From positions 1 to 64,000 of IMG/VR virus record IMGVR_UViG_3300042349_000834: a stretch of 64,000 nucleotides of DNA; one strand, given 5' to 3'. Positions 1-64,000 of the stretch are shown in pieces (the stretch's first letter is position 1; every line of letters starts with the position of its first letter). Source of the DNA: a virus. Made by a program: the position numbers and the translations under genes. The notes below the pieces were generated by a model that ran no database searches, was not told where the DNA came from, and worked only from the letters and a program-made list of their open reading frames with translations.

Positions 1-524
1 GTATCATTAACCAGAGTTATTAGGTCAATAGTTCCCTTAAGAGCTAAATTACCAGTAATCTTCTTATCTTCTACATCATACGAATATTTAGCCCATGGTT
101 TAGATATCTCAAAGTCAAAGTGTTGTTCTGGACATAGAACATTTCTATTTCTAGGATCAAACATCCCATTGTTAAACTCGATTGCTTTATATACCCAAGC
201 CCGACAATCTTTTAAGTCTTTGGGAGACCATTTATGGTGCTGTGTTTGTTGAGTATAATAATCGTAGACTTTATCAATAATTTCATCCAGATTATAGCTA
301 TGTACATTTATTAAACCAAAGACATCGTCTTCTACAGTGTCTAGATTGTCTTGTTGTGCCTTTTTAATAACTGCTAAAATTTCTAGAACTTTATGAGTTA
401 TTGTTCCTTTATCTGCCTTTTGACCAGACGGACCCCGCCACCCTAGTACATATTCAGCAAAATATTGCTGTTCACAGAGACTATGAGTATTGTAAGAAGA
501 ACTTCTAAAGTATGTTATTATCAT
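1..524 (-). CDS. PD-(D/E)XK nuclease, RecB/Cas4-like (3' end beyond window)
   Basis: The frame is open from an ATG at 524 to the left edge, so only the N-terminal 174 residues are visible. The start region FRSSSYNTHSLCEQQYFAEY, then a Gly-x-x-x-His segment (KGTITHKVLE, His near residue 44) and KGTIDLI near the end match the conserved blocks of RecB/Cas4-type PD-(D/E)XK nucleases. The catalytic Asp would be the one in GTIDLI, and the rest of the site lies outside. The ATG overlaps the stop of the dNMP kinase gene (ATGA), so it is the next gene of the replication operon. A role in end-processing during recombination or replication is inferred. Confidence 0.72.
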   Translation of the reverse strand, partial: MIITYFRSSSYNTHSLCEQQYFAEYVLGWRGPSGQKADKGTITHKVLEILAVIKKAQQDNLDTVEDDVFGLINVHSYNLDEIIDKVYDYYTQQTQHHKWSPKDLKDCRAWVYKAIEFNNGMFDPRNRNVLCPEQHFDFEISKPWAKYSYDVEDKKITGNLALKGTIDLITLVND

Positions 525-1252
525 GTAGTGAGTCCTAAGAGGTTTTCTAGTAATGTTTTAATTTGAGACACCTGATCATATATTGACGAATTAACATTAT
601 CTATAACGTAATCAAATTTAGACCAGTCAAATTTATCTTTATCTAATATGGATTCGCTAAGATGATCAGAATTATGTGGATTTCTAGTTAGTCTTAATAC
701 TTTGCCACCAATATTTTGAATTGACTCAACCTCGTTAGGAAAACGACAGTCTGTAATTATAGCAATATCTGGTTTTTCTCTGACTATTTTAGAGATGGTT
801 GCTTTTACCCAAACGTCAGGATCTAATTTACGAAATATGTCCGTTCCTATAATTTGCATAGCATCTCTGCCAGACAGCTGCTTGTTTTCCCATTGCAAAT
901 GTGTGGTTTGATTTTTTTCATCATCACTACCATAACATTGATTATATTCCAATCCTAGAATATTCATGCAAATGTCTTGTTTTAAAACATCTGCAAAGTT
1001 ATATATTTTGATTTTACTATATAGTTTTTGCAATAAGCTTTGGGCATTAATATCTGTCTTTGGTATTATGTGTGGTTGAAATAATCCTTCGTACTCTTTA
1101 TTTCCGCCAAAATCAGAAAGTAGTATCTGTCCTTCGTCGTCTAGTAATACCTTTTCTGCCAAGCCTAGTTTAGACAGATGCAGAGATAATATAAAGTTAC
1201 CAGCTGTTGTTTTGCCGGATTGTTTTCGTCCAGATATACCTAGCACTATCAT
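521..1252 (-). CDS. Deoxynucleoside monophosphate kinase
   Basis: A 243-residue P-loop kinase. The Walker A motif GRKQSGKT lies at residues 8-15, directly after a hydrophobic first strand, as in T4 gp1-type dNMP kinases. A TDCRFPNE segment at about residues 165-172 matches the characteristic D-x-R-F-x-N-E block, followed by LRLTRNP. The family phosphorylates dNMPs to dNDPs for DNA synthesis. Which bases it accepts cannot be read from sequence. It overlaps both neighbours by 4 bases within the replication block. Confidence 0.8.
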   Translation of the reverse strand: MIVLGISGRKQSGKTTAGNFILSLHLSKLGLAEKVLLDDEGQILLSDFGGNKEYEGLFQPHIIPKTDINAQSLLQKLYSKIKIYNFADVLKQDICMNILGLEYNQCYGSDDEKNQTTHLQWENKQLSGRDAMQIIGTDIFRKLDPDVWVKATISKIVREKPDIAIITDCRFPNEVESIQNIGGKVLRLTRNPHNSDHLSESILDKDKFDWSKFDYVIDNVNSSIYDQVSQIKTLLENLLGLTT

Positions 1253-2418
1253 ATAGAGTATCCTTGTAGTTGTGGTAAAATATATTCATGAATATCTTTT
1301 GTAGACATTTCTGCAATATCGTTTGCTGTTAACTTAATGTGTTTAATGTTATATGTTCTACAACATTTTTCTTCTATATTCTTAGCAGCAGCCTCGCCAG
1401 CCTTATCATTATCCATAATTGTTACTATGTTCATGGCTCCAGAAATATCTAATAACATCTTTTGCTTGTGACTTAATGATGCTCCAAAGATTGCCACAGA
1501 ATTATGTATTCCTGCTTCTTCTAGTCTCCATACATTTCCAGGACTTTCTACCAGAATCACAGTATGAGAAGACGAGATATGCTCTTTAGCGAACCAATAA
1601 TTATACAAATACTCTTGTGTTTTAAAGTTTTTATTATGTCTCCATTTACAGTACTTCCATACCTCATTGTCAGATGGGCAATCTGATTCGGTTTTATGGA
1701 ATCCTCCACATTTGATACATTTATTATAGAAGGTTCGTCCAGTACAACCTGTCATATTTTGACCACTATCATCATAAACAGGAACCACCGCCCTGTCACA
1801 CATTTCCTTGTTAGGATCTAAGCAGTCTCCAACGTCATATTTGCGCAATACGTCCTCACTGAAGCCCCTATTTAAAAAGTATTGAGATGGAATAGACAGA
1901 GCTTTAACCACAGATGATCTGGGAACAGTACCAAGATTTATTGGCCTATCATTTGATTGAATATTTTTTATGGCATTTATAAAAGTAGATTTTTCTTTGG
2001 CTCTTTTTGAGACCTTGATATTGGCCAAATCAGACTTACTAAAATCAATAGCAAACTCCAGAGCTTCACCAAAAGATACTACTGGATCTCCTGATTTAGA
2101 CCATCCCTTTTCATGAGACAAACAACCTCTAATAAACCCAATAATAGACGACTTAAAAATTTCTTCACATTGATGGGTTCTGCATTTCCAGTTACCTCTA
2201 TAAGAGTCTCCTTGATGATACAGATTAAACGCGGAGTCGTTATCTCCTCCGTGGATTGGACAACTCATGATAACCATTTTATCAAGCATTCTATAAGATG
2301 TTATTCCGAGATGACTGAGTAAATTCTCTATATCATCACAGACCACATCAGATAGATGCTTTAATTGATGCTGATCATACGAATGGTATTTCTTCTGCTT
2401 CTTCTTCATTATATTCAT
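1249..2418 (-). CDS. DnaG-type DNA primase
   Basis: A 389-residue protein with an N-terminal zinc-binding module (MSCPIHGG near residue 50, then WKCRTHQCEE) resembling the CHC2 finger of bacterial primases. The C-terminal Toprim domain has VILVESPGNVWRLEEAG with the catalytic Glu and IMDNDKAGEAAA with the D-x-D pair. Between them is a second Cys cluster (CIKCGGFHKTESDC). It would make RNA primers at the phage fork. The start at 2418 lies 44 bases inside the helicase gene. A second ATG at 2409 is possible, but no later Met precedes the zinc finger, so a long overlap is unavoidable. Confidence 0.85.
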   Translation of the reverse strand: MNIMKKKQKKYHSYDQHQLKHLSDVVCDDIENLLSHLGITSYRMLDKMVIMSCPIHGGDNDSAFNLYHQGDSYRGNWKCRTHQCEEIFKSSIIGFIRGCLSHEKGWSKSGDPVVSFGEALEFAIDFSKSDLANIKVSKRAKEKSTFINAIKNIQSNDRPINLGTVPRSSVVKALSIPSQYFLNRGFSEDVLRKYDVGDCLDPNKEMCDRAVVPVYDDSGQNMTGCTGRTFYNKCIKCGGFHKTESDCPSDNEVWKYCKWRHNKNFKTQEYLYNYWFAKEHISSSHTVILVESPGNVWRLEEAGIHNSVAIFGASLSHKQKMLLDISGAMNIVTIMDNDKAGEAAAKNIEEKCCRTYNIKHIKLTANDIAEMSTKDIHEYILPQLQGYSI

Positions 2419-3850
2419 TGTTACTAACTATAAATCCATCTTTTTTGGTCTGAACGTTGTTAACTAATTCTAAACGAGTTTTACCTTCTACTATTTTGGC
2501 ACACCAACCCTTCATGTGACAATTAATATAATCATTATCGTCTAATCCTCCTCCGTGACGACTAATTAATGGCACTAACTTACGATTCCCATTATCTGGA
2601 CCATCTTCAGCAATCTCCTCATCTGACTTTCTTTTAAAGATAGTGAAATTGCTACAGAGCCAAATGATTCTGTCTGATCCGCTAGCGGTATCTGTACTTT
2701 CCTTGGAAATACCGTCTCTGTTTAATTGTATAAAGGCTACTATTGGTACCTTATATTTAACGGCAAAGTTATGTAATGATGTCATCATGAAGCCAAGAAC
2801 CTGATATTCTTTCATGTCTTGAGAGATACCGGCAGAGTCCATGAGCTTTAGATAGTCATAAAAAATTACGCACTCTTTAGCTGTGCCGTCATCATTAAGT
2901 CCAACCTCTTTAACTATCCACCTCCTCATTAATGCTAATTGTTCTTCGAATGATTTGCCAGCAATACTATGATGATACAGTCTACTGGCTTTTAATTCAG
3001 CTACAGCTGCTTGCATTTTAGACATAGATCCTGGAGTATCTGCAAACTTACCAGTTTCTATTTTGGATATTTCTAGTTCTGATGACATAGCAAGAATACG
3101 ATGAACGTGGTCTTCCCTAGTCATTTCAGTATCCATATTCAATACTGGTATTTTTAACTTACTAGCAATATAATAACCCATATTGTCTGATAGTAATGTC
3201 TTGCCCACCTTTGGTCTGGCCGCTATTACATTAACTGTTCCACGACGCAAACCCCCTCCAATAGACTGGTCATAAACTGGAAATCCTGTAGATATACCAA
3301 TTTGATCTACTTTATGTTCTTGCAAAAACTTAATATAATCATCAATGTCTTTGCCTATAGAAGATGGAGAAGAATCACCGTCAGTTGACAAAGAAGAAGA
3401 GAAATTAAAGATAGACTCTTCTGCTATACCTATAATAGAAGATATATTCTCTGACCCAGTAACATCTAATAGTTGTTCCTGAGCATTCTCTAGTTCTTTA
3501 TGTAGTAATCTGGCTATTTCTAGCTTCTTGATTTTGGCAGCAAACTTCCTAACGTTTTCTAGATTAACTGGAAAATCGAATATAGCTTTTAAGTGCTGCG
3601 CTTCCTCTTTTTTGGATAAAACGTCTGATAGTCCCAACTCTTGGGCAGACGAGTAGATAGATGCTAGATCTAGTTTAGTCTGAGGATTTTTATCACAGAT
3701 ATTCTTAATGCATTTATAAATTATTTGATTGCTGTCAATAGTAAATGCGCCTTCTTGGATTATATCACAAATATCCAAGTAGGCATCTTCACCATACTTC
3801 AATATACCGCTCAGTACCGCTCTTTCTGCGGAAGGATCACATAAAATCAT
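2375..3850 (-). CDS. Replicative DNA helicase, DnaB family
   Basis: A 491-residue two-domain protein. The N-terminal helical domain (first 120 residues or so, CDPSAERAVLSGIL at the start) is the DnaB N-terminal primase-interaction type. The RecA-like C-terminal domain carries Walker A (AARPKVGKTLL, around residue 210), the DTEM strand, Walker B (CVIFYDYLKLMD), the AFIQLNRDG H4 motif and a late arginine segment (LISRHGGG). The family forms the hexameric fork helicase. It sits directly upstream of the primase, its usual partner, and their reading frames overlap. A short acidic C-terminal tail follows the ATPase domain. Confidence 0.9.
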   Translation of the reverse strand: MILCDPSAERAVLSGILKYGEDAYLDICDIIQEGAFTIDSNQIIYKCIKNICDKNPQTKLDLASIYSSAQELGLSDVLSKKEEAQHLKAIFDFPVNLENVRKFAAKIKKLEIARLLHKELENAQEQLLDVTGSENISSIIGIAEESIFNFSSSLSTDGDSSPSSIGKDIDDYIKFLQEHKVDQIGISTGFPVYDQSIGGGLRRGTVNVIAARPKVGKTLLSDNMGYYIASKLKIPVLNMDTEMTREDHVHRILAMSSELEISKIETGKFADTPGSMSKMQAAVAELKASRLYHHSIAGKSFEEQLALMRRWIVKEVGLNDDGTAKECVIFYDYLKLMDSAGISQDMKEYQVLGFMMTSLHNFAVKYKVPIVAFIQLNRDGISKESTDTASGSDRIIWLCSNFTIFKRKSDEEIAEDGPDNGNRKLVPLISRHGGGLDDNDYINCHMKGWCAKIVEGKTRLELVNNVQTKKDGFIVSNNEYNEEEAEEIPFV

Positions 3851-3852
3851 AA

Positions 3853-4260
3853 TTACCCTGCTTGAGTTGAACAGTTATTACATTTGTATCTTGAGGCGCC
3901 CTCAAATATTAAACCAGGACTAACAATCTCTGTCTTACCACAAATTCTGCATGTTACTTGTACTGGTTCAAACTCTCTCATTCTTGCTACCGGAGGATGT
4001 TTTGATAGCTTTTTGTCTATTGAACTATCTTCTTTATGCATACTAAACTCTGGCATTTTAGCAAATTTATTTACCGATTCTTCGCTATCATTTTGAGTCC
4101 TGCCTCTTTGACGACTCTTTGTCTTCATTTTAGACTTTGAAGATTTGGTTTCTGTCTTTGCTTCTTGTTCAGGAGTTTGGTCATTGGGCAATAGACTTTG
4201 TAGTAGGTTTATTAACAACTTAACATTTTCTGGATTATTTAGCACTTCTTTAGGATCCAT
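3853..4260 (-). CDS. Hypothetical protein with C-terminal zinc ribbon
   Basis: A 135-residue protein with no family I can name. The middle is polar and basic, rich in Lys, Ser and Arg (about residues 35-65), and looks disordered. The last 40 residues hold two Cys pairs (CRICGK and CNNC), a probable zinc ribbon. It lies two bases upstream of the helicase gene and overlaps the preceding gene by 11 bases. Position and the basic linker suggest a DNA-binding replication accessory protein, but this is inference only. Confidence 0.7.
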   Translation of the reverse strand: MDPKEVLNNPENVKLLINLLQSLLPNDQTPEQEAKTETKSSKSKMKTKSRQRGRTQNDSEESVNKFAKMPEFSMHKEDSSIDKKLSKHPPVARMREFEPVQVTCRICGKTEIVSPGLIFEGASRYKCNNCSTQAG

Positions 4261-4741
4261 GACTCACCTTTGCTCTTTGAATGGACAACATGATATCAGA
4301 TAAATTCTTTAAACTATTTGCTATATAAGATAGTCTGTCACTTCTTTGCTTAGCATACTTCTTAATACTGCTCAAAGACTGTGCTTTATCATTATGCTTT
4401 ATGGCTTGTAAAGATTTTTCAATATAGCCATATCCTTTATAATTATTCACTTCATCCGCTATTGTCTCTTTAATAGACTCTTCAGCCCAATTCTGTCTGG
4501 CAATTTCTCTGTTAATTGTTCTTTGAACATGAAAAGCAAACTGTCCAAGTCTGTAGGATATTTGAGCACAATCTTCTGGAGATAGCTTCTCAATTTCATC
4601 ACGAGACATTGTTAAATATGTGTTCATTTCTTGTTCTGACACACCATATGATTGAGCATACTCTGGCAGCGAAATACTCTTTTCGTATTCGTCAAGCACC
4701 TTATCCCAGTGTTGTAAATCTTCTTTCGCACTTCTATTCAT
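4250..4741 (-). CDS. Hypothetical replication-block protein
   Basis: A 163-residue, largely helical and charged protein without recognisable motifs, signal peptide or membrane segment. It overlaps the endonuclease gene upstream by 8 bases and the zinc-ribbon gene downstream by 11, so it is translated as part of the helicase-RecA operon. The ATG at 4741 is the first in frame. A helicase loader or recombination mediator would fit the location, but nothing in the sequence shows it. Confidence 0.7.
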   Translation of the reverse strand: MNRSAKEDLQHWDKVLDEYEKSISLPEYAQSYGVSEQEMNTYLTMSRDEIEKLSPEDCAQISYRLGQFAFHVQRTINREIARQNWAEESIKETIADEVNNYKGYGYIEKSLQAIKHNDKAQSLSSIKKYAKQRSDRLSYIANSLKNLSDIMLSIQRAKVSHGS

Positions 4742-5144
4742 TGTTGGTAATCCTTTGTTCCCATACTTCTGGAGATTCCATATATCCTAATACTATATAT
4801 TTGATTCCATTTTTTTCACACCATTCTTGTTTATCATGATCTCTTTTTTGAGACTTGAGAAAAGAAATTCTAGAATTATGATAGAATGGTATGAACTTAT
4901 AATGCTGCTCTCCATGCACTTCTACCGACATCTTTAATAGAGGAATATAAAAATCTAAATACAAAGTTTCCGATTTACGCAATGGTACTGGAACTTCCTC
5001 CAGTATTTGCATGGTTGGAAAATTTTTAGTCAGAATCTTTCTGGCTTCCAGATGAAAAGATGACTTATTTTGCATTTTACCCTTCGCAATGTAACCTGTC
5101 AAGTGCCAAGAATGAGAATTCCCATCCAAATCGACTATATTCAT
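4734..5144 (-). CDS. Vsr/DUF559-like PD-(D/E)XK endonuclease
   Basis: A 136-residue protein. The central part reads as a small PD-(D/E)XK fold: YLDFYIP (Asp on the second strand), then SVEVHGEQHYKF (Glu-x-His), followed by a KSQKRDHDKQEWCEKNGIKY helix and YIVLGY. This order is typical of very-short-patch-repair and DUF559-like nucleases and of some phage EDxHD homing enzymes. It sits between recA and the helicase genes with ATGA coupling to recA, so a recombination nuclease is as likely as a homing enzyme. Its DNA target is unknown. Confidence 0.65.
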   Translation of the reverse strand: MNIVDLDGNSHSWHLTGYIAKGKMQNKSSFHLEARKILTKNFPTMQILEEVPVPLRKSETLYLDFYIPLLKMSVEVHGEQHYKFIPFYHNSRISFLKSQKRDHDKQEWCEKNGIKYIVLGYMESPEVWEQRITNNE

Positions 5145-6163
5145 TTATTAATTCCTAATACTTCTTTTACAGCATTTTCAACAGTAGCATAAGCGGTAGG
5201 ATTTTCTAATAGATAGTTTCTTACCTTTTCTGACCCTTGGAATTTAGGCTTATCCTCTAATACGGTAATAGTATACCAAGCACCACCCTTATGAATAATA
5301 CCAACATCGGAAGCTAGATTGATAATTTCGGTACATTTATCAATACCCTGACCGTATCTAATATAACTGGTTGTTGTTGCTCCGGGTGGTCCCAATGCTG
5401 AACATATAACTTGCCATTCTATCTCTTGTCCTATTTGAGTATTATCGGTACCCAGCAACCAAGGCTTGAATGTTTTTGCTCTGAGTTTGATATCAGTCTG
5501 ATATGCGATAGCTTGCCCAGACTTTTCTTTAAATTCTGCACCATAACCAGTTGGATTACCCATTAAGTGAGTAATACCAATAACGATATTCTTATTAACA
5601 GGAATAACATTAGCGACTTTACGACAAAACTTAGCCAAAAGTTTAGCCCCGTCTGCTCTTTGCATTTTATCCATATCAGATGTAATTTCTGCTTCTGTAC
5701 ATAATGCAGAGTACGAGTCTATGATTAGAACACATCCAGGAATTTCATTAATAATTCTTTCTCCAATTTGCAGGTATTCTTCAGCGTGTAGAATCTTGCC
5801 TTGCTGAGAACCTATTACATGAAATCTAGAGAGGTCTAATGCTGGTATTCCTTCAAGATCTCTTTTCTTTAATCTACCTTCAATATTTAGGTAGTACACT
5901 TGACGACCTTCTTTAAAAGATCCATAAGCATATTCTAGTCTTTGTGCCGTTGCAGCAAAGTCTAGTGACGATGTTGTTTTACCACACTTTGGCTGTCCGG
6001 TAAGAACAACAAAACTACCCTCGGGTATTCCTCCGTTGAGAGCGATATCTAAAGCTGGACCAATAGGTATTGTTAAGATTTTTTTATCTACAATAGCATT
6101 ACCAGACAAAATAATCCCATCACCAAAATTCTTATTAACATCTTCTTTTAGCGTTGTAGCCAT
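5141..6163 (-). CDS. recA: RecA-family recombinase
   Basis: A 340-residue RecA-like strand-exchange ATPase. Walker A is GQPKCGKTT at about residues 56-64, preceded by GGIPEGSFVVLTG. YYLNIEGRLKKRDLEG follows in the catalytic Glu position. Walker B is CVLIIDSYSALC, and the L2-region glycine segment and NKNIVIGITH are present. The family binds single-stranded DNA and drives homologous recombination and recombination-dependent replication. It overlaps its neighbours by 1-4 bases at both ends. It looks closer to bacterial RecA than to T4 UvsX, but no alignment was run. Confidence 0.85.
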   Translation of the reverse strand: MATTLKEDVNKNFGDGIILSGNAIVDKKILTIPIGPALDIALNGGIPEGSFVVLTGQPKCGKTTSSLDFAATAQRLEYAYGSFKEGRQVYYLNIEGRLKKRDLEGIPALDLSRFHVIGSQQGKILHAEEYLQIGERIINEIPGCVLIIDSYSALCTEAEITSDMDKMQRADGAKLLAKFCRKVANVIPVNKNIVIGITHLMGNPTGYGAEFKEKSGQAIAYQTDIKLRAKTFKPWLLGTDNTQIGQEIEWQVICSALGPPGATTTSYIRYGQGIDKCTEIINLASDVGIIHKGGAWYTITVLEDKPKFQGSEKVRNYLLENPTAYATVENAVKEVLGINK

Positions 6164-6582
6164 TATTCTAAATCTCGTAGTTTGGAAATGATATTTGGTT
6201 TACTGTTATTCGCTTTTCTATGTACTATATTATCTTTACGATCATAGTCCATAGACAATTCCGTATTTTCCTGCTCCACTATCTTTTGGTATTGGTCTAT
6301 AATAGCAAGAAGGTGTGGCGCTCGCAAAGAGTAAATCTTAGCTGATTTGGTATCATTCAAGGCTTTTATAATGGCTTTGGGATGGTATTTTTTAAGTAGT
6401 TTATTTGCTGATCCTATTTGGTTCCTATAATATGTTGACCACTCTTTAGTCAACCAGAACCTATAGTGTAAATCTATGTTACTTAATTTGGCTTTATGTT
6501 CGCATATTATCTCAGTGATATACTGAGCAGCGGACACATCCTTACCATTAGAATACCTGGAGGGGTATTGAGCTTTATGCAT
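6163..6582 (-). CDS. Hypothetical protein
   Basis: A 139-residue soluble, basic protein of unknown family. The visible features are an aromatic stretch (RFWLTKEWSTYYRNQ) in the first half and a polar Lys/Asn-rich tail. Both ends overlap neighbouring genes by one base, so it belongs to the same transcript as recA. I see no catalytic motif or membrane segment. Confidence 0.65.
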   Translation of the reverse strand: MHKAQYPSRYSNGKDVSAAQYITEIICEHKAKLSNIDLHYRFWLTKEWSTYYRNQIGSANKLLKKYHPKAIIKALNDTKSAKIYSLRAPHLLAIIDQYQKIVEQENTELSMDYDRKDNIVHRKANNSKPNIISKLRDLE

Positions 6583-6905
6583 TACTTGGACTTGTTTGGT
6601 CTAAAAATATTCTTTTCTTGGTTTCTTCCCTGCGATGATTCTGCTTGCTTTCTTGTTTCGTCGGCAATTGCTGAAGCATCCTTGGTCATAATTGCTACAT
6701 TGTTTAATTTCTTACCAGATGTATGGGTAATCATTAAACTTTTAGCATTAGGTTTTGGTACAGTATTCATTTGAACATTGGCTTCCAGCACCTCGTTAAT
6801 CTGCTTTTCTGACACTCCTAGTTCAGTCGATATCTTATCAATACCTTCACCAGTGTGACTGAGCCAAAGAATAGCATACTTATTTGCTTTACTTAATTTA
6901 GCCAT
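6582..6905 (-). CDS. Small helix-turn-helix-like protein
   Basis: A 107-residue protein starting at the ATG at 6905, which overlaps the preceding stop as TGATG. A TTG three bases earlier is less likely. Residues 5-40 (KYAILWLSHTGEGIDKISTE, then LGVSEKQINEVLEA) have the helix-turn-helix rhythm of short DNA-binding proteins. The rest is polar and probably disordered. It may be a DNA-binding regulator, but nothing identifies its targets. Confidence 0.6.
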   Translation of the reverse strand: MAKLSKANKYAILWLSHTGEGIDKISTELGVSEKQINEVLEANVQMNTVPKPNAKSLMITHTSGKKLNNVAIMTKDASAIADETRKQAESSQGRNQEKNIFRPNKSK

Positions 6906-7285
6906 CAAATCTTCTCTCTTTCTGCTTTGTTAAGCCATAATAAATTTTTAGAACAAAGGAATTGTAAATAACATTCAAATACTGCATAGCTAACCGGAGT
7001 AAAACGATTAGTTGGACGACAAGTATTATCAACTATGCTAGAAGATTTATCTTCTCCTAATTGAGAGATTGGATTATATAGCTTGTTGTTGGTTGATAGT
7101 CTAATAAAATATTGTGTAGGATTATTTGTTTTTGTAATTTTTTTAGCTAGTACTTTATTGCTATCTGCATTAAGCATAGGGTTGCCACTGGAATCTACGT
7201 GGTCTTCATCTCCGACAAGACAGTAAAACTTATAATCTGTGGTGTCTTGCTTATTGTGATCAATAGTAAAAATGAAATCATTCAT
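6905..7285 (-). CDS. Hypothetical protein, paralogue of the gene at 7979-8377
   Basis: A 126-residue protein of unknown function. It shares an ordered set of short blocks with the product of 7979-8377: a YKFYCLVGDEDHVD-type start, a basic middle, an Asn-Pro-Ile stretch after a Tyr (LYNPISQ versus VYNPIQY), then YLQFLCSKNLLWLNKAER versus YIQFLNTMNIAWLKEIER near the C terminus. This indicates a duplication. No catalytic residues are obvious. The conserved aromatic residues and short length would suit a binding or inhibitor protein, but that is a guess. Confidence 0.68.
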   Translation of the reverse strand: MNDFIFTIDHNKQDTTDYKFYCLVGDEDHVDSSGNPMLNADSNKVLAKKITKTNNPTQYFIRLSTNNKLYNPISQLGEDKSSSIVDNTCRPTNRFTPVSYAVFECYLQFLCSKNLLWLNKAEREKI

Positions 7286-7625
7286 TATTTATCTCCGATG
7301 CTTTCTCTGTTGCTTCTTTATCAGATTCCATAATACATTTCTGCAGTTTGTTGAAGAACCCTGCCATGTACTCATGATAGTGCTTGTTCTGAGGTACGGG
7401 AACGTGATAATTCTGTTTGCAAATTTCATTAATTCCAACAACATTGCCAGTTTCGTCTTGTTCTAAAACCTTAGCAGTTACAGTAATTACCAGCTCGTGT
7501 GGACACTCTAAGAGTTTTTCATATTCTTGTTCGATCTCATTTGATAATGTATTTTGTTTTAATATGCTCTCTAATACTGTATCGATAGCTTTCTTTTCTT
7601 CTTCCGAAATATTTTGCTCTGTCAT
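7278..7625 (-). CDS. Hypothetical acidic protein
   Basis: A 115-residue acidic, helical protein. I chose the ATG at 7625 because it overlaps the upstream stop as TAATG. An in-frame ATG at 7637 would add four residues. The central part has LVITVTAKVLEQDETGNVVG, a likely beta hairpin. It overlaps the following gene by 8 bases. I do not recognise the family. Confidence 0.62.
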   Translation of the reverse strand: MTEQNISEEEKKAIDTVLESILKQNTLSNEIEQEYEKLLECPHELVITVTAKVLEQDETGNVVGINEICKQNYHVPVPQNKHYHEYMAGFFNKLQKCIMESDKEATEKASEINNE

Positions 7626-7975
7626 TATTTTGTCCATTTGGTTTTTGTTTTAGGTTTTTTAATTTGAGACATTCCTTTAGGTAGATTGGCTATTTCTTCA
7701 GGATCTTTGTATGAATTATGTTTCTCGTGCAAAGACATTCTTTGATCATCACTTAAAGAATCTCTGTTACGATTAGCTAGATCTCCCAATGTTTTAAGTT
7801 CACTAGAGTGTTTTCTTATAGAACAAGAAACGTTGATGACATCGTCTTCATAAGATCTTTCTGTATTTTTTGCAGCGCAGTGTTGACACTTGGGGTGTTC
7901 TTTATAGTCTGAAAAATGAGCGAATAATTCAAATTTCTTTTCGCACTTATTGCATATGTAAGTATATGTTGGCAT
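7625..7975 (-). CDS. FmdB-type zinc ribbon protein
   Basis: A 116-residue protein whose first 45 residues follow the FmdB/CxxC_CXXC_SSSS pattern: MPTYTYICNKCEKKFE, then KCQHC and a short linker. This ribbon is common in small bacterial and phage proteins and binds one zinc. The remaining 70 residues are polar and end in a very basic Lys/Thr/Pro tail that could contact nucleic acid. It lies between the two paralogues, and its stop shares a base with the next ATG. Confidence 0.7.
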   Translation of the reverse strand: MPTYTYICNKCEKKFELFAHFSDYKEHPKCQHCAAKNTERSYEDDVINVSCSIRKHSSELKTLGDLANRNRDSLSDDQRMSLHEKHNSYKDPEEIANLPKGMSQIKKPKTKTKWTK

Positions 7976-7978
7976 AAA

Positions 7979-8377
7979 CTATTTTGTGTCTCTCTCTATT
8001 TCCTTTAGCCAAGCTATGTTCATAGTATTTAAGAATTGTATATATTTATCAAATATGATCTTATTGACTTCTTTAAAAGACCACTCTGTTTTACATACCT
8101 GGGTAATGATATTGTGTTTTTTGTCTTTGATCTTATGATATTGAATAGGATTATATACTTCTCCAGTTGGACTAATTTTTATATAGTACCTATAATATTG
8201 ACTGACACTACCAAAATGTTTAGGCTTTTTGTTTTGTATGCATTTTGCAACAACATGCGGGGAGGATGAGTCAGATAATCTTGATCTATCATTATCATCT
8301 ATAAAATCTTCACTACCTCTTAAACAAAAATACATTTCTACATCTTTATCTTGCTTAGCTCGAAATATGTGTTCCAT
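7979..8377 (-). CDS. Hypothetical protein, paralogue of the gene at 6905-7285
   Basis: A 132-residue protein with the same order of blocks as the product of 6905-7285, including MYFCLRGSEDFIDD near the start, YNPIQY in the middle and YIQFLNTMNIAWLKEIERD at the end. The match is by eye and well diverged, so the duplication is probably old. Two unrelated genes separate the copies. It overlaps the HNH gene by 23 bases. Function unknown. Confidence 0.68.
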   Translation of the reverse strand: MEHIFRAKQDKDVEMYFCLRGSEDFIDDNDRSRLSDSSSPHVVAKCIQNKKPKHFGSVSQYYRYYIKISPTGEVYNPIQYHKIKDKKHNIITQVCKTEWSFKEVNKIIFDKYIQFLNTMNIAWLKEIERDTK

Positions 8378-8972
8378 TACTTTTCTCGTATTGAATAAAC
8401 GGTTCCCACTCTGATAATACCTGAGTGTTATCTATACTAGACAATTCCTTATACCAAGGCAAGTACTCTACTGAGTATTTCGGCTCAACAGGAGATTGTA
8501 GTAGTGTCATTCCTGCTTCGTTAGGTGTTTTATTGCCCTTTTTATGGTTGCATGGTCTACAGGCAGTTACTATATTATGCCAATTAGTAGACGCTTTTCT
8601 GTTTGGGGCATATCTACTTTTAGGTATAATATGATCATACGTTAATTGAGAATTAGAGCACTTTTGCCCACAATATTGACATGTAAAATTATCTCTAATA
8701 AATAGATTATGTCTAGAAAAATTAATCTTTCTACCGTAGAGATTAAAATATCTGATTGTTCTAGCAACAGATGGGACTGGAAATCTTTTCCCATTTGGAC
8801 CATGAATATTCTTGTCTTTATAATAGTCTAGTATTTCAATACCATAACTACTATCGTTTTCATATTTCATAGACCAGACAATAGCCCTCTGCCAAGAGAT
8901 AATTCGCAGAGGGGTCATGTCCGCATTTAATAATAAACACTTACTGTGTTCAGCTTTGTTGCTCATAACCAT
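8355..8972 (-). CDS. HNH endonuclease
   Basis: A 205-residue protein with a complete HNH core: CQYCGQ (first zinc Cys pair), TYDHIIPKSR (catalytic His with the preceding Asp), NIVTACRPCNHKKGNK (Asn and second Cys pair). The N-terminal 70 residues (LLLNADMTPLRIISWQRAI) match the extension of stand-alone bacterial and phage HNH proteins of the McrA/HNH5 type. The start overlaps the PhoH stop by 23 bases. An ATG two codons later (8966) is an alternative. It may be a packaging, recombination or homing nuclease. Confidence 0.8.
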   Translation of the reverse strand: MVMSNKAEHSKCLLLNADMTPLRIISWQRAIVWSMKYENDSSYGIEILDYYKDKNIHGPNGKRFPVPSVARTIRYFNLYGRKINFSRHNLFIRDNFTCQYCGQKCSNSQLTYDHIIPKSRYAPNRKASTNWHNIVTACRPCNHKKGNKTPNEAGMTLLQSPVEPKYSVEYLPWYKELSSIDNTQVLSEWEPFIQYEKSNGTHISS

Positions 8973-9681
8973 CTAGTTTAGATAAGATCTTAGCAATGAT
9001 TGGATTACGCACTATATCACATGATTCTAGTCTGGCACAACCAATCCCGTCTATTCCTTGTAAAGCTTCAATCATACTAGCAAAACCACCCTGTAAATGT
9101 CTGTTTAGGTCTGACTGACCAACATCTCCAGTTAGTACCATTTTACTATCTGTGCCTGTGCGAGTTATTAACATTTTAAGTTGCTCATAGGAAGAATTCT
9201 GACACTCATCTGCTACAATAAAAGCATTATGAAAATTACGACCTCTCATTAAACCTAATGGAACAACTTCAATTTTATTGTTTAGCTTTAAGGAAGTATA
9301 CTGAGCAGTTGATATAAAATAGTTGACTTCATCAAGAACAGGCAGAAGGTATGGATGTAATTTTTCTTCTGCCGACCCTGGAAGATAACCTATTTTTTCT
9401 CCTGCTTCAATTATAGGCCGAGTTATGATAATTTTCTTTACTTTTTCGTCAAGAAGATACTCTATAGCCATACCTATAGCAATGTGTGTTTTTCCGCTAC
9501 CCGCTAACCCTTGACAAAAGGTTATTGTATTTTCTGCTATGGTTCTAATATACTCTTTTTGATTTTCACTTCTTGGTCTTAATCTATTTCTGTATACATT
9601 AACAACCTGCGTAGGCTCTAGAGGATTGGTAAGATTGATTACTTTGGACTTCTTTTTGGCAGCTTTGTTGTTTTTTCTCAA
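8950..9681 (-). CDS. phoH: PhoH-family ATPase
   Basis: A PhoH-like P-loop ATPase of about 243 residues. Walker A is CQGLAGSGKTHIAIG, Walker B IVADECQNSS, and VLTGDVGQSD follows in the sensor position. QKEYIRTIAENTITF before the P-loop is the usual family start. No ATG is available upstream. I chose the TTG at 9681 because AAAGGA lies about six bases before it. A further TTG at 9717 would add 12 residues. The GGTGTAT element at 9731-9737 lies about 50 bases upstream of this start. Phage PhoH is common, and its role in RNA or phosphate metabolism is not settled. Confidence 0.85.
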   Translation of the reverse strand: MRKNNKAAKKKSKVINLTNPLEPTQVVNVYRNRLRPRSENQKEYIRTIAENTITFCQGLAGSGKTHIAIGMAIEYLLDEKVKKIIITRPIIEAGEKIGYLPGSAEEKLHPYLLPVLDEVNYFISTAQYTSLKLNNKIEVVPLGLMRGRNFHNAFIVADECQNSSYEQLKMLITRTGTDSKMVLTGDVGQSDLNRHLQGGFASMIEALQGIDGIGCARLESCDIVRNPIIAKILSKLDGYEQQS

Positions 9682-9730
9682 GAGTATTCCTTTGTAAAAA
9701 CGGAGTATAATTACCAATTATGCATTAATA

Positions 9731-9737
9731 ATACACC
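9731..9737 (-). promoter_or_regulatory. GGTGTAT element upstream of phoH
   Basis: GGTGTAT read on the minus strand, followed by TATTAAT. It lies in the 70-base gap before phoH and about 50 bases before its chosen start. It is one of eight copies in gene junctions of this window, all pointing at the downstream gene. Promoter function is inferred from repetition and placement. Confidence 0.5.
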
Positions 9738-9752
9738 ATTGTTAATTTAATA

Positions 9753-10193
9753 TTATTTACCGCTAGAACCGAAGCCACCGTTAGATCTTGAGGTTTCTCC
9801 TAAGCTATTGGTCTCTTGAAATGTAACAGAATGATAGGTTTCAAAAATAATTTGTGCTATCCTATCACCACGTGAGATTTTGAACATATTGTTTTGGTCT
9901 GTATTGTACAAAACCACCCCTATTTCTCCTCTATAGCCGGGATCTATAACTCCAGCCAAGACATCTATACCATTTTTAAATGCTAGTCCAGACCGTGGTG
10001 CTATGCGACCATAGATGCCACTGGGCATGGATAGGGAGATACCTGTGCGAACTAGTTTTCTGGTTAATGGGAAAATAACCATATCTTCTACAGAATACAG
10101 GTCAGCACCAGCGTCATCAATATTAGCTCTTGATGGTGCTTTAGCTAACTCGTTTAGTTTTACAAAATCAATATTCATACTTATAGTAGACAT
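9753..10193 (-). CDS. dut: dUTPase (dUTP diphosphatase)
   Basis: A 146-residue trimeric-type dUTPase with all five motifs in order: DDAGADLYS; APRSGLAFKNG; GVIDPGYRGEIGV; RGDRIAQIIF; and the C-terminal P-loop-like RSNGGFGSSGK. It hydrolyses dUTP to dUMP and diphosphate, keeping uracil out of DNA and feeding dTMP synthesis. The first ATG (10193) overlaps the ribonucleotide reductase stop by 13 bases. A second ATG at 10178 (MNIDFVKL, the usual family start) would leave a two-base gap and may be the real one. Confidence 0.93.
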   Translation of the reverse strand: MSTISMNIDFVKLNELAKAPSRANIDDAGADLYSVEDMVIFPLTRKLVRTGISLSMPSGIYGRIAPRSGLAFKNGIDVLAGVIDPGYRGEIGVVLYNTDQNNMFKISRGDRIAQIIFETYHSVTFQETNSLGETSRSNGGFGSSGK

Positions 10194-12373
10194 GCTCCAC
10201 CAGCACAGCTGATTTCTTCTATTCCTGCTGTATTGTCTTCTAGTTCTGATAATTGAGTGTAGTCAACCTTGGTAAACCCATTGAATAGATCACAATAGAT
10301 CTTCCAATTATATACATCTTTCATGCAATATGTTAAACGACGTAAATCAGAATCGAAGTATTTACTAGCAAAATTTGTCATTTTTGTCACAAACTTTAGC
10401 TTATTTGGATCGTCTGTTTCTTTAGTCTGATTTAGGCTGACATAATCACATGCTGCCCACAGATTATTATTAAAGGCATTCAAGCCTAATTCAATTAATC
10501 CAGAGCACCACAAGGCAGCATCTCCATATTCCTTTACTATTTCTCTGCTAGTATAAACAGTAGTAAAAGGAGCCTGTGGATAATCTTTATCTCCACTTTG
10601 TGGTATCAATGATATGCCAGCAAAATATTTTCTATTATCATAGATAAATCTAGCAACACTTTCCCATTCATCCGGCTTAACTGTTACTGTATTGCTAACG
10701 TTATGACTAAGATAGTCTTGTGTACATAGCGATCTATTCTTTCCAGAATATACCCAATTTTTTTGAGTATCTTTAACAACCTTTAGCATCTCTACTGCCG
10801 GTAATTGATTCTTTAACTTTGCACCATCGGGTACCTCAATAGGAAACTTAATAACCTCATCAGTATTGTTAGCAGACCATGATGACTTTTCACATGCCTG
10901 TGGGTTTAGTTTCTTAAAGTATTGATACGGTGCTTCTAAGACATTCGCTTGAACGTGCCTAATATATCTTTTAGCATGGTGCGGGTGTATTCCGGAGCTA
11001 GTACCAAGCATACTGCTGCTCGTTCCTTCTGGCTTTAAACAGGTTACTCTAGCTGCTTGATTAATACCTATAGCTTTAGCCATTAGCTTGTTTGTTTCAA
11101 CAGCGATCTTTGCTCCGTTCTTTAATGCTTTTTCTGTTAGCACCAAATCATGTTTTTCCATAGTTCCTGTTAATGAGACTCCCAACAAAGCTTCTCTCTC
11201 AAATATCTTACAACTAATTTCTCCAAGATAATCTAGCTTTGTAAATCCTGCTTGTAAAGTACCAATGATAGCTGCTGCTTTACATCTCTCATAAAAATCT
11301 TCTTCATCTTCTATTGATGAGCAGTTAATTGTGGAGAGATTACATCCTTGCCATCCACTCTTTCCGCTTTCTTCATCCACTGGCCACATACCGACTTCAA
11401 CGCAAGGATTAAATGTCATTTCTGTAGAATCACTCCAAATAAATCCTGGCTCTCCGAATTCTTTCACAGACTGCATTAAAGCGTCGAACTCTTCGTATGT
11501 TGTTGAATCTTTTATTAGAAGTGCTGAGTTATTGCTTCTTGCTCTTTGTGGATTGTCCATATACCAATTGCCCGTTTTAGCTTTAGCCATTTCTATATCG
11601 TCATGACTGAATAAAGCCAAAGAAGCACTTCGTCGAACACCACCAGATAAAACCGCGTCACTACTATGCATGATAATATCATAAGCATCAATTGGTCTAA
11701 GTTTCTTTTGACCATTATAGATACATCTATCTAGCAAAGTTCTGATTTTTTCTAGTCCGTTGGCTAGGGGTTCGTATCCAGGAGCTTTGCCTACTCCGGA
11801 TGCTAATGATGATCCTTTTGGTCTAATATTGGAATAATCAAACACTATGTGACTATTCTTATATTGTTTGAATTCTTCTACTGGCTTACTAAAGTAGGAA
11901 CTTAGTAATACTCCAAGAGAATTTGCCCAGCCTTCGATACTATCTTCAATTACGTATTTTACTGCTTGATCTTCTTTAACATCATGTTCTAGTGACGGTA
12001 GCTTGGATACATGATGCTTTTGAACACTGAATCCAGTACCGGATCCACAGAGCAGTAACCAAAAACATTCTTGAAAAAATCTTAAGCGATCACAGTATGA
12101 ACTTGTGCAATTATAGATTTTCGCATGTCTCTTTAGGATAGGGTCTCCTCCAAACTGTAGTGCTCTTTGTGATCCAAGCACTTTTCTTTTTAGCATTAGT
12201 TCATATGCCCAGTCGATGTCGTTTGTAATGCCCTTGTCAGCATAAAAGGAATGCATCATATTCTTAACACGATCTACTGCTTCTTTCCATGTTTCTCTGC
12301 GATTTTTATCTTCAATCCAACGAGCATATTTGCTAACGAAAGTATAGTTCTGTAATTCTTGCAGAGCTGACAT
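10181..12373 (-). CDS. nrdJ: Adenosylcobalamin-dependent ribonucleoside-triphosphate reductase (class II)
   Basis: A 730-residue protein, the length of monomeric class II reductases of the Lactobacillus leichmannii type. Visible elements are the N-terminal Cys segment (IYNCTSSYCDRLRF), GSGTGFSVQ, the central NPCVEVG active-site motif with the thiyl Cys and Glu, GWQGCNLSTIN with the partner Cys, and a C-terminal CAGGAC pair (C-x4-C) for re-reduction. It makes dNTPs from NTPs using coenzyme B12 and needs no oxygen or NrdB subunit. The host must supply or import cobalamin. The start overlaps the small gene upstream as TAATG. Confidence 0.95.
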   Translation of the reverse strand: MSALQELQNYTFVSKYARWIEDKNRRETWKEAVDRVKNMMHSFYADKGITNDIDWAYELMLKRKVLGSQRALQFGGDPILKRHAKIYNCTSSYCDRLRFFQECFWLLLCGSGTGFSVQKHHVSKLPSLEHDVKEDQAVKYVIEDSIEGWANSLGVLLSSYFSKPVEEFKQYKNSHIVFDYSNIRPKGSSLASGVGKAPGYEPLANGLEKIRTLLDRCIYNGQKKLRPIDAYDIIMHSSDAVLSGGVRRSASLALFSHDDIEMAKAKTGNWYMDNPQRARSNNSALLIKDSTTYEEFDALMQSVKEFGEPGFIWSDSTEMTFNPCVEVGMWPVDEESGKSGWQGCNLSTINCSSIEDEEDFYERCKAAAIIGTLQAGFTKLDYLGEISCKIFEREALLGVSLTGTMEKHDLVLTEKALKNGAKIAVETNKLMAKAIGINQAARVTCLKPEGTSSSMLGTSSGIHPHHAKRYIRHVQANVLEAPYQYFKKLNPQACEKSSWSANNTDEVIKFPIEVPDGAKLKNQLPAVEMLKVVKDTQKNWVYSGKNRSLCTQDYLSHNVSNTVTVKPDEWESVARFIYDNRKYFAGISLIPQSGDKDYPQAPFTTVYTSREIVKEYGDAALWCSGLIELGLNAFNNNLWAACDYVSLNQTKETDDPNKLKFVTKMTNFASKYFDSDLRRLTYCMKDVYNWKIYCDLFNGFTKVDYTQLSELEDNTAGIEEISCAGGACLL

Positions 12374-12513
12374 TATGATCTCCTAGTGTTTAGAATCGCC
12401 GCTAATCCGATTATAACAGCGGCATGAAAAGAATAATTTATAGTGTCAATATTTGTATTAAAAAATCGTTGATACATATATACGACTGTTGAAATGTAAA
12501 ATGCTATAGACAT
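12373..12513 (-). CDS. Small membrane protein, 46 residues
   Basis: An ORF filling the gap between the dCMP deaminase and the class II reductase. It starts at the ATG at 12513 and its TAA shares a base with the reductase ATG (TAATG), a classic coupling arrangement. The reductase SD-like AGGAG lies inside its last codons. There are two hydrophobic stretches, SIAFYISTVVYMY at the start and HAAVIIGLAAIL near the end, so one or two membrane passes are plausible. No known family. The coupling supports it as a real gene, but it could also be a leader. Confidence 0.5.
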   Translation of the reverse strand: MSIAFYISTVVYMYQRFFNTNIDTINYSFHAAVIIGLAAILNTRRS

Positions 12514-12515
12514 GA

Positions 12516-12980
12516 TTATACACCGTTAATATTTTTAATCCAAGATAAATCTGGTCTTATCCTAACTATCTTAATGCCGCTCATTTGTACGAATAAATCA
12601 AATCTTTTTTTTGCATCTTCATCAAATAAGTGAGTACCATGATCATCGGACATTACCACAGAAGTAACACCTTCTTGCCATAAAGCCATAATACAATCAT
12701 TACAACTTTGACCAGTTACGTACGCTATACCATTATCTGGCCTAACAACACAATTACTTAAAGCATTTCGTTCTGCATGAATCATCCACGGATATTTTTC
12801 TGGGCGAGTCTTTGGAAGGTCATCATCATCTAATCCTCGGGGGTAACCATTGTAGCCCACGCCAAGAATTCTATTATTCTGATCTGTGATTACGCATCCG
12901 TGTTGGGTGTGAATATCATGACTTCTTTGAGACACCACCTTTGACAAACCTAAAAAATAATCGGTCCAGATCGGTCTCAT
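12516..12980 (-). CDS. dCMP deaminase
   Basis: A 154-residue zinc-dependent deaminase of the ComEB/T4 Cd type. The zinc site is IHAERNALSNC (His and catalytic Glu) and GQSCNDCIMALWQ (the Cys pair). QHGCVITDQNNRILGVGYNG near the start is the substrate-side motif. It converts dCMP to dUMP, which with dUTPase feeds dTMP supply. It is the first gene after the promoter at 13039-13067 and leads the nucleotide operon. No thymidylate synthase is present in the window. Confidence 0.9.
   Translation of the reverse strand: MRPIWTDYFLGLSKVVSQRSHDIHTQHGCVITDQNNRILGVGYNGYPRGLDDDDLPKTRPEKYPWMIHAERNALSNCVVRPDNGIAYVTGQSCNDCIMALWQEGVTSVVMSDDHGTHLFDEDAKKRFDLFVQMSGIKIVRIRPDLSWIKNINGV
12518..12524 (-). promoter_or_regulatory. 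GGTGTAT element upstream of the small ORF and nrdJ
   Basis: GGTGTATAAT read on the minus strand. It overlaps the last codons and stop of the dCMP deaminase and ends five bases before the ATG of the 46-residue ORF. It contains a TATAAT-like string. Because it overlaps coding sequence, chance is harder to exclude here than at the other seven sites. Confidence 0.35.
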
Positions 12981-13009
12981 TATTTGTTACTATTTCCGAA
13001 GACATTTTT

Positions 13010-13030
13010 CTTGATGCCACACGCATCAAG
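13010..13030 (-). promoter_or_regulatory. Hairpin in the dCMP deaminase leader
   Basis: A perfect 8-bp inverted repeat, CTTGATGC and GCATCAAG, around a 5-base loop. It begins one or two bases after the start expected from the promoter at 13039-13067 and ends about 30 bases before the deaminase ATG. No T-run follows on either strand, so it is not a terminator. It could stabilise the 5' end of the mRNA or be an operator. Confidence 0.55.
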
Positions 13031-13038
13031 AGTAGGTT

Positions 13039-13067
13039 ATTATACGCAGAGGCCATGGATGTAGCAA
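13039..13067 (-). promoter_or_regulatory. Sigma70-like promoter for the nucleotide/replication operon
   Basis: On the minus strand TTGCTA (13062-13067) and TATAAT (13039-13044) are separated by exactly 17 bases. It lies in the 96-base gap before the dCMP deaminase and would transcribe the long leftward nucleotide and replication block. The -10 is perfect and the -35 matches TTGACA at four of six positions, suggesting use of the host housekeeping polymerase early in infection. Confidence 0.6.
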
Positions 13068-13076
13068 CAGCTCTGT

Positions 13077-13904
13077 TTAATTTTCTTCTTTGCATCTGCG
13101 CTCTAGATTTTCATATAATTCATCATACTCTTTGAGCATATAGTGGTGTAACTGATGTGAGTTTTTACTATGTAAAAAAGATCCATAAAAATCAGAAATA
13201 CCATGAGAGGCTAATTGTTTATGTTCTAGTGTATTTGACGCATACTTGATATTTAATTGATTTAATATACAGAATATAAAAAATGCTCTTTCATGAACAT
13301 ATGCGCCAAAAGGATCGTGTCTGAATACTTCTGTCATTGGTAGAAACCAATCAACAAACTTATTAAGGATTTGTTTAGATAAGGTTATATTGGTTGTTGT
13401 TGGCCAAAATTTATACTGATGTTTGTTAGCGTCTACAAATTGTTGTAAGTCAATATTGTAAATTTTTTTAAGAGATATTGCTAACCATGGGGTGCTTTTA
13501 TAGAATACATAATGGTCCGTGAGTGTTTTATTGTATCCTATAATATAATTATTCTTGTTGTATTTGTTAATTAAACCAGCATTTATTTGATGAAATTTGG
13601 TATCAAGTTCTATATCATATTCTAATAAGCAAATATTCTTATTTTGATAAAGACTGTTTTTGACAACAGCATACCAAGCGACAAAGCTACATAGATAAGG
13701 ATATTCTTCTAAATTATATTTTAGATTTCTACAAATAATAGTTTCGTGATCTAAGTGATTCAGCTTACTTGTTTTTCCATTTCCAACAAATAAGAACTTA
13801 TAACTAGGAAGATTGCGAAAAATATTTTTATTTATTTGCTGATTAATAATATCTTGGTCATGACAAACTATAAAATAATCTATCTTACTACCAATAGGAT
13901 CCAT
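13077..13904 (-). CDS. Putative glycosyltransferase-like protein
   Basis: I take the start as the ATG at 13904 (MDPIGSKIDYFIVCH), since the longer frame from 13964 lies deep inside the upstream gene. The product has about 275 residues. YFIVCHDQDI near the start and NICLLEYDIELD in the middle (an acidic D-x-E in place of D-x-D) resemble GT-A sugar transferases. YVHERAFFIFCIL is typical of polysaccharide-gene proteins that name a host response. The exact family is not recognised. It is the last gene of the first glycan block. Confidence 0.55.
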   Translation of the reverse strand: MDPIGSKIDYFIVCHDQDIINQQINKNIFRNLPSYKFLFVGNGKTSKLNHLDHETIICRNLKYNLEEYPYLCSFVAWYAVVKNSLYQNKNICLLEYDIELDTKFHQINAGLINKYNKNNYIIGYNKTLTDHYVFYKSTPWLAISLKKIYNIDLQQFVDANKHQYKFWPTTTNITLSKQILNKFVDWFLPMTEVFRHDPFGAYVHERAFFIFCILNQLNIKYASNTLEHKQLASHGISDFYGSFLHSKNSHQLHHYMLKEYDELYENLERRCKEEN

Positions 13905-14733
13905 TTTCAATATTCCTATATGACTCTGGAGTTTCTTCTGGGAGTGGCCTAGTCCAGTATTCATTAATAAAATTTTTAGAGCCGTGTCTATTATATTGCG
14001 CCCATCTATTTCCCATTATACCAAATAATAATTGGAGTGCCCCGCCCATATGAATAGCTGTTTTATTCAAATGTTTTTTAATGTAGGCTCCTAACGGAAG
14101 ACCAAATGCCCCACACCCAATCAGAGCAACATCAAAATCTATATTATTGATTTCATCTTGCATTGTATATAAACTATCAAACCAGTCATAATTCATATTA
14201 TTACCGATATTTTGAATGGCTTTCATTGTTATTAATTCGAATTCTGGTAAAATATTAGTACCAACAAACAAATGCTGTCTATTCTTATAGTTCTGCTCTA
14301 TGCTTTTTTGAAATGGATGTATAACTAAGACTCTTTTGTCTTTTAATGCTTCGGTCCAGGGATTTTGAGGAAAATGATATGGTTCTAATCCCCATAAATA
14401 AAAGGGTATAGCATTAGGACAATAGTTAGCAATAAGACGACTATAATTAGGGGTACAACCAATGAAAGCTACGAGGTCTAATAACCCAATACAGTCGCTA
14501 TATTTTTTACTAAAAGCATAAAGATAATCCTGATCATTAGGATAAATCCCAGCAGGAGACCGAGAGTTTTGCACCATCTGATTGGTACAGGCTTTATTGT
14601 CTAGCAACATAGTACATACAATATCGCACTCTGTTACACCGGATCTGCCAACAAAAAATATTTCTTTTTTCTCAAGACGTTCTTTAATTAAATTATTGCC
14701 CTCTATTTCTCTTAAAATATTGATAGTAGTCAT
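13888..14733 (-). CDS. Glycan-cluster protein, possibly GT-D-type glycosyltransferase
   Basis: A 281-residue soluble protein. The start contains FFVGRSGVTECDIV and the C-terminal part ALIGCGAFGLPLGAYIKK, then AIHMGGALQLLFGI and MGNRW. This pattern, a Gly-x-Gly strand followed by a His/Gly/Gln segment, is seen in DUF1792/GT-D-like proteins of capsule clusters. I cannot name substrate or product. It is coupled by 4 bases to the gene upstream and overlaps the one downstream by 17. Confidence 0.5.
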   Translation of the reverse strand: MTTINILREIEGNNLIKERLEKKEIFFVGRSGVTECDIVCTMLLDNKACTNQMVQNSRSPAGIYPNDQDYLYAFSKKYSDCIGLLDLVAFIGCTPNYSRLIANYCPNAIPFYLWGLEPYHFPQNPWTEALKDKRVLVIHPFQKSIEQNYKNRQHLFVGTNILPEFELITMKAIQNIGNNMNYDWFDSLYTMQDEINNIDFDVALIGCGAFGLPLGAYIKKHLNKTAIHMGGALQLLFGIMGNRWAQYNRHGSKNFINEYWTRPLPEETPESYRNIENGSYW

Positions 14734-16058
14734 AATATAGTTTTATTTTGATTGTTTATTAAAAGAGTTATCCAATTAAAGAACTCATCCTGTACATTCA
14801 TAATACTTGTTGGTTGATAGGGGTCAATTGGTATTTCTATAACATTTGTTGGCTTAGTTAGCTTGCCAAAAAAAGCCTCTTTACAGTCGTATGTAGAAAG
14901 CAATCTTCCCATAGAATAAAAGTCATCCGGGAATACTCTTCCTTTAGCCATAGTAAATAATGGTATATTATATAAGCATGGTATATTACATCCAGAACAA
15001 TTAGTTCCAACAACGCCCATACAATAGTTTTGATAAAAACAAGCCTGTTTTTCAACTGAATATGCTATTAATACTTCTTCTCCATCAACAGATTTAGCCA
15101 TATTAATTTCACTATCTGTACATGCTACAATAATAGGATATAGTCCTCTTTTTTTAATTAGAGCACAAACATCTTTTAATTGTGCCGCAGAAGCCAAACC
15201 CGCCCTACGAGTATTATCTGAGTGTATTAAGACCGCAATATATTTTTTATTTAAAACTATACCATTAGAATTTTTAAGTAAGATTTTATTGTTTTGAAAT
15301 AAATCTTTAATAATGTCTGTACCATAGATACTTGGAAATGTATTTTTAGAAATGCATCTGGTTAATGATTGATATTTATCAAGTTCGATATTTATACTAT
15401 TATTGAGGATTACTGATTCTGAGATATGGCGTATATTATGCATCCCATGGTTCCATGTGAATATTGGAGACCAATCAACATACCATATTTCATCAAGACC
15501 CATAATTTTATTAAAAGGCTTGACAAAAAATTTGGTCTTTTGATCTAATATTAAAATGTTATAGGTATCTTTAGATATTTCTTTTTGTGTATGTTCTTTA
15601 ATTCTTACTATCGCTCTTAAGCAGTCTTGGAAGTGCTCCGTGCAGATAGCATTAGCGATATAGATTGTTTGTGGCTGTTTATTGGATAGTTTTATTTTTT
15701 CTAATCTAGTAATATCATGATTTGTTTTCATGCTCTCTATACTATGACGAAAAAACTCACGAGCTTTAATTCTAACTTCTGATACATAGTCCCCTTTAGC
15801 ACTTGGGGCGAGTTGTTCGTTTCCTGTCCAGGCCCCTTCTGAATTAATAGTTCCAATATATCTATTAAGGGACCACTTATAATTACCACAGCCATGTCTA
15901 TTAAAATTGTCTGTAAAATCCCAAAATAGATTTTCTAAAAAGCAATGTACGGAATCACAATGAACGCACTTATAAGAGAATTCTGATCCTATAAATAGAA
16001 TTTTTTGATGATCTTCCTTTTGGCAATTAGGGCATTTAAAGGTGGTTAAAGTTAACAT
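14730..16058 (-). CDS. Glycosyltransferase-like protein with N-terminal zinc ribbon
   Basis: A 442-residue protein. The first 40 residues form a two-Cys-pair zinc ribbon (FKCPNCQKEDH, then KCVHCDSVHC). The rest looks like a GT-B-type transferase: IYIANAICTEHFQDC, a second half starting KYIAVLIHSDNTRRAG, then LYPIIVACTDSEI and GVVGTNCSGCNIPCLYNIP, which occupies the donor-binding end. A zinc ribbon joined to a GT is unusual. No membrane segment is seen, so it should act in the cytoplasm. Donor and acceptor are unknown. Confidence 0.5.
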   Translation of the reverse strand: MLTLTTFKCPNCQKEDHQKILFIGSEFSYKCVHCDSVHCFLENLFWDFTDNFNRHGCGNYKWSLNRYIGTINSEGAWTGNEQLAPSAKGDYVSEVRIKAREFFRHSIESMKTNHDITRLEKIKLSNKQPQTIYIANAICTEHFQDCLRAIVRIKEHTQKEISKDTYNILILDQKTKFFVKPFNKIMGLDEIWYVDWSPIFTWNHGMHNIRHISESVILNNSINIELDKYQSLTRCISKNTFPSIYGTDIIKDLFQNNKILLKNSNGIVLNKKYIAVLIHSDNTRRAGLASAAQLKDVCALIKKRGLYPIIVACTDSEINMAKSVDGEEVLIAYSVEKQACFYQNYCMGVVGTNCSGCNIPCLYNIPLFTMAKGRVFPDDFYSMGRLLSTYDCKEAFFGKLTKPTNVIEIPIDPYQPTSIMNVQDEFFNWITLLINNQNKTIL

Positions 16059-16741
16059 TTATTTTTAGCAGCAAACTCTAAACTTTTAATAGTGTCTGAT
16101 AAGTTTTGTGTTGAGGAGTTATTATTGGTGTCTATAAAGTATTGAGCAATAGCTTCTAGAGTATTTTTTGATAAGTGCCAAGGGCTAGATATGGACTTTA
16201 TATTATTAGTATTTTCAGTTATACAAAGAGACTCTTCTGATATAATTGTGTTTAAATCAATATATTGGGTCTTATTGTTTATTAGAGAAGGCTGAACCAC
16301 CTCATCAAAATACATTTTTTTTCTCTCTTGAATTCTAGATCTCATGGATGTAGCACCTATATTGTGGTACATTTCTGATCTATGCCAAGCCGCAGGGGTA
16401 TCAAAAATCATCATGTTCACATTTAGAGAAGATAAATTAAGTAGAATTTCTCTCCATATTTTAAATAGAATAGAAGTTTTTTCGCATAATACTGCCGAGT
16501 TTGACCAAGCTGTTAGTACTATTATGTTGGATGGTCTTAAAGCAGAGAATAGGTAGGTGGTTCCGCACCTTCCCCATTTAACATCAAAAAAGTGATAGTT
16601 TTTATGGTTTTTCTTGAAAATCTCTTTTATCTCTAGAAGATAACAATATCCAACACCCAGAGTAAAATTACCTTCTAGTCCAACAACCTCATCCCAGTCT
16701 GAAGATGTTTTAAATTCATTGGTTAAGCTGTCATATTTCAT
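16052..16741 (-). CDS. Possible SGNH-fold hydrolase
   Basis: A 229-residue protein. The C-terminal SPWHLSKNTLEAIAQYF resembles the Asp/His block of SGNH (GDSL) esterases, and IVLTAWSNSAV plus MMIFDTPAAWHRS could be internal strands. The usual N-terminal GDSH motif is not clear, so the assignment is weak. Such enzymes add or remove acetyl groups on polysaccharides, which would suit the neighbourhood. It overlaps the zinc-ribbon GT gene by 7 bases. Confidence 0.4.
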   Translation of the reverse strand: MKYDSLTNEFKTSSDWDEVVGLEGNFTLGVGYCYLLEIKEIFKKNHKNYHFFDVKWGRCGTTYLFSALRPSNIIVLTAWSNSAVLCEKTSILFKIWREILLNLSSLNVNMMIFDTPAAWHRSEMYHNIGATSMRSRIQERKKMYFDEVVQPSLINNKTQYIDLNTIISEESLCITENTNNIKSISSPWHLSKNTLEAIAQYFIDTNNNSSTQNLSDTIKSLEFAAKNKC

Positions 16742-16812
16742 GTGATATTCTCTATGTAGTTTTTAATATAGTGATTATTAAAATCGGACGATAAAGTTAC
16801 GAAACTTTCCAT
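16738..16812 (-). CDS. Very small ORF, 24 residues
   Basis: ATG at 16812 with a GAGG eight bases upstream, and a TGA overlapping the next ATG (ATGA). It fills the gap between the methyltransferase and the SGNH-like gene. The product is polar with a helical end (HYIKNYIENI). It may be a leader that couples translation or the C-terminal remnant of a lost gene. Confidence 0.3.
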   Translation of the reverse strand: MESFVTLSSDFNNHYIKNYIENIT

Positions 16813-16827
16813 TTTTACCTCTTTTTC

Positions 16828-17406
16828 TTAAATATGTACATACCAGCAAGATATTGATTTTTCAAAAACTTGGGCAGAATGGCCGAAAATCTCTTCAACC
16901 GCAGTTGAAACCCCTTTTTCTTGATAATCATGTCCTGAGACGATTCCTCCTTTTTTAATTTTAGGCAACCATGCTTCTATATCTTTTTTTACATAATCGT
17001 ACCAGTGGTTTCCGTCTATAAAAACAAAATCTAATGATTCGTTTTCAAACAATGATGCGGCAGCAGAACTATCACTTTTTATAAGTTCAACAAAATGATT
17101 ACATCCAACTTTATTTAATCTATTGACAACGAAATTATACTTGTATTCACCAAGTTTTTTTAATCTATCTTCGTCAGACAAACCTTTTGTGTCATACAAA
17201 GATTCAATTTCTTCTTTGCCTGCCCAGGTGTCAAATAAATCTACTCCGTAAATTTTTACACCATCTTTGCTTTTGATTTTTTGCGCTAAAAAACTAATTG
17301 ACAAGCCAAAAAACACACCAACTTCAACAAAAGTTTTAAAATTTTGTTTTGATATGAATTCGTAAAAGCTAGAATAGTTGAAATAATTAGGTTCATTTTT
17401 TACCAT
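16828..17406 (-). CDS. Class I SAM-dependent methyltransferase (Methyltransf_24 type)
   Basis: A protein of about 192 residues starting at the ATG at 17406, which has GAGG eight bases upstream. Motif I is FVEVGVFFGLSISFLA, followed by IYGVDLFDTW at the acidic end of strand 2, and LDFVFIDGNHWYDYVKKDI at motif IV. GGIVSGHDY follows. This is the small-molecule methyltransferase fold seen in O-methyltransferases and polysaccharide clusters. It lies between glycan genes and likely methylates a sugar, but the substrate is inferred. Confidence 0.8.
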   Translation of the reverse strand: MVKNEPNYFNYSSFYEFISKQNFKTFVEVGVFFGLSISFLAQKIKSKDGVKIYGVDLFDTWAGKEEIESLYDTKGLSDEDRLKKLGEYKYNFVVNRLNKVGCNHFVELIKSDSSAAASLFENESLDFVFIDGNHWYDYVKKDIEAWLPKIKKGGIVSGHDYQEKGVSTAVEEIFGHSAQVFEKSISCWYVHI

Positions 17407-17455
17407 TGGCAACACCTCTTTTCTTGATTTATATATTAAGCCTACTTTTATTATC

Positions 17456-18286
17456 CTATACTTCCTTGTAGTTTTTAATCACACCGTTACAGAAATCATT
17501 TAAATGCGTATTTATATCAAGAACTTTAGAGCCTCCGCCATAATGAACCCAATAAAAATCTTCCGGTGCGGAGTTTGGGTCATGTGGATTTTTCAAATAA
17601 AATAGGAGAGAAGAGTCAATACCTTTAACTATCAGATTACTATTTTTGGATGGAAGATATTCGGTCTTTATTAGTTTTGATAATGCAAAAGCCAATAATT
17701 CATCATATGAATTCCTATCCATTTGCTTTTCGTAGTTAATTAGCGATTGAGATTTTAGAGCATATACTACTCCCAAACACCATTTTTTTTGTTTTTCAAC
17801 AGACCATTCTATAAGTTCTTCAATAGTAAAACCCCAAACTTTGTAAAAGTCATTTGGATCCCATTGTTTTGTGCTTTTTATAATTTTTTCTTTAGCATCG
17901 AAGGAGCCACCGTCTCCGACCAACATTTCCGATTCTCCCAACATATCTTTTACAGCTGAGTTAAAATCAACTTTGCCAAACAAATACATGTCGGAATCAA
18001 CCCAGCAAATAATTTCTTCTGGATGTTCTTTTGCAACTTCAATGCACTTCGTAAATTTTTGCAAGTTTGAACTTGTTCTCCAAACTTTTACTCCTATATT
18101 ATTCAAAAAATCCAAGTATTTAGATTCTTGTATATCTGATATTACATAGATATCTTGTGGAAGCAGCCCGCCATTTTTAATCAGTGAAACAGCGTGGGCC
18201 GCCGCAAACATCGGATAACGATATTGTCTTTCAAAGGGCGGTTCTTGGATCCACCCGGTCCATCTTGCAATCATCACTATTTTCAT
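17456..18286 (-). CDS. Glycosyltransferase, GT-A-like
   Basis: A 276-residue protein with a GT-A layout: an N-terminal strand (MKIVMIARWTGWIQ), DIYVISDI, then IICWVDSDMYLFG, where Asp-Ser-Asp is the metal and nucleotide-sugar binding D-x-D. HYGGGSKVLD near the C terminus is a likely late active-site loop. No membrane segment. It sits in the first glycan block after a 112-base gap. Specificity cannot be predicted. Confidence 0.65.
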   Translation of the reverse strand: MKIVMIARWTGWIQEPPFERQYRYPMFAAAHAVSLIKNGGLLPQDIYVISDIQESKYLDFLNNIGVKVWRTSSNLQKFTKCIEVAKEHPEEIICWVDSDMYLFGKVDFNSAVKDMLGESEMLVGDGGSFDAKEKIIKSTKQWDPNDFYKVWGFTIEELIEWSVEKQKKWCLGVVYALKSQSLINYEKQMDRNSYDELLAFALSKLIKTEYLPSKNSNLIVKGIDSSLLFYLKNPHDPNSAPEDFYWVHYGGGSKVLDINTHLNDFCNGVIKNYKEV

Positions 18287-18295
18287 ATTTATTCC

Positions 18296-18409
18296 TTAAT
18301 TAAACCTATCAATTAGCCATTTTTCAGACCTACTATTACTTGAGGGACCAATTAAATTACACCTAACTAAACTCTTTTTTCCAGCACATATCTGTGTATT
18401 AGTTCTCAT
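18296..18409 (-). CDS. Small ORF of 37 residues, uncertain
   Basis: Starts at the ATG at 18409 inside the last codons of the upstream GT and fills the gap to the next GT. The product is basic with two Cys. The last part (SEKWLIDRFN) reads like the start of a GT2-type or GT4-type motif, so a remnant is possible. The DNA includes TTAGGTGTAAT, one base off the repeated GGTGTAT element. Coding status is doubtful. Confidence 0.25.
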   Translation of the reverse strand: MRTNTQICAGKKSLVRCNLIGPSSNSRSEKWLIDRFN

Positions 18410-19028
18410 AAGAACGATAAGGGCTTTGAGTATATTTTTTGTTTTGTCTCCAGTCAACATGTATTAAATCTATATGTTCAAACAAATTAACGATAACAAC
18501 GCCAGATTTTTCGGCATTTTTTCTAAAATGATTTTCGCAATGAAGAACTCCCAAGTTCCAATCTTTGTTAAAATCATAACTTATTTTTTTGTACACCCAA
18601 GCATCTTGTGAACAAATAGTAGATATGTGTTTTTTATTGTCTGGGTTGTGATCTGCTGCTGATGGCACTATATTACCATCTTTGGTCAAATCTTTTCTTG
18701 TCAATAAGTACAGTGTTTCTTCCCATTCGTTTATTTTATCCAAAAAACACAATGATTCATCAAAATAAACATCAGAATTAGATAGTATTTTTATATCTTC
18801 TGGATATTCTTTATCAGCATAGTCCATCCACATTTTATAAGAAAGTCTTGTTTGTATTGGAACAACAATCAACTTTTTATTGAAAATTGTGTCAAATTCG
18901 CAATTATCAGTAAATAGAACTAGTTTGTCTATTCTTTCATTAGAAAGGTTTTGATATAAACAGTAAAGATTGTAAGTTAGAATTTCGGGTGTGGCTTTGA
19001 ACCACTGGGTGAATAGTATTTTATTCAT
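18399..19028 (-). CDS. Glycosyltransferase-like protein
   Basis: A 209-residue protein from the ATG at 19028, which has GAGG five bases upstream. A longer start at 19043 is possible. It opens with NKILFTQWFKATPEILTYNL, and the acidic ILSNSDVYFDESL gives the Asp of a D-x-D-like site. Small cytoplasmic proteins of this type are common in polysaccharide clusters. The ATG overlaps the stop of a methyltransferase remnant, so the gene may have replaced part of it. Confidence 0.55.
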   Translation of the reverse strand: MNKILFTQWFKATPEILTYNLYCLYQNLSNERIDKLVLFTDNCEFDTIFNKKLIVVPIQTRLSYKMWMDYADKEYPEDIKILSNSDVYFDESLCFLDKINEWEETLYLLTRKDLTKDGNIVPSAADHNPDNKKHISTICSQDAWVYKKISYDFNKDWNLGVLHCENHFRKNAEKSGVVIVNLFEHIDLIHVDWRQNKKYTQSPYRSYEN

Positions 19029-19154
19029 TAAGTCCTCGTGCATACAACTATGTCAGCAGGTTCGGGGATGGTTTCTTTTCCGGGCATTCCTGGGTCGTAC
19101 TCGCATATAGGGAACGGCTTTTCTAACCATTTCTATATTCTGTGTGTTGCTCAT
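19028..19154 (-). pseudogene. Frameshifted methyltransferase remnant
   Basis: From 19154 one frame reads MSNTQNIEMV. Another then continues WLEKPFPICEYDPGMPGKET and ends IPEPADIVVCTRT before a TAA. That phrase closely resembles an internal block of phage and proteobacterial SAM methyltransferases, in which it runs on into a D-V-L-E-H segment. Here the frame shifts near 19120 and the downstream half is missing. The bases to 19234 hold only a 14-residue stub (KRGLSTSEFYRE). I recall the family from experience, not from a search. Confidence 0.5.
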
Positions 19155-19234
19155 GCTTACTCTCTATAAAATTCAGATGTAGATAAACCACGTTTCACAT
19201 CTACTCCTTTGACTTTGGTCTAATTTAAATTTTT

Positions 19235-19867
19235 TCACAATAATCTGCGCATCAATTCTAAATCCTCTAGTGTATCTAGTTGAAAACTTCTATATATAGG
19301 CATATTTACTATGCCCATTTTCCCGCTATATCTCAAACCGGATTTTATTAAGCATTCTCTTTTAGTTATATAAATAGCACCATTTTCTACCCATTTTGCC
19401 TCCACATCTTGTCTCATTGGACGAGAAGTTGTGTCCCAATTGTCTGGACTTGTATTTAAATCCCACCTAGGATTCCAGTGTTCCTCATATGCACTAAAAA
19501 TTGAATCATATTCGTTTATCATATCTAAACCACGATTAATATCATCTGGCAAAATTAATGGAGATGTTGGCTGAATAAAAACCAAGATGTCAAAATCTTG
19601 AAGACTAGCAAAGTGCAACAATGCTTCTTCGCTTTTGGATTTGTCTCCTGAAATATTTTCTGGTCGTTTAACTACATTAGATCCTAATTGCATGGCAACG
19701 CTAGCAATTTTATCGCAATTAGTGCTAACCCATACATCATTGGCTTTGGATGCTTTGGCTGCGTCTATTGTATACTGGATTAAAGGCTTGCCATTAATAT
19801 CAATGATATTTTTACCTGGTATGCCTTTGCTTCCTCCTCTAGCTAATATAAGTGTTTTTATATTCAT
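19235..19867 (-). CDS. neuA: CMP-nonulosonate cytidylyltransferase (NeuA-like)
   Basis: A 210-residue nucleotidyltransferase. LARGGSKGIPGKNI near the start is the signature nucleotide-binding loop of acylneuraminate cytidylyltransferases. RPENISGDKSKSEEALLHF and DILVFIQPTSPL follow in the usual positions, with the C-terminal SFQLDTLEDLEL acidic metal site. It would activate a sialic-type sugar (Neu5Ac, pseudaminic or legionaminic acid) with CTP. NeuB is two genes away on the same transcript, which supports the call. Which nonulosonic acid is used is not decided by sequence alone. Confidence 0.85.
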   Translation of the reverse strand: MNIKTLILARGGSKGIPGKNIIDINGKPLIQYTIDAAKASKANDVWVSTNCDKIASVAMQLGSNVVKRPENISGDKSKSEEALLHFASLQDFDILVFIQPTSPLILPDDINRGLDMINEYDSIFSAYEEHWNPRWDLNTSPDNWDTTSRPMRQDVEAKWVENGAIYITKRECLIKSGLRYSGKMGIVNMPIYRSFQLDTLEDLELMRRLL

Positions 19868-19924
19868 AATGTTTTATTTTATTTCTTTTACTCCCCAAAT
19901 GTGTAGTACTTTTTTCATTTATTT

Positions 19925-20959
19925 TTAAGCCACTTTATATTTTTTAAATATACTTGTATAACCAGATAAAGACTGCTTGCTTAAAATCTGGCATGTTTTT
20001 ATTATGTTTTCACGCACGCTTTCGTTATTTTCTAAATAGTATTTAGTTAAATTATAAATTTCGTTAATTTGTTCATCTAATAATGGAAATGTAAAAACGA
20101 CAGGGTTTTTATACTCTAGTATTTTTTGGATGTGCATAGTTTTATCACTATTACTTTCAAAAAATATACAAGGAGTTCCATTGAGAGATGCCATTATTGA
20201 TGGATGAAATCGTCCAGAAATATAAACCTGAGCCATTTGTAGTTCTTTCATTCCCTGGTCTATATCACATTCTTTCGGTATTAATTCAAAGCCATGATCT
20301 TTAGCCAATTGTTCCATCCAATAATCTCCACCGCAGTTTTGCACTAATTTTACTTTTGCTAGTCCAGAAATCTTATCTATTAATTTTAAATATGATAATT
20401 TTTTATTTTCTATTTGATCATGATTAGGAGGAGATGATCCCCCGCCCAGCAAAATATAATCTCCTGTTTTTATTCTGTGAGATTGCCAAGTAAACAACGC
20501 ATCCGGGATATATGAATAGTCTAATTTGCTATCAATTAAATAACCCGAAATCGGATCTCTAATCACCAATTCACAACACTTAGACCAAGCTTTAAGTGCC
20601 CTATTATACGTTTCGTTATCAAAAGGAGTCTTTGGGCATTTTGAAATCATTGCATTGACATATAAACATTTTTTGTTTATTTTGCCACAATATTCAATAA
20701 CCATTAGATGTTTATCAAAATCATTCCTAATAGGAGATCTAAATATTGGACTTCCTTCTCCATTAATTATTACTATGTCACATTCTTTTATATTTTTTTC
20801 TATTTTTGTAAAATCAGTTTTTATCAGTTCATTATTGCCAATCTTTAAAATTTTATCGGGTTTTAAAGCAGATTGTATTATTTGTAACAATGCTTTTGGA
20901 GTGGATCGACACCCCCAATTAAGCTGGTCTACATTATACCCTATATATAAAATTTTCAT
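19925..20959 (-). CDS. Polysaccharide pyruvyl transferase family protein
   Basis: A 344-residue protein of the WcaK/CsaB type. The N-terminal YIGYNVDQLNWGCRSTPKAL, CDIVIINGEGSPIFRSP with the Gly-Glu-Gly signature, ILLGGGSSPP, and the C-terminal AQVYISGRFHPSIMASLNGT (Gly-Arg-x-His) are the family blocks. Members add pyruvate ketals to sugars using phosphoenolpyruvate, and some have diverged. It lies between neuA and neuB, with a 4-base overlap to neuB. Confidence 0.8.
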   Translation of the reverse strand: MKILYIGYNVDQLNWGCRSTPKALLQIIQSALKPDKILKIGNNELIKTDFTKIEKNIKECDIVIINGEGSPIFRSPIRNDFDKHLMVIEYCGKINKKCLYVNAMISKCPKTPFDNETYNRALKAWSKCCELVIRDPISGYLIDSKLDYSYIPDALFTWQSHRIKTGDYILLGGGSSPPNHDQIENKKLSYLKLIDKISGLAKVKLVQNCGGDYWMEQLAKDHGFELIPKECDIDQGMKELQMAQVYISGRFHPSIMASLNGTPCIFFESNSDKTMHIQKILEYKNPVVFTFPLLDEQINEIYNLTKYYLENNESVRENIIKTCQILSKQSLSGYTSIFKKYKVA

Positions 20960-21780
20960 TTTCTTAAACTACCCCTCTTTATTTTTTCATTTTCAAATAA
21001 TATTCTTGGACCAATAGGATATTTTGTAGAATTTTCTATATCCCTAATGCCTTTTACTAACTTAAATACACCAGCAGGCTCCAAACTACTTAAATGGTCA
21101 CTACCCCACATATTATGATTCAATGTAATGTGCCTCTCGATCCATTCTGCTCCTATTGCTACGGCAGCAAAAGTAGAAACTAATCCATATTCATGGCCAC
21201 TATAACCTATTTCTTTATTTTTCCATTTATTTTTAAGCCATTTGATATAGTTTAAGTTTATTTCTTCTACCGGACAAGGATATGTACTATTAGTATGCAT
21301 TATAATGTCTGGATTGCATTCGTTTATACATCTACTTATTTCTTCTTCAGTGCTCATGCCCGTAGAGATTATAAGTGTTTTGAATTTATTTCTAACATAT
21401 TTACACAAATCTAAGTCTGTGATAGAAGCAGATGCTATCTTAGTAATGTCTGAGTATTTGCTCATGATTTCAGCGCTGGGTTTGTCCCATACACTAGCAA
21501 AAAAAATAATATTTTTATTGTCAGCGTATTCTTTAATTTCTTTAATTTGTGCTTCTTCAAACTCTATCTTTTTTTTGTAGTCTAGATAAGACATGTCTCC
21601 CCAAGTAGTAGATCTAATTTTATTTTTTTGATTTTCTGGAACACAAAGCTCTGGAGTTCGTTTTTGAATTTTTACAAAATCACACCCAGCAATAGACGCT
21701 ATGTCTATTAATTGTTTGCATATATTAGCATCGCCATTATGATTAATGCCTATCTCGGCTATGATTTTAGTTTTAAACAA
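20956..21780 (-). CDS. neuB: N-acetylneuraminate synthase-like (NeuB), short form
   Basis: A 274-residue TIM-barrel sialic-acid synthase. It has AEIGINHNGD and FVKIQKRTPE near the start, LIISTGMSTEEEI, HTNSTYPCPVEEINL, GYSGHEYG and the metal-binding end RHITLNHNMWGSDHLSSLEP. The family condenses phosphoenolpyruvate with an N-acetylhexosamine to a nonulosonic acid. It ends shortly after the barrel, lacking the C-terminal SAF (antifreeze-like) domain that normally closes the active site of the dimer partner. The only usable start is a TTG at 21780. Confidence 0.85.
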   Translation of the reverse strand: MFKTKIIAEIGINHNGDANICKQLIDIASIAGCDFVKIQKRTPELCVPENQKNKIRSTTWGDMSYLDYKKKIEFEEAQIKEIKEYADNKNIIFFASVWDKPSAEIMSKYSDITKIASASITDLDLCKYVRNKFKTLIISTGMSTEEEISRCINECNPDIIMHTNSTYPCPVEEINLNYIKWLKNKWKNKEIGYSGHEYGLVSTFAAVAIGAEWIERHITLNHNMWGSDHLSSLEPAGVFKLVKGIRDIENSTKYPIGPRILFENEKIKRGSLRK

Positions 21781-22060
21781 GGGTATTGTCCCGTTCTGTC
21801 TCTATGGGTTCTAAAAATATTACTCCGCGCCTTGCTCCTGCGGCTTCTTCATTGTATCTGTAGACGTATTTGTCTTTGCCATATACTATATCAAAAAATT
21901 GGATGACTGGTGGGCCGAATCTACACATATACTCTGTTGTTATTCCTTCAAAACTTCCAGTTTCTAATAGTAAATCAGGCTTATGCTTTTCAATTAGTTT
22001 ACTATATTCTGCTTGTAAGAAGTAATCTCCATTAAAAGGATTTAACCCTAATGTATTCAT
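21773..22060 (-). CDS. Truncated methyltransferase-like protein
   Basis: A 95-residue protein. DLLLETGSFEGITTEYM at about residues 29-45 has the form of a class I SAM motif I, and IQFFDIVYG could be the following strand. The later conserved motifs are absent, and the end (VIFLEPIETERDNTLV) does not look like a natural C terminus. It is probably a remnant of a larger methyltransferase or a small standalone domain. It overlaps neuB by 8 bases. Confidence 0.5.
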   Translation of the reverse strand: MNTLGLNPFNGDYFLQAEYSKLIEKHKPDLLLETGSFEGITTEYMCRFGPPVIQFFDIVYGKDKYVYRYNEEAAGARRGVIFLEPIETERDNTLV

Positions 22061-22080
22061 GTGTTTAATTCCTTATTATT

Positions 22081-22800
22081 TTACTGTACTGTGTTTTTGA
22101 AAAATTTTAAACCTGTTATTAAACTATTTGGTGTGCCGTTATATACCGATACGCCTCTTTTTTCACACAATTCGCCATACTCACGGTATGAATTATTCAT
22201 TTGATTCAGTATATTTTTTTGTCTTTCAAGATCTGAATCGTTACAAACGCCTCCACGGCCCGTAAACCAAAACCACTCATTATACCCCATCCTAGACAAA
22301 ACACTCTGAGATTCATCATAAAAATGTTTTGTTTCACCAATATGGTTTACCCAACTATGATCTATTCCCATAACAAGTACTTGGTCAATGCTCTCTTGCT
22401 TAGCAACATAATAACCCATTTGCAAACCAATCTGAGCTATAGTTTCATAATGTCCCATGCGGTTTGGTATAGTTTCTGGGAATTGTCCATCATTATCCCA
22501 ATAAATAACTTCATTATTTACAAATAAATTGTTATTTGTAACAATATGCTTATCCTTGATATGAATTAATACTTTTGTTTTTTTGTTTACACAAGTTTCA
22601 CACTCTTTAAACCACGCAACTCCCATTTCATAAGTAATAGGATGGTGCAAATGTCCAAAAATATGATACTTTACATTCATATTCTGAAATTCTGGGTGAA
22701 CAAAAAAATTACTAATTGTAACACAAGGATTATCTTTTATTTTTTTTAAATCTTGGTCCTTAATAGATGGGCCGCAAGCAAATACATAGCAAGTTTTCAT
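22081..22800 (-). CDS. DUF115/GT42-like protein, candidate sialyltransferase
   Basis: A 239-residue protein. The first strand and loop CYVFACGPSIKDQDL match the Gly-Pro-Ser nucleotide loop of DUF115 and of GT42 sialyltransferases (CstII type). VLVMGIDHSW (Gly-Ile-Asp) and a late NGTPNSL segment are in the order seen in GT42, and a His in HIFGHLHHP lies in the middle. It is close to neuB and neuA, so transfer of CMP-nonulosonate is an attractive inference. A DUF115 pterin or glycan enzyme is the main alternative. Confidence 0.5.
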   Translation of the reverse strand: MKTCYVFACGPSIKDQDLKKIKDNPCVTISNFFVHPEFQNMNVKYHIFGHLHHPITYEMGVAWFKECETCVNKKTKVLIHIKDKHIVTNNNLFVNNEVIYWDNDGQFPETIPNRMGHYETIAQIGLQMGYYVAKQESIDQVLVMGIDHSWVNHIGETKHFYDESQSVLSRMGYNEWFWFTGRGGVCNDSDLERQKNILNQMNNSYREYGELCEKRGVSVYNGTPNSLITGLKFFKNTVQ

Positions 22801-22910
22801 ATATAATATTTTTTATAAGTTTTTATTGTTTCGTTAAAGTAATCATCATATATTGTTTTTAATGGTAATATTTCATTATACATACTCAATGATGTATACT
22901 CTTGATGCAT
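22797..22910 (-). CDS. Small ORF, 37 residues, possible gene remnant
   Basis: Runs from an ATG at 22910 to a TGA overlapping the next ATG. It is a compact, hydrophilic, aromatic-rich peptide (ILPLKTIYDDYFNETIKTY). Just upstream in a different frame is VLFVDNCEML before a stop, so the two may be pieces of one broken gene. I cannot name the parent. Listed with low confidence as a gene. Confidence 0.3.
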   Translation of the reverse strand: MHQEYTSLSMYNEILPLKTIYDDYFNETIKTYKKYYI

Positions 22911-22943
22911 TACAACATTTCGCAATTATCAACAAATAGTACT

Positions 22944-23795
22944 TCATTTATGCCTCATGTGAAACTTAATTGTTTTGGACAGCCCATAATCCATATCAGT
23001 GTAATCAAATTTAAAGTTAGTATTTTTTGGAGAGTTAGCCGAAACAATTTGTTTTGAATTGTTGTATTTTATATCTATGCTCCTATTCATCTTATCCATA
23101 ATAAGTTCATGTAGATTTTTTATTGTTATTGTATTCTTTGTATTAAAAACTATCTTATTACAATACACATTATTGTTTAAAAGGTGTTCTACTATTTTCA
23201 ATATGTCATCTATGTATAATAAGTTAACTTGAGTTTTTTCATTACAATCAACAAATACTTTATCGTAGTTAGAAATCTTAAATATGGAAGCAGGAACAAT
23301 CCTACTTTGTTCGCTAAATAAATCGTGCTCTCCATAGGCATTAGTCAAAAAAAGACACAATATCTTTATTTGTTCGGAGTAAGCTTTGATATAATAGTCT
23401 AAAACTTTCTTTGATAACAAATACCCAGAGTTGTTTTTTATCTCTGATAGATGAACATCACTTTCACTATATTGTTCGGCATCTCCGAAAACTCTGTATG
23501 TTGAAAATACTACTAATTTTGTTTTGAATTTTGAGCACACAGAAAAAACATTGTGTAGAATTTTGTTGTTTCTTTCAAATATTTCTAAGTCATCAATATT
23601 ACCTATGGAACTGCCGACCACTCCAGCACAGTTGATAACGACTGTTGGCCTTATGCTATTAAGGTAAACAAACAATTCTTCATAATTTTCTAAGTTCAGA
23701 TTGTCATTATAAAATACTTGGGAGTTGAATTTGCTTATGAAATTCTTGCCAAAAAAGCCCCTTGATCCCAATATTAAAACTTTTTCTGCGTTCAT
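22944..23795 (-). CDS. NAD(P)-dependent sugar epimerase/reductase, GDP-fucose-synthase-like
   Basis: A 283-residue short-chain dehydrogenase of the extended type. LILGSRGFFGKNF is the Gly-x-x-Gly-x-x-Gly nucleotide loop, VVINCAGVVG the second strand motif, VVFSTYRVFGDAE the Ser/Thr catalytic strand, and YLLSKK the Tyr-x-x-x-Lys pair. FLTNAYGEHDLF is close to the GDP-L-fucose synthase family. A sugar-nucleotide 3,5-epimerase/4-reductase role is inferred. It overlaps the methyltransferase upstream by 4 bases. Confidence 0.75.
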   Translation of the reverse strand: MNAEKVLILGSRGFFGKNFISKFNSQVFYNDNLNLENYEELFVYLNSIRPTVVINCAGVVGSSIGNIDDLEIFERNNKILHNVFSVCSKFKTKLVVFSTYRVFGDAEQYSESDVHLSEIKNNSGYLLSKKVLDYYIKAYSEQIKILCLFLTNAYGEHDLFSEQSRIVPASIFKISNYDKVFVDCNEKTQVNLLYIDDILKIVEHLLNNNVYCNKIVFNTKNTITIKNLHELIMDKMNRSIDIKYNNSKQIVSANSPKNTNFKFDYTDMDYGLSKTIKFHMRHK

Positions 23796-24505
23796 GTCTT
23801 TATAGCAAAAGCTACTCCGTAACCAATCTCAGTAAAACAATAATCAGTTAAGTTATTATGTTTGCTTATTACAGATTTCCATACATCTAATAAATAGCGG
23901 TGTTGAGGATGAGATATGTCATCAAAAACAAGAACTCCACCCACAGAAAGATAAGGTATAACATCTTCTAAATCTTTGGTTGCCCCCTCCGCAGAGTGAT
24001 CTCCGTCTACGGTAATTAAATCAAATTTCAAATCTGAATTTGTATTAAAAAAAGACGGTAATGTTTCATGACTGTTGCCGTTGATAAAATGAACTTTGCC
24101 ACAATGTTCATGACGAGATAATTCTTGTTGTACAAAATTTGATCCGGGATTATCCATATTGGCATAATTAGACACCCACATATCAAAAGCACAAATATCA
24201 ACCGAAGGACATCCTCTTACAACAGTGCACGCAGACCGACCACGACGAACCCCTATTTCTAAATAATTTTTTGGCTTTAAAACTTTAGAAGCAGAGTATA
24301 ATACATTGATAATATCCAAATAGAACCAATTTTTTCCATAAAGATTAATACATTTGTTATACCATCTGTCAAGATATTTAACATAATCGTCTGTTGCTAA
24401 TTGACGATGAAAAGATAGAATCTCTTGCCATGTTTCATGGCTAGATGCTATATTAACCAAAGTAGCAGGATTCAAAAAAGCTTCACCGTAAAATTTTTTA
24501 GTCAT
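23792..24505 (-). CDS. Class I SAM-dependent methyltransferase
   Basis: About 237 residues from the ATG at 24505, which has an AAAGGAA seven to eight bases before it. Motif I is NYLEIGVRRGRSACTVV, the second strand VDICAFDMWVSNY, and motif IV LITVDGDHSAEGATKDLE with GGVLVFDDISH after it. It belongs with Methyltransf_24-like O-methyltransferases and probably acts on a sugar of this glycan. It resembles its neighbour at 24548 only at fold level. Confidence 0.78.
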   Translation of the reverse strand: MTKKFYGEAFLNPATLVNIASSHETWQEILSFHRQLATDDYVKYLDRWYNKCINLYGKNWFYLDIINVLYSASKVLKPKNYLEIGVRRGRSACTVVRGCPSVDICAFDMWVSNYANMDNPGSNFVQQELSRHEHCGKVHFINGNSHETLPSFFNTNSDLKFDLITVDGDHSAEGATKDLEDVIPYLSVGGVLVFDDISHPQHRYLLDVWKSVISKHNNLTDYCFTEIGYGVAFAIKT

Positions 24506-24547
24506 ATTCATTTCCTTTAAGAAATCTTCTATCGTTCCAAGAACTCA

Positions 24548-25243
24548 TCAACATTTCTCCTTTGTCAAAAATTCTTCAATTGTAATCAAATTCAAGTAAT
24601 AATTTCTTTTTGCGGCAAATTTATTGAACTCATAAAAAGGATTATCAAATTCGCAACACTTTTGACTTCCTTTTTTTATTATGCCCACCCCCATATCTTC
24701 GGTGTTCACAGAGTACATCTCTAAATCTGGTCTTGTTACTCTCATCTTGTAGAAAGTTTTCCAAACAGTTCCATTCCAATATCCCAAATTAAAACCATAA
24801 GTGACTTTGTCAAATTGATTTGTTGAGACTTTGTACTGATAATCTTCTCGGGCAGTATGAATAGTTGCTGGATTTATGTCGTGAACTACAATTATCCCAG
24901 ACGGACTCAGGTGGTTTAAGGAATTTAGTATGTCTTTTTCAACTTGCTCAGCAAGATGCAAGCCGTCAATAAATATTATGTCCCACTTATAATCTTTGTT
25001 TAAGTCCAAAGAACCCATATCAAGTAATTCAAAGAATTTATCTGATGTAAATTTGTATGTTATTTTGTGATATTCTTCTGCAATTTTAGGATCATAATAT
25101 TTTTCGTGTCCAGGGTCCACGGAATGTTTTGTGGGACATTCTATTTTATTAAAACATTCATCCGGTATTCTGACCCCTATTTCTAGATAGTTTTTGAATT
25201 TTTTGGTTTTTATCAAGTAATTTATTATATCATTTCTCCACAT
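24548..25243 (-). CDS. Class I SAM-dependent methyltransferase
   Basis: About 231 residues from the ATG at 25243, with GGAGG about nine bases upstream. A TTG at 25258 is the longer option. KNYLEIGVRIPDECFNKI opens the fold, with WDIIFIDGLHLAEQVEKDIL as motif IV and SGIIVVHDINPA following. The start lies 14 bases inside the upstream GT. A second sugar O-methyltransferase is the simplest reading. Confidence 0.78.
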   Translation of the reverse strand: MWRNDIINYLIKTKKFKNYLEIGVRIPDECFNKIECPTKHSVDPGHEKYYDPKIAEEYHKITYKFTSDKFFELLDMGSLDLNKDYKWDIIFIDGLHLAEQVEKDILNSLNHLSPSGIIVVHDINPATIHTAREDYQYKVSTNQFDKVTYGFNLGYWNGTVWKTFYKMRVTRPDLEMYSVNTEDMGVGIIKKGSQKCCEFDNPFYEFNKFAAKRNYYLNLITIEEFLTKEKC

Positions 25244-26153
25244 CACAATTGCCTCCAAAGATATTGTAGAACATAGTTCCTGGTTTTATTTTTAACTTCA
25301 TATCAGTATTAATGTATAATTTTGCATTGTTCTTATCCATCATCTCTCTGTGTAGGTTTATATGGTCATTATCGTCTGTTGGTTCTGAAAAATTTCTGGC
25401 ATCAACACCTACATTGCATTTGCTGTCTTGACAAATTCCACACTTGTGCAAGCCCAAGTAGCTGCAACCCTTCATGCTCTTTAATCTGTATAGTCCCATG
25501 CCATTGAAACAAGACTGAACTGGTACTAGTTTGTCATTTGATCTAGACGCTTCAAATATAATTTTACTGAATGTCTTTGTGTGTTGTCTGTAGTCCTGCT
25601 TCGGATAATAGCAAGTAGAAAAAACATTATTGGCAAAATACGAGTCTTTGTGTCTTAATGCCCAGTAATCAAAGTAGTAAAAATCTTCATTGATACAACC
25701 CATCATGTCCCATTCATCAAGATCGTATTGAAAGCATGTTAAAATTCCATCAATGCTTATCTCCCAAAAAACTTCATCTAAATCACAGTGCAAAGCATAC
25801 TCATAAGTATTTTCTAGGCTGTTTTCAAATATGTATTTTAGAATAGAGTTTCTACAATAAGCTAATCTTTGTGTTCTAGAAGGCATTGTGTTTGCTAGAC
25901 CATCTTCCAAGATGATGTGTTTTTTTATTTTGCTGCTACTTTTTTTCCAATCTTTTAGTAGATTTCTTGTTTTGTCTGATGAATCATTTTCAAAAATAAT
26001 GCACAGTACATTATCAAAAACATCAGATATCTTGTCAATATTTGAAAAAGACTTTGCGAAATGTTCTTCTATGTTCCTTATTGAACCATAGATGATCAAG
26101 TTTGTTTTTTTAACCTTGTTTTTAGCTTCGTCTGGAGATGATATTTTTTTCAT
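25230..26153 (-). CDS. GT69-like glycosyltransferase (CAP59 type)
   Basis: A 307-residue protein. LCIIFENDSSDKTRNLLKDW is the strand-loop with acidic Asp pair, and SRTQRLAYCRNSILKYIFEN is the Arg-rich motif typical of cryptococcal CAP59/CMT1-like alpha-1,3-mannosyltransferases (GT69). YALHCDLDEVFWE provides the D-x-D-like acidic site. Cys-rich segments late in the protein (GICQDSKCNVG) are unusual. Donor probably a GDP- or UDP-sugar, but this is inferred. Confidence 0.7.
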   Translation of the reverse strand: MKKISSPDEAKNKVKKTNLIIYGSIRNIEEHFAKSFSNIDKISDVFDNVLCIIFENDSSDKTRNLLKDWKKSSSKIKKHIILEDGLANTMPSRTQRLAYCRNSILKYIFENSLENTYEYALHCDLDEVFWEISIDGILTCFQYDLDEWDMMGCINEDFYYFDYWALRHKDSYFANNVFSTCYYPKQDYRQHTKTFSKIIFEASRSNDKLVPVQSCFNGMGLYRLKSMKGCSYLGLHKCGICQDSKCNVGVDARNFSEPTDDNDHINLHREMMDKNNAKLYINTDMKLKIKPGTMFYNIFGGNCDVEK

Positions 26154-26184
26154 ATTTGTAGATTAGAAACCCATGTTTTTCTGC

Positions 26185-26994
26185 TTATGTTGAGAAATAT
26201 TGGATTACTTTATTGTTAAAACTTTCTTTTCTATTGTACTGATGAATAATTGAATACACCTTATTCAGATTGTCTGTGATTTTGATTCCGTCAATATTAA
26301 TTCCATGACTATTGATTAGCTTATCAGAAAAACCAAAACCAGCAGCTAACATCAGGCTAAAATTACTAGGAGCAAATTGATAGTTATAAGGATAAGGATA
26401 TTGTTTAGAATAGATTATTTTCATTAATATTCCTTGGTCTGATCCGGTAAAACAACGATGTGTCTTATCGTGTTCAGAAACAATTAGACTACAAATAATA
26501 TCTAAAGAAGTTTTGTCTCCTGCAATTATACCACTATTAATTATTGGCTCTTCTATAAAACGATCTGCTATCTCATAACCATAAACATTTTTAATAATGT
26601 CATAATTCCACTGTATATCTTTAATTAAAGCATTTTCAGACGACAAAACCAACCCAGATTGATACGTTTCTAAGTCTAAGAAAGGATCTTTTTGCAAATA
26701 AACATCTGTGCAATCACTCAGTATTATATGGTGATACGTAGTTTGACTAAGGTATTCTTTATATGCTTGAAATCTATCTATATAAAGGCTATCGATTTGT
26801 TTCTTGATTTTGACAATTGAAACATCGTAATCTTTTGCAAATTCTTTTATCTCTTCTCCCGAACCATCGTCAGAAGCATCTAGCAGAACAGTATCAAAGC
26901 TTTTATTTTTTAAGGAATAAGAGCTCTTTATAAACACCTTTATTCCTTCAAGAGATTTTACGTTATAAAAATAACCAATTAATAAGTTTTTCAT
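26185..26994 (-). CDS. Glycosyltransferase-like protein, GT-A fold
   Basis: A 269-residue protein. HHIILSDCTDVYLQKDPF supplies a D-x-x-D acidic site, followed by GLVLSSENAL and PIINSGIIAGDKTSL, the pattern of GT8/GT77-type enzymes. GSDQGILMKIIY is the typical later Asp-Gln step. It is coupled by 4 bases to the DUF1796 gene upstream. Substrates are unknown. Confidence 0.6.
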   Translation of the reverse strand: MKNLLIGYFYNVKSLEGIKVFIKSSYSLKNKSFDTVLLDASDDGSGEEIKEFAKDYDVSIVKIKKQIDSLYIDRFQAYKEYLSQTTYHHIILSDCTDVYLQKDPFLDLETYQSGLVLSSENALIKDIQWNYDIIKNVYGYEIADRFIEEPIINSGIIAGDKTSLDIICSLIVSEHDKTHRCFTGSDQGILMKIIYSKQYPYPYNYQFAPSNFSLMLAAGFGFSDKLINSHGINIDGIKITDNLNKVYSIIHQYNRKESFNNKVIQYFST

Positions 26995-27626
26995 AGTTTA
27001 CCAATCCAATTATTTAAAAATTGATTTATAACCCTTGTTCTATTGTGTAGATAAATTCCCCAGTATTTATTATTTTTTTGTGATTCCTCCAAAGAAAACT
27101 CTGGCATACTTTGGGAAAGATCATATGTCCGAATATCCAAGTTTTTTTCCTCTTCTATCGTACTTTTACATAAATTACAGTTTAGTATAAGATGCATTTC
27201 AAATTTAAGCTTGGGATTTTTTCTAGTTAAAAATTGATAAATGTTTTTTGACAACTTTATTTCATCTAGTTGCTCTGGTGTTGGCTTTGTTTTTAAAGAG
27301 GAACAATCAAAATGATGGTTAGAAGAATGGCCCAGCCTAATGAAAAGTAACTCATCGTTAACGGAATCTATTAATTGAAACAATCTCTCAATTCTTCTTT
27401 CATATTTTGTAATGTCTTTAGGAAAAGAATCATGCATAAAGCGAATATAGTCGGTAGAACTTTCTCCATCGTTAGGGAAAAAATTATCGAACTTATTTTC
27501 CAATAAAATATCTATTCCATAGTAAGAAACTACCCAATCAAAAGGATACGCTTCTTGTCTTATATTTTTATCTTTAAAATAACTGGCTAAAGAACAGTCT
27601 ACGCCTAAAGATACTATGTGTTTCAT
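26991..27626 (-). CDS. DUF1796-family protein (putative cysteine peptidase fold)
   Basis: A 211-residue protein whose start, VSLGVDCSLASYFKDKN then YPFDWVVSYYG, matches DUF1796: a Cys after S-L-G and a conserved P-F-D-W. A His/Asp pair in LGHSSNHHFDCSS could complete a papain-like triad. DUF1796 proteins recur in capsule and phage glycan clusters, where their job is unknown. Coupled to the GT downstream. Confidence 0.75.
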   Translation of the reverse strand: MKHIVSLGVDCSLASYFKDKNIRQEAYPFDWVVSYYGIDILLENKFDNFFPNDGESSTDYIRFMHDSFPKDITKYERRIERLFQLIDSVNDELLFIRLGHSSNHHFDCSSLKTKPTPEQLDEIKLSKNIYQFLTRKNPKLKFEMHLILNCNLCKSTIEEEKNLDIRTYDLSQSMPEFSLEESQKNNKYWGIYLHNRTRVINQFLNNWIGKL

Positions 27627-27640
27627 TTATAAATACCTGC

Positions 27641-27901
27641 TTAAGCTGGTGGTGCTGGTAGGGCCGTTCTTGTACAATTGCCACCCTCATTAACAAAACA
27701 ATACGCATCACCATTACTAAAAACAGTAAAACCTAACATCTGAGCCACGGTCTTAAATTCTTCTGAAACATCCTCATACTTGGTGGGACGATAAACAACC
27801 GCACCATTCATCCCAAGAAAAGTAAGATATCTTCTCACTGTATAACTAGTATCTTTTGGGATCTTAAAACCATCACTCTTGGTATATTCATCTTCTGTCA
27901 T
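27641..27901 (-). CDS. Hypothetical protein, 86 residues
   Basis: A small soluble protein without recognised family. It looks alpha/beta, ending in a short Cys-containing loop and a Pro-Ala tail (TALPAPPA). It shares 4 bases with the upstream gene and sits in a GT-rich stretch, so it may help a neighbouring transferase, but no motif supports that. Confidence 0.55.
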   Translation of the reverse strand: MTEDEYTKSDGFKIPKDTSYTVRRYLTFLGMNGAVVYRPTKYEDVSEEFKTVAQMLGFTVFSNGDAYCFVNEGGNCTRTALPAPPA

Positions 27902-28953
27902 AAAACTTCCTTTGGTAATAGGCTTACATAATAGCTTTTAAATTGTTCTTTAAAAGAATCACACTGCCCTAGCGCCGACAAGAAAGACTCAAGCATTCCT
28001 TGTTTATTTTTTGGATTGGTATTTTTTTGCCACCATTTCCATGCGTTCAAAGAAATGAAATCATAAAACTCTCTATCTTGAAGCTTAGCATATGCGTCTA
28101 CAAAAGACGACGGGCTTTGTAAATCAAATGCCACATAATGATAATCAGGAATCAGCGGGTCGGCATATCCGATCTCAAACTTGGGAGATATACACGGAAT
28201 ACATTGGGCAAAATATTCATATTCTCTGTAGCAGGCGAGTCCCAGGCCGGGAAGAGTTAATCCTATTCTAGATCTAGATAGTTTTTCTTGGTAGTCTTGA
28301 TACATTTTTTGAATAATAATATCTGCATAAACCAAGCCCTCAATACCTTTTGTTAAACCAAAAGGAACTGAACATAGACCAATATAAGACATCGGAGGAA
28401 AATATTTTTCAAGTAATCTGCAACTCTCTGAGCGTACCATACCAGTATCTCTATTTGTTCTATCTGTTCCAGTGAATATTAAGTTTATATCTTTGTCAAA
28501 ATTAGAAATCCAATTTTCACATGGCTTTGTTTTCCATCTTCCATATTCCCAGGCGTGTCCAACCCATGGTACAACCTTATGTCTACAGCCTCCTAAAGTT
28601 TTACTTTTTTCATCATTGTCAATTCCTATACCTTTGTTATTATAAAAGCCTTCTTTCTCTCTATACGCATATTTAACAATAAACCAAGCATCAAAGTCAT
28701 TTATAGCCGGAGTAATATAAGAAGTCTCTCTTTCATCTATTACAATAGGTTTACATCCCTCTATTCTGATAATAGTATAATGTTGACCGTGTGGATTCCC
28801 AAATTGTTCTTTTACGCATGGTCTGGAGTTGAGAGAGATTTTCCAGTCTAGTTTTGACTCTAGTTCTTTAAAAAGTATACGGTACATCCAATCTACATAA
28901 GGGAAAAAAGTATTCTCTGCTGATCCCCTCATTGCTTGAATAGTAACGTTCAT
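27898..28953 (-). CDS. GT47/exostosin-like glycosyltransferase
   Basis: A 351-residue protein. The C-terminal half, EKLSRSRIGLTLPGLGLACYREYEYFAQCIPCISP, has the Ser-rich start, the Gly-Leu repeat and the Arg-Tyr-Glu switch seen in exostosin-like GT47 transferases. LIFTGTDRTNRDTG lies in the middle linker. A GT-B fold with nucleotide sugar bound to the C-terminal half is expected. Coupled by 4 bases to the downstream gene. Confidence 0.65.
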   Translation of the reverse strand: MNVTIQAMRGSAENTFFPYVDWMYRILFKELESKLDWKISLNSRPCVKEQFGNPHGQHYTIIRIEGCKPIVIDERETSYITPAINDFDAWFIVKYAYREKEGFYNNKGIGIDNDEKSKTLGGCRHKVVPWVGHAWEYGRWKTKPCENWISNFDKDINLIFTGTDRTNRDTGMVRSESCRLLEKYFPPMSYIGLCSVPFGLTKGIEGLVYADIIIQKMYQDYQEKLSRSRIGLTLPGLGLACYREYEYFAQCIPCISPKFEIGYADPLIPDYHYVAFDLQSPSSFVDAYAKLQDREFYDFISLNAWKWWQKNTNPKNKQGMLESFLSALGQCDSFKEQFKSYYVSLLPKEVL

Positions 28954-29675
28954 TTAGTAATCTCCTTCAGAATACCAGTTTTATAGTATTCTCTAATAGC
29001 TTGGGCATAATCAGCCTTAGGAGGATCTCCTCCTTTATAATATTTATTTCTTAGGTCAATGGGGTGCCATTGATGATAAAGGTCTGTGTCTGTTTCTCGA
29101 AACACTTTTAATCCATTTTTAATACAATTGTAAAGGAATATAGTATCTTCTCCACCCCAACAATTCATAGAAATCCAAGGTGGCAACTTCAATAGATCTT
29201 TATGCCTAATCCATAAGTTACCCACACTCTCTAAAACCTTATGTCCATTCAACCCATCTTCTGCCAAAAAATATGGAGCAAAAAACCCGACAGCATTGTC
29301 CGTGTTAAATCTAGCCTCTATACGCTCAATAAAAGACTTTGTTACTATCACATCAACATCTAAATAGACTAAAAAGTCATCTTCAGTAAACAAATCACGA
29401 GAATAATTTAGACCCTCCCCCTTATCAAAAAATTCCGAATTTGTTTGAATTATCTCATAGTCTAGTTTGTCTTTTAATTTATTGGGCATCCAGTCGTATA
29501 AAGGATAGTCGTCAGAATGAAAATCATAAACATAAAGCTTATAATTAAATGAAGAGCTTGAGATAGCATTTATTATAGAATCTATACAATTAGGATAAAG
29601 ATACAGCGTTTGCTGCCCATCTATTATCTTAGATCTATTTTTAATAACTTGAAATATATTAATAGTCTGTGTCAT
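28950..29675 (-). CDS. GT2-type glycosyltransferase with galactosyltransferase-like C-terminal region
   Basis: A 241-residue protein. DFLVYLDVDVIVTKSFIER carries Asp-Val-Asp, the D-x-D motif. GEGLNYSRDL before it and WGGEDTIFLYNCI after it match GT2/GT7-like transferases, where W-G-x-E-D closes the acceptor site. It has no membrane anchor and would act in the cytoplasm. Substrate unknown. Confidence 0.72.
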   Translation of the reverse strand: MTQTINIFQVIKNRSKIIDGQQTLYLYPNCIDSIINAISSSSFNYKLYVYDFHSDDYPLYDWMPNKLKDKLDYEIIQTNSEFFDKGEGLNYSRDLFTEDDFLVYLDVDVIVTKSFIERIEARFNTDNAVGFFAPYFLAEDGLNGHKVLESVGNLWIRHKDLLKLPPWISMNCWGGEDTIFLYNCIKNGLKVFRETDTDLYHQWHPIDLRNKYYKGGDPPKADYAQAIREYYKTGILKEITK

Positions 29676-29678
29676 AAA

Positions 29679-29927
29679 TTACCAATTATAACGAACCCAA
29701 CTACCAAGAAAATCTGAGGTTTTATTTTTGATACTTTCAATTTCATTTAATAGCGTTGATTCTACTCTTTCAATCTTTAATATCTTTTCTACTAATTCGC
29801 CATTCTGTGTTTCTAGTCTCATTATGACCTGAAAACACAAAGAAAGCATCCTTTGGATTTCAGCATCCTGTTCTGTATTATTTGTTGGCTTATAATTTTC
29901 TAATAACTTTTTTATATCTTCGTACAT
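29679..29927 (-). CDS. Small coiled-coil protein
   Basis: An 82-residue, almost wholly helical protein with heptad-like spacing of Leu/Ile (VEKILKIERVESTLLNEIES). It ends in a short Trp-Tyr-Asn-Trp tail. It could be a structural adaptor between GTs, but nothing shows a partner. Confidence 0.55.
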   Translation of the reverse strand: MYEDIKKLLENYKPTNNTEQDAEIQRMLSLCFQVIMRLETQNGELVEKILKIERVESTLLNEIESIKNKTSDFLGSWVRYNW

Positions 29928-29937
29928 AATTGACTCC

Positions 29938-31125
29938 TTAATGTAAAACGCTTATTTCGGATAAACAAAGTTCTGAACATGGTCTATTTTTTGTATACAA
30001 AATAAATTTGATAGAGGAAAGCATAGTGTCTTCTGAGCAACTAATATAATCTTTAATATTAATAGAGTATGATGATACAAAATCTGTTTTGAATGGTATT
30101 CTTATTCGTTGAGTTTTTTGTTCTGTTTCATCATTAATAAATGTTAGCTCTAAATCAGTAGGTATTTCTTGTTCTGACATCCATCCTTTGATAATAATTT
30201 GGTCACTGTTTTTAATTAAAACATTGGTCTCTATATAAAAAATAGTCCAATCATATATTCCTGTTGTATTGCAGGATAGGTATTTCGTTCCGCTGTGGTC
30301 TTCTTTGATAAGAAGTTTTTTATAATCAGAGTTGACTACAAAAGAGTCCTTATAATAGCCACATGGATAAAATCCGTTTCCAAAAAAAACAGTTTTATCG
30401 CTATCCGGGGTGGGATATTTGGGCGACGGAAATAATAGTTCACACCTATGAATAAGAGTATTTCTTCTATCTGTGAAATTTGGTCTTGTTGAAATTTTAG
30501 AATCTATTTTAGCAGGAAGCTCAATGTATCCGTCTTTATCTGGGATTGGTAGGACCAGAGGTTTTTTACCAGATAGGTGGGTTGTTATATAACTAAATAC
30601 AATATCTTCTCCATTCAAATTAGTGTTGACATCATAAAAAACAACATCAGACAATTTACAATATTCAACAGCATATAGCTTATCGAAGCATGTCGTTCTA
30701 GTGAGAACAACATCTACTTCTGTTGGTTCTTTAACATTCTCTATTCTTCCTGGCCCCGGAGCACAGGTATATAATCCATTTTGAGGAATACGTCCTTCAT
30801 AAGTATAAATTCTAGAATAGTCTCTTTCAAAGTGATTAATTAGGTTTTTTATATTTTTTTCCGATAATAAGATATCGTCATCGTTTACTATAACACATCT
30901 ATTAGACGCTAAAAGAGCACCGATAAATCTAGTATTTAATCCAAAATCACTATTACAATTAATGGTTTTAACTTTGGATAAATTTAAATTAGAGACATAA
31001 AAAAACGAATTATTATTCCAAACAATTATTTCTTTAACGCAACTATACTCTTGATATGCGGATAAAATAGTATTAATATTTTCAGGTCTATCCCAAGACA
31101 TCATAACTATTGAACACTGTGTCAT
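29938..31125 (-). CDS. GT64/GT2-like glycosyltransferase with C-terminal beta domain
   Basis: A 395-residue protein. The first 130 residues form a GT-A domain: SIVMMSWDRPENINTIL, VKEIIVWNNNS, and CVIVNDDDILL with the D-x-D motif. The last 120 residues (KGWMSEQEIPTDLELTFIND and so on) look like a beta-sandwich, possibly carbohydrate-binding. GT64-like enzymes transfer N-acetylhexosamines. Overlaps its neighbours by 1 base. Confidence 0.6.
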   Translation of the reverse strand: MTQCSIVMMSWDRPENINTILSAYQEYSCVKEIIVWNNNSFFYVSNLNLSKVKTINCNSDFGLNTRFIGALLASNRCVIVNDDDILLSEKNIKNLINHFERDYSRIYTYEGRIPQNGLYTCAPGPGRIENVKEPTEVDVVLTRTTCFDKLYAVEYCKLSDVVFYDVNTNLNGEDIVFSYITTHLSGKKPLVLPIPDKDGYIELPAKIDSKISTRPNFTDRRNTLIHRCELLFPSPKYPTPDSDKTVFFGNGFYPCGYYKDSFVVNSDYKKLLIKEDHSGTKYLSCNTTGIYDWTIFYIETNVLIKNSDQIIIKGWMSEQEIPTDLELTFINDETEQKTQRIRIPFKTDFVSSYSINIKDYISCSEDTMLSSIKFILYTKNRPCSELCLSEISVLH

Positions 31126-31952
31126 TATGAAGAGACCTTTTCTTCTACTATGAGAGGACTATTAAATAGAATATTTTTATTTTTCCCCCAGTAATGCACT
31201 ATTTTACATGTGGTGGAAGGGTCGTTTTTAAGAGTAGTTTGTAGTTTGTTTTCTTTATTTCTGTACCATTCATTTATCATAGATCCGGCCGTGTTGTGGT
31301 CAATAGTGAAGTTTTTGTGTGAGTAGTCATATTTGATGTGGTCTAAATAGCTTTTGATTATAGACTGATCAGTTCCCGGTATAATTTGATTAGAATTATG
31401 AAACCTAGGAATAAAATTGATAGACATAGCAAATCTATAAATTTTATCCCAGTTATATATTAGATGTTTTGGATCATTCATAATGAACACACCAGAATTA
31501 ATAAACGGAGGTAGAAAAATTGTTTCTGCTGGTATGTTTGGTTCATGGTCCAAGAAAAAAATTTGATCTTTGGTGGTTTCAAAAATACTGTTTAACTTGT
31601 CTATTGATCCTACTATAAATGCATCACAATCCATAAACAAAAAAGGAAAATTAATTTGAGTAGTATTATATAGTTTAAATAAGAAGTTATGGTTAGAAAT
31701 TACCATGTGTGCTTCGCAACCAAAATGAATACTTTCTGTGTGAGCAAATTTTTTGACTATCACAGATTTAAAAACACAGGTATCAGAAGATAGTATGGAT
31801 TTTTTGAGACCATCTGGAAGAGGTTTAAAACTATAAATATATACTGTGTCATATTTAGATAGCCATATTTTACATTGTTTGATCCAAGTGTAACATAGGT
31901 CAAAACTTTGTTTTTTTGACCAGTCATAGTTCATAATTGTAACAATATTCAT
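31125..31952 (-). CDS. GT8-like glycosyltransferase
   Basis: A 275-residue GT-A protein. PFLFMDCDAFIVGS is the D-x-D strand, and PPFINSGVFIMNDPK and PGTDQSIIKSYLDHI are the following steps of the GT8 family. A late IVHYWGKNKN resembles the GT8 C-terminal His-Gly motif that closes on the nucleotide sugar. No signal peptide. It is coupled by 4 bases to the large GT upstream. Confidence 0.7.
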   Translation of the reverse strand: MNIVTIMNYDWSKKQSFDLCYTWIKQCKIWLSKYDTVYIYSFKPLPDGLKKSILSSDTCVFKSVIVKKFAHTESIHFGCEAHMVISNHNFLFKLYNTTQINFPFLFMDCDAFIVGSIDKLNSIFETTKDQIFFLDHEPNIPAETIFLPPFINSGVFIMNDPKHLIYNWDKIYRFAMSINFIPRFHNSNQIIPGTDQSIIKSYLDHIKYDYSHKNFTIDHNTAGSMINEWYRNKENKLQTTLKNDPSTTCKIVHYWGKNKNILFNSPLIVEEKVSS

Positions 31953-33850
31953 TTTTCTGTACTTTCTTTGGCCGGTGCCGAGTCCTTATTTTTAGCAGAT
32001 GTCCAGCCCTTATGGAAAAGTATAGCTTCTGGATATTTTTTAATCAATCCCTTTTTACTTAAAAAGCTATCTTTTACAAATTCATGATATTCAGGATTAT
32101 TTTGTTTATTTACACACCACCAAGAAGGGTAAAAATATTTATGATTTAATATATTGACACTAATATCTGATTGCAAAGAATCAAACACAGACTGAACAAA
32201 ATCTGGCCCAGTTGCCGCTACAACTCCATGTTTTCTATTATTATCATATGAAATTCTCATTTGACCAATAAGATAAGCTATAATTGGATTCTGTATTGTT
32301 GCACCAAAAACCCCATTGGCACACCGTGTTGTGTTCTCATTTAAATATCCTTTGCCTATTTTTTTTCCTGTTTTTTCATAAGCAATTAGTATTCCGTAAG
32401 ATGTTAGGTGCTGGATACTCAATAAAGATTTATCACCTAACCATATAGTATCAGAATCTATAAAAATACCACCAAACTGATTTAAGATTTCTACTCTAGC
32501 AATATCGGACTTACAATCGTATTGTGTTTCTTTGTCAAAAAGATCCCTATTGATCATCTTGAGATTCTTCAACTTTGCATCATCCCATAAAATATATCTA
32601 AAACCAGGATACTGTTTCATATAATCTACAGAAAAAGTTTTCATCATCTTTTTAATTGGTATGGGTATTGGTCCACCGATCCATATTTGATGAATAACAG
32701 GAGGAATAGTCCATCTAAAATCTCTGAAATAGTTTTTAGCAAAGCCTACGAACTCTGTTTTATCCATGTTGGCTACAGTTTTATCCATCTGTTCTATAGC
32801 ATATATATCCATTGAGCTAATAGGGTCATCGTATCTAGTCTCTGGTGCTAGCCAAAAGTTAGGCCAGTTTTTGTTTCTTTTGGCCAGCATAAATTCTTTA
32901 GGAATATTATGACAAGACGGTAGTGGTTCTACTCCTGGAATATCAAACTGTATTTTTTTTCTAATCTTATAAATAGTCCTGTCTTTAGATCCATAGGATA
33001 AGCTTTTTAGATAAGTTGTGTCGTTAGACATATTTAAGTGATCGGGTATATTATGCTTAATAATTTCTTGATCAACTCTAACCATCTTTCCTAATTTAAA
33101 CGCTATCTGACTAAATTCATCATCACAATAGTATCCAGTGTAACAGGGGTTGTATATGGGTTTAATTTGATTATAAAGTTTATTGCCGATAATTGCTAAG
33201 GTATTAGTTTTTTTATTATCTCCTGTATCAAACCATAATACTCCGTCTAATCCTGGAAAATGTTTAATCATATTATCGATAATAATTTGATCATATCCAT
33301 ATTTTGTTACTATCATGTCATCAGAAGATAATATTAGTATATCAAATTGAACATGATCTATATGTAGATTGTACGCTTCTATTTTTGATCTGGTGTCCGC
33401 ATAACAAATAGTCAGATTATCATAAGAATTTAATTTAGCAATAATTTTAGGATTATTCGTTAAAATATCATTATTGTCAACAGTAACAATAAAATGAATA
33501 TTATCTTTATTTTGAGCATTCTCTGAAAAAGACTTAATAGAATCTAATAACTGTTTTGGTCTACTAAGAGTTGGAATTTTAATCAATATTTTTTTATTGA
33601 TACTAGATAATATTTCTGCATACTGGTCAGCATCTGTTTCTATTACCCTTGACCGAGCAAAGATCCTTTTTTCTCTATTTCCAAAGAATAGAAAATGCTC
33701 AATAGCACTTTTCTCGTTGTTTATTCCTGCTAGATTTAAATCTTGATTTTGCTCTAAATAATACTGCCAGTCAAAATTTTTAGGAAGTAGATGTATATAT
33801 TTTTGCACCTCTTTTTCTATGAGATGACTACTGATCCACTTATGAGTCAT
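31949..33850 (-). CDS. Multidomain glycosyltransferase: N-terminal GT cap, GT2-like domain, GT32 domain
   Basis: A 633-residue protein with three parts. Residues 20-65 (FDWQYYLEQNQDLN, GNREKRIF) match the short N-terminal module seen before bacterial GTs. Residues 80-250 are GT2-like: KILIKIPTLSRPKQLLDSI, IHFIVTVDNND and ILILSSDDMIV. Residues 380 to the end are GT32: IHQIWIGGPIP, YILWDDAKL, DIARVEILNQFGGIFIDSDT, where Asp-Ser-Asp is the metal site. Two transferase activities on one chain are inferred. Coupled by 4 bases to the genes on both sides. Confidence 0.78.
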   Translation of the reverse strand: MTHKWISSHLIEKEVQKYIHLLPKNFDWQYYLEQNQDLNLAGINNEKSAIEHFLFFGNREKRIFARSRVIETDADQYAEILSSINKKILIKIPTLSRPKQLLDSIKSFSENAQNKDNIHFIVTVDNNDILTNNPKIIAKLNSYDNLTICYADTRSKIEAYNLHIDHVQFDILILSSDDMIVTKYGYDQIIIDNMIKHFPGLDGVLWFDTGDNKKTNTLAIIGNKLYNQIKPIYNPCYTGYYCDDEFSQIAFKLGKMVRVDQEIIKHNIPDHLNMSNDTTYLKSLSYGSKDRTIYKIRKKIQFDIPGVEPLPSCHNIPKEFMLAKRNKNWPNFWLAPETRYDDPISSMDIYAIEQMDKTVANMDKTEFVGFAKNYFRDFRWTIPPVIHQIWIGGPIPIPIKKMMKTFSVDYMKQYPGFRYILWDDAKLKNLKMINRDLFDKETQYDCKSDIARVEILNQFGGIFIDSDTIWLGDKSLLSIQHLTSYGILIAYEKTGKKIGKGYLNENTTRCANGVFGATIQNPIIAYLIGQMRISYDNNRKHGVVAATGPDFVQSVFDSLQSDISVNILNHKYFYPSWWCVNKQNNPEYHEFVKDSFLSKKGLIKKYPEAILFHKGWTSAKNKDSAPAKESTEK

Positions 33851-34770
33851 GATCCTATATATGTATTATTGGCTATTTTTACATATTTTCTAGTGTGTGG
33901 TTTGGTTAAATGATTCCAAACTATAGTAAATGTGCCCTCATCTCTATGCAATAGTCTACCTCTTACTTGAATATCCTCTTCTAAAAAAACATATCCACTA
34001 TTTGTTATAGACAAATGCAGTTTATTCGTTGGAGATTTGGTATTTATTACACGAATAGTTTGATATTTTGCATAGTCTGTTAGTAAACCGTAGTGCTCAC
34101 ATATATAGCCAAATATTCTTTCTAGACTATGAGAGTATGTAGCTCCTTTATTGTCTCTGACATATCCGACTTCTTGTCTCAGAAGGGGATCTAGATAACT
34201 TATAGAGCCCTTATTTAAAAAATTGTTGTACAGACTACTTTTACCCATAAACATAGTACCAGCAGCGAACACTCTATTTTTTATGCTCTCTTTGGGTATT
34301 TGATAATATTGTAGGATCTCATCAATTTTGTTAGAGTTTGGACCCTCTTGATTTTTGAAGAGCAGAGCACGATGGCTAATTAAGCCAATTTTTTCGTGTT
34401 TTTGTAATCGATTAATGTTAGTATAAAAATTATTTCCATTATTTCCTATTAAAGAATGAAGAAGAACTTTTCTCCACTCTATTTTATTCATTAGTATACT
34501 TTTTTTAGAATGAATTTTTAGAAATATATCTTGTTTACAAGAATTATTAACAAAATCATTAATGAACGATAGAATATCAGCACCGGCATTAGGATAGTGA
34601 CTGATTTTTAGATGTGGAAAGCCGCGTTCTGCTAAATAAATTACTTCTTTAGTCTGAGTATCATGGCATAGTCCAAGATGAAGAACAATATTTTCTTTTA
34701 TTGGAGACAACAGACTATAAAATTCATCCCATAAATCTATATGATACAGCCACAGATAAACATCGACCAT
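33847..34770 (-). CDS. RgpF-type (rhamnan synthesis F) glycosyltransferase
   Basis: A 307-residue protein with the RgpF block order: NAGADILSFINDF, FLKIHSKKSILMNKIEWRK, RVFAAGTMFMGKSSL and THSLERIF-like YSHSLERIFGYI. RgpF-family enzymes build rhamnose-glucose polysaccharides and O-antigen chains. It is the most upstream gene of the first glycan block, just after the membrane-protein region. Function as a polymer-extending GT is inferred from the family. Confidence 0.75.
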   Translation of the reverse strand: MVDVYLWLYHIDLWDEFYSLLSPIKENIVLHLGLCHDTQTKEVIYLAERGFPHLKISHYPNAGADILSFINDFVNNSCKQDIFLKIHSKKSILMNKIEWRKVLLHSLIGNNGNNFYTNINRLQKHEKIGLISHRALLFKNQEGPNSNKIDEILQYYQIPKESIKNRVFAAGTMFMGKSSLYNNFLNKGSISYLDPLLRQEVGYVRDNKGATYSHSLERIFGYICEHYGLLTDYAKYQTIRVINTKSPTNKLHLSITNSGYVFLEEDIQVRGRLLHRDEGTFTIVWNHLTKPHTRKYVKIANNTYIGS

Positions 34771-34779
34771 AAGGAAATA

Positions 34780-35037
34780 CTATTTACTAGTCGTAATTTT
34801 ATTATAAAGCACAAGAGATAATGTCGCACCAGCAACACCCATAAAAATACCTGCTGGACTTAGGCTACTATATTGACCAATCATATATAATATGGCTCCG
34901 CCCATGTAAGATCCTGCAACTCCTAGAGCTACGGTTTTAACAAAGCCGAAATTTTCTTCGCCAGGAACTAGGCTCTTAGCGATAGATCCAACGAATAAAC
35001 CATAGACACACCATACTAATATATTAAACATTGGCAT
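34780..35037 (-). CDS. GlsB/YeaQ/YmgE-family small membrane protein
   Basis: An 85-residue protein with three hydrophobic segments and the family glycine pattern: WCVYGLFVGSIAKSLVPG, ALGVAGSYMGGAIL, and SPAGIFMGVAGATLSLVLY. Such proteins are small inner-membrane proteins tied to envelope stress. In a phage they may help lysis or membrane protection. The start overlaps the preceding stop, and a second ATG at 35031 is possible. Confidence 0.75.
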   Translation of the reverse strand: MPMFNILVWCVYGLFVGSIAKSLVPGEENFGFVKTVALGVAGSYMGGAILYMIGQYSSLSPAGIFMGVAGATLSLVLYNKITTSK

Positions 35038-35422
35038 TCTCCACTAGTGTTTGAATCTCATCATCCGTGAGAATTTCTCCTGTTTCTAACAAAGCATCCA
35101 GAATACTTAATGAGTATTTATTATAATCTTCTTTGTTCATTTCTCTACGAAGAATTTTTTTAATTCTCATTTTAGTAAACCAACCTTTTCTTGAACTAAA
35201 GGTTTTTATTTGTTCACCATACATTGAATATTTATCTTGTGCTGTAGATTGGGAGGTTAGTTTATTCTTATTACATTCTTGTAGTATTCTTACACATGTT
35301 AGTATTATGCTTATCATCATTAAAATAGTAACAATAGCAAATCCGTACATATCGTCTTTAGGTACAGTAGACTTTTCTAAAATTTTAATAGCTATAGCTT
35401 TGAGTTTTTCATTATCAGCCAT
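35024..35422 (-). CDS. Small membrane protein
   Basis: 132 residues from the ATG at 35422, which is preceded by AAGGAGATAAAT, a strong ribosome site. The longer reading from 35473 has no support. One clear membrane segment (GFAIVTILMMISIILTCVRIL, about residues 25-45) is followed by a basic, helical C-terminal half. It could be a spanin-like or holin-like component, but no family is recognised. Confidence 0.68.
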   Translation of the reverse strand: MADNEKLKAIAIKILEKSTVPKDDMYGFAIVTILMMISIILTCVRILQECNKNKLTSQSTAQDKYSMYGEQIKTFSSRKGWFTKMRIKKILRREMNKEDYNKYSLSILDALLETGEILTDDEIQTLVENANV

Positions 35423-35427
35423 AGTAT

Positions 35428-35787
35428 TTATCTCCTTGGTGTTTTGGGAATTGGACAGTTTCCGTCTGGGCAATTTATTGGAGCTGAGTATATCTTGATT
35501 GGAGGAGCTGATGGAGTAATTGATTTGATTGGTCCCACAGAAAGAGAACCTTTATCAATTTCACAATATGTGCAATCAATTTTAAGAATACCATCACCAC
35601 TCATATACCAACCCTTACCCTTGCAAATTGGACAATCTTTTCTTTTATACTTTTGGGTGACTTCCTGTACATGCTTGGCTTTAATAATGCCTCCAGCAAG
35701 AGTCACAGGGGCTGTTGTGGAGCCATAGTAACTAGACTCAGCAAACAACAAACTAACACAGAATAAACCAACAAATAATTTATTCAT
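35428..35787 (-). CDS. Exported protein with DnaJ-like Cys motif
   Basis: A 119-residue protein with a probable signal peptide (MNKLFVGLFCVSLLFAESS; Lys then hydrophobic then Ala-x-Ser). The mature part has KDCPICKGKGWYMSGDG and CTYCEID, two Cys pairs spaced as in the DnaJ zinc-finger. It ends with CPDGNCPIPKT. If exported the Cys may be disulfide-linked. Role unknown; placed among envelope-type genes. Confidence 0.65.
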   Translation of the reverse strand: MNKLFVGLFCVSLLFAESSYYGSTTAPVTLAGGIIKAKHVQEVTQKYKRKDCPICKGKGWYMSGDGILKIDCTYCEIDKGSLSVGPIKSITPSAPPIKIYSAPINCPDGNCPIPKTPRR

Positions 35788-35788
35788 T

Positions 35789-35971
35789 TTATTTTCTCCA
35801 TGGAAGAATATTGTCTACCAAATCTCTTAAAGGTTTTTTTGGTTTTGGCTTAACAGGACCATCTGGCTTATTCTCAGGAGAATTTTTATTAAATATCTTG
35901 ATAATAGCCAAAATAAAATTTAGAAGCATTTGTATTGCTCTATTTAGAGCTATTCTATCTATTAATCTCAT
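35789..35971 (-). CDS. Short protein with one membrane helix
   Basis: A 60-residue protein: an N-terminal amphipathic or membrane helix (AIQMLLNFILAIIKIF) followed by a Pro/Lys-rich linker (KPDGPVKPKPKKP) and a Trp-Arg end. It may anchor to the inner membrane with a basic tail. It is the first gene downstream of the GGTGTAT element at 36010. Confidence 0.6.
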   Translation of the reverse strand: MRLIDRIALNRAIQMLLNFILAIIKIFNKNSPENKPDGPVKPKPKKPLRDLVDNILPWRK

Positions 35972-36009
35972 AGAAATAATCTCTGTAGAAAGGAAGGATT
36001 ATAGTATAA

Positions 36010-36016
36010 ATACACC
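36010..36016 (-). promoter_or_regulatory. GGTGTAT element, leftward copy of the divergent pair
   Basis: GGTGTAT read on the minus strand, followed by TTATACTATAATCC, which holds a TATAAT-like block. It lies 39 bases before the gene at 35971 and is back-to-back with the plus-strand copy at 36041-36047. One of eight copies in the window, each facing the gene it precedes. Confidence 0.58.
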
Positions 36017-36040
36017 AATTATAATTTAGTTTGTTTTTTA

Positions 36041-36047
36041 GGTGTAT
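36041..36047 (+). promoter_or_regulatory. GGTGTAT element, rightward copy of the divergent pair
   Basis: TTTTTTAGGTGTATCC on the plus strand, then TTTATTATGATACA. It is the only plus-strand copy, and it points toward the only plus-strand gene in this region (36119-36289), 72 bases before its ATG. Orientation matching the gene is the best single argument that the motif is a promoter element. Confidence 0.6.
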
Positions 36048-36118
36048 CCTTTATTATGATACATTCAACCCTCTAATTGGGGGTAACTTCTAATGTAAAT
36101 TTTAAAAAGGCTAACTTT

Positions 36119-36289
36119 ATGACATATGATAATGATGGACCGATTTATAGTGTTTTGAATGGGAAACCGTGTTATTGCTGCAATTCGTGGGGGACCTGCG
36201 ACAATTTTGGAGAGGCTATGTGTGCCAATATTGATGGCATATGCTACGGCGACTTCGAAACTTGTTGGGCCAATTTAGGAGATTGCTAA
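36119..36289 (+). CDS. Cysteine-rich 56-residue protein on the opposite strand
   Basis: ATG at 36119 with AAAAAGG about eight bases before it. The 56-residue product has eight Cys (C18, C20, C21, C27, C35, C42, C49 and the final residue C56) and many Gly/Trp/Asn. No signal peptide is visible. It lies among minus-strand genes but has its own GGTGTAT element facing it. No known family. A compact metal-binding or disulfide-rich peptide is likely. Confidence 0.6.
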   Translation: MTYDNDGPIYSVLNGKPCYCCNSWGTCDNFGEAMCANIDGICYGDFETCWANLGDC

Positions 36290-36371
36290 AATCTATCCTG
36301 GATATAATCTTTGATTATGTCGTAGATAAATCCGCCCCATAGTATTATTACTCCTGTGGCGGTCAGTTTTC
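36290..36371 (-). other. Short gap with possible ATG-less membrane peptide
   Basis: Between the Cys-rich gene and the papain-like peptidase one minus-strand frame stays open to a TAG at about 36290 and reads KLTATGVIILWGGFIYDIIK then DYIQDRF, a typical small membrane peptide. It has no ATG, GTG or TTG start in place. A CTG or coupling to the peptidase stop would be required. Listed so it is not missed, not as a firm gene. Confidence 0.3.
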
Positions 36372-37295
36372 TTATAGATAATCTTCGAATCCGTAGCTCG
36401 GTAGTTTTTGTAAAGGAAAGCCATCAAAACCACTAAAAGCATAAGAGCCATTAGCAGATAGCATTCCAGCAGCAACATCAGCGTGGATTAAAAACGACCC
36501 TTCTGGAATAGGACCCCATTCTGGATGTCCACCATCATTCCATTTACCCCAGCTATTTTGAACGAGAAAAGCTGGTTCACTACCAGTATCATCACAAGCT
36601 ATCCAGGCCATACAATGACCCCAGTTACCAGATGTTCTAGCAAATCCCTTTTTATCTCTAGTATTGCTAAATCCATAATTAGAGCATACAGCTAATCCAT
36701 AACCATTAGCTAAAGCATCACGGGCTTCTTCTACTGTTCGTATTAATGAAGCAGTCTTGATCTGGTGATCGTTAGAGAGATCTAGTACTTTATCTGGAAG
36801 ACCTCTACCGCCCCAGCCCGCCCCTAAATTACCATTATATTTACTGAAATCTACAAAACCATAATTCTTTCTCACTACAAGACCACCAACCTTACTAACA
36901 AATTCAGCTGCTCTAGCACAACTCATACCCTGTCCACTAAACCCTCTATATCCATAGATAGCTTCTGTTGCACCCCTTGCTATCCAATCCTCTCTCTCAT
37001 TATGTATATCTATTTCTACAGCTCGGGTTACATCACAAGCATTTCGCGTTCCGTGACTAACACAATCTCCAGTAGTTTGTCTTTCATTATAAGGATGTTT
37101 ATCAAACTTTAACACACTTTTGTATGGTGTTGAAAGCTTACCTTTGCCACTACCACTAATTTTTTTACTAGCATCTCCAAATAATGGATACTTGGAAGTT
37201 TCCATTAAGTGATCAAACACATGCTGTTCAAATAAACAACCGCTAAAACCCTTACGATAATTGTCATATAATTCTTTTGGAGTATATCGTGGCAT
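36372..37295 (-). CDS. Papain-like (C1) cysteine peptidase
   Basis: A 307-residue protein with the C1 triad in order: QTTGDCVSHGTRNACDV (oxyanion Gln and catalytic Cys), NWGHCMAWIACDD (catalytic His) and AFLVQNSWGKWN (Asn with Trp). Spacing fits papain-type enzymes. There is no clear signal peptide. Gene neighbours are membrane and virion-type proteins, so it may be a virion-associated or lysis-related peptidase. C1 peptidases are uncommon in phages. Confidence 0.8.
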   Translation of the reverse strand: MPRYTPKELYDNYRKGFSGCLFEQHVFDHLMETSKYPLFGDASKKISGSGKGKLSTPYKSVLKFDKHPYNERQTTGDCVSHGTRNACDVTRAVEIDIHNEREDWIARGATEAIYGYRGFSGQGMSCARAAEFVSKVGGLVVRKNYGFVDFSKYNGNLGAGWGGRGLPDKVLDLSNDHQIKTASLIRTVEEARDALANGYGLAVCSNYGFSNTRDKKGFARTSGNWGHCMAWIACDDTGSEPAFLVQNSWGKWNDGGHPEWGPIPEGSFLIHADVAAGMLSANGSYAFSGFDGFPLQKLPSYGFEDYL

Positions 37296-37786
37296 TATTT
37301 TGATCCCATGTTACAAGCCCAAGCTAAAGCATTAAGACCTTCTGCAGCTTTAACTCGTAGCTCTTTGGATAGTAGAATATGATCATCGCCTATAGCTGCA
37401 ACAACAACTTCTTTAGCTTCTTTTGCTAAATCTGGATATTTGCCTTTTATGTCTAGTTTAAGCATCACACCAGCTAAGCTATTTGCTTGACGAATTTCTT
37501 CAGTACTCTTAACTACTTCGTCTTCTCCATCAAGCTCCACAAGCTTTGCCAAATCAATGTAAAGATCTCTAAGTCTTTTAGCATCGTTTTTAGCCCCTGC
37601 TTCTTTTAGAAGAACAACAACATCATCTGCTTCTTTTTTGACGGCTGGGTCTGTTGGTTCTGGTAGCTCTAAAACATCAACTACTGCTGGTTTGTTTGGA
37701 CCAAGAATATTTGAAAAGTCTGGCTTAAGCAAACCAACAACAATTAATAGACCAGCTAATACTAGTAGTACGTTTTTTTGATTCAT
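37295..37786 (-). CDS. Membrane-anchored helical protein
   Basis: A 163-residue protein with an N-terminal membrane anchor (VLLVLAGLLIVVGLL) and then a long, acidic, helical exterior. Ends with a short Cys/Met tail. It overlaps the peptidase gene by one base, suggesting they work together at the membrane. Family not recognised. Confidence 0.65.
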   Translation of the reverse strand: MNQKNVLLVLAGLLIVVGLLKPDFSNILGPNKPAVVDVLELPEPTDPAVKKEADDVVVLLKEAGAKNDAKRLRDLYIDLAKLVELDGEDEVVKSTEEIRQANSLAGVMLKLDIKGKYPDLAKEAKEVVVAAIGDDHILLSKELRVKAAEGLNALAWACNMGSK

Positions 37787-38175
37787 GATACCTTATCCTC
37801 ATTTTGTTTACTGCATACATTGGGACTTAAATATGGGAACATCTGGTCTGCTACCTTAACAGCTTCAGAACATCCGCTCTGAACAGCAAGATCACGAGTT
37901 TGCTTCCATGAAACTACTAGCTTAAAAAATGTATCTTCTGAATCTGTTTTCTTTGGAACAACAACAGGAGAAACAGCAGGAACATTTACTACTGGGAGAG
38001 AAGTATTGTCTGTTGCTCCTCTGAGTTTTTCAATCATAGAACCTAATAGCTTTTGTACTGGATTAAGCTTATCCTTAAACATAACCCATAGTACGATACC
38101 AACACCAGCATATAGAGCCAAGTCCATTGTGCTCAATCTACTACTAAACTCTTGGAAACTTTCTGTAAAATTCAT
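37783..38175 (-). CDS. Small membrane protein
   Basis: A 130-residue protein with one membrane segment (LALYAGVGIVLWVMF, about residues 18-33) and a hydrophilic C-terminal part with two Cys. It overlaps the gene at 37295 by 4 bases. Part of the same envelope gene run. No family assigned. Confidence 0.62.
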   Translation of the reverse strand: MNFTESFQEFSSRLSTMDLALYAGVGIVLWVMFKDKLNPVQKLLGSMIEKLRGATDNTSLPVVNVPAVSPVVVPKKTDSEDTFFKLVVSWKQTRDLAVQSGCSEAVKVADQMFPYLSPNVCSKQNEDKVS

Positions 38176-38186
38176 TTTAGCCTCTC

Positions 38187-38612
38187 TTATTTATCTGAAA
38201 CTGATGGAGTTTTATCTACGTCCGGAGTAATTACAACACTTGGATCAATGAAAATGCCATTATTCCTAAAAGTAATGACAAAAGCATCAATTGAAGAACT
38301 TACTAAAAGCATTAACAATTGCTTGACATACTTCTGTATAATAGGCTGTAAAAGTTTTGGCACAAATGGAAAATTCACTAAAGTAAAAACTTGATCATAA
38401 AAGTTGCTAATCATAGTCATAGCAAGTGTTTTTTTATCAACCCCTTTAAGAGAGGGGTTATTATCTTCTATCTTTTGAATTACTTCGGCTGTAGCCAATT
38501 GCAATACGTTCCATGCTTGTGGCATTGCTACTGCTTTGGCGTTTTTAAGTATTTCTTTAGCTTTAGCTACTAAATTTCCAAGATCATTTACTGGCAGGTT
38601 TTGGTTTTCCAT
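38187..38612 (-). CDS. Hypothetical protein
   Basis: A 141-residue protein with a helical, Ala/Lys-rich first third and a hydrophobic stretch (LLQPIIQKYVKQLLMLLVSS) that may be membrane-associated. It ends in a Thr/Pro/Asp tail. It overlaps the holin-like gene by 29 bases. Function unknown. Confidence 0.6.
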   Translation of the reverse strand: MENQNLPVNDLGNLVAKAKEILKNAKAVAMPQAWNVLQLATAEVIQKIEDNNPSLKGVDKKTLAMTMISNFYDQVFTLVNFPFVPKLLQPIIQKYVKQLLMLLVSSSIDAFVITFRNNGIFIDPSVVITPDVDKTPSVSDK

Positions 38613-38916
38613 TTGTTTTTCTCTTTTTTCTTACTGTTGCTGGTTTGTCGTTCTTTTTGTTTGCTTCTTTTCTTTCTTCTGGAGTGGCTGTACTCCACCA
38701 AGTCTTTTTTAGGTCTGTTCTTCCTTTTACATATTTAAATAATACAGTTAGCTGTCCAATAATAAGGATTGTTGCTTCTAGACCTCTTGTAGTTTCTTGA
38801 ATTAGGTCTTCTTTTTGAGAATTTTCACCTATAAGACCCATAAGATATAATCCGCTAAAAATAAAACTAACTACTGTAAACCAAAATTCTGAACTTTTCC
38901 AACCGGGCTTAATCAT
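38584..38916 (-). CDS. Holin-like small membrane protein
   Basis: A 110-residue protein with PGWKSSEFWFTVVSFIFSG then LYLMGLIG, and a second hydrophobic stretch (LEATILIIGQLTVLFKYV), giving two membrane segments, followed by a highly basic tail. This layout (short, two-pass, charged C terminus, K-x-S-E-F-W start) matches many phage holins. It starts about 43 bases after the GGTGTAT element at 38959. A holin role is inferred. Confidence 0.55.
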   Translation of the reverse strand: MIKPGWKSSEFWFTVVSFIFSGLYLMGLIGENSQKEDLIQETTRGLEATILIIGQLTVLFKYVKGRTDLKKTWWSTATPEERKEANKKNDKPATVRKKRKTNGKPKPASK

Positions 38917-38958
38917 AATAGTTTATCTCCTATGTTAAAGACTGCTATTATATACTAT

Positions 38959-38965
38959 ATACACC
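38959..38965 (-). promoter_or_regulatory. GGTGTAT element upstream of the holin-like gene
   Basis: GGTGTATATAGTATATAAT on the minus strand, with a TATAAT block six bases after the core. It overlaps the end of the HNH gene and precedes the ATG at 38916 by about 43 bases, the same distance seen at the other sites. Confidence 0.55.
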
Positions 38966-38966
38966 G

Positions 38967-39653
38967 CTACAAGATCTTATCTGATTTAGCAATATTCAAA
39001 TCCCACCACAATGGCTGCATATTAGTATAGTGAAAACAAATTTTTTGCTGTTCTGGATCAGAAAGGTCAAAACTGGCGCATGGAATTATGTGGTCAATAT
39101 GCCATCCTTTGGGGCCATAGGCTTCCCAGTTCAGTCTAGGATCTTTATAAAATTGTGATTCCAGATGTTGTTTAAACTCTTCAATAGAACAACCCAATAA
39201 TTCTGTTGTAGCTTGAGATTTATAGTATCCTTTAATACTAGCTACTATTCTTTTTTGTAAAATACTTTTTAACCTATAAGAAAGATCAGAATAATATTTT
39301 TTATGCTGCCACTTATTTGCACTTTGTCTAATTTTTTCTTTATTATTAATCCTATAATTTTTCATATACTCGGGCTTATTTAGTCTTTGTTCTTTCTGAT
39401 AAGCTAGCTTAGTTTCTCGTTGTCTTGAATATCTTTGTTTATCTATTGTTTTATTATGCTCTTTATTTTTAATTTTATAGTCTTTAGATTTTTTTATTCT
39501 ATCTTCTCTATTTTTAATATATCTATTGTGCTGATTAGCCTTATCACAACTTTTACACTGAGCTAGTTTGCCATATTTACCAGTTTTACTATTCGGAAAA
39601 TCATTAAGTTGTTTTGTAATATTACATTGATTACATGTTTTGGTTTGAGTCAT
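38967..39653 (-). CDS. HNH endonuclease, probably free-standing homing type
   Basis: 228 residues from the ATG at 39653 (a GTG at 39662 would add three). The N-terminal zinc ribbon (CNQCNITK, then AQCKSCDKAN) is followed by a long Lys/Arg-rich helical linker and the HNH core WHIDHIIPCASF, with MQPLWWDLNIAKSDKI as the Asn/Lys end. This architecture recurs in mobile phage endonucleases. It lies between structural genes and does not break them. Confidence 0.72.
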   Translation of the reverse strand: MTQTKTCNQCNITKQLNDFPNSKTGKYGKLAQCKSCDKANQHNRYIKNREDRIKKSKDYKIKNKEHNKTIDKQRYSRQRETKLAYQKEQRLNKPEYMKNYRINNKEKIRQSANKWQHKKYYSDLSYRLKSILQKRIVASIKGYYKSQATTELLGCSIEEFKQHLESQFYKDPRLNWEAYGPKGWHIDHIIPCASFDLSDPEQQKICFHYTNMQPLWWDLNIAKSDKIL

Positions 39654-39671
39654 AATAAACACGGTTTAGTA

Positions 39672-40544
39672 TTATGCGTTTTGATCAACAAATCCGAAAC
39701 AAACCGTACAATAATTTTCACTAACAGTATAATTGAAAGTTACAGTAGTTACAGTTCCATCTATTCGAATTATATTATATCCTTCTTCTCCGGTAAACTG
39801 AGAATATTGTGTAGCATTTACTGGATTTTGATATGTTGTAAGTGTTTCCCATATTGGAGTAAATGATGCTGATACTTGTACAGGAACTGGGGTACCTCCT
39901 TGACCAACGCTAGCAAATGCAACCAACGCGTCGGTAACAGGTTGACTAAAAGTTGCAGTAAAAATACCAGATTGAGTATTCTTAATTTGAGTTCCACTAA
40001 GTGGTACTCCGTAAGCTTCGGGGAAGGTTGTGCCACCAACCATACCATCGTGGGCATCCATACCTCCGCCAGTTTGTGTTATTGAGATTGTGATATTGTT
40101 TTGACCAATTCCAGAAGCGGAGGTTGAAGTAACAGAGCTGATATTCATCCACTGAAACCCAGAACTACCAAAACTACAAAACTTCTCACCAGAATAAGGA
40201 GCTGGCCAGTTTACTAACCAAGGATAGCTTGCATAACTATATGCTCTCGTAATCTCCCCTTCTGCTCCAATATAAAGCCATACTCCTGTCTCGTATCGGA
40301 CAGTTTCGTCTCCATAGGTATAGGTCTCACGACCATAAGGAGCATATCCAATAGGAGCAAGAGTTCTGTCACCAGAAACCCATCCTATCATTTTGACACT
40401 AGCAACTGAATCTGTACAACTTTCTGATGTACTTCCAAATACTAGATTCTCGCCAAGGAATATTTTAGAAACACTATTATCTCCTAATTTAATAGAAGTT
40501 ATGTTAGAGTTACTTAAAAATATATCACTATTTACTGTTGGCAT
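39672..40544 (-). CDS. Fibre or tail-type structural protein
   Basis: A 290-residue protein. The start SKIFLGENLVFGS after ITSIKLGDNSV is a short beta-structural head often found on phage fibre and baseplate proteins. The remaining Gly/Thr/Ser-rich stretch is typical beta-sandwich or fibre sequence with few charges. A receptor-binding or decoration role is likely, but no fold is identified. Confidence 0.6.
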   Translation of the reverse strand: MPTVNSDIFLSNSNITSIKLGDNSVSKIFLGENLVFGSTSESCTDSVASVKMIGWVSGDRTLAPIGYAPYGRETYTYGDETVRYETGVWLYIGAEGEITRAYSYASYPWLVNWPAPYSGEKFCSFGSSGFQWMNISSVTSTSASGIGQNNITISITQTGGGMDAHDGMVGGTTFPEAYGVPLSGTQIKNTQSGIFTATFSQPVTDALVAFASVGQGGTPVPVQVSASFTPIWETLTTYQNPVNATQYSQFTGEEGYNIIRIDGTVTTVTFNYTVSENYCTVCFGFVDQNA

Positions 40545-40556
40545 ACAAATTTATCC

Positions 40557-40817
40557 TTAGCCATTAACTATGTATAGTGTATTAGTATCTTTTGTAGCAA
40601 GAGCATCGTAGTTGCTTTGAGAAATACTAATCATATTTGTTATACGAATAGAATTATTAACTAAGCTAGTATTGCTTTGAACTAAACCAGAATGAAGAAC
40701 AGATACTGGGACTTTTTTTGTTAAAGCAGACCCTGATGGATCGTCCATAATTAAAAATATATCATCACTAGTCAGAGCACTAGCTGCTGGAAATTCATTA
40801 ATACGTTGTATACTCAT
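40557..40817 (-). CDS. Small fibre/baseplate-associated protein
   Basis: An 86-residue protein with FLIMDDPSG near the start and the C-terminal ISQSNYDALATKDTNTLYIV, a motif (Tyr-Asp-Ala-Leu then T-L-Y-x-V) common at the ends of phage structural and fibre-tip proteins. Placed between two other small structural genes. Coded as one unit with the neighbours. Confidence 0.58.
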   Translation of the reverse strand: MSIQRINEFPAASALTSDDIFLIMDDPSGSALTKKVPVSVLHSGLVQSNTSLVNNSIRITNMISISQSNYDALATKDTNTLYIVNG

Positions 40818-41030
40818 TTAACCACCTATTACTGTTTGGTCGCCGACTAATTGAACAAAAATACCATTATAGAATCTATTATCATATTTTGTTTCAATAT
40901 CACTAATTGTTGGAGTGTTTTTAACATACGTGTCGATTGTTGAGTATTCTCCGGTAACTGTTGTTGTAACAACGGTTGTTCCGTTTTTTATTTGATTAGC
41001 ACTAATTGCTTTATTTATATCGTTTGCCAT
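40818..41030 (-). CDS. Small structural-type protein
   Basis: A 70-residue protein, polar and Thr/Asn-rich with beta-prone runs (TVVTTTVTGEYSTIDTY). It starts three bases after the stop of the upstream gene and touches the next one with no gap. No motif is recognised. The neighbours suggest a virion component. Confidence 0.5.
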   Translation of the reverse strand: MANDINKAISANQIKNGTTVVTTTVTGEYSTIDTYVKNTPTISDIETKYDNRFYNGIFVQLVGDQTVIGG

Positions 41031-41033
41031 AAA

Positions 41034-41351
41034 TTACCTTTCTATTCTGTCTTCTAAAGTTTCTAAAGTTTTGCCAAGCATTGCTATTTGAATTTTCAGT
41101 TCTGTCATAACTTCTGTATTTCTTTGAAGAGCCAGCGCGAAAGCTGCTTGACTTTCTTTGTTAGAAGCTAACCTTTCCATAATAAATTGTTTATCATGAA
41201 GGTATGGAGATTGTGTTTCTATCATAACCAAAACCTCTGATTTAGTTGCCATATTTCTACCAATAGCCACCCAAAATCCAACCATTGTTACTATAATTCC
41301 AATACTTGTTGTGGCTATGTTCTCCCAGAAATGAATAATGGTTTCAGACAT
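41034..41351 (-). CDS. Membrane-anchored coiled-coil protein
   Basis: A 105-residue protein with one N-terminal membrane segment (ATTSIGIIVTMVGFWVAIG) and a C-terminal coiled coil (MTELKIQIAMLGKTLETLED). It begins about 50 bases after the GGTGTAT element at 41401 and follows a terminator. The layout would suit a tail-associated or lysis-accessory protein. Family not named. Confidence 0.62.
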   Translation of the reverse strand: MSETIIHFWENIATTSIGIIVTMVGFWVAIGRNMATKSEVLVMIETQSPYLHDKQFIMERLASNKESQAAFALALQRNTEVMTELKIQIAMLGKTLETLEDRIER

Positions 41352-41400
41352 TATGGAAGCCTTTTATAAGATTTTTAGAAAGTGTTATTCTTTAGATATA

Positions 41401-41407
41401 ATACACC
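41401..41407 (-). promoter_or_regulatory. GGTGTAT element after a terminator
   Basis: TTTTTTATAGGTGTATTATATC on the minus strand. It follows directly on the T-run of the terminator at 41411-41443 and precedes the gene starting at 41351 by about 50 bases. It would start a new transcript just after the previous one ends. Confidence 0.6.
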
Positions 41408-41410
41408 TAT

Positions 41411-41443
41411 AAAAAAAGAACCAGAAAGATGATTCCTGGTTCT
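41411..41443 (-). terminator. Rho-independent terminator for the 41472-42014 gene
   Basis: On the minus strand AGAACCAGGAA pairs with TTTCTGGTTCT around a 5-base loop (11 bp, one G-U pair), followed at once by a T-run of at least five. It lies about 30 bases after the stop of the structural gene and just before the GGTGTAT element at 41401. Strong and correctly oriented. Confidence 0.88.
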
Positions 41444-41471
41444 CTTCTTATTGGTAGAATTTAATTAACTA

Positions 41472-42014
41472 TTAGCCATTTTTAGCTGGATAGTTTTTTG
41501 CAATAGCAACAGGAGCGCCACTCTTGAATCTCATAGAACCGGGAACGCTTCTGGTGGGACTAGCAGCATTATCTGTACCTGGGGTTTCTGTAACAGCTGT
41601 TGGGGCAGTTGTGAACCTACCTGTGTAAAGACTAAAGTAGCCAGCTCTGATAGCGGTTGCGGTGCCGGGTGATCTGTAGCTTTCTCTCTTGTTAATGCTT
41701 CTTAATTGACCAGGAACATTAGCTGTAGTTGATAAAGCACTACTGGCAACTCCACCAAGCTCTGAGGTTACTTTGGCAGTTATGGGCTTGACATGATCGT
41801 GGGCGATAGTTCCTTCAGAAATAGCCTTGTTTGTGTAATCTCCATCAATAACTGTTGAAGCGAAAACACCAACATTTACTTGTCCTAGTGAACTATTCTC
41901 TAAGACAGAGGATACTGTGCCGACTCTTTTAGCTGTACCGTGATTATTATTTGTAGAGCTACCACTCCAGTATGTGCCTGTTGAGGCTGCTCCACCTTGT
42001 TGAATTGTAGCCAT
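41472..42014 (-). CDS. Probable abundant virion structural protein
   Basis: About 180 residues from the ATG at 42014, which has GGAG nine bases before it. An upstream ATG at 42029 is weaker. The protein is Ser/Thr/Ala/Gly-rich with beta-prone, low-charge composition (GGAASTGTYWSGSSTNN). It forms its own transcription unit: a GGTGTAT element about 57 bases upstream and a strong terminator after it. That arrangement suggests a highly expressed virion component such as a decoration protein, which is inference. Confidence 0.65.
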   Translation of the reverse strand: MATIQQGGAASTGTYWSGSSTNNNHGTAKRVGTVSSVLENSSLGQVNVGVFASTVIDGDYTNKAISEGTIAHDHVKPITAKVTSELGGVASSALSTTANVPGQLRSINKRESYRSPGTATAIRAGYFSLYTGRFTTAPTAVTETPGTDNAASPTRSVPGSMRFKSGAPVAIAKNYPAKNG

Positions 42015-42070
42015 TTTATAAAACTCCATGAAGATTTAAGGAAAGAAACAAGTATATACTTATTATTCGT

Positions 42071-42077
42071 ATACACC
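42071..42077 (-). promoter_or_regulatory. GGTGTAT element upstream of the isolated structural gene
   Basis: TTTTTAGGTGTATACG on the minus strand, in the 60-base gap after the DeoC-like gene and about 57 bases before the ATG at 42014. With the terminator at 41411 it bounds a one-gene transcript. Confidence 0.6.
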
Positions 42078-42090
42078 TAAAAACAGAGAA

Positions 42091-42732
42091 TTAGCTATTT
42101 ATTAGCTGTAAACCGTTTAGGGAATTGATTCTTAAACCGTATAATTGGTTATTTTTAACCATTTTTAGATGATTACTATTCCACAAATTACCATTACAGA
42201 TAATATTGATATTTGGAACTTTCTTATTAATTAGAGCAGAAGCTATGATATTGTCGCCAATATCGTCTAAAGAGTATCCAGTTGAGGGATAGATTGTTTT
42301 AACATTAAAGTCATATAAGATTTGGGCAACTTTATAGAGCAGCTCGTAGGAGTATTGCCTATATTCTAAAACGTATCTTAGTTCAACATTTAGGGAAGAA
42401 CATAGATTAGTTAATTGTTTAATGTCATCCCTAAACTTATCATACTTCCTGTTGCACAATAGCTGTGCTGGGCAAACTGCCTCAATTATATCAACATTAT
42501 TTTTTAAACAAAAATCAACTACTGATAGTCTGGATTTTATATCTAACACACCCATTGGATAATCTATCGGGCAAGAAATCTTTGCAGCATTGTTTACTAA
42601 AGACTTTACAAGTCTGGCATATGGCGGAAGTACAGATATTGTCTGCACATTGTGTTTTAAAGCTTCTGTTAAGTTGCCTTGAATTTCGGCATCATTAGAA
42701 GCGATATCATAATATGAATATTCTAATAGCAT
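42091..42732 (-). CDS. DeoC-like (deoxyribose-phosphate aldolase family) protein
   Basis: A 213-residue TIM-barrel-like protein. ISVLPPYARLVKSLVNN, CPIDYPMGVLDIKSRL and NNVDIIEAVCPAQLL follow the early strands of DeoC, and YVLEYRQYSYELLYKVAQIL then VKTIYPSTGY mirror the middle and the K-T-S-T-G end. The usual Schiff-base Lys position is held by a Ser/Tyr-rich sequence (IYPSTGY), so catalysis is not certain. DeoC splits deoxyribose 5-phosphate. It overlaps the protease gene by one base. Confidence 0.62.
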   Translation of the reverse strand: MLLEYSYYDIASNDAEIQGNLTEALKHNVQTISVLPPYARLVKSLVNNAAKISCPIDYPMGVLDIKSRLSVVDFCLKNNVDIIEAVCPAQLLCNRKYDKFRDDIKQLTNLCSSLNVELRYVLEYRQYSYELLYKVAQILYDFNVKTIYPSTGYSLDDIGDNIIASALINKKVPNINIICNGNLWNSNHLKMVKNNQLYGLRINSLNGLQLINS

Positions 42733-43403
42733 TATTTTTTAAGTGAGTCTATATTGGGATATTTTTTAGTGCCAAGAATACCATCGGCAAAGCCGTAATA
42801 TACTGCTTCTTCAGCCGTTAATATCCAATCGCATTTATTAGCAAGTTGTGAGACTATGTGTTTTTTTGCCATCATTTTTTTCCAATTTTTCTCTTTAGCT
42901 ATCATACTATTCATACACCTGTCAGTAAAAATATCAACCATCTTATCACACTCGTTTTCGTTCCATCTAATGCCAGCCGCAGCAGCTTTGCTGTGTTCCC
43001 CATCCATACTAAATGACCCATAATGAATCATAACATGTGTATTTGGCATCAATATTCTAAGGTCGGCAGCTTGTAATAAAACACTACTAGAAGATTCTGC
43101 TTTAGCATAAGCGAGGATGATAACTTTAGCTTTTGATGCCCTGACAGCATCATACATACCTAGGCAGTCTTGCCAGTCTCCTCCTGGTAAATGCATATGA
43201 ACTAAAATTGGTTCTAGAGATAATAGGTTTAAGTACCTGAGATTTTTTTCAAGTACTATAGCAGACCTATAGTCAACACCACCTTCTTCACTATCTCCTA
43301 AATATGAATGTAGATATATTTCTCTGTTTTTTGTATCTATATTATATGAGTGTATTGATTGTAATTCGCTTTCAAGTTCAGTAAATGATTTGGCTGTTGA
43401 CAT
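42732..43403 (-). CDS. ClpP-like serine protease, probable prohead protease
   Basis: A 223-residue protein with the ClpP fold order: LEPILVHMHLPGGDWQDCLG (oxyanion Gly strand), AKAESSSSVLLQAA with the catalytic Ser, and NTHVMIHYGSFS with the catalytic His. A later Asp in the C-terminal helix completes the triad. ClpP-like proteases serve as prohead proteases in many tailed phages. Location next to structural genes fits. A scaffold-processing role is inferred. Confidence 0.78.
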   Translation of the reverse strand: MSTAKSFTELESELQSIHSYNIDTKNREIYLHSYLGDSEEGGVDYRSAIVLEKNLRYLNLLSLEPILVHMHLPGGDWQDCLGMYDAVRASKAKVIILAYAKAESSSSVLLQAADLRILMPNTHVMIHYGSFSMDGEHSKAAAAGIRWNENECDKMVDIFTDRCMNSMIAKEKNWKKMMAKKHIVSQLANKCDWILTAEEAVYYGFADGILGTKKYPNIDSLKK

Positions 43404-43405
43404 TG

Positions 43406-43837
43406 TTATGATAGCTCCGAGTATACTCTCTTATTTATATCTCTCATTACCGAAGAATCATCAAAAGCTTTACCAACAGCAATTCGGAATCTGTATCTAG
43501 TAAAAATATCTAGGGTTTCAACCCCATCGGTTTTTTCGATAACATCAGCAACTTTATGAGTAATATCAAAGTTAGTATGCCCAATCCAAAAATTAAAAAT
43601 CTTTCCACTCATAGTATTATCAGTGACTGGTATAATGCCCATTGGCGTAGCAATAACTTTTACTCTTTGTGTTGTATTAATTATTTTATTCTCTTGCTCC
43701 TCATCATTAATGTTTTCAGTAGTACCATCTGATTCTTGTTCTTCATAATCTGCAAGATATGGATCATGCTCCAGCTCTTCTGCGTCATCAGATCCAAATG
43801 GATCAAGCCACTTTTGCCATGAGATAAGATTGATCAT
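43406..43837 (-). CDS. Hypothetical phage protein
   Basis: A 143-residue protein. The first half is strongly acidic and probably disordered. The second half has a compact alpha/beta core: KVIATPMGIIPVTD then FNFWIGHTNFDITHKVADVI and LDIFTRYRFRIAVGKAF. It begins about 50 bases after the GGTGTAT element at 43889. A conserved phage structural or assembly protein is likely but unnamed. Confidence 0.65.
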   Translation of the reverse strand: MINLISWQKWLDPFGSDDAEELEHDPYLADYEEQESDGTTENINDEEQENKIINTTQRVKVIATPMGIIPVTDNTMSGKIFNFWIGHTNFDITHKVADVIEKTDGVETLDIFTRYRFRIAVGKAFDDSSVMRDINKRVYSELS

Positions 43838-43876
43838 ATAATTGATACTTTGTTTAAACTCTTATTTTTTTTAGAG

Positions 43877-43903
43877 ATACCATGTATAATACACCCATGG
43901 TAT
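43877..43903. promoter_or_regulatory. Inverted repeat enclosing a GGTGTAT element
   Basis: ATACCATG and CATGGTAT, a perfect 8-bp inverted repeat separated by 11 bases that contain the GGTGTATTATA element. No T-run follows on either strand, so it is not a terminator. The symmetry suggests an operator through which a dimeric regulator could block the promoter. Confidence 0.5.
43889..43895 (-). promoter_or_regulatory. GGTGTAT element inside an inverted repeat
   Basis: GGTGTATTATA on the minus strand, in the loop of the inverted repeat at 43877-43903 and about 52 bases before the ATG at 43837. Confidence 0.6.
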
Positions 43904-43933
43904 AGTAATAAGAAATTGGCCGACAAACAACAG

Positions 43934-44350
43934 CTATTTGGAGTTAAATACAGATCTTGGTCTGATTAGTGGGCCATTATCAATTAGTTTTTTCTCAAAT
44001 TCGGTTTTTATAACATCATAATATGATAGAACATTATCATAAAATAATTGCTCTTTATCATTATTCGTGTTTTTGATTTTATTACGAATTGTTGTCAATA
44101 ATTTTGGTTCCATTAGATTATTAGTAACATAAATCAACAATTCTGCAAATTTCTCTGCTTCTGTTGAAATTTCAACTAGAGATAATTTATCTAACTTTGG
44201 ATGCAAAACTATGATATCAACCATGTCGTCTGGATGTAGAATTACACTTAGACTATGCATCTCCTCTGCTATAGACTCTTCTTGGGTTTTTTCTTTAGCC
44301 ACAGAGGGCTGTTTTTTACTTAGCCAATAACGAAAGAGTTCTTGTAGCAT
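43934..44350 (-). CDS. Hypothetical protein
   Basis: A 138-residue helical, soluble protein with no clear family. It overlaps the gene upstream by 35 bases, suggesting translational coupling within the sigma-factor operon. It ends near the gap that contains the operator-like repeat. Function unknown. Confidence 0.6.
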   Translation of the reverse strand: MLQELFRYWLSKKQPSVAKEKTQEESIAEEMHSLSVILHPDDMVDIIVLHPKLDKLSLVEISTEAEKFAELLIYVTNNLMEPKLLTTIRNKIKNTNNDKEQLFYDNVLSYYDVIKTEFEKKLIDNGPLIRPRSVFNSK

Positions 44351-44666
44351 TTGGTGGTAGTATATCGGTGTTAAGATCTATGGTTCTAGTATAGCTATTT
44401 ATTATAGTAGTTTCATAATTAACAAAACAAATATAATATATATCAAGCTGAGAAGTTATGATAATGTCAACTAATTTAGGATTTGTTCCAGAGGTTTCTT
44501 TTATACATCTATTCAACAGCATTGATAGAAGCTCATTAATGTCTTGATTAGGCTCTAGTTCAACAGAAGGCAGTCTTAGAGTATAATCAGCTAATGAGAG
44601 TATCTCATATCTGTTCTTGGAATGAATAAAAATTGGAATAATAAGATTAAGCTGTGCATTTATCAT
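44316..44666 (-). CDS. Hypothetical protein
   Basis: 116 residues from the ATG at 44666 (MINAQLNLI), which lies 20 bases inside the sigma-factor gene. The longer frame from 44741 would overlap the sigma gene by 95 bases and is unlikely. The protein is mostly beta-prone and hydrophobic (VDIIITSQLDIYYICFVNYE). Its coupling to the sigma factor raises the possibility of an anti-sigma role, but nothing in the sequence confirms it. Confidence 0.55.
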   Translation of the reverse strand: MINAQLNLIIPIFIHSKNRYEILSLADYTLRLPSVELEPNQDINELLSMLLNRCIKETSGTNPKLVDIIITSQLDIYYICFVNYETTIINSYTRTIDLNTDILPPNATRTLSLLAK

Positions 44667-45246
44667 AAGATCGAATAATATCCAGTGCTCTCTTAATGTT
44701 TTGCCTAATTGCTTCTCTAGAGACACCAAACTTTTTACCAATATATGACAAAGTATGATTTTCTAGATAATACATTTTAATCTGTATTTTCTGTTTGTCA
44801 GATAAAATGCTATTATTCAGTAGCTGATCGATGCTTGATGTTAACCGTGAAGACTCTTCTTTATCTATTAAAATATCTACTGGATCCATTGCCTTCTCAT
44901 CAGATATAGAAGAATAGAATGACGAGTCTGAACCCTCTTCACTAAAATTAAGACTGATACTTGTATCGAGATGTTTTTTGTATTTATTAGTTACATATGT
45001 CTTAATTGCCCATATTGCACACTGATTACGATATGAGTATAGTGTCTTTTTCTGACCACTTTTCCCAGGTCTATTTGGATCAAATCTCCAATCGGCATAC
45101 ATAATGGCTGTTGCAACATCTGATACTGCATCAGTGTTTTTCAACATTTCTGCTGAGAGACCATTGTAAAATCTTGGTCCAAATTTCACTATGGTTTTTT
45201 TTGCTAGGTTTATATACGAATCCAAACTGTCATACGTTCTGTCCAT
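44647..45246 (-). CDS. Sigma70-family RNA polymerase sigma factor
   Basis: A 199-residue protein. The first part (about residues 30-90) carries a region-2-like helix set (VATAIMYADWRFDPNR, YSYRNQCAIWAIKTYV). Region 4 is clear at the C terminus: LSDKQKIQIKMYYLENH, then LSYIGKKFGVSREAIRQNIK, the helix-turn-helix for the -35 element. Regions 1 and 3 are short or absent, so it is an alternative-type factor. It lies among virion genes and is the natural candidate to read the repeated GGTGTAT elements. Confidence 0.8.
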   Translation of the reverse strand: MDRTYDSLDSYINLAKKTIVKFGPRFYNGLSAEMLKNTDAVSDVATAIMYADWRFDPNRPGKSGQKKTLYSYRNQCAIWAIKTYVTNKYKKHLDTSISLNFSEEGSDSSFYSSISDEKAMDPVDILIDKEESSRLTSSIDQLLNNSILSDKQKIQIKMYYLENHTLSYIGKKFGVSREAIRQNIKRALDIIRSYDKCTA

Positions 45247-45289
45247 TAAAAGTCCTTTTGTATAAAATAAAATCTTAATTGAAAGTGTC

Positions 45290-45718
45290 TTACTTAGTTA
45301 ACTTTTTCCACTGATCAGGATCTGGTCTGTCTTTATCTCCTCGTTTAGCTGGCTTATAATTCTTGCCTTCTCGTTCTTTTTTCTTGCGGATATTATCCCA
45401 AAGTCCAGGCTTATCCCCAGCAAAAGAGTTATCGTCCTCTGATGGTACATACTTCACAAAATCGTGAATGGTTCGCATGTAATCCTCAGTTATGGCGATT
45501 TTACCCTGTAGCCAGCTTTCTGTCAAGTTTTCTTTAACTGACGGGTCACCTAGAGAGTCAAGTATGTTTTTAGCATGTTGCATGATTGCTGTGAGTGAGC
45601 CGATATTCATCTCTAGGAAGTCTTGTTTATATTCATTTAACTCTGTCTTTGGAGACTCAATTTCTTGATTCTCTACTGCTGCCTGAACATTTTTTAGTAT
45701 ATCGTATATTCTGTCCAT
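45290..45718 (-). CDS. Conserved phage structural-type protein
   Basis: A 142-residue protein. The helical front part ends in a short basic stretch: GLWDNIRKKKEREG then AKRGDKDRPDPDQWKKL. This Leu-Trp-Asp-Asn-Ile plus basic tail is widespread in phage proteins near capsid genes, often with the role of a virion or packaging factor. The precise function is not known. Confidence 0.6.
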   Translation of the reverse strand: MDRIYDILKNVQAAVENQEIESPKTELNEYKQDFLEMNIGSLTAIMQHAKNILDSLGDPSVKENLTESWLQGKIAITEDYMRTIHDFVKYVPSEDDNSFAGDKPGLWDNIRKKKEREGKNYKPAKRGDKDRPDPDQWKKLTK

Positions 45719-45745
45719 GATTAATACCTTTATTTATTGAGACTA

Positions 45746-46339
45746 TTATGTCTGTAAAGTTAAAAAGTTGTCTATACCCATTTGTTCAATAAGCTTTAAG
45801 TAGCCTTCGTATAGTTTTATGCCATCTTCACTACCTTGTAGTAGAGGAATCATTATATTGGCTGTTAGTTCATCTCCTACCGCCCTAGCTGCAACAATAG
45901 TTGCTTTTTCTGTATCTGCAGCCTCTCTTACAGATGCTAAGTTATAGTTGATAATAGCAACCATGTCATGTCGTGTCCATGATGGAGGAGACACTACTAG
46001 TGGTTGATAATCTTGATCAAAAAATTCTAGTCTTGTTAAGTTGATTATTGAGTGTTGGTGTTCTTCTAGGGCATCTGCTTTAATGATAGCAGCAAGTTTC
46101 TTATATCCCCATCTTTCAAGATGAACAGCTTGAGCACTTAATGAAGTTGTTTGTTGCCAGTGTATATTCAAAGACTTTTTAAGTAATCCGATAACATTAT
46201 TTTCGGTCTCAGATACAACATTTTCTATAGTTTCATTAACCTCATTAGTTTCATTAGTCTGGCTAGCTTGTACTTCGTCCACTTGATTTTCCTTTACTTC
46301 AGCATTTTCGTTTAATAGTTCATCTATTGTTTTGGTCAT
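45746..46339 (-). CDS. Bacterioferritin-like protein
   Basis: A 197-residue protein. After a 50-residue acidic Asn/Glu/Val-rich extension comes a ferritin-like helix bundle: LLKKSLNIHWQQTTSLSAQAVHLERWG, then KADALEEHQHSIINLTRLEF with the E-x-x-H ligand pair, and the end GIDNFLTLQ, which mirrors the bacterioferritin G-x-x-N-Y-L-x-x-Q signature. In the last helix the expected E-x-x-H pair reads SEDGIKLYE, so one iron-binding His seems missing. Iron storage is therefore doubtful, and a structural role is possible. Confidence 0.6.
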   Translation of the reverse strand: MTKTIDELLNENAEVKENQVDEVQASQTNETNEVNETIENVVSETENNVIGLLKKSLNIHWQQTTSLSAQAVHLERWGYKKLAAIIKADALEEHQHSIINLTRLEFFDQDYQPLVVSPPSWTRHDMVAIINYNLASVREAADTEKATIVAARAVGDELTANIMIPLLQGSEDGIKLYEGYLKLIEQMGIDNFLTLQT

Positions 46340-46826
46340 AATTATTAATCCATTTTTTATAGTTAGTATAAAATTGTTCTAAGTGCTGTTCATTGCGTAT
46401 CATTCCTTCTATAATATTACACTGTACGCATAAAATTCCTCTAACCTTACCAGTATTGTGATCATGATCTATAACGGCAGCATTTCCTTTATTCTTAGCA
46501 TGGTGAAAAACTGCAATACCACAGATACCGCAGTTCTTTATTGCTCTTAAATGTTTTAGCTCTTCTATAGTAATATTGTATTTTGTTATAAATTTGTAAC
46601 AGGTTGTGCAGATTGTCGAACTGAAATATATGTGCCTGGTTTTATTGCATGATTGACATTGACCTATGTTTCCTTTACTCATTCTACATAGTCTACAGAA
46701 ATTGTGTTTTTTGGATTTGAAAATAGTTCCACACTCGCAAGCCTTTAGCTTAAGTTTGCAATAATCACAAAATTTTCTAGAATTTTGAGGGACCTCATTT
46801 AATTTACATTTTCTACATTTTCTCAT
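46320..46826 (-). CDS. Endonuclease VII-type HNH/zinc nuclease
   Basis: 168 residues from the ATG at 46826 (a TTG at 46838 is the longer reading). Several Cys pairs (CRKCKLNE, CDYCKLKLKACECG, CRLCRMS, CQSCNKT) form a tandem zinc-finger front. The end CGICGIAVFHH, VIDHDHNTGKVRGILCVQCN is the Endo VII signature with the catalytic Asp-His. T4 endonuclease VII resolves branched DNA before packaging. Overlaps the next gene by 20 bases. Confidence 0.78.
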   Translation of the reverse strand: MRKCRKCKLNEVPQNSRKFCDYCKLKLKACECGTIFKSKKHNFCRLCRMSKGNIGQCQSCNKTRHIYFSSTICTTCYKFITKYNITIEELKHLRAIKNCGICGIAVFHHAKNKGNAAVIDHDHNTGKVRGILCVQCNIIEGMIRNEQHLEQFYTNYKKWINNYDQNNR

Positions 46827-46831
46827 GATTA

Positions 46832-47368
46832 TTACCAACTCTTACATGCCCAATATCGACTTTTCCACTTTGGCCCAGGATTATCACAATTCATTCTAGC
46901 TCTAAAACTTTTCCTTCGTGAAGGAATATTTTTTTTAATTTTCATGTTAGGATCACCAAATCTAACAATAACTACTTTACCCTTGTCATTTTTAACATAA
47001 ACGGCAGATTTTTTAGGACCGTCAGGAGTTCTAAAAGGTTTATTAAGAGTAACCTTGCGTCCTTGATATTCTGAAGATACGGCACATAGATCAAATTCTT
47101 CTGTTACTTCATCAGTATCAACATAGTCATTTTCATTGGGTAAAATCAAATTAGCTTTAGTTAGCTCTTCACCGTCACTATCGTATTCATTATCTATGTA
47201 GGAAATAGCCTCGCACACTTGCTCCAACAATGAAGCTTTGACCTGACCAAGACACGCTGCTATTCTTTGTTGAGAATCTGGATAGTCTTTTTTCATAGCC
47301 TCATCACCCATGCATCTTGCAACAAAATTTTTAGATTTTTCATCAGGATTTGGTTTTGGAATTGGCAT
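46832..47368 (-). CDS. Prohead/head-associated protein of the PKP-type
   Basis: A 178-residue protein. The start PIPKPNPDEKSKNFVARCMG then KKDYPDSQQRIAACLG is a motif often placed beside capsid and protease genes in tailed phages. The C-terminal third is basic (RRKSFRARMNCDNPGPKWKS). A head-assembly role is inferred from the motif. Last gene of the virion region. Confidence 0.6.
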   Translation of the reverse strand: MPIPKPNPDEKSKNFVARCMGDEAMKKDYPDSQQRIAACLGQVKASLLEQVCEAISYIDNEYDSDGEELTKANLILPNENDYVDTDEVTEEFDLCAVSSEYQGRKVTLNKPFRTPDGPKKSAVYVKNDKGKVVIVRFGDPNMKIKKNIPSRRKSFRARMNCDNPGPKWKSRYWACKSW

Positions 47369-47377
47369 AATATTAAC

Positions 47378-48439
47378 CTATTTATTCATGTAACTGAGTA
47401 TCTTTTGTGCTGTATTTGTCCACGATAACTGATTAGCAGTATTTACACCAGCAGGATTAGTATTAATGTGATTATTGACCACATATCGCATATAATCGAT
47501 CAATATGTCTTTTTCAGATTGATCTATTTTTGCCCAATTACCCTGACCCATAAAAGCCTTGCCGTCATGGGCTTTTTCAGTAGTCGATATATCGACTAAA
47601 TATGAGTTGTCTTTATTACAAAACTCTGTATGTGCTGAATAATTAGTAGTTATAACAGGTTTATTCATAGCCATACACTCTAATAACTCCATATTCCAAC
47701 CCTCTGCTCTTGAGGGGAAAATACCACAATTAGCTTTTGATATTAGTTCTGCAATCTCAGAATGTTGAGCAAACCCCGAAAATAATTTAACTCTACTATC
47801 GTTTTGGTACATATTCTTCCACTGCTCAATTTCAGCAGGAGAGGAGTATCCATTGGTTGTTTCTGAAGCTAAAATCCAAAGTTCAACATCTGGATTATTT
47901 GGAAAAGCTTTGGTAAATAATTCTAATAAAATATCATGACCTTTTCTTACTTCCCACTTGCCTATGTTAATAAATACATACTTATTATCAGATGGTTGTG
48001 AATATCTAGACTTATCAAATATCGACAAGTCAACGCCAAGCGGAGCAACATGAACTGGAGTTGAAACGTGCTTAGACACTACATCGGCTGCCCACTGACT
48101 AGTTGTAAAAATACCATCTGGAGTTTTTAGGCTATTGATTTCTATATCACTAAAAGTATCTAGTTCAAAAAAGGGAAAAGCAAAATATGGACCTCTTCCT
48201 ACATGCTCTAATAAGTCAAACTGATGCCATATTTTAAGATGAGGAGCATTTATATCGCATAAATATCTTTGTTTAAGAATATTTGATACAAAGGCGTGAT
48301 CCTCTTGTGTTTCTACTGATGGCTGACCTATTGGGAAATATGATATAACATTATTGAGAGCGCTAAGACCCTTAATAATATTGTAGGAAGCTATGCCATA
48401 TCCTGTACTGTTGATTGGTGCCGACACATTGATGTTCAT
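47378..48439 (-). CDS. GT4-type glycosyltransferase
   Basis: A 353-residue GT-B protein. The front part has STGYGIASYNIIKGLSAL and the second half KYVFINIGKWEVRKGHDILL, VELWILASETTNG and KANCGIFPSRAEGWNMELLE, the GT4 signature with the E-x7-E donor motif. It transfers a sugar from a nucleotide donor. It begins the second glycan block and overlaps guaC by 4 bases. Confidence 0.82.
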   Translation of the reverse strand: MNINVSAPINSTGYGIASYNIIKGLSALNNVISYFPIGQPSVETQEDHAFVSNILKQRYLCDINAPHLKIWHQFDLLEHVGRGPYFAFPFFELDTFSDIEINSLKTPDGIFTTSQWAADVVSKHVSTPVHVAPLGVDLSIFDKSRYSQPSDNKYVFINIGKWEVRKGHDILLELFTKAFPNNPDVELWILASETTNGYSSPAEIEQWKNMYQNDSRVKLFSGFAQHSEIAELISKANCGIFPSRAEGWNMELLECMAMNKPVITTNYSAHTEFCNKDNSYLVDISTTEKAHDGKAFMGQGNWAKIDQSEKDILIDYMRYVVNNHINTNPAGVNTANQLSWTNTAQKILSYMNK

Positions 48440-49557
48440 TTTTCAAATATCCTATTATGAGTATTGTTAACTTGTATAAATGTTGTTTTTTTACCAAAGT
48501 CTTTAATTTTAGAAGCTCCAACATAAGTGCATGAACTTCTAAGACCTCCCATTATATCCAACATAATATCCTCAGTAGTTCCCTTATATGGAATAATAAC
48601 GGATTTTCCTTCACTGGTTCTATAGTTAGCAACTCCGTTATGATATTTATCCATTGCGTCCTTGGAACTCATACCATAGAACTTAAGACGTATCTTTCTT
48701 TTTTCTGTTTCATATCCAGGATTAAATGGTTGCCAAAATTCTCCTGCAAGACCTGCTTTGACGCACTTATATTCGTATTCCCATTCCCCTTCACAGCAGT
48801 CTGTACCAGCAAGCATACTGCCAAGCATAACGAAATCTGTATTTGCACCAAAAGCTTTACAAATATCAGCAACTATTTTACAACCCCCATCGCTGCAAAT
48901 GTGTCCACCAATACCATGAGCAGCGTCGGCACACTCCATTACGGCAGACAGCTGGGGGTATCCCACGCCAGTTTTTAATCTTGTAGTACAAACAGATCCT
49001 GAACCTATACCGACCTTCACTATGTCCACCAGTCCGTGCATCAGCAGTTCTTCTGTCATTTCCGGAGTAACAACATTCCCAGCCATAATAACAATATCAG
49101 GATACATATCCCTAATATGTTTGACAGCCTTAACGAACTTATCGCTATATCCGTTGGCAACATCAACGCATACATTTGGTAAATATAAGCCCTTAAGTTT
49201 TAGTCTGTCAAAAGTGTCTATGAGTTTCTCTATATCTGGCTTATTAATTCCTGTAGAATAGAAGGAAAGTTCTGGTTTTTGAGATTTTGTAAAATAGTCA
49301 ACAATCTCATCAATAGAGTAGTGTTTATGCAAACATGTTATAGCATTGAATTGAGCCAGCACTCCTGCCATACTCATTGTGCCGGTTGTGTCCATATTGG
49401 CGGCAACAATAGGAGTACAAGATAAAAATCTTGTAGAATATAGAAATTTAAAATCTCGTTGTAGAGAAACCTCTGATCTACTACCAAGTCTTGATCTCTT
49501 GGGTTTAATCAGTACATCGTCAAAATCTAGTTTTAGTTCATTGATAATTTTTTGCAT
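48436..49557 (-). CDS. guaC: GMP reductase (IMP dehydrogenase/GMP reductase family)
   Basis: A 373-residue TIM-barrel protein with the GMP reductase front (LDFDDVLIKPKRSRLGSRSEV, PIVAANMDTTGT) and the active-site loop KVGIGSGSVCTTRLKTGVGY then PQLSAVMECADAAHG. GGHICSDGGCK and FVMLGSMLAGTD follow. It lacks the CBS domains of IMP dehydrogenase and is nearer GuaC. It would turn GMP into IMP plus ammonia using NADPH, draining or rebalancing purines. A phage copy is unusual. Confidence 0.85.
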   Translation of the reverse strand: MQKIINELKLDFDDVLIKPKRSRLGSRSEVSLQRDFKFLYSTRFLSCTPIVAANMDTTGTMSMAGVLAQFNAITCLHKHYSIDEIVDYFTKSQKPELSFYSTGINKPDIEKLIDTFDRLKLKGLYLPNVCVDVANGYSDKFVKAVKHIRDMYPDIVIMAGNVVTPEMTEELLMHGLVDIVKVGIGSGSVCTTRLKTGVGYPQLSAVMECADAAHGIGGHICSDGGCKIVADICKAFGANTDFVMLGSMLAGTDCCEGEWEYEYKCVKAGLAGEFWQPFNPGYETEKRKIRLKFYGMSSKDAMDKYHNGVANYRTSEGKSVIIPYKGTTEDIMLDIMGGLRSSCTYVGASKIKDFGKKTTFIQVNNTHNRIFEK

Positions 49558-49558
49558 T

Positions 49559-49762
49559 TTATGTTTTCTTCAAGTATTCATCAGTATCATAACACTTCCA
49601 TGTTTTGTGGCTTTCAAAACCACGCTCGCTAACACAAATTTTTGGTCCGGTTAAGAGACCCTTCCCTTTAAAATGATATAATGCTGCCAATATTGCGGAT
49701 ATTGGATCATTACAATCAATGATATATTTTATTTGACCAGACTTTACATAATATTTAGGCAT
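49559..49762 (-). CDS. Hypothetical protein, 67 residues
   Basis: A short soluble alpha/beta protein with a central small-residue helix (DPISAILAALYHFKGKG) and two Cys. It is placed directly between guaC and the deoxyribosyltransferase-like gene with almost no gaps, so it belongs to the same transcript. No family named. Confidence 0.55.
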   Translation of the reverse strand: MPKYYVKSGQIKYIIDCNDPISAILAALYHFKGKGLLTGPKICVSERGFESHKTWKCYDTDEYLKKT

Positions 49763-49763
49763 G

Positions 49764-50294
49764 TTATACCGAGAAAAAATACCATCTTTTATAGGTATCT
49801 ATGTTTTCCGATGTGTTTATATGAGAAAGATAATCTTTGATATCATCCCAAGAAGAAAAAATAGTTTGATGTGGTATTGTGCCGAATAACCAATCCGGGG
49901 CGTTTATCTTACCTTGCTCCATATGAATTATTATTGGCTTTTTCTGACGATTAGCCCAAAATATTTCTTCATATGTTCCGCATGGATGAATATCAAGATT
50001 CAGATTCACGACCAAAAAGTCACTAATATCTACAAGTCTTAAATCTACCCTGCGAATAACTTTCATCATTTCTGCAAGTTCATCGTATCTCTCTGCTTTT
50101 TTCAGTTTGGTCTTAATAGTATGAGAGTCACTGTCTTCCATACCTGTGTTTGTTGGCTTAGTAATAGGATTAAAGACTATGGAACCCATTTCTTCAAGAA
50201 ATGGAGTAATATTATCTCTCCAAGTAGCTCCGCGATCAGCAACTCTATCCATAGCCCCGGCCAAATAAACTCGTTGATTCTTCAATCTATTCAT
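49764..50294 (-). CDS. Nucleoside 2-deoxyribosyltransferase-like protein
   Basis: A 176-residue protein of the NDT fold. RVYLAGAMDRVADRGATWRD is the first strand and Asp/Asn loop, LVDISDFLVVNLNLDIHPCG the middle, GTYEEIFWANRQKKPIIIHM the conserved Gly-Thr-x-x-Glu catalytic segment. NDT-like enzymes move or hydrolyse 2-deoxyribose from nucleosides or dNMPs. It lies near guaC, so purine deoxynucleotide salvage or degradation is a natural inference. Confidence 0.75.
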   Translation of the reverse strand: MNRLKNQRVYLAGAMDRVADRGATWRDNITPFLEEMGSIVFNPITKPTNTGMEDSDSHTIKTKLKKAERYDELAEMMKVIRRVDLRLVDISDFLVVNLNLDIHPCGTYEEIFWANRQKKPIIIHMEQGKINAPDWLFGTIPHQTIFSSWDDIKDYLSHINTSENIDTYKRWYFFSV

Positions 50295-50300
50295 ATTTAA

Positions 50301-50447
50301 TTAGTAGCGATCAGTAAATAAAAAGGTAAATAAGTTTCTTGACGAATATAATCTATGACAGCTAGATCTGTCATGTATTTTATATTGGGCGTCTATCATG
50401 CCAAAAACTATTGCCAAAACCAAAAAGAATAATATAACTTCAATCAT
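50301..50447 (-). CDS. Small membrane protein, 48 residues
   Basis: ATG at 50447, overlapping the upstream GT stop as ATGA. The N-terminal half is a clear membrane helix (VILFFLVLAIVFGMI), followed by a short basic and aromatic tail. It fills the gap before the deoxyribosyltransferase-like gene. The internal DNA has a 7-bp inverted repeat at 50355-50374. Likely real because of the start/stop coupling and the hydrophobic profile. Confidence 0.5.
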   Translation of the reverse strand: MIEVILFFLVLAIVFGMIDAQYKIHDRSSCHRLYSSRNLFTFLFTDRY

Positions 50448-51163
50448 GTTAGGTATCCAATATAATTGTGTCTCATGCGATTAACTTCATCAATCATCTG
50501 TTGTAGATGTTTTGGGTCAGTAGACCGACCAGATGGGTTATGATAGTACAAACCGACTGGGTGGTTGACCATCTTTATTCTAGCACCTCCCGCAGCACAA
50601 CGCAACCACATATCTCCATCAGAAGCCGTCTTATAGTTTTCATCAAATAGCCCAAATCTATCATGTAAATTCTTCTTCCATAACGGCATACAATGAGGAC
50701 TGTTATTATTTAGTAGATTACGGAAAGAGTGGGGTAGGCATGGGTAGACTTGATCATATGTATTATCTTCATATTTTTCATTTGCTTCTGTAGAAACATA
50801 AGTAATTCCATATGCTATGTCTAGTAAAGGATCTCTGTCAAATGCTTTAAGCAAAATGTCTATACTGTCAGTACTTTTACGATCATCAATATTCCAGTTG
50901 CCTATTATAGATGATGAACATAAACGAATAGCAATGTTCCACGCAGCATATAATCCTGGATCTTTTTCTAGTTGATGATACTTTACATTATTAAACCTTT
51001 TTGCAATTGGTAGGATATAGTCTTTTTCATTTTCTGTAGAACTACAGTCAAGAAAAATAAATTCTGTATTATTAAATACTGATTGTTTTAGCATATCATT
51101 GAGATATCCTTCAATGAATTTTTCACCTTTATAAAACGAACAAAATATTGAACATTTAAACAT
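50444..51163 (-). CDS. GT2-family glycosyltransferase
   Basis: About 239 residues from the ATG at 51163 (MFKCSIFC), just 13 bases after the aminotransferase stop. The longer frame from 51235 overlaps that gene and is unlikely. SIFCSFYKGEKFIEGYLND and FIFLDCSSTENEK form the first strands, IIGNWNIDDRKSTDSI holds the acidic Asp-Asp D-x-D-like site. Y-Y-H-N-P near the end is a common GT2 C-terminal signal. Confidence 0.72.
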   Translation of the reverse strand: MFKCSIFCSFYKGEKFIEGYLNDMLKQSVFNNTEFIFLDCSSTENEKDYILPIAKRFNNVKYHQLEKDPGLYAAWNIAIRLCSSSIIGNWNIDDRKSTDSIDILLKAFDRDPLLDIAYGITYVSTEANEKYEDNTYDQVYPCLPHSFRNLLNNNSPHCMPLWKKNLHDRFGLFDENYKTASDGDMWLRCAAGGARIKMVNHPVGLYYHNPSGRSTDPKHLQQMIDEVNRMRHNYIGYLT

Positions 51164-51176
51164 ATGCAGATTTTTA

Positions 51177-52280
51177 TTAGTTATATTTGAGAAAATGTAT
51201 GATTTTATCGCAAATAAAGCTGATTTGACTTTCACTAAGAGTGGGATATGAAGGAACCATTAGACATTGGTTTTGTAATATTTTTGAGTTTTCATTAGAT
51301 ACGCATTTAATAGGCTTCAGATATTTATGCTGATGTATATCATAAAACATTGGCCTTGTATCTATTCCTGCTTCGTACAAATATAATTCGAGTGATTTTT
51401 TCTTTTCTAAATCAAAATCTAGAAATCTCATACCAAGCATCCAATTAGAATGAGAGGTATCGGGATCTATATGCTGAAAAGATATATTAGGCAATTTTAA
51501 AATAGATCTATATTGATTAAAAATATTCTTTTTTTGATTTATAATCCAGTCTAAATCATTTAGCTGACCATATAAAATAGCAGCTTGTATATTTGTCATT
51601 CTGTAATTATAGCCAAGATAATCATGAATGAATTTTTTATGGGATTGCCCTTGATTTTTTACTGTATTGATATAAGAGAACAGCTCATCATCAGAAGTTA
51701 TAAAAGCACCACCTTCTCCGCATGTTATTGTTTTATTACCAAAAAAAGATATTGATGAAGCAAAACATTCTGATCCAGATGGTTTATCTCCATAGGATCC
51801 CAAGAAGCCTTCACAATTGTCTTCTACAAAAATAGTATTTGGAAATTTTTGTTTTAGTTTTGGAACATTGATAATATTTCCGATATTATGTACTATCAAT
51901 ACTGCGGTTTCTTCATCTAAAAGTTCTTCCAGATAAGAGTCTTCAAAATTCCAAGTATATAAATTGGCGTCTACTGGTATTAGTTCATACTTTTGAGTAT
52001 ATAAAAAAGCATTCCACGCAGCTACATATACATTATTTGGAACAATAATTTTTTTGATAGATGGATATTTATATTGTAGTGCCAAAGCTAATAGATGAGT
52101 AGCTGTCGTCCCATTATTCGTTAGTACGATTTTATGATTGTTGTATTTAGCTTTTGATTTTAATAAATTTTTTGTTAAATCCAGATACTCTCCTTGAGAT
52201 GATATCCAGCCACTATCCAGTGCTTTATGGGCATGTTTTAGATTATTTTTAGTTAGATACGGTTGGTATATAGGTATCAT
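51177..52280 (-). CDS. DegT/DnrJ/EryC1/StrS-family sugar aminotransferase
   Basis: A 367-residue PLP-dependent fold type I protein. IPIYQPYLTKNNLKHAHKAL then SGWISSQGEYL open the family, TNNGTTATHLLALAL binds cofactor phosphate, VDANLYTWNF and FVEDNCEGFLGSYG lead to SFFGNKTITCGEGGAF with the Schiff-base Lys. It makes amino sugars on nucleotide carriers (perosamine or bacillosamine type). Works with the nearby GTs. Confidence 0.85.
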   Translation of the reverse strand: MIPIYQPYLTKNNLKHAHKALDSGWISSQGEYLDLTKNLLKSKAKYNNHKIVLTNNGTTATHLLALALQYKYPSIKKIIVPNNVYVAAWNAFLYTQKYELIPVDANLYTWNFEDSYLEELLDEETAVLIVHNIGNIINVPKLKQKFPNTIFVEDNCEGFLGSYGDKPSGSECFASSISFFGNKTITCGEGGAFITSDDELFSYINTVKNQGQSHKKFIHDYLGYNYRMTNIQAAILYGQLNDLDWIINQKKNIFNQYRSILKLPNISFQHIDPDTSHSNWMLGMRFLDFDLEKKKSLELYLYEAGIDTRPMFYDIHQHKYLKPIKCVSNENSKILQNQCLMVPSYPTLSESQISFICDKIIHFLKYN

Positions 52281-52285
52281 AGAAT

Positions 52286-52594
52286 CTAGTATGTCTTATG
52301 ACTTCTCTGTAAAAATTTACCATTATCTAACTCTTCTCCACTTATCTTAGCATTAATAATTTCAATAATTTTTTCATCTACTTCATTAATTAGTTGGTTT
52401 CTTTGAACATTTAAATCACAAGCTTTTTTAAGATACTGCCATAGTTCAATGGCTCCATTTTCAGTATCAAAATACTTTTGTTTATATTCTTCAAATGTCA
52501 TTCGTCTAATTTCATACAGCAATTCTTGATTATTCCACATTTTAAGATCTACTGTTGTTAGTTTATCTACTAGTGAGCCTAATGTATCGGCCAT
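52286..52594 (-). CDS. Hypothetical helical protein
   Basis: A 102-residue helical protein. TLGSLVDKLTTVDLKMWNNQ near the start resembles small proteins encoded next to phage glycan genes, and DLNVQRNQLINEVDEKI is a coiled-coil-like end. It may bind or regulate a neighbouring transferase, but its role is unknown. Confidence 0.58.
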   Translation of the reverse strand: MADTLGSLVDKLTTVDLKMWNNQELLYEIRRMTFEEYKQKYFDTENGAIELWQYLKKACDLNVQRNQLINEVDEKIIEIINAKISGEELDNGKFLQRSHKTY

Positions 52595-52596
52595 AT

Positions 52597-53148
52597 TTAT
52601 TCTTTCTTTGTTAAAACTACTTGGTAATTTAGTGGTTTTCTGTCATCATTATCATTGTCTAAAATTTTATCTATTTTTACATTAAACAAATCATTAAACA
52701 GTTCACGATATCCGTATTCAGATATTCTCCAATAGTCAGGAAAGGGATTATGAAGATAGAAGTGGAATGGGGAGGACAAAAAAATCTGTCCATTGTTATT
52801 CAAAATATTGTTTAGTACTTCTGGTAATAGCCATATTTTTCCGATATGCTCTATAACTTCACAAGCAATAATAATATCAAATTTTCCAACTATTTCTGGA
52901 GTAAGGTCTAATACATCGTGTATATAATCTGCTTTACTGTCTAAAAATTTATCACATGTTTTATATTCTATGTTTAATTTTGGAAGTAATTGATTTTGCA
53001 AATTGATATAATAGTTTTTAACCGGAGTATATCTTATATCCATTGGACCAATTTCAAGAATTCTCATACCATCTTTGCATGAAGGTAGGATAGAATTTTG
53101 ATAGAAGTTAAATACAGAAGATCTTAATTTTAATACTTCTGGTCTCAT
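52597..53148 (-). CDS. SAM-dependent methyltransferase (Methyltransf_11/23 type)
   Basis: A 183-residue protein. MRILEIGPMDIRYTPVKNYY is motif I, KFDIIIACEVIEHIGKIWLL (Asp-Ile-Ile-Ile, then E-V-I-E-H) motif II and post-I. NNGQIFLSSPFHFYLHNPFP follows. Small class I methyltransferase, probably O-methylating a sugar. It overlaps the HAD gene by 4 bases. Confidence 0.78.
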   Translation of the reverse strand: MRPEVLKLRSSVFNFYQNSILPSCKDGMRILEIGPMDIRYTPVKNYYINLQNQLLPKLNIEYKTCDKFLDSKADYIHDVLDLTPEIVGKFDIIIACEVIEHIGKIWLLPEVLNNILNNNGQIFLSSPFHFYLHNPFPDYWRISEYGYRELFNDLFNVKIDKILDNDNDDRKPLNYQVVLTKKE

Positions 53149-53462
53149 TTAATTTCTTTCATGATATTATCCCATGTACCATAACTCAAAGCCTTATCGT
53201 CGATCCAATAATCATATATGGGCTTACCGCAAATTAATAAATCATATTTGATATCATGGGACTTTAACCAATGTTCAGTCATCTTATATTCAGCCCAACC
53301 TCTAGCAGTATATATTGTTATGTGATAATTTTGATAGTATAGATTATTGATACTCTTAATAGCATTTTTTTGTGGAGTAGCAAGATACTTGTTGAAGGTT
53401 TTTTCTTCAGTACAGATAGTACCATCCATGTCTATGATAAGATTTTTATGCGTTTCTCTCAT
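53145..53462 (-). CDS. HAD-superfamily phosphatase (short form)
   Basis: A 105-residue HAD core: NLIIDMDGTIC (catalytic Asp nucleophile D-x-D-G-T), ITIYTARGW (motif II Thr), and YDYWIDDKAL (acidic motif IV). Short HAD proteins like this (BcbF type) occur in capsule gene sets, where they may remove phosphate from a sugar phosphate. The small cap means a large substrate is possible. Confidence 0.75.
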   Translation of the reverse strand: MRETHKNLIIDMDGTICTEEKTFNKYLATPQKNAIKSINNLYYQNYHITIYTARGWAEYKMTEHWLKSHDIKYDLLICGKPIYDYWIDDKALSYGTWDNIMKEIK

Positions 53463-53465
53463 ACA

Positions 53466-54374
53466 TTAATTAAAGAATGTCTCTTTGTAGTATCTTTCCA
53501 TCAATAAGTTATTGGTCCAAGATTTAGGCTGGTAGTTAAAATCATAATTAAAATAATCTTTTTTTATCAGACTTATGATGTCTAGTCCAGACTCCATAGA
53601 TAAAACAGTACCTCCGCCAAACCTTGCATTTACTTCAATAATAAATGGTTGATCGTTGTTGTCAATAATGTATTGAAAGCAAGCTGGGCCCCTTATTTTT
53701 AATTTTTCTCCAATAAGTTTTGAGTAATCATACAGAATGTCTTTATGAGATGTTCTTGAAGTCAATACCTCTCCACCAGCAACTCGTATTCTTTCTCTAG
53801 TAACCGCATCTATAAACTTATTAGTTTTGTCAAAATAACAATCTACTGAATATTCTTTACCGAAAATTTGTTTTTGTAAGATAAATTTGTTGCTATCTAT
53901 GGACATACTTTCATTGACACTATTTATAGTAGTAATATTATTAGAAGAAAATCCAAAAACAGGCTTGCATATCAAAGGAAAACTATCAGGAAAAGGATAT
54001 AGTTCTGGAAAATATTTTGTTATAAAATCAGCAAATAGTTTTTTATTAAAACAAGTATGTGATGTTTCAGAGTTAGAGTTTAGAAATACTACATCAGTAT
54101 TTGATTTGTTTTTTTGTTCTATTTGTGATAGTATACAAACGGCTTCGTCTTGTAGTGGTACTATAAGTTTAACATTATTTTTAATAGCTGTTTCTAGAAT
54201 ATCTTGTTGAACGTTAGGATCTTTCCATGACAAACCTATAATTATTTTACATATTTTTGACAATGGAACATCTTTGCTAGTTTCGTATGAGATAATATTG
54301 AATCCATTATCTATAAATCTCTCAGCTAAGGATACTCTGCGTCCAGCACCAACAAGCATAGCATTAAATGTCAT
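53466..54374 (-). CDS. ATP-grasp family protein
   Basis: A 302-residue ATP-grasp protein. FPLICKPVFGFSSNNITTI is the phosphate and Lys strand, KFILQKQIFGKEYSVDCYFD the middle, and CFQYIIDNNDQPFIIEVNARFGGG carries the metal-binding E-x-N-A-R. The front 80 residues form a Rossmann-like segment (LVGAGRRVSLAERFIDN). This layout matches carbamoyl-phosphate-synthase-like ATP-grasp enzymes of glycan clusters, which ligate an acid to an amine. Confidence 0.78.
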   Translation of the reverse strand: MTFNAMLVGAGRRVSLAERFIDNGFNIISYETSKDVPLSKICKIIIGLSWKDPNVQQDILETAIKNNVKLIVPLQDEAVCILSQIEQKNKSNTDVVFLNSNSETSHTCFNKKLFADFITKYFPELYPFPDSFPLICKPVFGFSSNNITTINSVNESMSIDSNKFILQKQIFGKEYSVDCYFDKTNKFIDAVTRERIRVAGGEVLTSRTSHKDILYDYSKLIGEKLKIRGPACFQYIIDNNDQPFIIEVNARFGGGTVLSMESGLDIISLIKKDYFNYDFNYQPKSWTNNLLMERYYKETFFN

Positions 54375-55027
54375 TATATTGTATTCCAGAATTTGTGAGG
54401 TTTAGACATTAGATTTATGTGACTAGGATATTTTTTAATATATCTATGATGGAATATGGGAGTGTCTTTAGTATCCAATAAGTCTACCAAACAGATGAAA
54501 GAAGAGTCTATGCAATGAATCTCTTTTGCATTAAGAATAGTATAGATCCAGTCAAAAAACTTACCGTGAGTTGGTGCGATTAAAGGAAGATCATGATGGA
54601 TAATATATGGGGACTTGGCTATACTATGATCATGAACGAATATATATTCATTCTCTTTGATGTTCAAAGAATCAAACAATTTTTTTTCGTTAGCTAAATT
54701 TCTGTTGATATAAAATTTTTGATACTCATATTCAATAGGAACACTTGCCATTTTATAAAATTGAGCAATAAAATTTTCTCTTGCATGAAGCTGGAATCCA
54801 ATGTATAAAACGTCTTTTAGTCGATTCTTTTGTATAAAATTTTGAACATACTCGTCATCACCAACTATTAATTCTAAATTAGTTATATCGTTATACATAT
54901 ATTGAACATTGTCTTTATTGTGTGGTTTAACAAATAAAGAAACCTTATCGTTCTGTTCGCAGTAATGTCGAACTATTCCATGACAAGATATATGGTCCCC
55001 AAGCCCAAGATGATGATATATATACAT
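54374..55027 (-). CDS. GT9-like glycosyltransferase candidate
   Basis: A 217-residue protein. IYHHLGLGDHISCHGIVRHYC at the start is the GT9/ADP-heptose-transferase glycine loop. YIFVHDHSIAKSPYIIHHD, then HCIDSSFICLVDLLD near the end resemble the second-domain donor site. It is shorter than most heptosyltransferases (about 330), so one half may be reduced. Overlaps neighbours by one base. Confidence 0.58.
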   Translation of the reverse strand: MYIYHHLGLGDHISCHGIVRHYCEQNDKVSLFVKPHNKDNVQYMYNDITNLELIVGDDEYVQNFIQKNRLKDVLYIGFQLHARENFIAQFYKMASVPIEYEYQKFYINRNLANEKKLFDSLNIKENEYIFVHDHSIAKSPYIIHHDLPLIAPTHGKFFDWIYTILNAKEIHCIDSSFICLVDLLDTKDTPIFHHRYIKKYPSHINLMSKPHKFWNTI

Positions 55028-55665
55028 TATATTAAGTCTTTTTGATTTTTAGAATTTAAATATAGTTTTTCCATAGTATCATAGCTTGTGACATAATGAA
55101 ATGTCATATATTCACTTATTCTGTCATAAGTTAGTCCATAAAACTCAGGTAATTGACCCTTAAAGAGATTATTATGTTTAAGAGGTATCTTTTTATTTCT
55201 AAAATTAATTCCAATAGAAACATCACCATATTGGGTATTGTTATAGGATATATTAATCATGTTTTGTAGAATACTGTTATGCATCAAATACCCTGCGCCC
55301 CCTGACGGATAGTACAAAGTAGTATCTTGGGGCCAAGTATTTATGATTTCTCCATGAATGTGGTTGTGTTCAGCATTGATGACGTAATTGTCTAAATTTG
55401 TAGTATTCACAAAAGTATCATTATCACAAAAAAAATACCATTCATAGTTATTGAATTGATTTAATAATAGATTAAATACATTGATTTGTTTAAGTTGCCC
55501 AGACGAATAATCAGACCGTTCACAAACTTTATAGCAATTATTTGACGAGTCGTCGTGATCTGAATAAAAAATAACTGAATTATTTTTGCCCCATGTATTG
55601 GTAATGTTCTTGATTCTATTATTTTGGTGTTGAGTATGTATGATACAGTATAGTATATTTTTCAT
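55027..55665 (-). CDS. GT31 (Fringe-like) glycosyltransferase
   Basis: A 212-residue protein with the Fringe block order: YEWYFFCDNDTFVNTTNLDN (the D-x-D), YYPSGGAGYLMHNSIL (conserved Gly-Gly-Ala-Gly) and YGDVSIGINFRN (G-D-V-S/T). The HTQHQNNRIKNITNTWGKNN start is the family front. Fringe-like enzymes extend O-linked or polysaccharide sugars. Such genes are rare in phages and more usual in giant viruses and eukaryotes. Confidence 0.78.
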   Translation of the reverse strand: MKNILYCIIHTQHQNNRIKNITNTWGKNNSVIFYSDHDDSSNNCYKVCERSDYSSGQLKQINVFNLLLNQFNNYEWYFFCDNDTFVNTTNLDNYVINAEHNHIHGEIINTWPQDTTLYYPSGGAGYLMHNSILQNMINISYNNTQYGDVSIGINFRNKKIPLKHNNLFKGQLPEFYGLTYDRISEYMTFHYVTSYDTMEKLYLNSKNQKDLI

Positions 55666-56423
55666 GACATTCCGATAGTTTTGTTATACAAAGTTTTGTC
55701 TTCTATAAAGGTTATTTGTTTCTCTGAATCAATCAATGGAGGTATTCTAAAATGATGCATTCTAAGCACTGAGTAGTCATGAGCATGTTCTGATTCGTCT
55801 ACGACATACCCCAGATCATGAACAACCCCTCCGTGCTGTATTAGAGGAGTTTTTGCATAATCTGACTTGCATATACTCTTGCCTCGGTTTTTAAATTTTG
55901 TTTGATTTCTGGATTCATAGTCCCATCTTGAACATGAAGCTGGTTGATTTGTGATCCAGTTTGAAAGCGTATACTTATTGTCAACATCAAAAGAGTGGCA
56001 ATAGATTCTGTCGATTTTTTTTGTTTCCATCATATTTTCTACAATATCTGAGATATTAGAATCCATATCAGATACCACATACTCGTCTACGTCTATTAAA
56101 TAACATATACATTGTCCATATTTTATATTTGCTATGTCTAAGCCCCTAGATAGAGAGCGAACTATTCTGTAGTTACAGCTAACACTGTGACCATATAGCT
56201 CAGAATCTGTCGTGTCGAACATTTGTCCTTTACCGTCTGTAGCAAGTAGCTCTAAATCGATGCCGTATTTATTACATATCTCTATTATTCTTTTTTTGGA
56301 AGAGTCAACAGAAAAATCATCAAAAAATATTAAACAATTAATACCTTGACTAGCATGATATGCTATCCAATTTTCTAGTCTAATTGACAAATTTCTTGCT
56401 TGGGTTATAATAACGTGTTTCAT
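55662..56423 (-). CDS. GT92-like (Glyco_tranf_2_4) glycosyltransferase
   Basis: A 253-residue protein. RLENWIAYHASQGINCLIFF then DDFSVDSS, and ICYLIDVDEYVVSDMDSN (Asp-Val-Asp-Glu) are the hallmark blocks of GT92-like transferases. KSICKSDYAKTPLIQHGGVVHD matches the C-terminal His step. The role is addition of a galactose-type sugar in eukaryotic relatives. Here unknown. Confidence 0.72.
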   Translation of the reverse strand: MKHVIITQARNLSIRLENWIAYHASQGINCLIFFDDFSVDSSKKRIIEICNKYGIDLELLATDGKGQMFDTTDSELYGHSVSCNYRIVRSLSRGLDIANIKYGQCICYLIDVDEYVVSDMDSNISDIVENMMETKKIDRIYCHSFDVDNKYTLSNWITNQPASCSRWDYESRNQTKFKNRGKSICKSDYAKTPLIQHGGVVHDLGYVVDESEHAHDYSVLRMHHFRIPPLIDSEKQITFIEDKTLYNKTIGMS

Positions 56424-57520
56424 CTTATGATCTCTTTTATTCTAGATAATGCTGAACCTATAACTTGATGCATATCATAGTATCTATACTCTGCTAGTCT
56501 TCCTCCAAAGAACACTCTGTTATTTGTTTGGTTTAGTTTTATGTATTTACTATATTTTTCGTTATTCTCTTTGTTATTAACTGGGTATATCGGCTCTTCT
56601 GACCCTGTCCATTTTATAGGATACTCTTTGCTAATAATAGTATTACTTTCGTTATTATTTGCAGTAAGATTAAAGTGTTTGTGTTCAATAATTCTAGTAT
56701 ATGGTATATTTTGATCAGTATAGTTAATAACACTATGACCTTGATAATTATTTGTTTCTAATATTTTATGTTCAAAATAAAGAGGTCGATAGTCTAGCAT
56801 ACCGAATTCTAAATTATAGAACTTATCTACTGATCCTGTATATATTATGTATTTTGAGATATTGTCGTAATAGTTTCTTCTGTCAAAGTAATCGACATTT
56901 AGTTCTACAGTAGATCCATCTAATAATTTTTCAAATAATTCTGTATAACCATTTTTAGGAATGCCTTGATATGTATCATGAAAATAGTTGTTATCGTATG
57001 TAAATCTTAAAGGTAGTCTAGTTATAATATCTGATGGCAGATTCTTAGGTTCTGTCATCCACTGCTTAATAGTGTACCCTTTTATTAATTTTTCGTATAT
57101 ATCGAAACCAACCATAGACAACGCTTGTTCTTCTAGATTTGAAGGATTTCCGATAAATTTTTGACTATCTATGATTGATCTAGCTTGTTCTGGAGTTGTG
57201 GCACCCCAAAACTTGTTAAAAGTCCACATATTGAAGGGCAAAGAGTAGATTTCATTATTGTAATTAGCTACCACATGATGTTTGTAGTTGTTGAATTCAA
57301 TAAATCTATTTACATAATCCCATATTTTTTTATTAGAGGTATGAAAGATATGTGCGCCATATTTATGGACATCTATATTATTTTGTTTATAGGTATAGCA
57401 GTTCCCTCCTATGTGATCTCGTTTGTCTATCACCAGACAAGAGTATCCTGCGTCACTTAGTTCTCTAGCACATACTGAACCATATATGCCAGCTCCAATA
57501 ATTAAAAAATCAAATTTCAT
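56420..57520 (-). CDS. glf: UDP-galactopyranose mutase
   Basis: A 366-residue flavoprotein. DFLIIGAGIYGSVCARELSD is the FAD-binding Gly-x-Gly-x-x-Gly start, and DKRDHIGGNCYTYKQNNID then HKYGAHIFHTSNKKIWDYV, YTIKQWMTEPKNLP follow as in Glf. RVFFGGRLAEYRYYDMHQVI closes the family. It converts UDP-galactopyranose to UDP-galactofuranose, a sugar that bacteria use in surface glycans. So the phage glycan may contain Galf. Confidence 0.92.
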   Translation of the reverse strand: MKFDFLIIGAGIYGSVCARELSDAGYSCLVIDKRDHIGGNCYTYKQNNIDVHKYGAHIFHTSNKKIWDYVNRFIEFNNYKHHVVANYNNEIYSLPFNMWTFNKFWGATTPEQARSIIDSQKFIGNPSNLEEQALSMVGFDIYEKLIKGYTIKQWMTEPKNLPSDIITRLPLRFTYDNNYFHDTYQGIPKNGYTELFEKLLDGSTVELNVDYFDRRNYYDNISKYIIYTGSVDKFYNLEFGMLDYRPLYFEHKILETNNYQGHSVINYTDQNIPYTRIIEHKHFNLTANNNESNTIISKEYPIKWTGSEEPIYPVNNKENNEKYSKYIKLNQTNNRVFFGGRLAEYRYYDMHQVIGSALSRIKEIIR

Positions 57521-58173
57521 AAGGGTATAAATTTATAGAATTCTGGATGTCTTATATCATTCTCGTCGTAAACGTCTCCGACAAATTCAGTACCTTGTCT
57601 CATAGTAGGAAAAGGTTTTTTGTCAAAAAACTCATCATGAACAACTTTATCGTTTTGTATGAGTGGATATAGAGTGTTGCCTAAAAATTCATAATCAGTT
57701 CCATATTTATCTTTGCTGACATAATTTTTAAGAAGTTCTTCTATGTTATATGTATCGTTTTTTTTGTATCCCCACATTCCTCCCAAAATGGGATATCCGT
57801 GATGAGGATGATCCCTCATTATGTGAATGGTTTTATTTTGCTTTAGCCAATAGTCAACAGCATATTTTTCTCTCATACTAAGACGACTATCAGTATCTCT
57901 GAATACACAAACATCAAATTCGGGATCAAAACAAGTTTGAAATCTCCAGAACAGATTGGACCACGAATCTGATCCATTCATTGTTTTTACAATCACATGA
58001 TCAAATTGTTCTAGTTCTATTTTTGTTTGTTCTGGAACAGATGAGTCGCTTATGAAGAATACACATTTCCATTCTGGATATATTATTGAAGCTAGTTTTG
58101 CATTTTTAATAGCTCCAACATTATATTTTGGATTATTTCCCCATAAGCTAAAAGCAATACATTTATTAGTCAT
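57517..58173 (-). CDS. Glycosyltransferase-like protein
   Basis: A 218-residue GT-A-type protein. CIAFSLWGNNPKYNVGAIKN is the front, FDVCVFRDTDSRLSMREKYA has Asp-Thr-Asp as the metal motif, and THIMRDHPHHGYPILGGMWG the acceptor-side segment. This combination is common in marine and viral sugar genes. It is coupled by 4 bases to glf and may transfer the Galf or another sugar. Confidence 0.62.
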   Translation of the reverse strand: MTNKCIAFSLWGNNPKYNVGAIKNAKLASIIYPEWKCVFFISDSSVPEQTKIELEQFDHVIVKTMNGSDSWSNLFWRFQTCFDPEFDVCVFRDTDSRLSMREKYAVDYWLKQNKTIHIMRDHPHHGYPILGGMWGYKKNDTYNIEELLKNYVSKDKYGTDYEFLGNTLYPLIQNDKVVHDEFFDKKPFPTMRQGTEFVGDVYDENDIRHPEFYKFIPL

Positions 58174-58747
58174 TTAACTTATTATTTGTTTTAGGAGGAT
58201 AGTTATACACAATAACATCAAACTGTCCCCAAATATCATCAATTAAATCAGAAACGAACTGCCAATTACCACCAGCTAGTCCGCTACCAAATTTAGGACA
58301 ATGTATTTCTATCTTTTCGCTTTTATTAGAGAATCCCGTATTAGATTTAATATATTGAGATAAAGTATTCATTGACTTAACTAATGCCAAATAGTTTAAA
58401 GGTCTGATATTGTTAGTCCCTTTAACTCCATTTTGAGCTATCATATTAACAAAAAATAGTTTATGCTTAAATTTATTGTCTTCATAGACTTTTAGTATTT
58501 GGCTATATCCAAAATTGTTACGCAAAAAGTGCTTGCCTAGCAAGTGATAGTCTTGTTTAACTGAAGGATATTTTTCAGCTAACTGAGCGGCAAATCCAGC
58601 ACCGAATAGATCTATATTATTACACACATGAGGAACAAATACCGTAGATCCATTATTGCCGGAACTTACTCTTTCTCTGATAGATTCAAAAAGATTTTGA
58701 TTAGAAAATCTGTAGTTGGGTAATAGTTTATTTATTTTTATTGACAT
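58166..58747 (-). CDS. Macro-domain protein
   Basis: About 193 residues from the ATG at 58747, with AAGGTGA about five bases upstream. STVFVPHVCNNIDLFGAGFA gives the ADP-ribose site (Asn-Asn, Gly-x-Gly), then AAQLAEKYPSVKQDY. PKFGSGLAGGNWQFV follows as the phosphate loop. Macro domains bind or remove ADP-ribose. In phages they can act on NAD-based host defence signals, which is a plausible but unproven role here. Confidence 0.75.
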   Translation of the reverse strand: MSIKINKLLPNYRFSNQNLFESIRERVSSGNNGSTVFVPHVCNNIDLFGAGFAAQLAEKYPSVKQDYHLLGKHFLRNNFGYSQILKVYEDNKFKHKLFFVNMIAQNGVKGTNNIRPLNYLALVKSMNTLSQYIKSNTGFSNKSEKIEIHCPKFGSGLAGGNWQFVSDLIDDIWGQFDVIVYNYPPKTNNKLND

Positions 58748-58751
58748 TTGA

Positions 58752-59003
58752 TCACCTTTGAATTTTTGGCCATTTGCCAATAGGGCATTCTTGATCAGCC
58801 CATGCTAGTTTATTTAAGAATTTCTTCTTCTTACTCAAATAACATCCACATACATTGCACTGTTCTTTGTTTGCATTGAATTCTTCACATGTTTCACATA
58901 CGTGGTATCTGTCTAGTATTTCTTTTTGTGTGGACTTTGGGAATCCTCCATAAATATGAAACCATAAGGACTTAATGAAGATCTGTAGTCTGATTAGGAA
59001 CAT
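58752..59003 (-). CDS. Small zinc-ribbon protein
   Basis: About 83 residues from the ATG at 59003 (AGAAGG just upstream). HVCETCEEFNANKEQCNVCGC has four metal-type Cys, followed by LSKKKKFL and a late CPIGKW. Such ribbon proteins are widespread in phages, often with no known role. A longer reading from 59030 would overlap the next gene by more. Confidence 0.62.
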   Translation of the reverse strand: MFLIRLQIFIKSLWFHIYGGFPKSTQKEILDRYHVCETCEEFNANKEQCNVCGCYLSKKKKFLNKLAWADQECPIGKWPKIQR

Positions 59004-59223
59004 CCTTCTTCCTTTCTTTAATGGCAACAATATTTGAATCTTTATCTACTGTAAAAAGATCAATTTGTTCTATTATAAGATCAGGCAACATCCATTTTGT
59101 TGTTCCATCAATAAGAGAAACACATAAACGAGAGCCATTTTTCTTGTAGTCTGTGGTGACTACATATTGGCATCCATTGTGCTGATAGCAATCACCAATT
59201 AATAATTCTTCTAAGTATTTCAT
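58972..59223 (-). CDS. Hypothetical protein, beta-rich
   Basis: An 83-residue protein, mostly beta-strand prone (GCQYVVTTDYKKNGSRLCVS then LIDGTTKWML), resembling a small SH3-like barrel, with a polar basic tail. It overlaps the zinc-ribbon gene by about 32 bases. No family is recognised. Confidence 0.55.
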   Translation of the reverse strand: MKYLEELLIGDCYQHNGCQYVVTTDYKKNGSRLCVSLIDGTTKWMLPDLIIEQIDLFTVDKDSNIVAIKERKKDVPNQTTDLH

Positions 59224-59228
59224 ATTAA

Positions 59229-59423
59229 TTAATGATTGTAGTATCTATCCCAGTCTTCCCATTCTTCGTCTTGGAGATCTTCTTTGTGTTTTTTAACCTG
59301 TTTATTTATATCTTTAGGAGAAAAATCACCATCATCGTAACGTTGTTTGTTACGCTTCTTTTTGATTTTATCTCTTCTATCGAGTTTTCGGTCTTTTTCT
59401 GGAAATTCGTTGTTTGGTTTCAT
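59229..59423 (-). CDS. Small highly charged protein
   Basis: About 64 residues from the ATG at 59423. A TTG at 59441 would add six. The sequence is almost entirely charged (PEKDRKLDRRDKIKKKRNKQ, DEEWEDWDRYYN), typical of a disordered nucleic-acid or protein-binding peptide. It is the first gene downstream of the leftward promoter near 59452-59482. Confidence 0.5.
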   Translation of the reverse strand: MKPNNEFPEKDRKLDRRDKIKKKRNKQRYDDGDFSPKDINKQVKKHKEDLQDEEWEDWDRYYNH

Positions 59424-59451
59424 TGAAATTATAGTCGCCAAAAGTATCTTT

Positions 59452-59482
59452 TGTATAGTAGCTCAAAAAAGTTTGATGTCAA
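59452..59482 (-). promoter_or_regulatory. Sigma70-like promoter, leftward arm of the divergent region
   Basis: A perfect TTGACA (59477-59482) on the minus strand. The -10 is either TACTAT (59455-59460, spacer 16) or TATACA (59452-59457, spacer 19). It would start transcripts about 20-25 bases before the small charged gene and the second glycan block. Confidence 0.5.
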
Positions 59483-59528
59483 TAGACTCTTTAGGATTTT
59501 TTTATCTTGACCCAACGAGAGAAGAGAA

Positions 59529-59557
59529 TTACTATTATGCAGGTCGGTGGATATAAT
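59529..59557 (+). promoter_or_regulatory. Sigma70-like promoter, rightward arm of the divergent region
   Basis: TTACTA (59529-59534) and a perfect TATAAT (59552-59557) with a 17-base spacer on the plus strand, 33 bases before the ATG at 59590. The -35 is weak. It would drive the plus-strand glycan genes away from the leftward block. Confidence 0.5.
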
Positions 59558-59589
59558 ATACTCTTTAGATACAATACCCTCTATCATCC

Positions 59590-61251
59590 ATGCTCAAATC
59601 TACCATCGTTACAGGAATATGGGATTTGGGCAGAGGTTCGCTAGGCGACGGATGGAGCAGGTCTTTTGATCGCTACAGAAACAACTTCTCTGTTCTGCTA
59701 AATAATATTAAAGATATTCCTACTATAGTTTTTATAGATAAAGAACACGAAGATATAGTATGGAAATACAGAAGCAGAGACAACACAGCTGTTTATCATC
59801 ATTCTGCTAAGGATTTTGATAATAATTTTTTCCCTTTTCGCAATCAAGTGGAAAAAATAAGGACAAATGAAGACTGGTTATCTCAAGCTGGCTGGTTAAG
59901 AGATAGCACTCAAGCGAAATTGCCATTATACAACCCCATGGTAATGAGCAAGATGTTCCTATTGCACAATGCAAAAGTATTTAATCCATTTAGTAGTGAG
60001 TACATGTATTGGCTTGATGGTGGAATATCCAATACTGTTCACCCAGGATACTTTAGCCACGACAAAGTAATAGAAAAAATACAAGATATCACTAAAAAAT
60101 TCCTCTTTGTGTGTTTTCCTTATGAAACAGAATCAGAAATCCATGGATTCGACATAAGAAAAATGAGAGAATACGCTAAATCAGAAGAGGTTAATAGGGT
60201 TGCTAGAGGAGGATTTTTTGGTGGACACATTGATTATATATCTGAAGCTAATAATCTGTATTATAGTCTATTGAATGATTCTCTCAATAACGGTCTCATG
60301 GGTACTGAAGAAAGCATATTTACCCTAATGACATATTTGCAACCAGAAATGTATCAACATGAAACAATTAATCATGATGGTTTATTGTCAACATTTTTTG
60401 AAAAAGTAAAAAATAATCAAACAGTTATAGAAGAAATAGCAAAAAACAATCCTAGAAAAAAGCATTCAAATAACGAAACAGTATTATACATTAATGCTTT
60501 TAATTCTCCAGAACAATTACAAATGGTCTTGGATAGTTTTGAACTACATGATAACTCATTTATTACTCAAACAAAAAAGATTCTAATAAACAATAGCACA
60601 AAAGAAGATCTCTTCAGTAAGTATGATGCCATTTGCGAAAAATACGGATTTTCAGAGCAGATTAAAAAAGGAAATTTAGGAGTTTGTCGAGCTAGACAAT
60701 TTGCTGCTGAACATTTCGCAGACCTTGGTTCTAAATACATGATCTTTTTTGAGGACGATATGTTGTTAGATTATTCTATATCTAATTGTAATTTTGGTTT
60801 TAAAAAATCGACACCTAATTTATTAAGTAGTCTTATTCGTATAATGGACAATGAAGAGTATGATTTTTTGAAATTTAGCTTTAGCGAATTTTATGGACAT
60901 AACGGAGAACAGTGGAGTTGGCATAATGTTCCTTCAGAATTACGAGTAAAATATTTTGGAGACGCAAAGAAAAAACCCCCAACGAAGTTCTCCTGCATAA
61001 AATCTTATAATGGCATACCTTATGCAGAAGGTGAGATTTACTATTCAAATTGGCCCCATATAATAGATCAGGAAGGCAACCAAAAACTATTCTTAGATAC
61101 TACATGGTCAAATCCTTTTGAACAAACGTGGATGAGTCACATATATACTCTAACAATTAACAATAAAGTTAAACCAGCGATATTATTAGCTAGTCCAATA
61201 ACACATAATAGGGTTCATTTTTATGAAGCGAACGAACGCAAAGAAAATTAA
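59590..61251 (+). CDS. HtrL/YibB-type protein fused to a GT2-like glycosyltransferase
   Basis: A 553-residue protein. Residues 1-280 match the HtrL/YibB family: the start TIVTGIWDLGRGSLGDGWSR, PMVMSKMFLLHNAKVFNPF, YMYWLDGGISNTVH and GTEESIFTLM. The last 260 residues look like a GT2-type domain: NETVLYINAFNSPEQLQMVL, NLGVCRARQFAAEHFADLGS and YMIFFEDDMLLD (acidic D-x-D-like). HtrL/YibB is itself thought to be a transferase-like domain, so this may be a two-site enzyme. Overlaps the next gene by 29 bases. Confidence 0.7.
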   Translation: MLKSTIVTGIWDLGRGSLGDGWSRSFDRYRNNFSVLLNNIKDIPTIVFIDKEHEDIVWKYRSRDNTAVYHHSAKDFDNNFFPFRNQVEKIRTNEDWLSQAGWLRDSTQAKLPLYNPMVMSKMFLLHNAKVFNPFSSEYMYWLDGGISNTVHPGYFSHDKVIEKIQDITKKFLFVCFPYETESEIHGFDIRKMREYAKSEEVNRVARGGFFGGHIDYISEANNLYYSLLNDSLNNGLMGTEESIFTLMTYLQPEMYQHETINHDGLLSTFFEKVKNNQTVIEEIAKNNPRKKHSNNETVLYINAFNSPEQLQMVLDSFELHDNSFITQTKKILINNSTKEDLFSKYDAICEKYGFSEQIKKGNLGVCRARQFAAEHFADLGSKYMIFFEDDMLLDYSISNCNFGFKKSTPNLLSSLIRIMDNEEYDFLKFSFSEFYGHNGEQWSWHNVPSELRVKYFGDAKKKPPTKFSCIKSYNGIPYAEGEIYYSNWPHIIDQEGNQKLFLDTTWSNPFEQTWMSHIYTLTINNKVKPAILLASPITHNRVHFYEANERKEN

Positions 61252-62539
61252 AGCCAAGACTCAAACAGCCACAAAGAGTAATAAAGTAGAGACTATTTTT
61301 ATTCAGATAGCTTCGTATCGAGATCCTCAACTCCTCCCAACCTTGAGAGATTTGTTTAGTAAAGCAAAAAATCCAAATAATATCACTGTTGGAATATGCT
61401 GGCAACATTCTCCAGATGATACATGGGATGTCCTAGCAGAGTTTGAAAACGATCCAAGAATAAAAGCTATAAACATAGACTATAAAGATAGTCAAGGTGT
61501 TTGCTGGGCTAGAAATTTAGTTCAATCTCTATATAATGGAGAAACATATACTCTACAACTAGATAGTCACCACAGATTCGTTCAAGACTGGGATGAAATC
61601 TTAATAGATATGCTAAAAGGTTTACAAAAAGACGGCTACAATAAACCGTTAATAACAGCATATATACCCAGCTTCGATCCAGACAATGATCCCGCATCCA
61701 GAGTTCAAGAGCCTTGGAAAATGAATTTTGATAGATTCATTCCTGAAGGAGCAGTTTTCTTTTTACCTGCCTCTTTTGATTCTTGGGACGATAAAACCAA
61801 ACCTCTTCCAGGCAGATTTTATAGTGCTCATTTTGCTTTTAGCGTAGGAGCATTTTGTAAGGAGGTTCCTCACGATCCTCAATATTATTTTCATGGTGAA
61901 GAAATTAGTATTGCGGCTAGAGCATATACTCATGGGTATGATATATTCCATCCTCATAAGGTTGTTTGTTGGCATGAATATACCAGAAAGGGAAGAACCA
62001 AGCAGTGGGATGATGATAAAAAATGGGGAGACAGGAATAATATCTGTCATCTACGAAACAGAAAATTGTTTGAAATGGATGGAGAAAAAAGAGATATAGA
62101 TTTTGGCCAATATGGTTTTGGCACAGTAAGATCTTTGAGAGATTACGAAAAATATAGTGGATTATCATTTGGTAAAAGAGCTATACAAAAAAGAGTACAG
62201 GATCATCAAGCACCACCAGATCCAGAAACATCCTATCTACCCGATGAGGATTTTGATAAAAGACTATTAAGGATATTCAAGCATTGCATAGATATTCAAT
62301 ATGGTCAAGTACCAGAAAATGATTATGATTTTTGGGCTGTTGCTTTTAAAGATAAAGAAGGTCGAGATATATACAGGCAGGACGCAGATAAAGACGAAAT
62401 ACTACGTATTAAAAATGATCCAGATGGATATTGCAAGGTGTGGAGAGAGTTTCAAACAGAAGTTACTCCAACAAGCTGGTTGATTTGGCCTCATAGCTTA
62501 TCAAAAGGATGGGCAGAACCGATTGTAGGGTATCTGTAA
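61223..62539 (+). CDS. GlcNAc-transferase family (GT60-like) protein
   Basis: A 438-residue protein. After a basic 20-residue tail, IFIQIASYRDPQLLPTLRDL is the family front. GVCWARNLVQSLYNG and YTLQLDSHHRFVQDWDEIL give the D-x-H/D acid site. YSAHFAFSVGAFCKEVPHDP and YFHGEEISIAARAYTHGYD are the late blocks. This is the glycosyltransferase (GlcNAc) family, related to Skp1 GlcNAc-transferase. Likely adds GlcNAc, acceptor unknown. Confidence 0.78.
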   Translation: MKRTNAKKIKAKTQTATKSNKVETIFIQIASYRDPQLLPTLRDLFSKAKNPNNITVGICWQHSPDDTWDVLAEFENDPRIKAINIDYKDSQGVCWARNLVQSLYNGETYTLQLDSHHRFVQDWDEILIDMLKGLQKDGYNKPLITAYIPSFDPDNDPASRVQEPWKMNFDRFIPEGAVFFLPASFDSWDDKTKPLPGRFYSAHFAFSVGAFCKEVPHDPQYYFHGEEISIAARAYTHGYDIFHPHKVVCWHEYTRKGRTKQWDDDKKWGDRNNICHLRNRKLFEMDGEKRDIDFGQYGFGTVRSLRDYEKYSGLSFGKRAIQKRVQDHQAPPDPETSYLPDEDFDKRLLRIFKHCIDIQYGQVPENDYDFWAVAFKDKEGRDIYRQDADKDEILRIKNDPDGYCKVWREFQTEVTPTSWLIWPHSLSKGWAEPIVGYL

Positions 62540-62547
62540 AACGTCTT

Positions 62548-63159
62548 ATGCCAATATTTTCAAATATTAGTGCTATTGGAGATTCTCATGTTGGTGCTTT
62601 TTCACCATACTGTAGATTATGTACTCTTGGTCCAGTTACCATGTATTCATTGACAACAGATAAGCTTAATGAATATATTGTTTATTTGCTTGAACGAAAA
62701 GAAATAGATATTAATGGCTGGTGGATTTTTTGTACTGGCGAAATAGATATAAGATGCTTATTACACAAACAAATAAATGAGTACGGTAGAAAAGAGGACG
62801 AGACTATAGAAACATTGGTAGAGAATTATATATCCAATCTATATAAGCTGAATCACACCAAGTTAGCCATATCAACCACAGTACCACCTGCAAAAACAGA
62901 AGGTTTTGAAGTTCAACAAAAACATACCATTAATTCTGACTACCCTTTCAAGGGATCAGATTCAGAAAGAAACAGATGGTCTCAAAAATTAAATCACTAT
63001 TTAATAAATAAGTGCATAGAAAAAAACATTACTTATATAGATATATACTCTCTATTCAAGAACAACGAAGGATTTTTAGATCATCAATATATAGACGCAG
63101 ATATGATACATGTTTCAAAAAATGATAAAATTGTCACATTACTTAATAATTTATACTAG
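62548..63159 (+). CDS. SGNH-hydrolase-like esterase
   Basis: About 203 residues from the ATG at 62548 (the longer frame from 62509 overlaps the preceding gene). ISAIGDSHVGAF is the SGNH block I with the catalytic Ser. FCTGEIDIRC supplies the block-III-like oxyanion Gly. The C-terminal IDADMIHVSKND holds the Asp and His. The enzyme could place or remove acetyl groups on the glycan. Confidence 0.65.
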   Translation: MPIFSNISAIGDSHVGAFSPYCRLCTLGPVTMYSLTTDKLNEYIVYLLERKEIDINGWWIFCTGEIDIRCLLHKQINEYGRKEDETIETLVENYISNLYKLNHTKLAISTTVPPAKTEGFEVQQKHTINSDYPFKGSDSERNRWSQKLNHYLINKCIEKNITYIDIYSLFKNNEGFLDHQYIDADMIHVSKNDKIVTLLNNLY

Positions 63160-63167
63160 GAGAAACT

Positions 63168-63908
63168 ATGAATTTGCTTTCCGCCCTGACGACATATAAT
63201 GTTAATTCGAATAAAATGAGAATAGGTAATGAGCACGATGGTGGATATATTATCAATGATCTCATAGTTAAAAATACCAAAAGATTAATTTCTGTAGGAA
63301 TAGGCGGAGAAGACAATTTTGAATTACAGTGGGCAGAAAAATTCCCAACAACATTCATAGAAGCATACGACGGAACGTATCCGTGTAACAATTTATGTAA
63401 TAAATTTCCTGATAGAATTAACAAAAACATTTTTTACGTTCATAATGACGTTGGTTTTGGAGAAAAACAAATTCCTCTCAATACAATCGTAGATAGTAAA
63501 GAAGGAGTTTTATTAAAAGTTGATATAGAAGGTGGTGAATATACTGCATTTGATAATTTATATCCAGACAGGAATCTAACAGGACTCATCTTAGAAGTCC
63601 ACGATTTACATATACCTGAGAATTGTCAAAAAATAGCAAAAATAATCACTGAAAATTTCAAAAACTTGCTTCTTTTCCATGTTCACGGAAATTCGTGGGG
63701 AGGTATGTTTGATTTGAACTTGACACCCAATGTCAATGATGGTATACTAATCAAGAGGTTTCCTCATGTGCTAGAACTGACATTCATATCAAAGCATATT
63801 GTAGATAATTACTCTCTTGAAAAGCGTAAATTCCCTGTGGATGGTTTGGATAATACTAACAGACATGATTTTCCTGACATAGATCTTTATTGGATAAATG
63901 CTATATGA
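63168..63908 (+). CDS. FkbM-family methyltransferase
   Basis: A 246-residue protein with an SD-like AGGAG six bases before the ATG. KRLISVGIGGEDNFELQWAE is motif I, FIEAYDGTYP the second strand acid, VLLKVDIEGGEYTAFDNL the FkbM signature (D-I-E-G-x-E). LILEVHDLHI follows. FkbM enzymes O-methylate sugars and related compounds. Stop overlaps the ATG of the next gene (ATGA). Confidence 0.75.
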   Translation: MNLLSALTTYNVNSNKMRIGNEHDGGYIINDLIVKNTKRLISVGIGGEDNFELQWAEKFPTTFIEAYDGTYPCNNLCNKFPDRINKNIFYVHNDVGFGEKQIPLNTIVDSKEGVLLKVDIEGGEYTAFDNLYPDRNLTGLILEVHDLHIPENCQKIAKIITENFKNLLLFHVHGNSWGGMFDLNLTPNVNDGILIKRFPHVLELTFISKHIVDNYSLEKRKFPVDGLDNTNRHDFPDIDLYWINAI

Positions 63909-64000
63909 TATACATCTCGCTATGTGCTATGCCAGATAGATTAGAGACTAAAGATAGTTCGTCCCAATGTTTATCTTCTTTATTAGAACAAGAAACAACC
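63905..64000 (+). CDS. Glycosyltransferase-like protein, cut by the right edge
   Basis: Only the first 32 residues are in the window, starting at the ATG at 63905. The opening MIYISLCAMPDRLETKD then SSSQCLSSLLEQ is the usual first strand and helix of GT2-like or related viral transferases. The neighbouring glycan genes support this. Not enough is visible to say more. Confidence 0.5.
   Translation, partial: MIYISLCAMPDRLETKDSSSQCLSSLLEQETT

Follow-up and report, generated by a model that had tools for sequence, protein, structure and literature searches.

GGTGTAT as a probable single-element middle/late promoter core in an uncultivated jumbo phage clade

In an uncultivated jumbo phage and its distant relatives, the short word GGTGTAT probably marks the sites at which many middle and late genes are switched on, most likely with the assistance of a virus-made sigma factor. 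There is a good chance that the word is the core of a single-element middle/late promoter, read by the host RNA polymerase carrying a phage sigma. The window (the whole stretch of DNA analysed) comprises 64,000 nt of the IMG/VR record IMGVR_UViG_3300042349_000834, which totals 77,266 bases, and is part of a phage contig of about 244 kb (the parent contig, G002). A preliminary description of the window had proposed GGTGTAT as a candidate phage-specific promoter class, and this proposal is supported by enrichment upstream of genes, by anagram, T4 and phiEco32 controls, and by the existence of phage sigma-like genes.

Enrichment upstream of genes

GGTGTAT is concentrated upstream of genes without being in excess genome-wide. 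The window holds 12 exact copies versus 6.2 +/- 2.3 in dinucleotide shuffles (at least 12 in 0 of 100 shuffles), including four beyond those previously described (10984+, 21066-, 26254- and 42913-), all of them intragenic. The whole record has 14 copies versus 12 of the reversed control word, showing no record-wide excess, and eight of the 14 fall in the upstream-sense noncoding DNA that makes up 2.5% of both strands (binomial 3.9e-10). Without the copy at 67640, which looks coding, the count is seven of 14 (binomial 1.8e-8). Since the motif was chosen after reading the sequence, a de novo ranking is the fairer test. Among words with at least four copies upstream of genes, GGTGTAT heads the 6-8-mer list for this record (two ORFs were taken out and one gene was put in by hand). 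It also heads the list for the 244 kb parent contig, where words with at least five copies were ranked.

The enrichment extends to related large contigs: the parent contig and eight others pass the genome-wide check put forward in the preliminary description. Among 7-mers with at least five upstream copies, GGTGTAT ranks first in G002, G005, G016 and G020, second in G006, G012 and G014, fifth in G019 and sixth in G018. Pooled over the nine contigs, there are 86 sense copies upstream of genes versus 14 antisense, with 7.0 expected; 140 anagrams of the same composition have a mean of 8.9, and TGGTGTA, second with 56 copies, is an overlapping word. Counts over whole contigs are not raised relative to the reversed word (32 vs 27 in G002, 32 vs 30 in G005), the total for all nine being 218 versus an anagram mean of 235. 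When 6-8-mers were ranked in untrimmed upstream DNA, GGTGTAT came second in G005 and fell outside the top 25 words in G006, whose list is taken up by GC-rich repeats. As controls, T4 (50 kb) gave ATAAATA as its top upstream word and phiEco32 gave AATGTAT in third place, GGTGTAT being absent upstream of genes in both. The phiEco32 AATGTATA sites precede five genes, which are among the six named in the accessible text of PMC4331800.

Sites in the window

All eight sites of the preliminary description are present at the coordinates and on the strands that it gave (Table 1). The near match that it placed at about 18350 exists as well, as GGTGTAA; the gene downstream of it has no ortholog among the nine contigs. 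The copy at 12518 is probably not a promoter, because it reads GGT GTA TAA at the C-terminus of a gene whose protein ends in NGV, and only 11 bases separate it from the next small ORF; it was rejected as a candidate on these grounds.

Table 1. Positions of the GGTGTAT elements and associated features in the window
Feature	Position	Strand	Remark
GGTGTAT element	9731..9737	-	precedes PhoH-like gene 8950-9717
GGTGTAT copy, doubtful	12518..12524	-	Gly-Val-stop codons of gene 12516-12980
GGTGTAA near match, doubtful	18357..18363	-	77 bases upstream of gene 17456-18286
GGTGTAT element	36010..36016	-	45 bases ahead of small gene 35789-35971
GGTGTAT element, divergent	36041..36047	+	ahead of plus-strand gene, ATG 36119 or TTG 36077
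GGTGTAT element	38959..38965	-	ahead of gene 38584-38916
GGTGTAT element	41401..41407	-	ahead of gene 41034-41351, immediately past terminator-like hairpin
Terminator-like hairpin and T-run	41408..41441	-	abuts 41401 element
GGTGTAT element	42071..42077	-	ahead of gene 41472-42029
Head maturation protease (ClpP-like)	42732..43403	-	phrog_94, E 2.5e-21; second gene behind 43889 element
GGTGTAT element	43889..43895	-	ahead of gene 43406-43837
Sigma A, phage sigma-like protein, 199 aa	44647..45246	-	regions 2 and 4

The element is conserved at some orthologous junctions, and many orthologs of element-bearing genes are without it. The 9731 junction keeps GGTGTAT in five of the eight contigs with the gene (cl55), and the 42071 junction (cl29) has GGTGTA[TA] in five of nine, with GGGGTAT-like words in G012, G014 and G019. 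At the 38959 junction (cl80), three of seven contigs have the element, including G005 and G006, the G005 copy falling within Gly-Val-stop codons. The 41401 element recurs in G016 (cl59, 2/8) and L006. Within the nine-contig set, the element at the 43889 junction (cl60) is found in G002 alone (1/8), and counterparts at a similar distance behind sigma A occur in L063-L065, L073, L083 and L084; the 43889 site lies inside a small inverted repeat. A gene start similar to that behind the 36010 element has GGTGTAT 33 bases ahead of it in L009, L010 and L011. For the plus-strand gene behind 36041, a gene with a like N-terminus (G002:219836-220669) has GGTGTAT 53 bases upstream, within another frame.

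The annotated genes behind the element are mostly virion or packaging neighbours. Four late gene groups had no match in PDB profile searches at E 0.1, and the cl97 protein (518 aa) had none in PHROGs.

Architecture of the element

The consensus in the nine contigs is [GA]GTGTA[TA]; of the first-base variants only AGTGTAT is above expectation, and of the second-base variants none is. The 86 non-redundant aligned sites have no -35 column, and the upstream words enriched relative to 687 controls are AT-rich (AATTT, P 4e-6) rather than TTGACA. The first G lies 26-63 bases ahead of the start codon in 77 of the 86 sites. The spacing, originally reported as about 40-57 bases except at 12518 and 36041, depends on the start chosen: for 9731 it is 20 (TTG 9717) or 56 (TTG 9681), for 42071 it is 48 or 63, and for 36041 it is 36 or 78. 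The preceding T-rich run described as usual clearly abuts the element at 36041, 41401 and 42071, which is three of the eight sites. The AT-rich stretch said to follow holds for positions 8-15, which have no clear consensus; the TATAAT-like hexamer is not general. A terminator-like hairpin lies immediately upstream of nine of the 86 sites versus 15 of 713 controls (P 4e-4).

A pyrimidine-purine (Y-R) step at positions 15/16 occurs in 50 of the 86 pooled sites versus 12-29 at the other 32 positions scored. In 70 early promoters this measure, scored past the edge of the hexamer, peaks at the canonical start (42/70). The step is supported in six of the nine contigs. It is missing from the window phage's own sites (4 of 14 in G002) and is also weak in G020 (2/8) and G019 (2/5); a start position as fact was accordingly rejected for the window phage.

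A second probable promoter class

TTGACA-N16-18-TAnnnT sequences form a second class, found ahead of the DNA ligase, SSB and UvdE genes and often carrying G, T or GTG just ahead of the TAnnnT hexamer. A TTGAC-type promoter also stands ahead of the small gene fronting the sigma B gene in seven of the seven contigs with sigma B (five by script, G002 and G020 by a looser scan); in G012, the gene ahead of sigma B bears both signals. The early and late cluster sets have one member in common versus 1.9 expected by chance, and genes bearing both signals number eight versus 12 expected; strict exclusion between the two gene sets was rejected, the overlap being not below chance. When both classes were masked, a search for a second phage-specific bipartite motif returned tRNA arms, GC-rich repeats, parts of early promoters and other words.

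Candidate sigma factors

Which factor reads the element? Two sigma-like proteins come into question. Sigma A matches TIGR02937 over the cut-off, Sigma70_r4 (E 5.9e-11) and phrog_351 (3.4e-11), and the fold matches of its AlphaFold model, taken by domain, support regions 2 and 4 (the fold comparison lists first an archaeal factor, matched over region 4 alone, and then sigma chains). Sigma B, whose gene lies outside the window, matched only Sigma70_r2, below the cut-off, and has four invariant cysteines, a possible metal site. Foldseek gave no match for sigma B at E 0.001 or better, and a second fold comparison gave middling Z scores. T4 gp55 (7d7c_F; Z 7.6, rmsd 7.4, 111 aligned) is listed among the fold matches of sigma B and is missing from those of sigma A, which excludes nothing. 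Both proteins weakly match phrog_1740, the phiEco32 gp36 family (sigma A, E 3.5e-7, residues 37-194; sigma B, E 2.6e-5, residues 22-93; gp36 itself, 1.9e-45), and hhalign gave weak alignments of the two to gp36, to gp55 and to one another. In the phage collection no full-length relative of either was found: one search matched seven records, over the C-terminal part only, and the other found none.

Sigma B is the favoured reader, because the phiEco32 sigma without region 4 pairs with single-element promoters. That sigma A reads GGTGTAT instead, giving positive feedback from a site ahead of its own gene, is rather unlikely. Sigma A matches phrog_1740 more fully and is present in nine of nine contigs (cl32) and at 68 loci; its gene belongs to the virion block and, in most contigs, has a GGTGTAT site upstream. 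The element is present at cl34, a few genes ahead of sigma A, in six of nine contigs, G002 not among them. Against this reading, region 4 normally accompanies a -35 element, and sigma A has a strong region 4, yet no -35 element is seen at GGTGTAT sites. The 7-11 sigma, which has region 4, uses bipartite promoters in the accessible text of PMC8948821. Across contigs, GGTGTAT and the sigma proteins vary too little to tie one to the other, and four far relatives with neither sigma have too little upstream DNA to be informative (0 copies versus 0.17 expected).

On sequence grounds, a promoter function, a start position, a factor and a time of expression can be proposed for the element. Host-type TTGACA-N16-18-TAnnnT promoters would drive early genes, including the small operon with sigma B. 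Host core RNA polymerase with a phage sigma, presumably sigma B and alternatively sigma A, would recognise [G/A]GTGTAT in the -10 region with no need of a -35 element, the AT-rich stretch past the element would melt, and transcription would start some 15 bases past the first G. It is conceivable, if doubtful, that sigma B founds a new region-2-only phage sigma family with four invariant cysteines and a G-rich -10 specificity, and that sigma A, produced behind those promoters, contributes another step, so that this widespread clade would have a three-tier sigma cascade. Read in this way, the two promoter classes would let the timing of expression (early TTGACA, middle/late GGTGTAT) be read from sequence in a clade represented here by metagenome contigs alone, and two candidate factors are at hand that can be examined in vitro with no need for a cultured host. 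Another natural specificity built on a TGTAT core would also bear on how sigma region 2 reads a -10 element without a -35.

Comparison with known systems

The closest known system is that of the sigma gp36 promoters of the E. coli phage phiEco32, from which GGTGTAT is distinct in sequence. Both have one conserved element, no -35 and a common TGTAT core, and in phiEco32 the element (tAATGTAtA) lies 41-67 bases ahead of the start codon at five sites, comparable to the range found here. The gp36 promoters serve middle and late genes, the early promoters being of the host sigma70 type, according to the accessible parts of PMC4281155 and PMC8948821. The gp36 protein is without region 4, as is, seemingly, sigma B. 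It is expressed from a promoter of host type; the TTGAC-type promoter ahead of the sigma B operon may serve that purpose here. On the other hand, the first two positions are GG rather than AA: AATGTAT occurs here 12 times versus 14.2 expected and AATGTATA twice upstream versus 5.2, so the phiEco32 consensus is not followed. Copies are many and dispersed versus six, and there are two sigma-like proteins versus one. The gp36-type start lies 6-8 bases past the element; the pooled Y-R step here is at 15/16 and is absent from the window phage's sites.

T4 late promoters (gp55, TATAAATA) resemble the present ones in having a short single element in the -10 region, and a phage sigma on the host core polymerase serves virion genes there, in the accessible text of PMC1524935. 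Unlike T4, however, TATAAATA occurs here 10 times upstream of genes versus 14.2 expected, and neither sigma matches phrog_234, the home of T4 gp55, at E 0.01 (gp55 matches at 2.9e-69). Phage 7-11 has bipartite late promoters (GTAAtg-(16)-aCTA), whereas one element is found here; its sigma, gp47, is a distant relative of gp36 acting on late genes, as far as the available portion of PMC8948821 goes. For the same phage, the single-genome motif prediction in the accessible text of PMC4331800 differs from the experimentally mapped promoters (PMC8948821), so computed motifs can mislead.

Jumbo phages of the phiKZ/AR9 type likewise combine a jumbo genome with a promoter class of their own, but use their own multisubunit polymerases, whereas sigma-like genes are found here. 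A phage-made polymerase as the reader of GGTGTAT is disfavoured: RNA_pol_Rpb2_6 (PF00562) had no match in five records while controls matched, although divergent subunits could escape and the records may be fragments. The single-subunit polymerase profile PF00940 matched neither these five records nor any control genome. A search of the phage collection by DNA gave no match, and a literature search on the word GGTGTAT found, judged by titles, no phage-promoter paper. In a host search via sigma A, 49 of the 50 loci match from residue 85 or later; the remaining one is a 48% sigma A on a 5.5 kb contig binned as Chitinophagia, and no host is named on this basis.

Other readings of the element

Could the host primary sigma by itself use the GGTGTAT sites as promoters of the extended -10 type, without any phage factor? 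This seems improbable. The G, T or GTG ahead of TAnnnT in the early promoters would allow GGTG-TAT to be a variant -10 for the same polymerase. However, the host extended -10 (TGnTATAAT) is not matched, since TG abuts TA without the one-base gap and no AAT is preferred after TAT; the lack of a -35, the restriction of first- and second-base variants, and the predominance of virion and packaging neighbours behind the element also speak against it.

It is quite improbable that GGTGTAT, instead of being a promoter, serves as an operator bound by a phage transcription regulator or acts at the RNA level in the 5' leader. The word is short, highly conserved and close to start codons, and the inverted repeat at 43889 would suit such a site, but GGTGTAT directly follows terminators more often than controls do, AT-rich DNA comes after it, and six of nine contigs show a start-like Y-R step at a constant offset. 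Moreover, at the closest spacing the ribosome site comes within about 15 bases of GGTGTAT, too near for another promoter to fit in downstream of the element.

Finally, chance or a coding by-product, likely for 12518, is refuted for the class as a whole: conserved copies do overlap reading frames (12518, cl34, cl88, cl97 and others) and there is no genome-wide excess, but the upstream enrichment over expectation and anagrams in nine contigs and a codon test speak against it. In the last part of the portal gene, ahead of cl97, GGTGTAT is kept unchanged within a reading frame, Val being GTG in seven of seven contigs where GTG makes up 11.8% of Val codons. The codon before this GTG is ATG in five of the seven, which adds little because ATG is the only Met codon.

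Distribution of the GGTGTAT element

Judged by its sequence and conservation, GGTGTAT defines a real class of upstream elements. These are very probably promoters, and it is likely that a phage sigma factor reads them; we place the class among the single-element middle/late promoters that depend on phage sigma factors. The gp36 system of phiEco32 works in a similar way and has the TGTAT core in common with it, but the GGTGTAT sites fall outside the gp36 consensus.

The window contains 12 copies of GGTGTAT and the full 77,266-base record 14. The preliminary description listed eight junction sites, each aimed at the next gene. All eight are present in the sequence, and seven lie in noncoding DNA with that orientation. 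The copy at 12518, on the other hand, is the Gly-Val-stop end of the gene at 12516-12980 and is unlikely to act as a promoter. The four additional copies in the window are all within genes.

Is the element unusually frequent? The record has 14 copies against 12 of the reversed word, and the 243,821-base phage contig G002, in which the window corresponds to positions 81164-145163 with 4 mismatches, has 32 against 27, so that neither shows an excess. The total of 218 in nine contigs is likewise ordinary against an anagram mean of 235. GGTGTAT is unusual in where its copies lie, not in their abundance. In noncoding DNA upstream of genes, no other 6-8-mer is as strongly over-represented, either in the record (8 versus 0.35 expected) or in G002 (11 versus 1.0). 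The genome-wide upstream enrichment that the preliminary description proposed to look for was thus found in G002, and then in eight other large contigs chosen by kinship of a structural protein or of the sigma-like protein sigma A (44-77% identical to the window's). When 7-mers are ranked over the final 200 bases upstream of genes, GGTGTAT takes a place between first and sixth in each of the nine contigs. With untrimmed upstream DNA it came second in G005 and fell outside the 25 top words in G006, where GC-rich repeats took up these places. Pooled over the nine contigs, 86 upstream copies are sense and 14 antisense, with 7.0 expected; the 140 anagrams, GGTGTAT included, average 8.9. Few variants exceed expectation: AGTGTAT (22 versus 9.7), GGTGTAA (19 versus 6.2), GGGGTAT (12 versus 4.6) and, less markedly, GGCGTAT (6 versus 2.9).

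The same script was run on two control phages: ATAAATA came top in 50 kb of T4, and in phiEco32 AATGTAT came third, with AATGTATA before five genes; GGTGTAT was found upstream of genes in neither. These five are among the six genes given in PMC4331800. GGTTCGA is likewise repeated before genes in each of the nine contigs, and a tRNA-like stretch, GGTTCGATTCC, lies in noncoding DNA at record 76334-76495.

Conservation and gene classes

At the junction before the window gene 41472-42029, GGTGTA[TA] is kept in five of nine contigs with differing flanks. The element is retained before PhoH in five of eight contigs, and in six of eight it lies at most 80 bases upstream of ortholog cluster cl43. Ahead of cl97 it shares sequence with the 3' end of the portal gene (phrog_2739, 6.9e-9 in G002). 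The valine there is encoded by GTG in 7/7 cases, although GTG makes up 11.8% of valine codons, and the preceding codon (ATG five times, ACG and TCG once each) always ends in G. Such fixed codons point to selection on the DNA. Some orthologs are without the element: of eight contigs with cl60 (site 43889), G002 alone has it in front of this gene, though closer relatives have a copy at a similar place.

The second signal that recurs upstream of genes combines TTGACA with a -10 hexamer; it stands in front of the ortholog groups for DNA ligase, SSB, UvdE and a glycosylase-like protein. GGTGTAT precedes groups that adjoin portal, terminase (phrog_2, 6.2e-19) and a gene with a weak match to a major-head family (phrog_2522, 0.0032), as well as PhoH and the head protease operon of the window. 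For most late-group proteins no family match was found, and their reading as virion genes rests partly on position. The late element is found in two or more contigs for 23 of the 347 ortholog clusters, and the early one for 29. With a loose early pattern, one cluster is shared (1.9 expected) and 8 of 2,333 genes carry both (12 expected), counts that do not demonstrate exclusion.

In G002 158-212 kb and the other large contigs, CGATA often lies within the spacer of early promoters (38/91), and AAGT-N17-CGAT pairs occur 22 times in upstream DNA versus 1.05 expected, which suggests an additional regulator site. GC-rich inverted repeats (ACTTACG...CGTAAGT) recur between early-region genes (G002 197-216 kb, G012 133-152 kb). 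The products of window 36119-36289 and G002:219836-220669, each with GGTGTAT upstream, have similar N-termini (NGPIYSVLxGKP). Proteins carrying long Thr-Pro repeats are encoded at L001:7911-11139 (record 67911-71139). A DNA polymerase III alpha-like frame at L056:571-1458 (contig G008) appears interrupted, presumably, from its motif, by an intein-type element.

Anatomy of the sites

The 86 non-redundant sites have no -35 column; the motif stands alone in AT-rich flanks, with G and C scarce at positions 8-15 and more G after. In 77 of them, 26-63 bases separate the first G from the start codon. Where the spacing is tightest, the ribosome site is no more than about 15 bases away, so transcription would need to begin near the element. 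Of the 86 sites, 50 have a pyrimidine-purine step at positions 15/16, compared with 12 to 29 at other positions of 8-40. Applied to early promoters, this measure peaks beyond the hexamer edge at the canonical start (42/70). By contig (92 sites, near-duplicates included), the step is clear in G005 (11/15), G012 (9/15), G014 (8/11), G018 (5/7), G016 (5/8) and G006 (5/9), and not in G019 (2/5), G020 (2/8) or the window's own phage, G002 (4/14). Since it is missing there, we infer the start position from the relatives only. A terminator-like hairpin directly precedes 9 of the 86 sites, including 41401, versus 15 of 713 control upstream regions.

Candidate sigma factors

Which factor would read the element? 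A sigma70-ECF match over the cut-off was found in all five large records first searched, and two sigma-like proteins, both matching phrog_1740 (the phiEco32 gp36 family), are candidates.

Sigma-like genes considered as readers of GGTGTAT
Gene	Position	Match
Sigma A	window 44647-45246 (-)	sigma70-ECF over cut-off, clear region 4
Sigma B	G002:227096-227773	region 2 only; Sigma70_r2 E 1.5e-4, below cut-off

PMC8948821 attributes the single-element promoters of gp36 to the absence of region 4 from this protein; the 7-11 sigma, which possesses that region, works with two elements. On this ground sigma B is the likelier reader, with perhaps an even chance. It had no Foldseek match at E 0.001; a second fold comparison gave the SigE N-terminal domain (Z 8.8, rmsd 2.0, 72 aligned), which is middling for a helical domain. 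Its cysteines 98, 101, 115 and 124 are conserved without exception across 25 sequences. It is present in seven of the nine contigs and absent from G016 and G018, which may be fragments. A small gene overlaps its start, and the script places a TTGAC-type promoter before that gene in G005, G006, G014, G019 and G012, the last with a GGTGTA site as well. In G002 and G020, a looser scan of upstream DNA finds one some 190 bases ahead of sigma B.

Sigma A comes next, as a possible but rather unlikely reader. Its model has a mean pLDDT of 79.9, and Foldseek matches it to sigma factors (best E 2.9e-5), which superpose domain by domain only (whole-length rmsd 16-20).

An early-type promoter also stands before the gene of a 94 aa protein (G002:165236-165520) that has a weak sigma region 4 match, below the cut-off (E 0.0057). 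A ferritin-like protein is encoded near sigma A, at window 45746-46339. Upstream of terminase, the 3' end of sigma B overlaps the gene of a conserved protein (L055:2070-2891; G002:227734-228555) with weak transcription-regulator matches.
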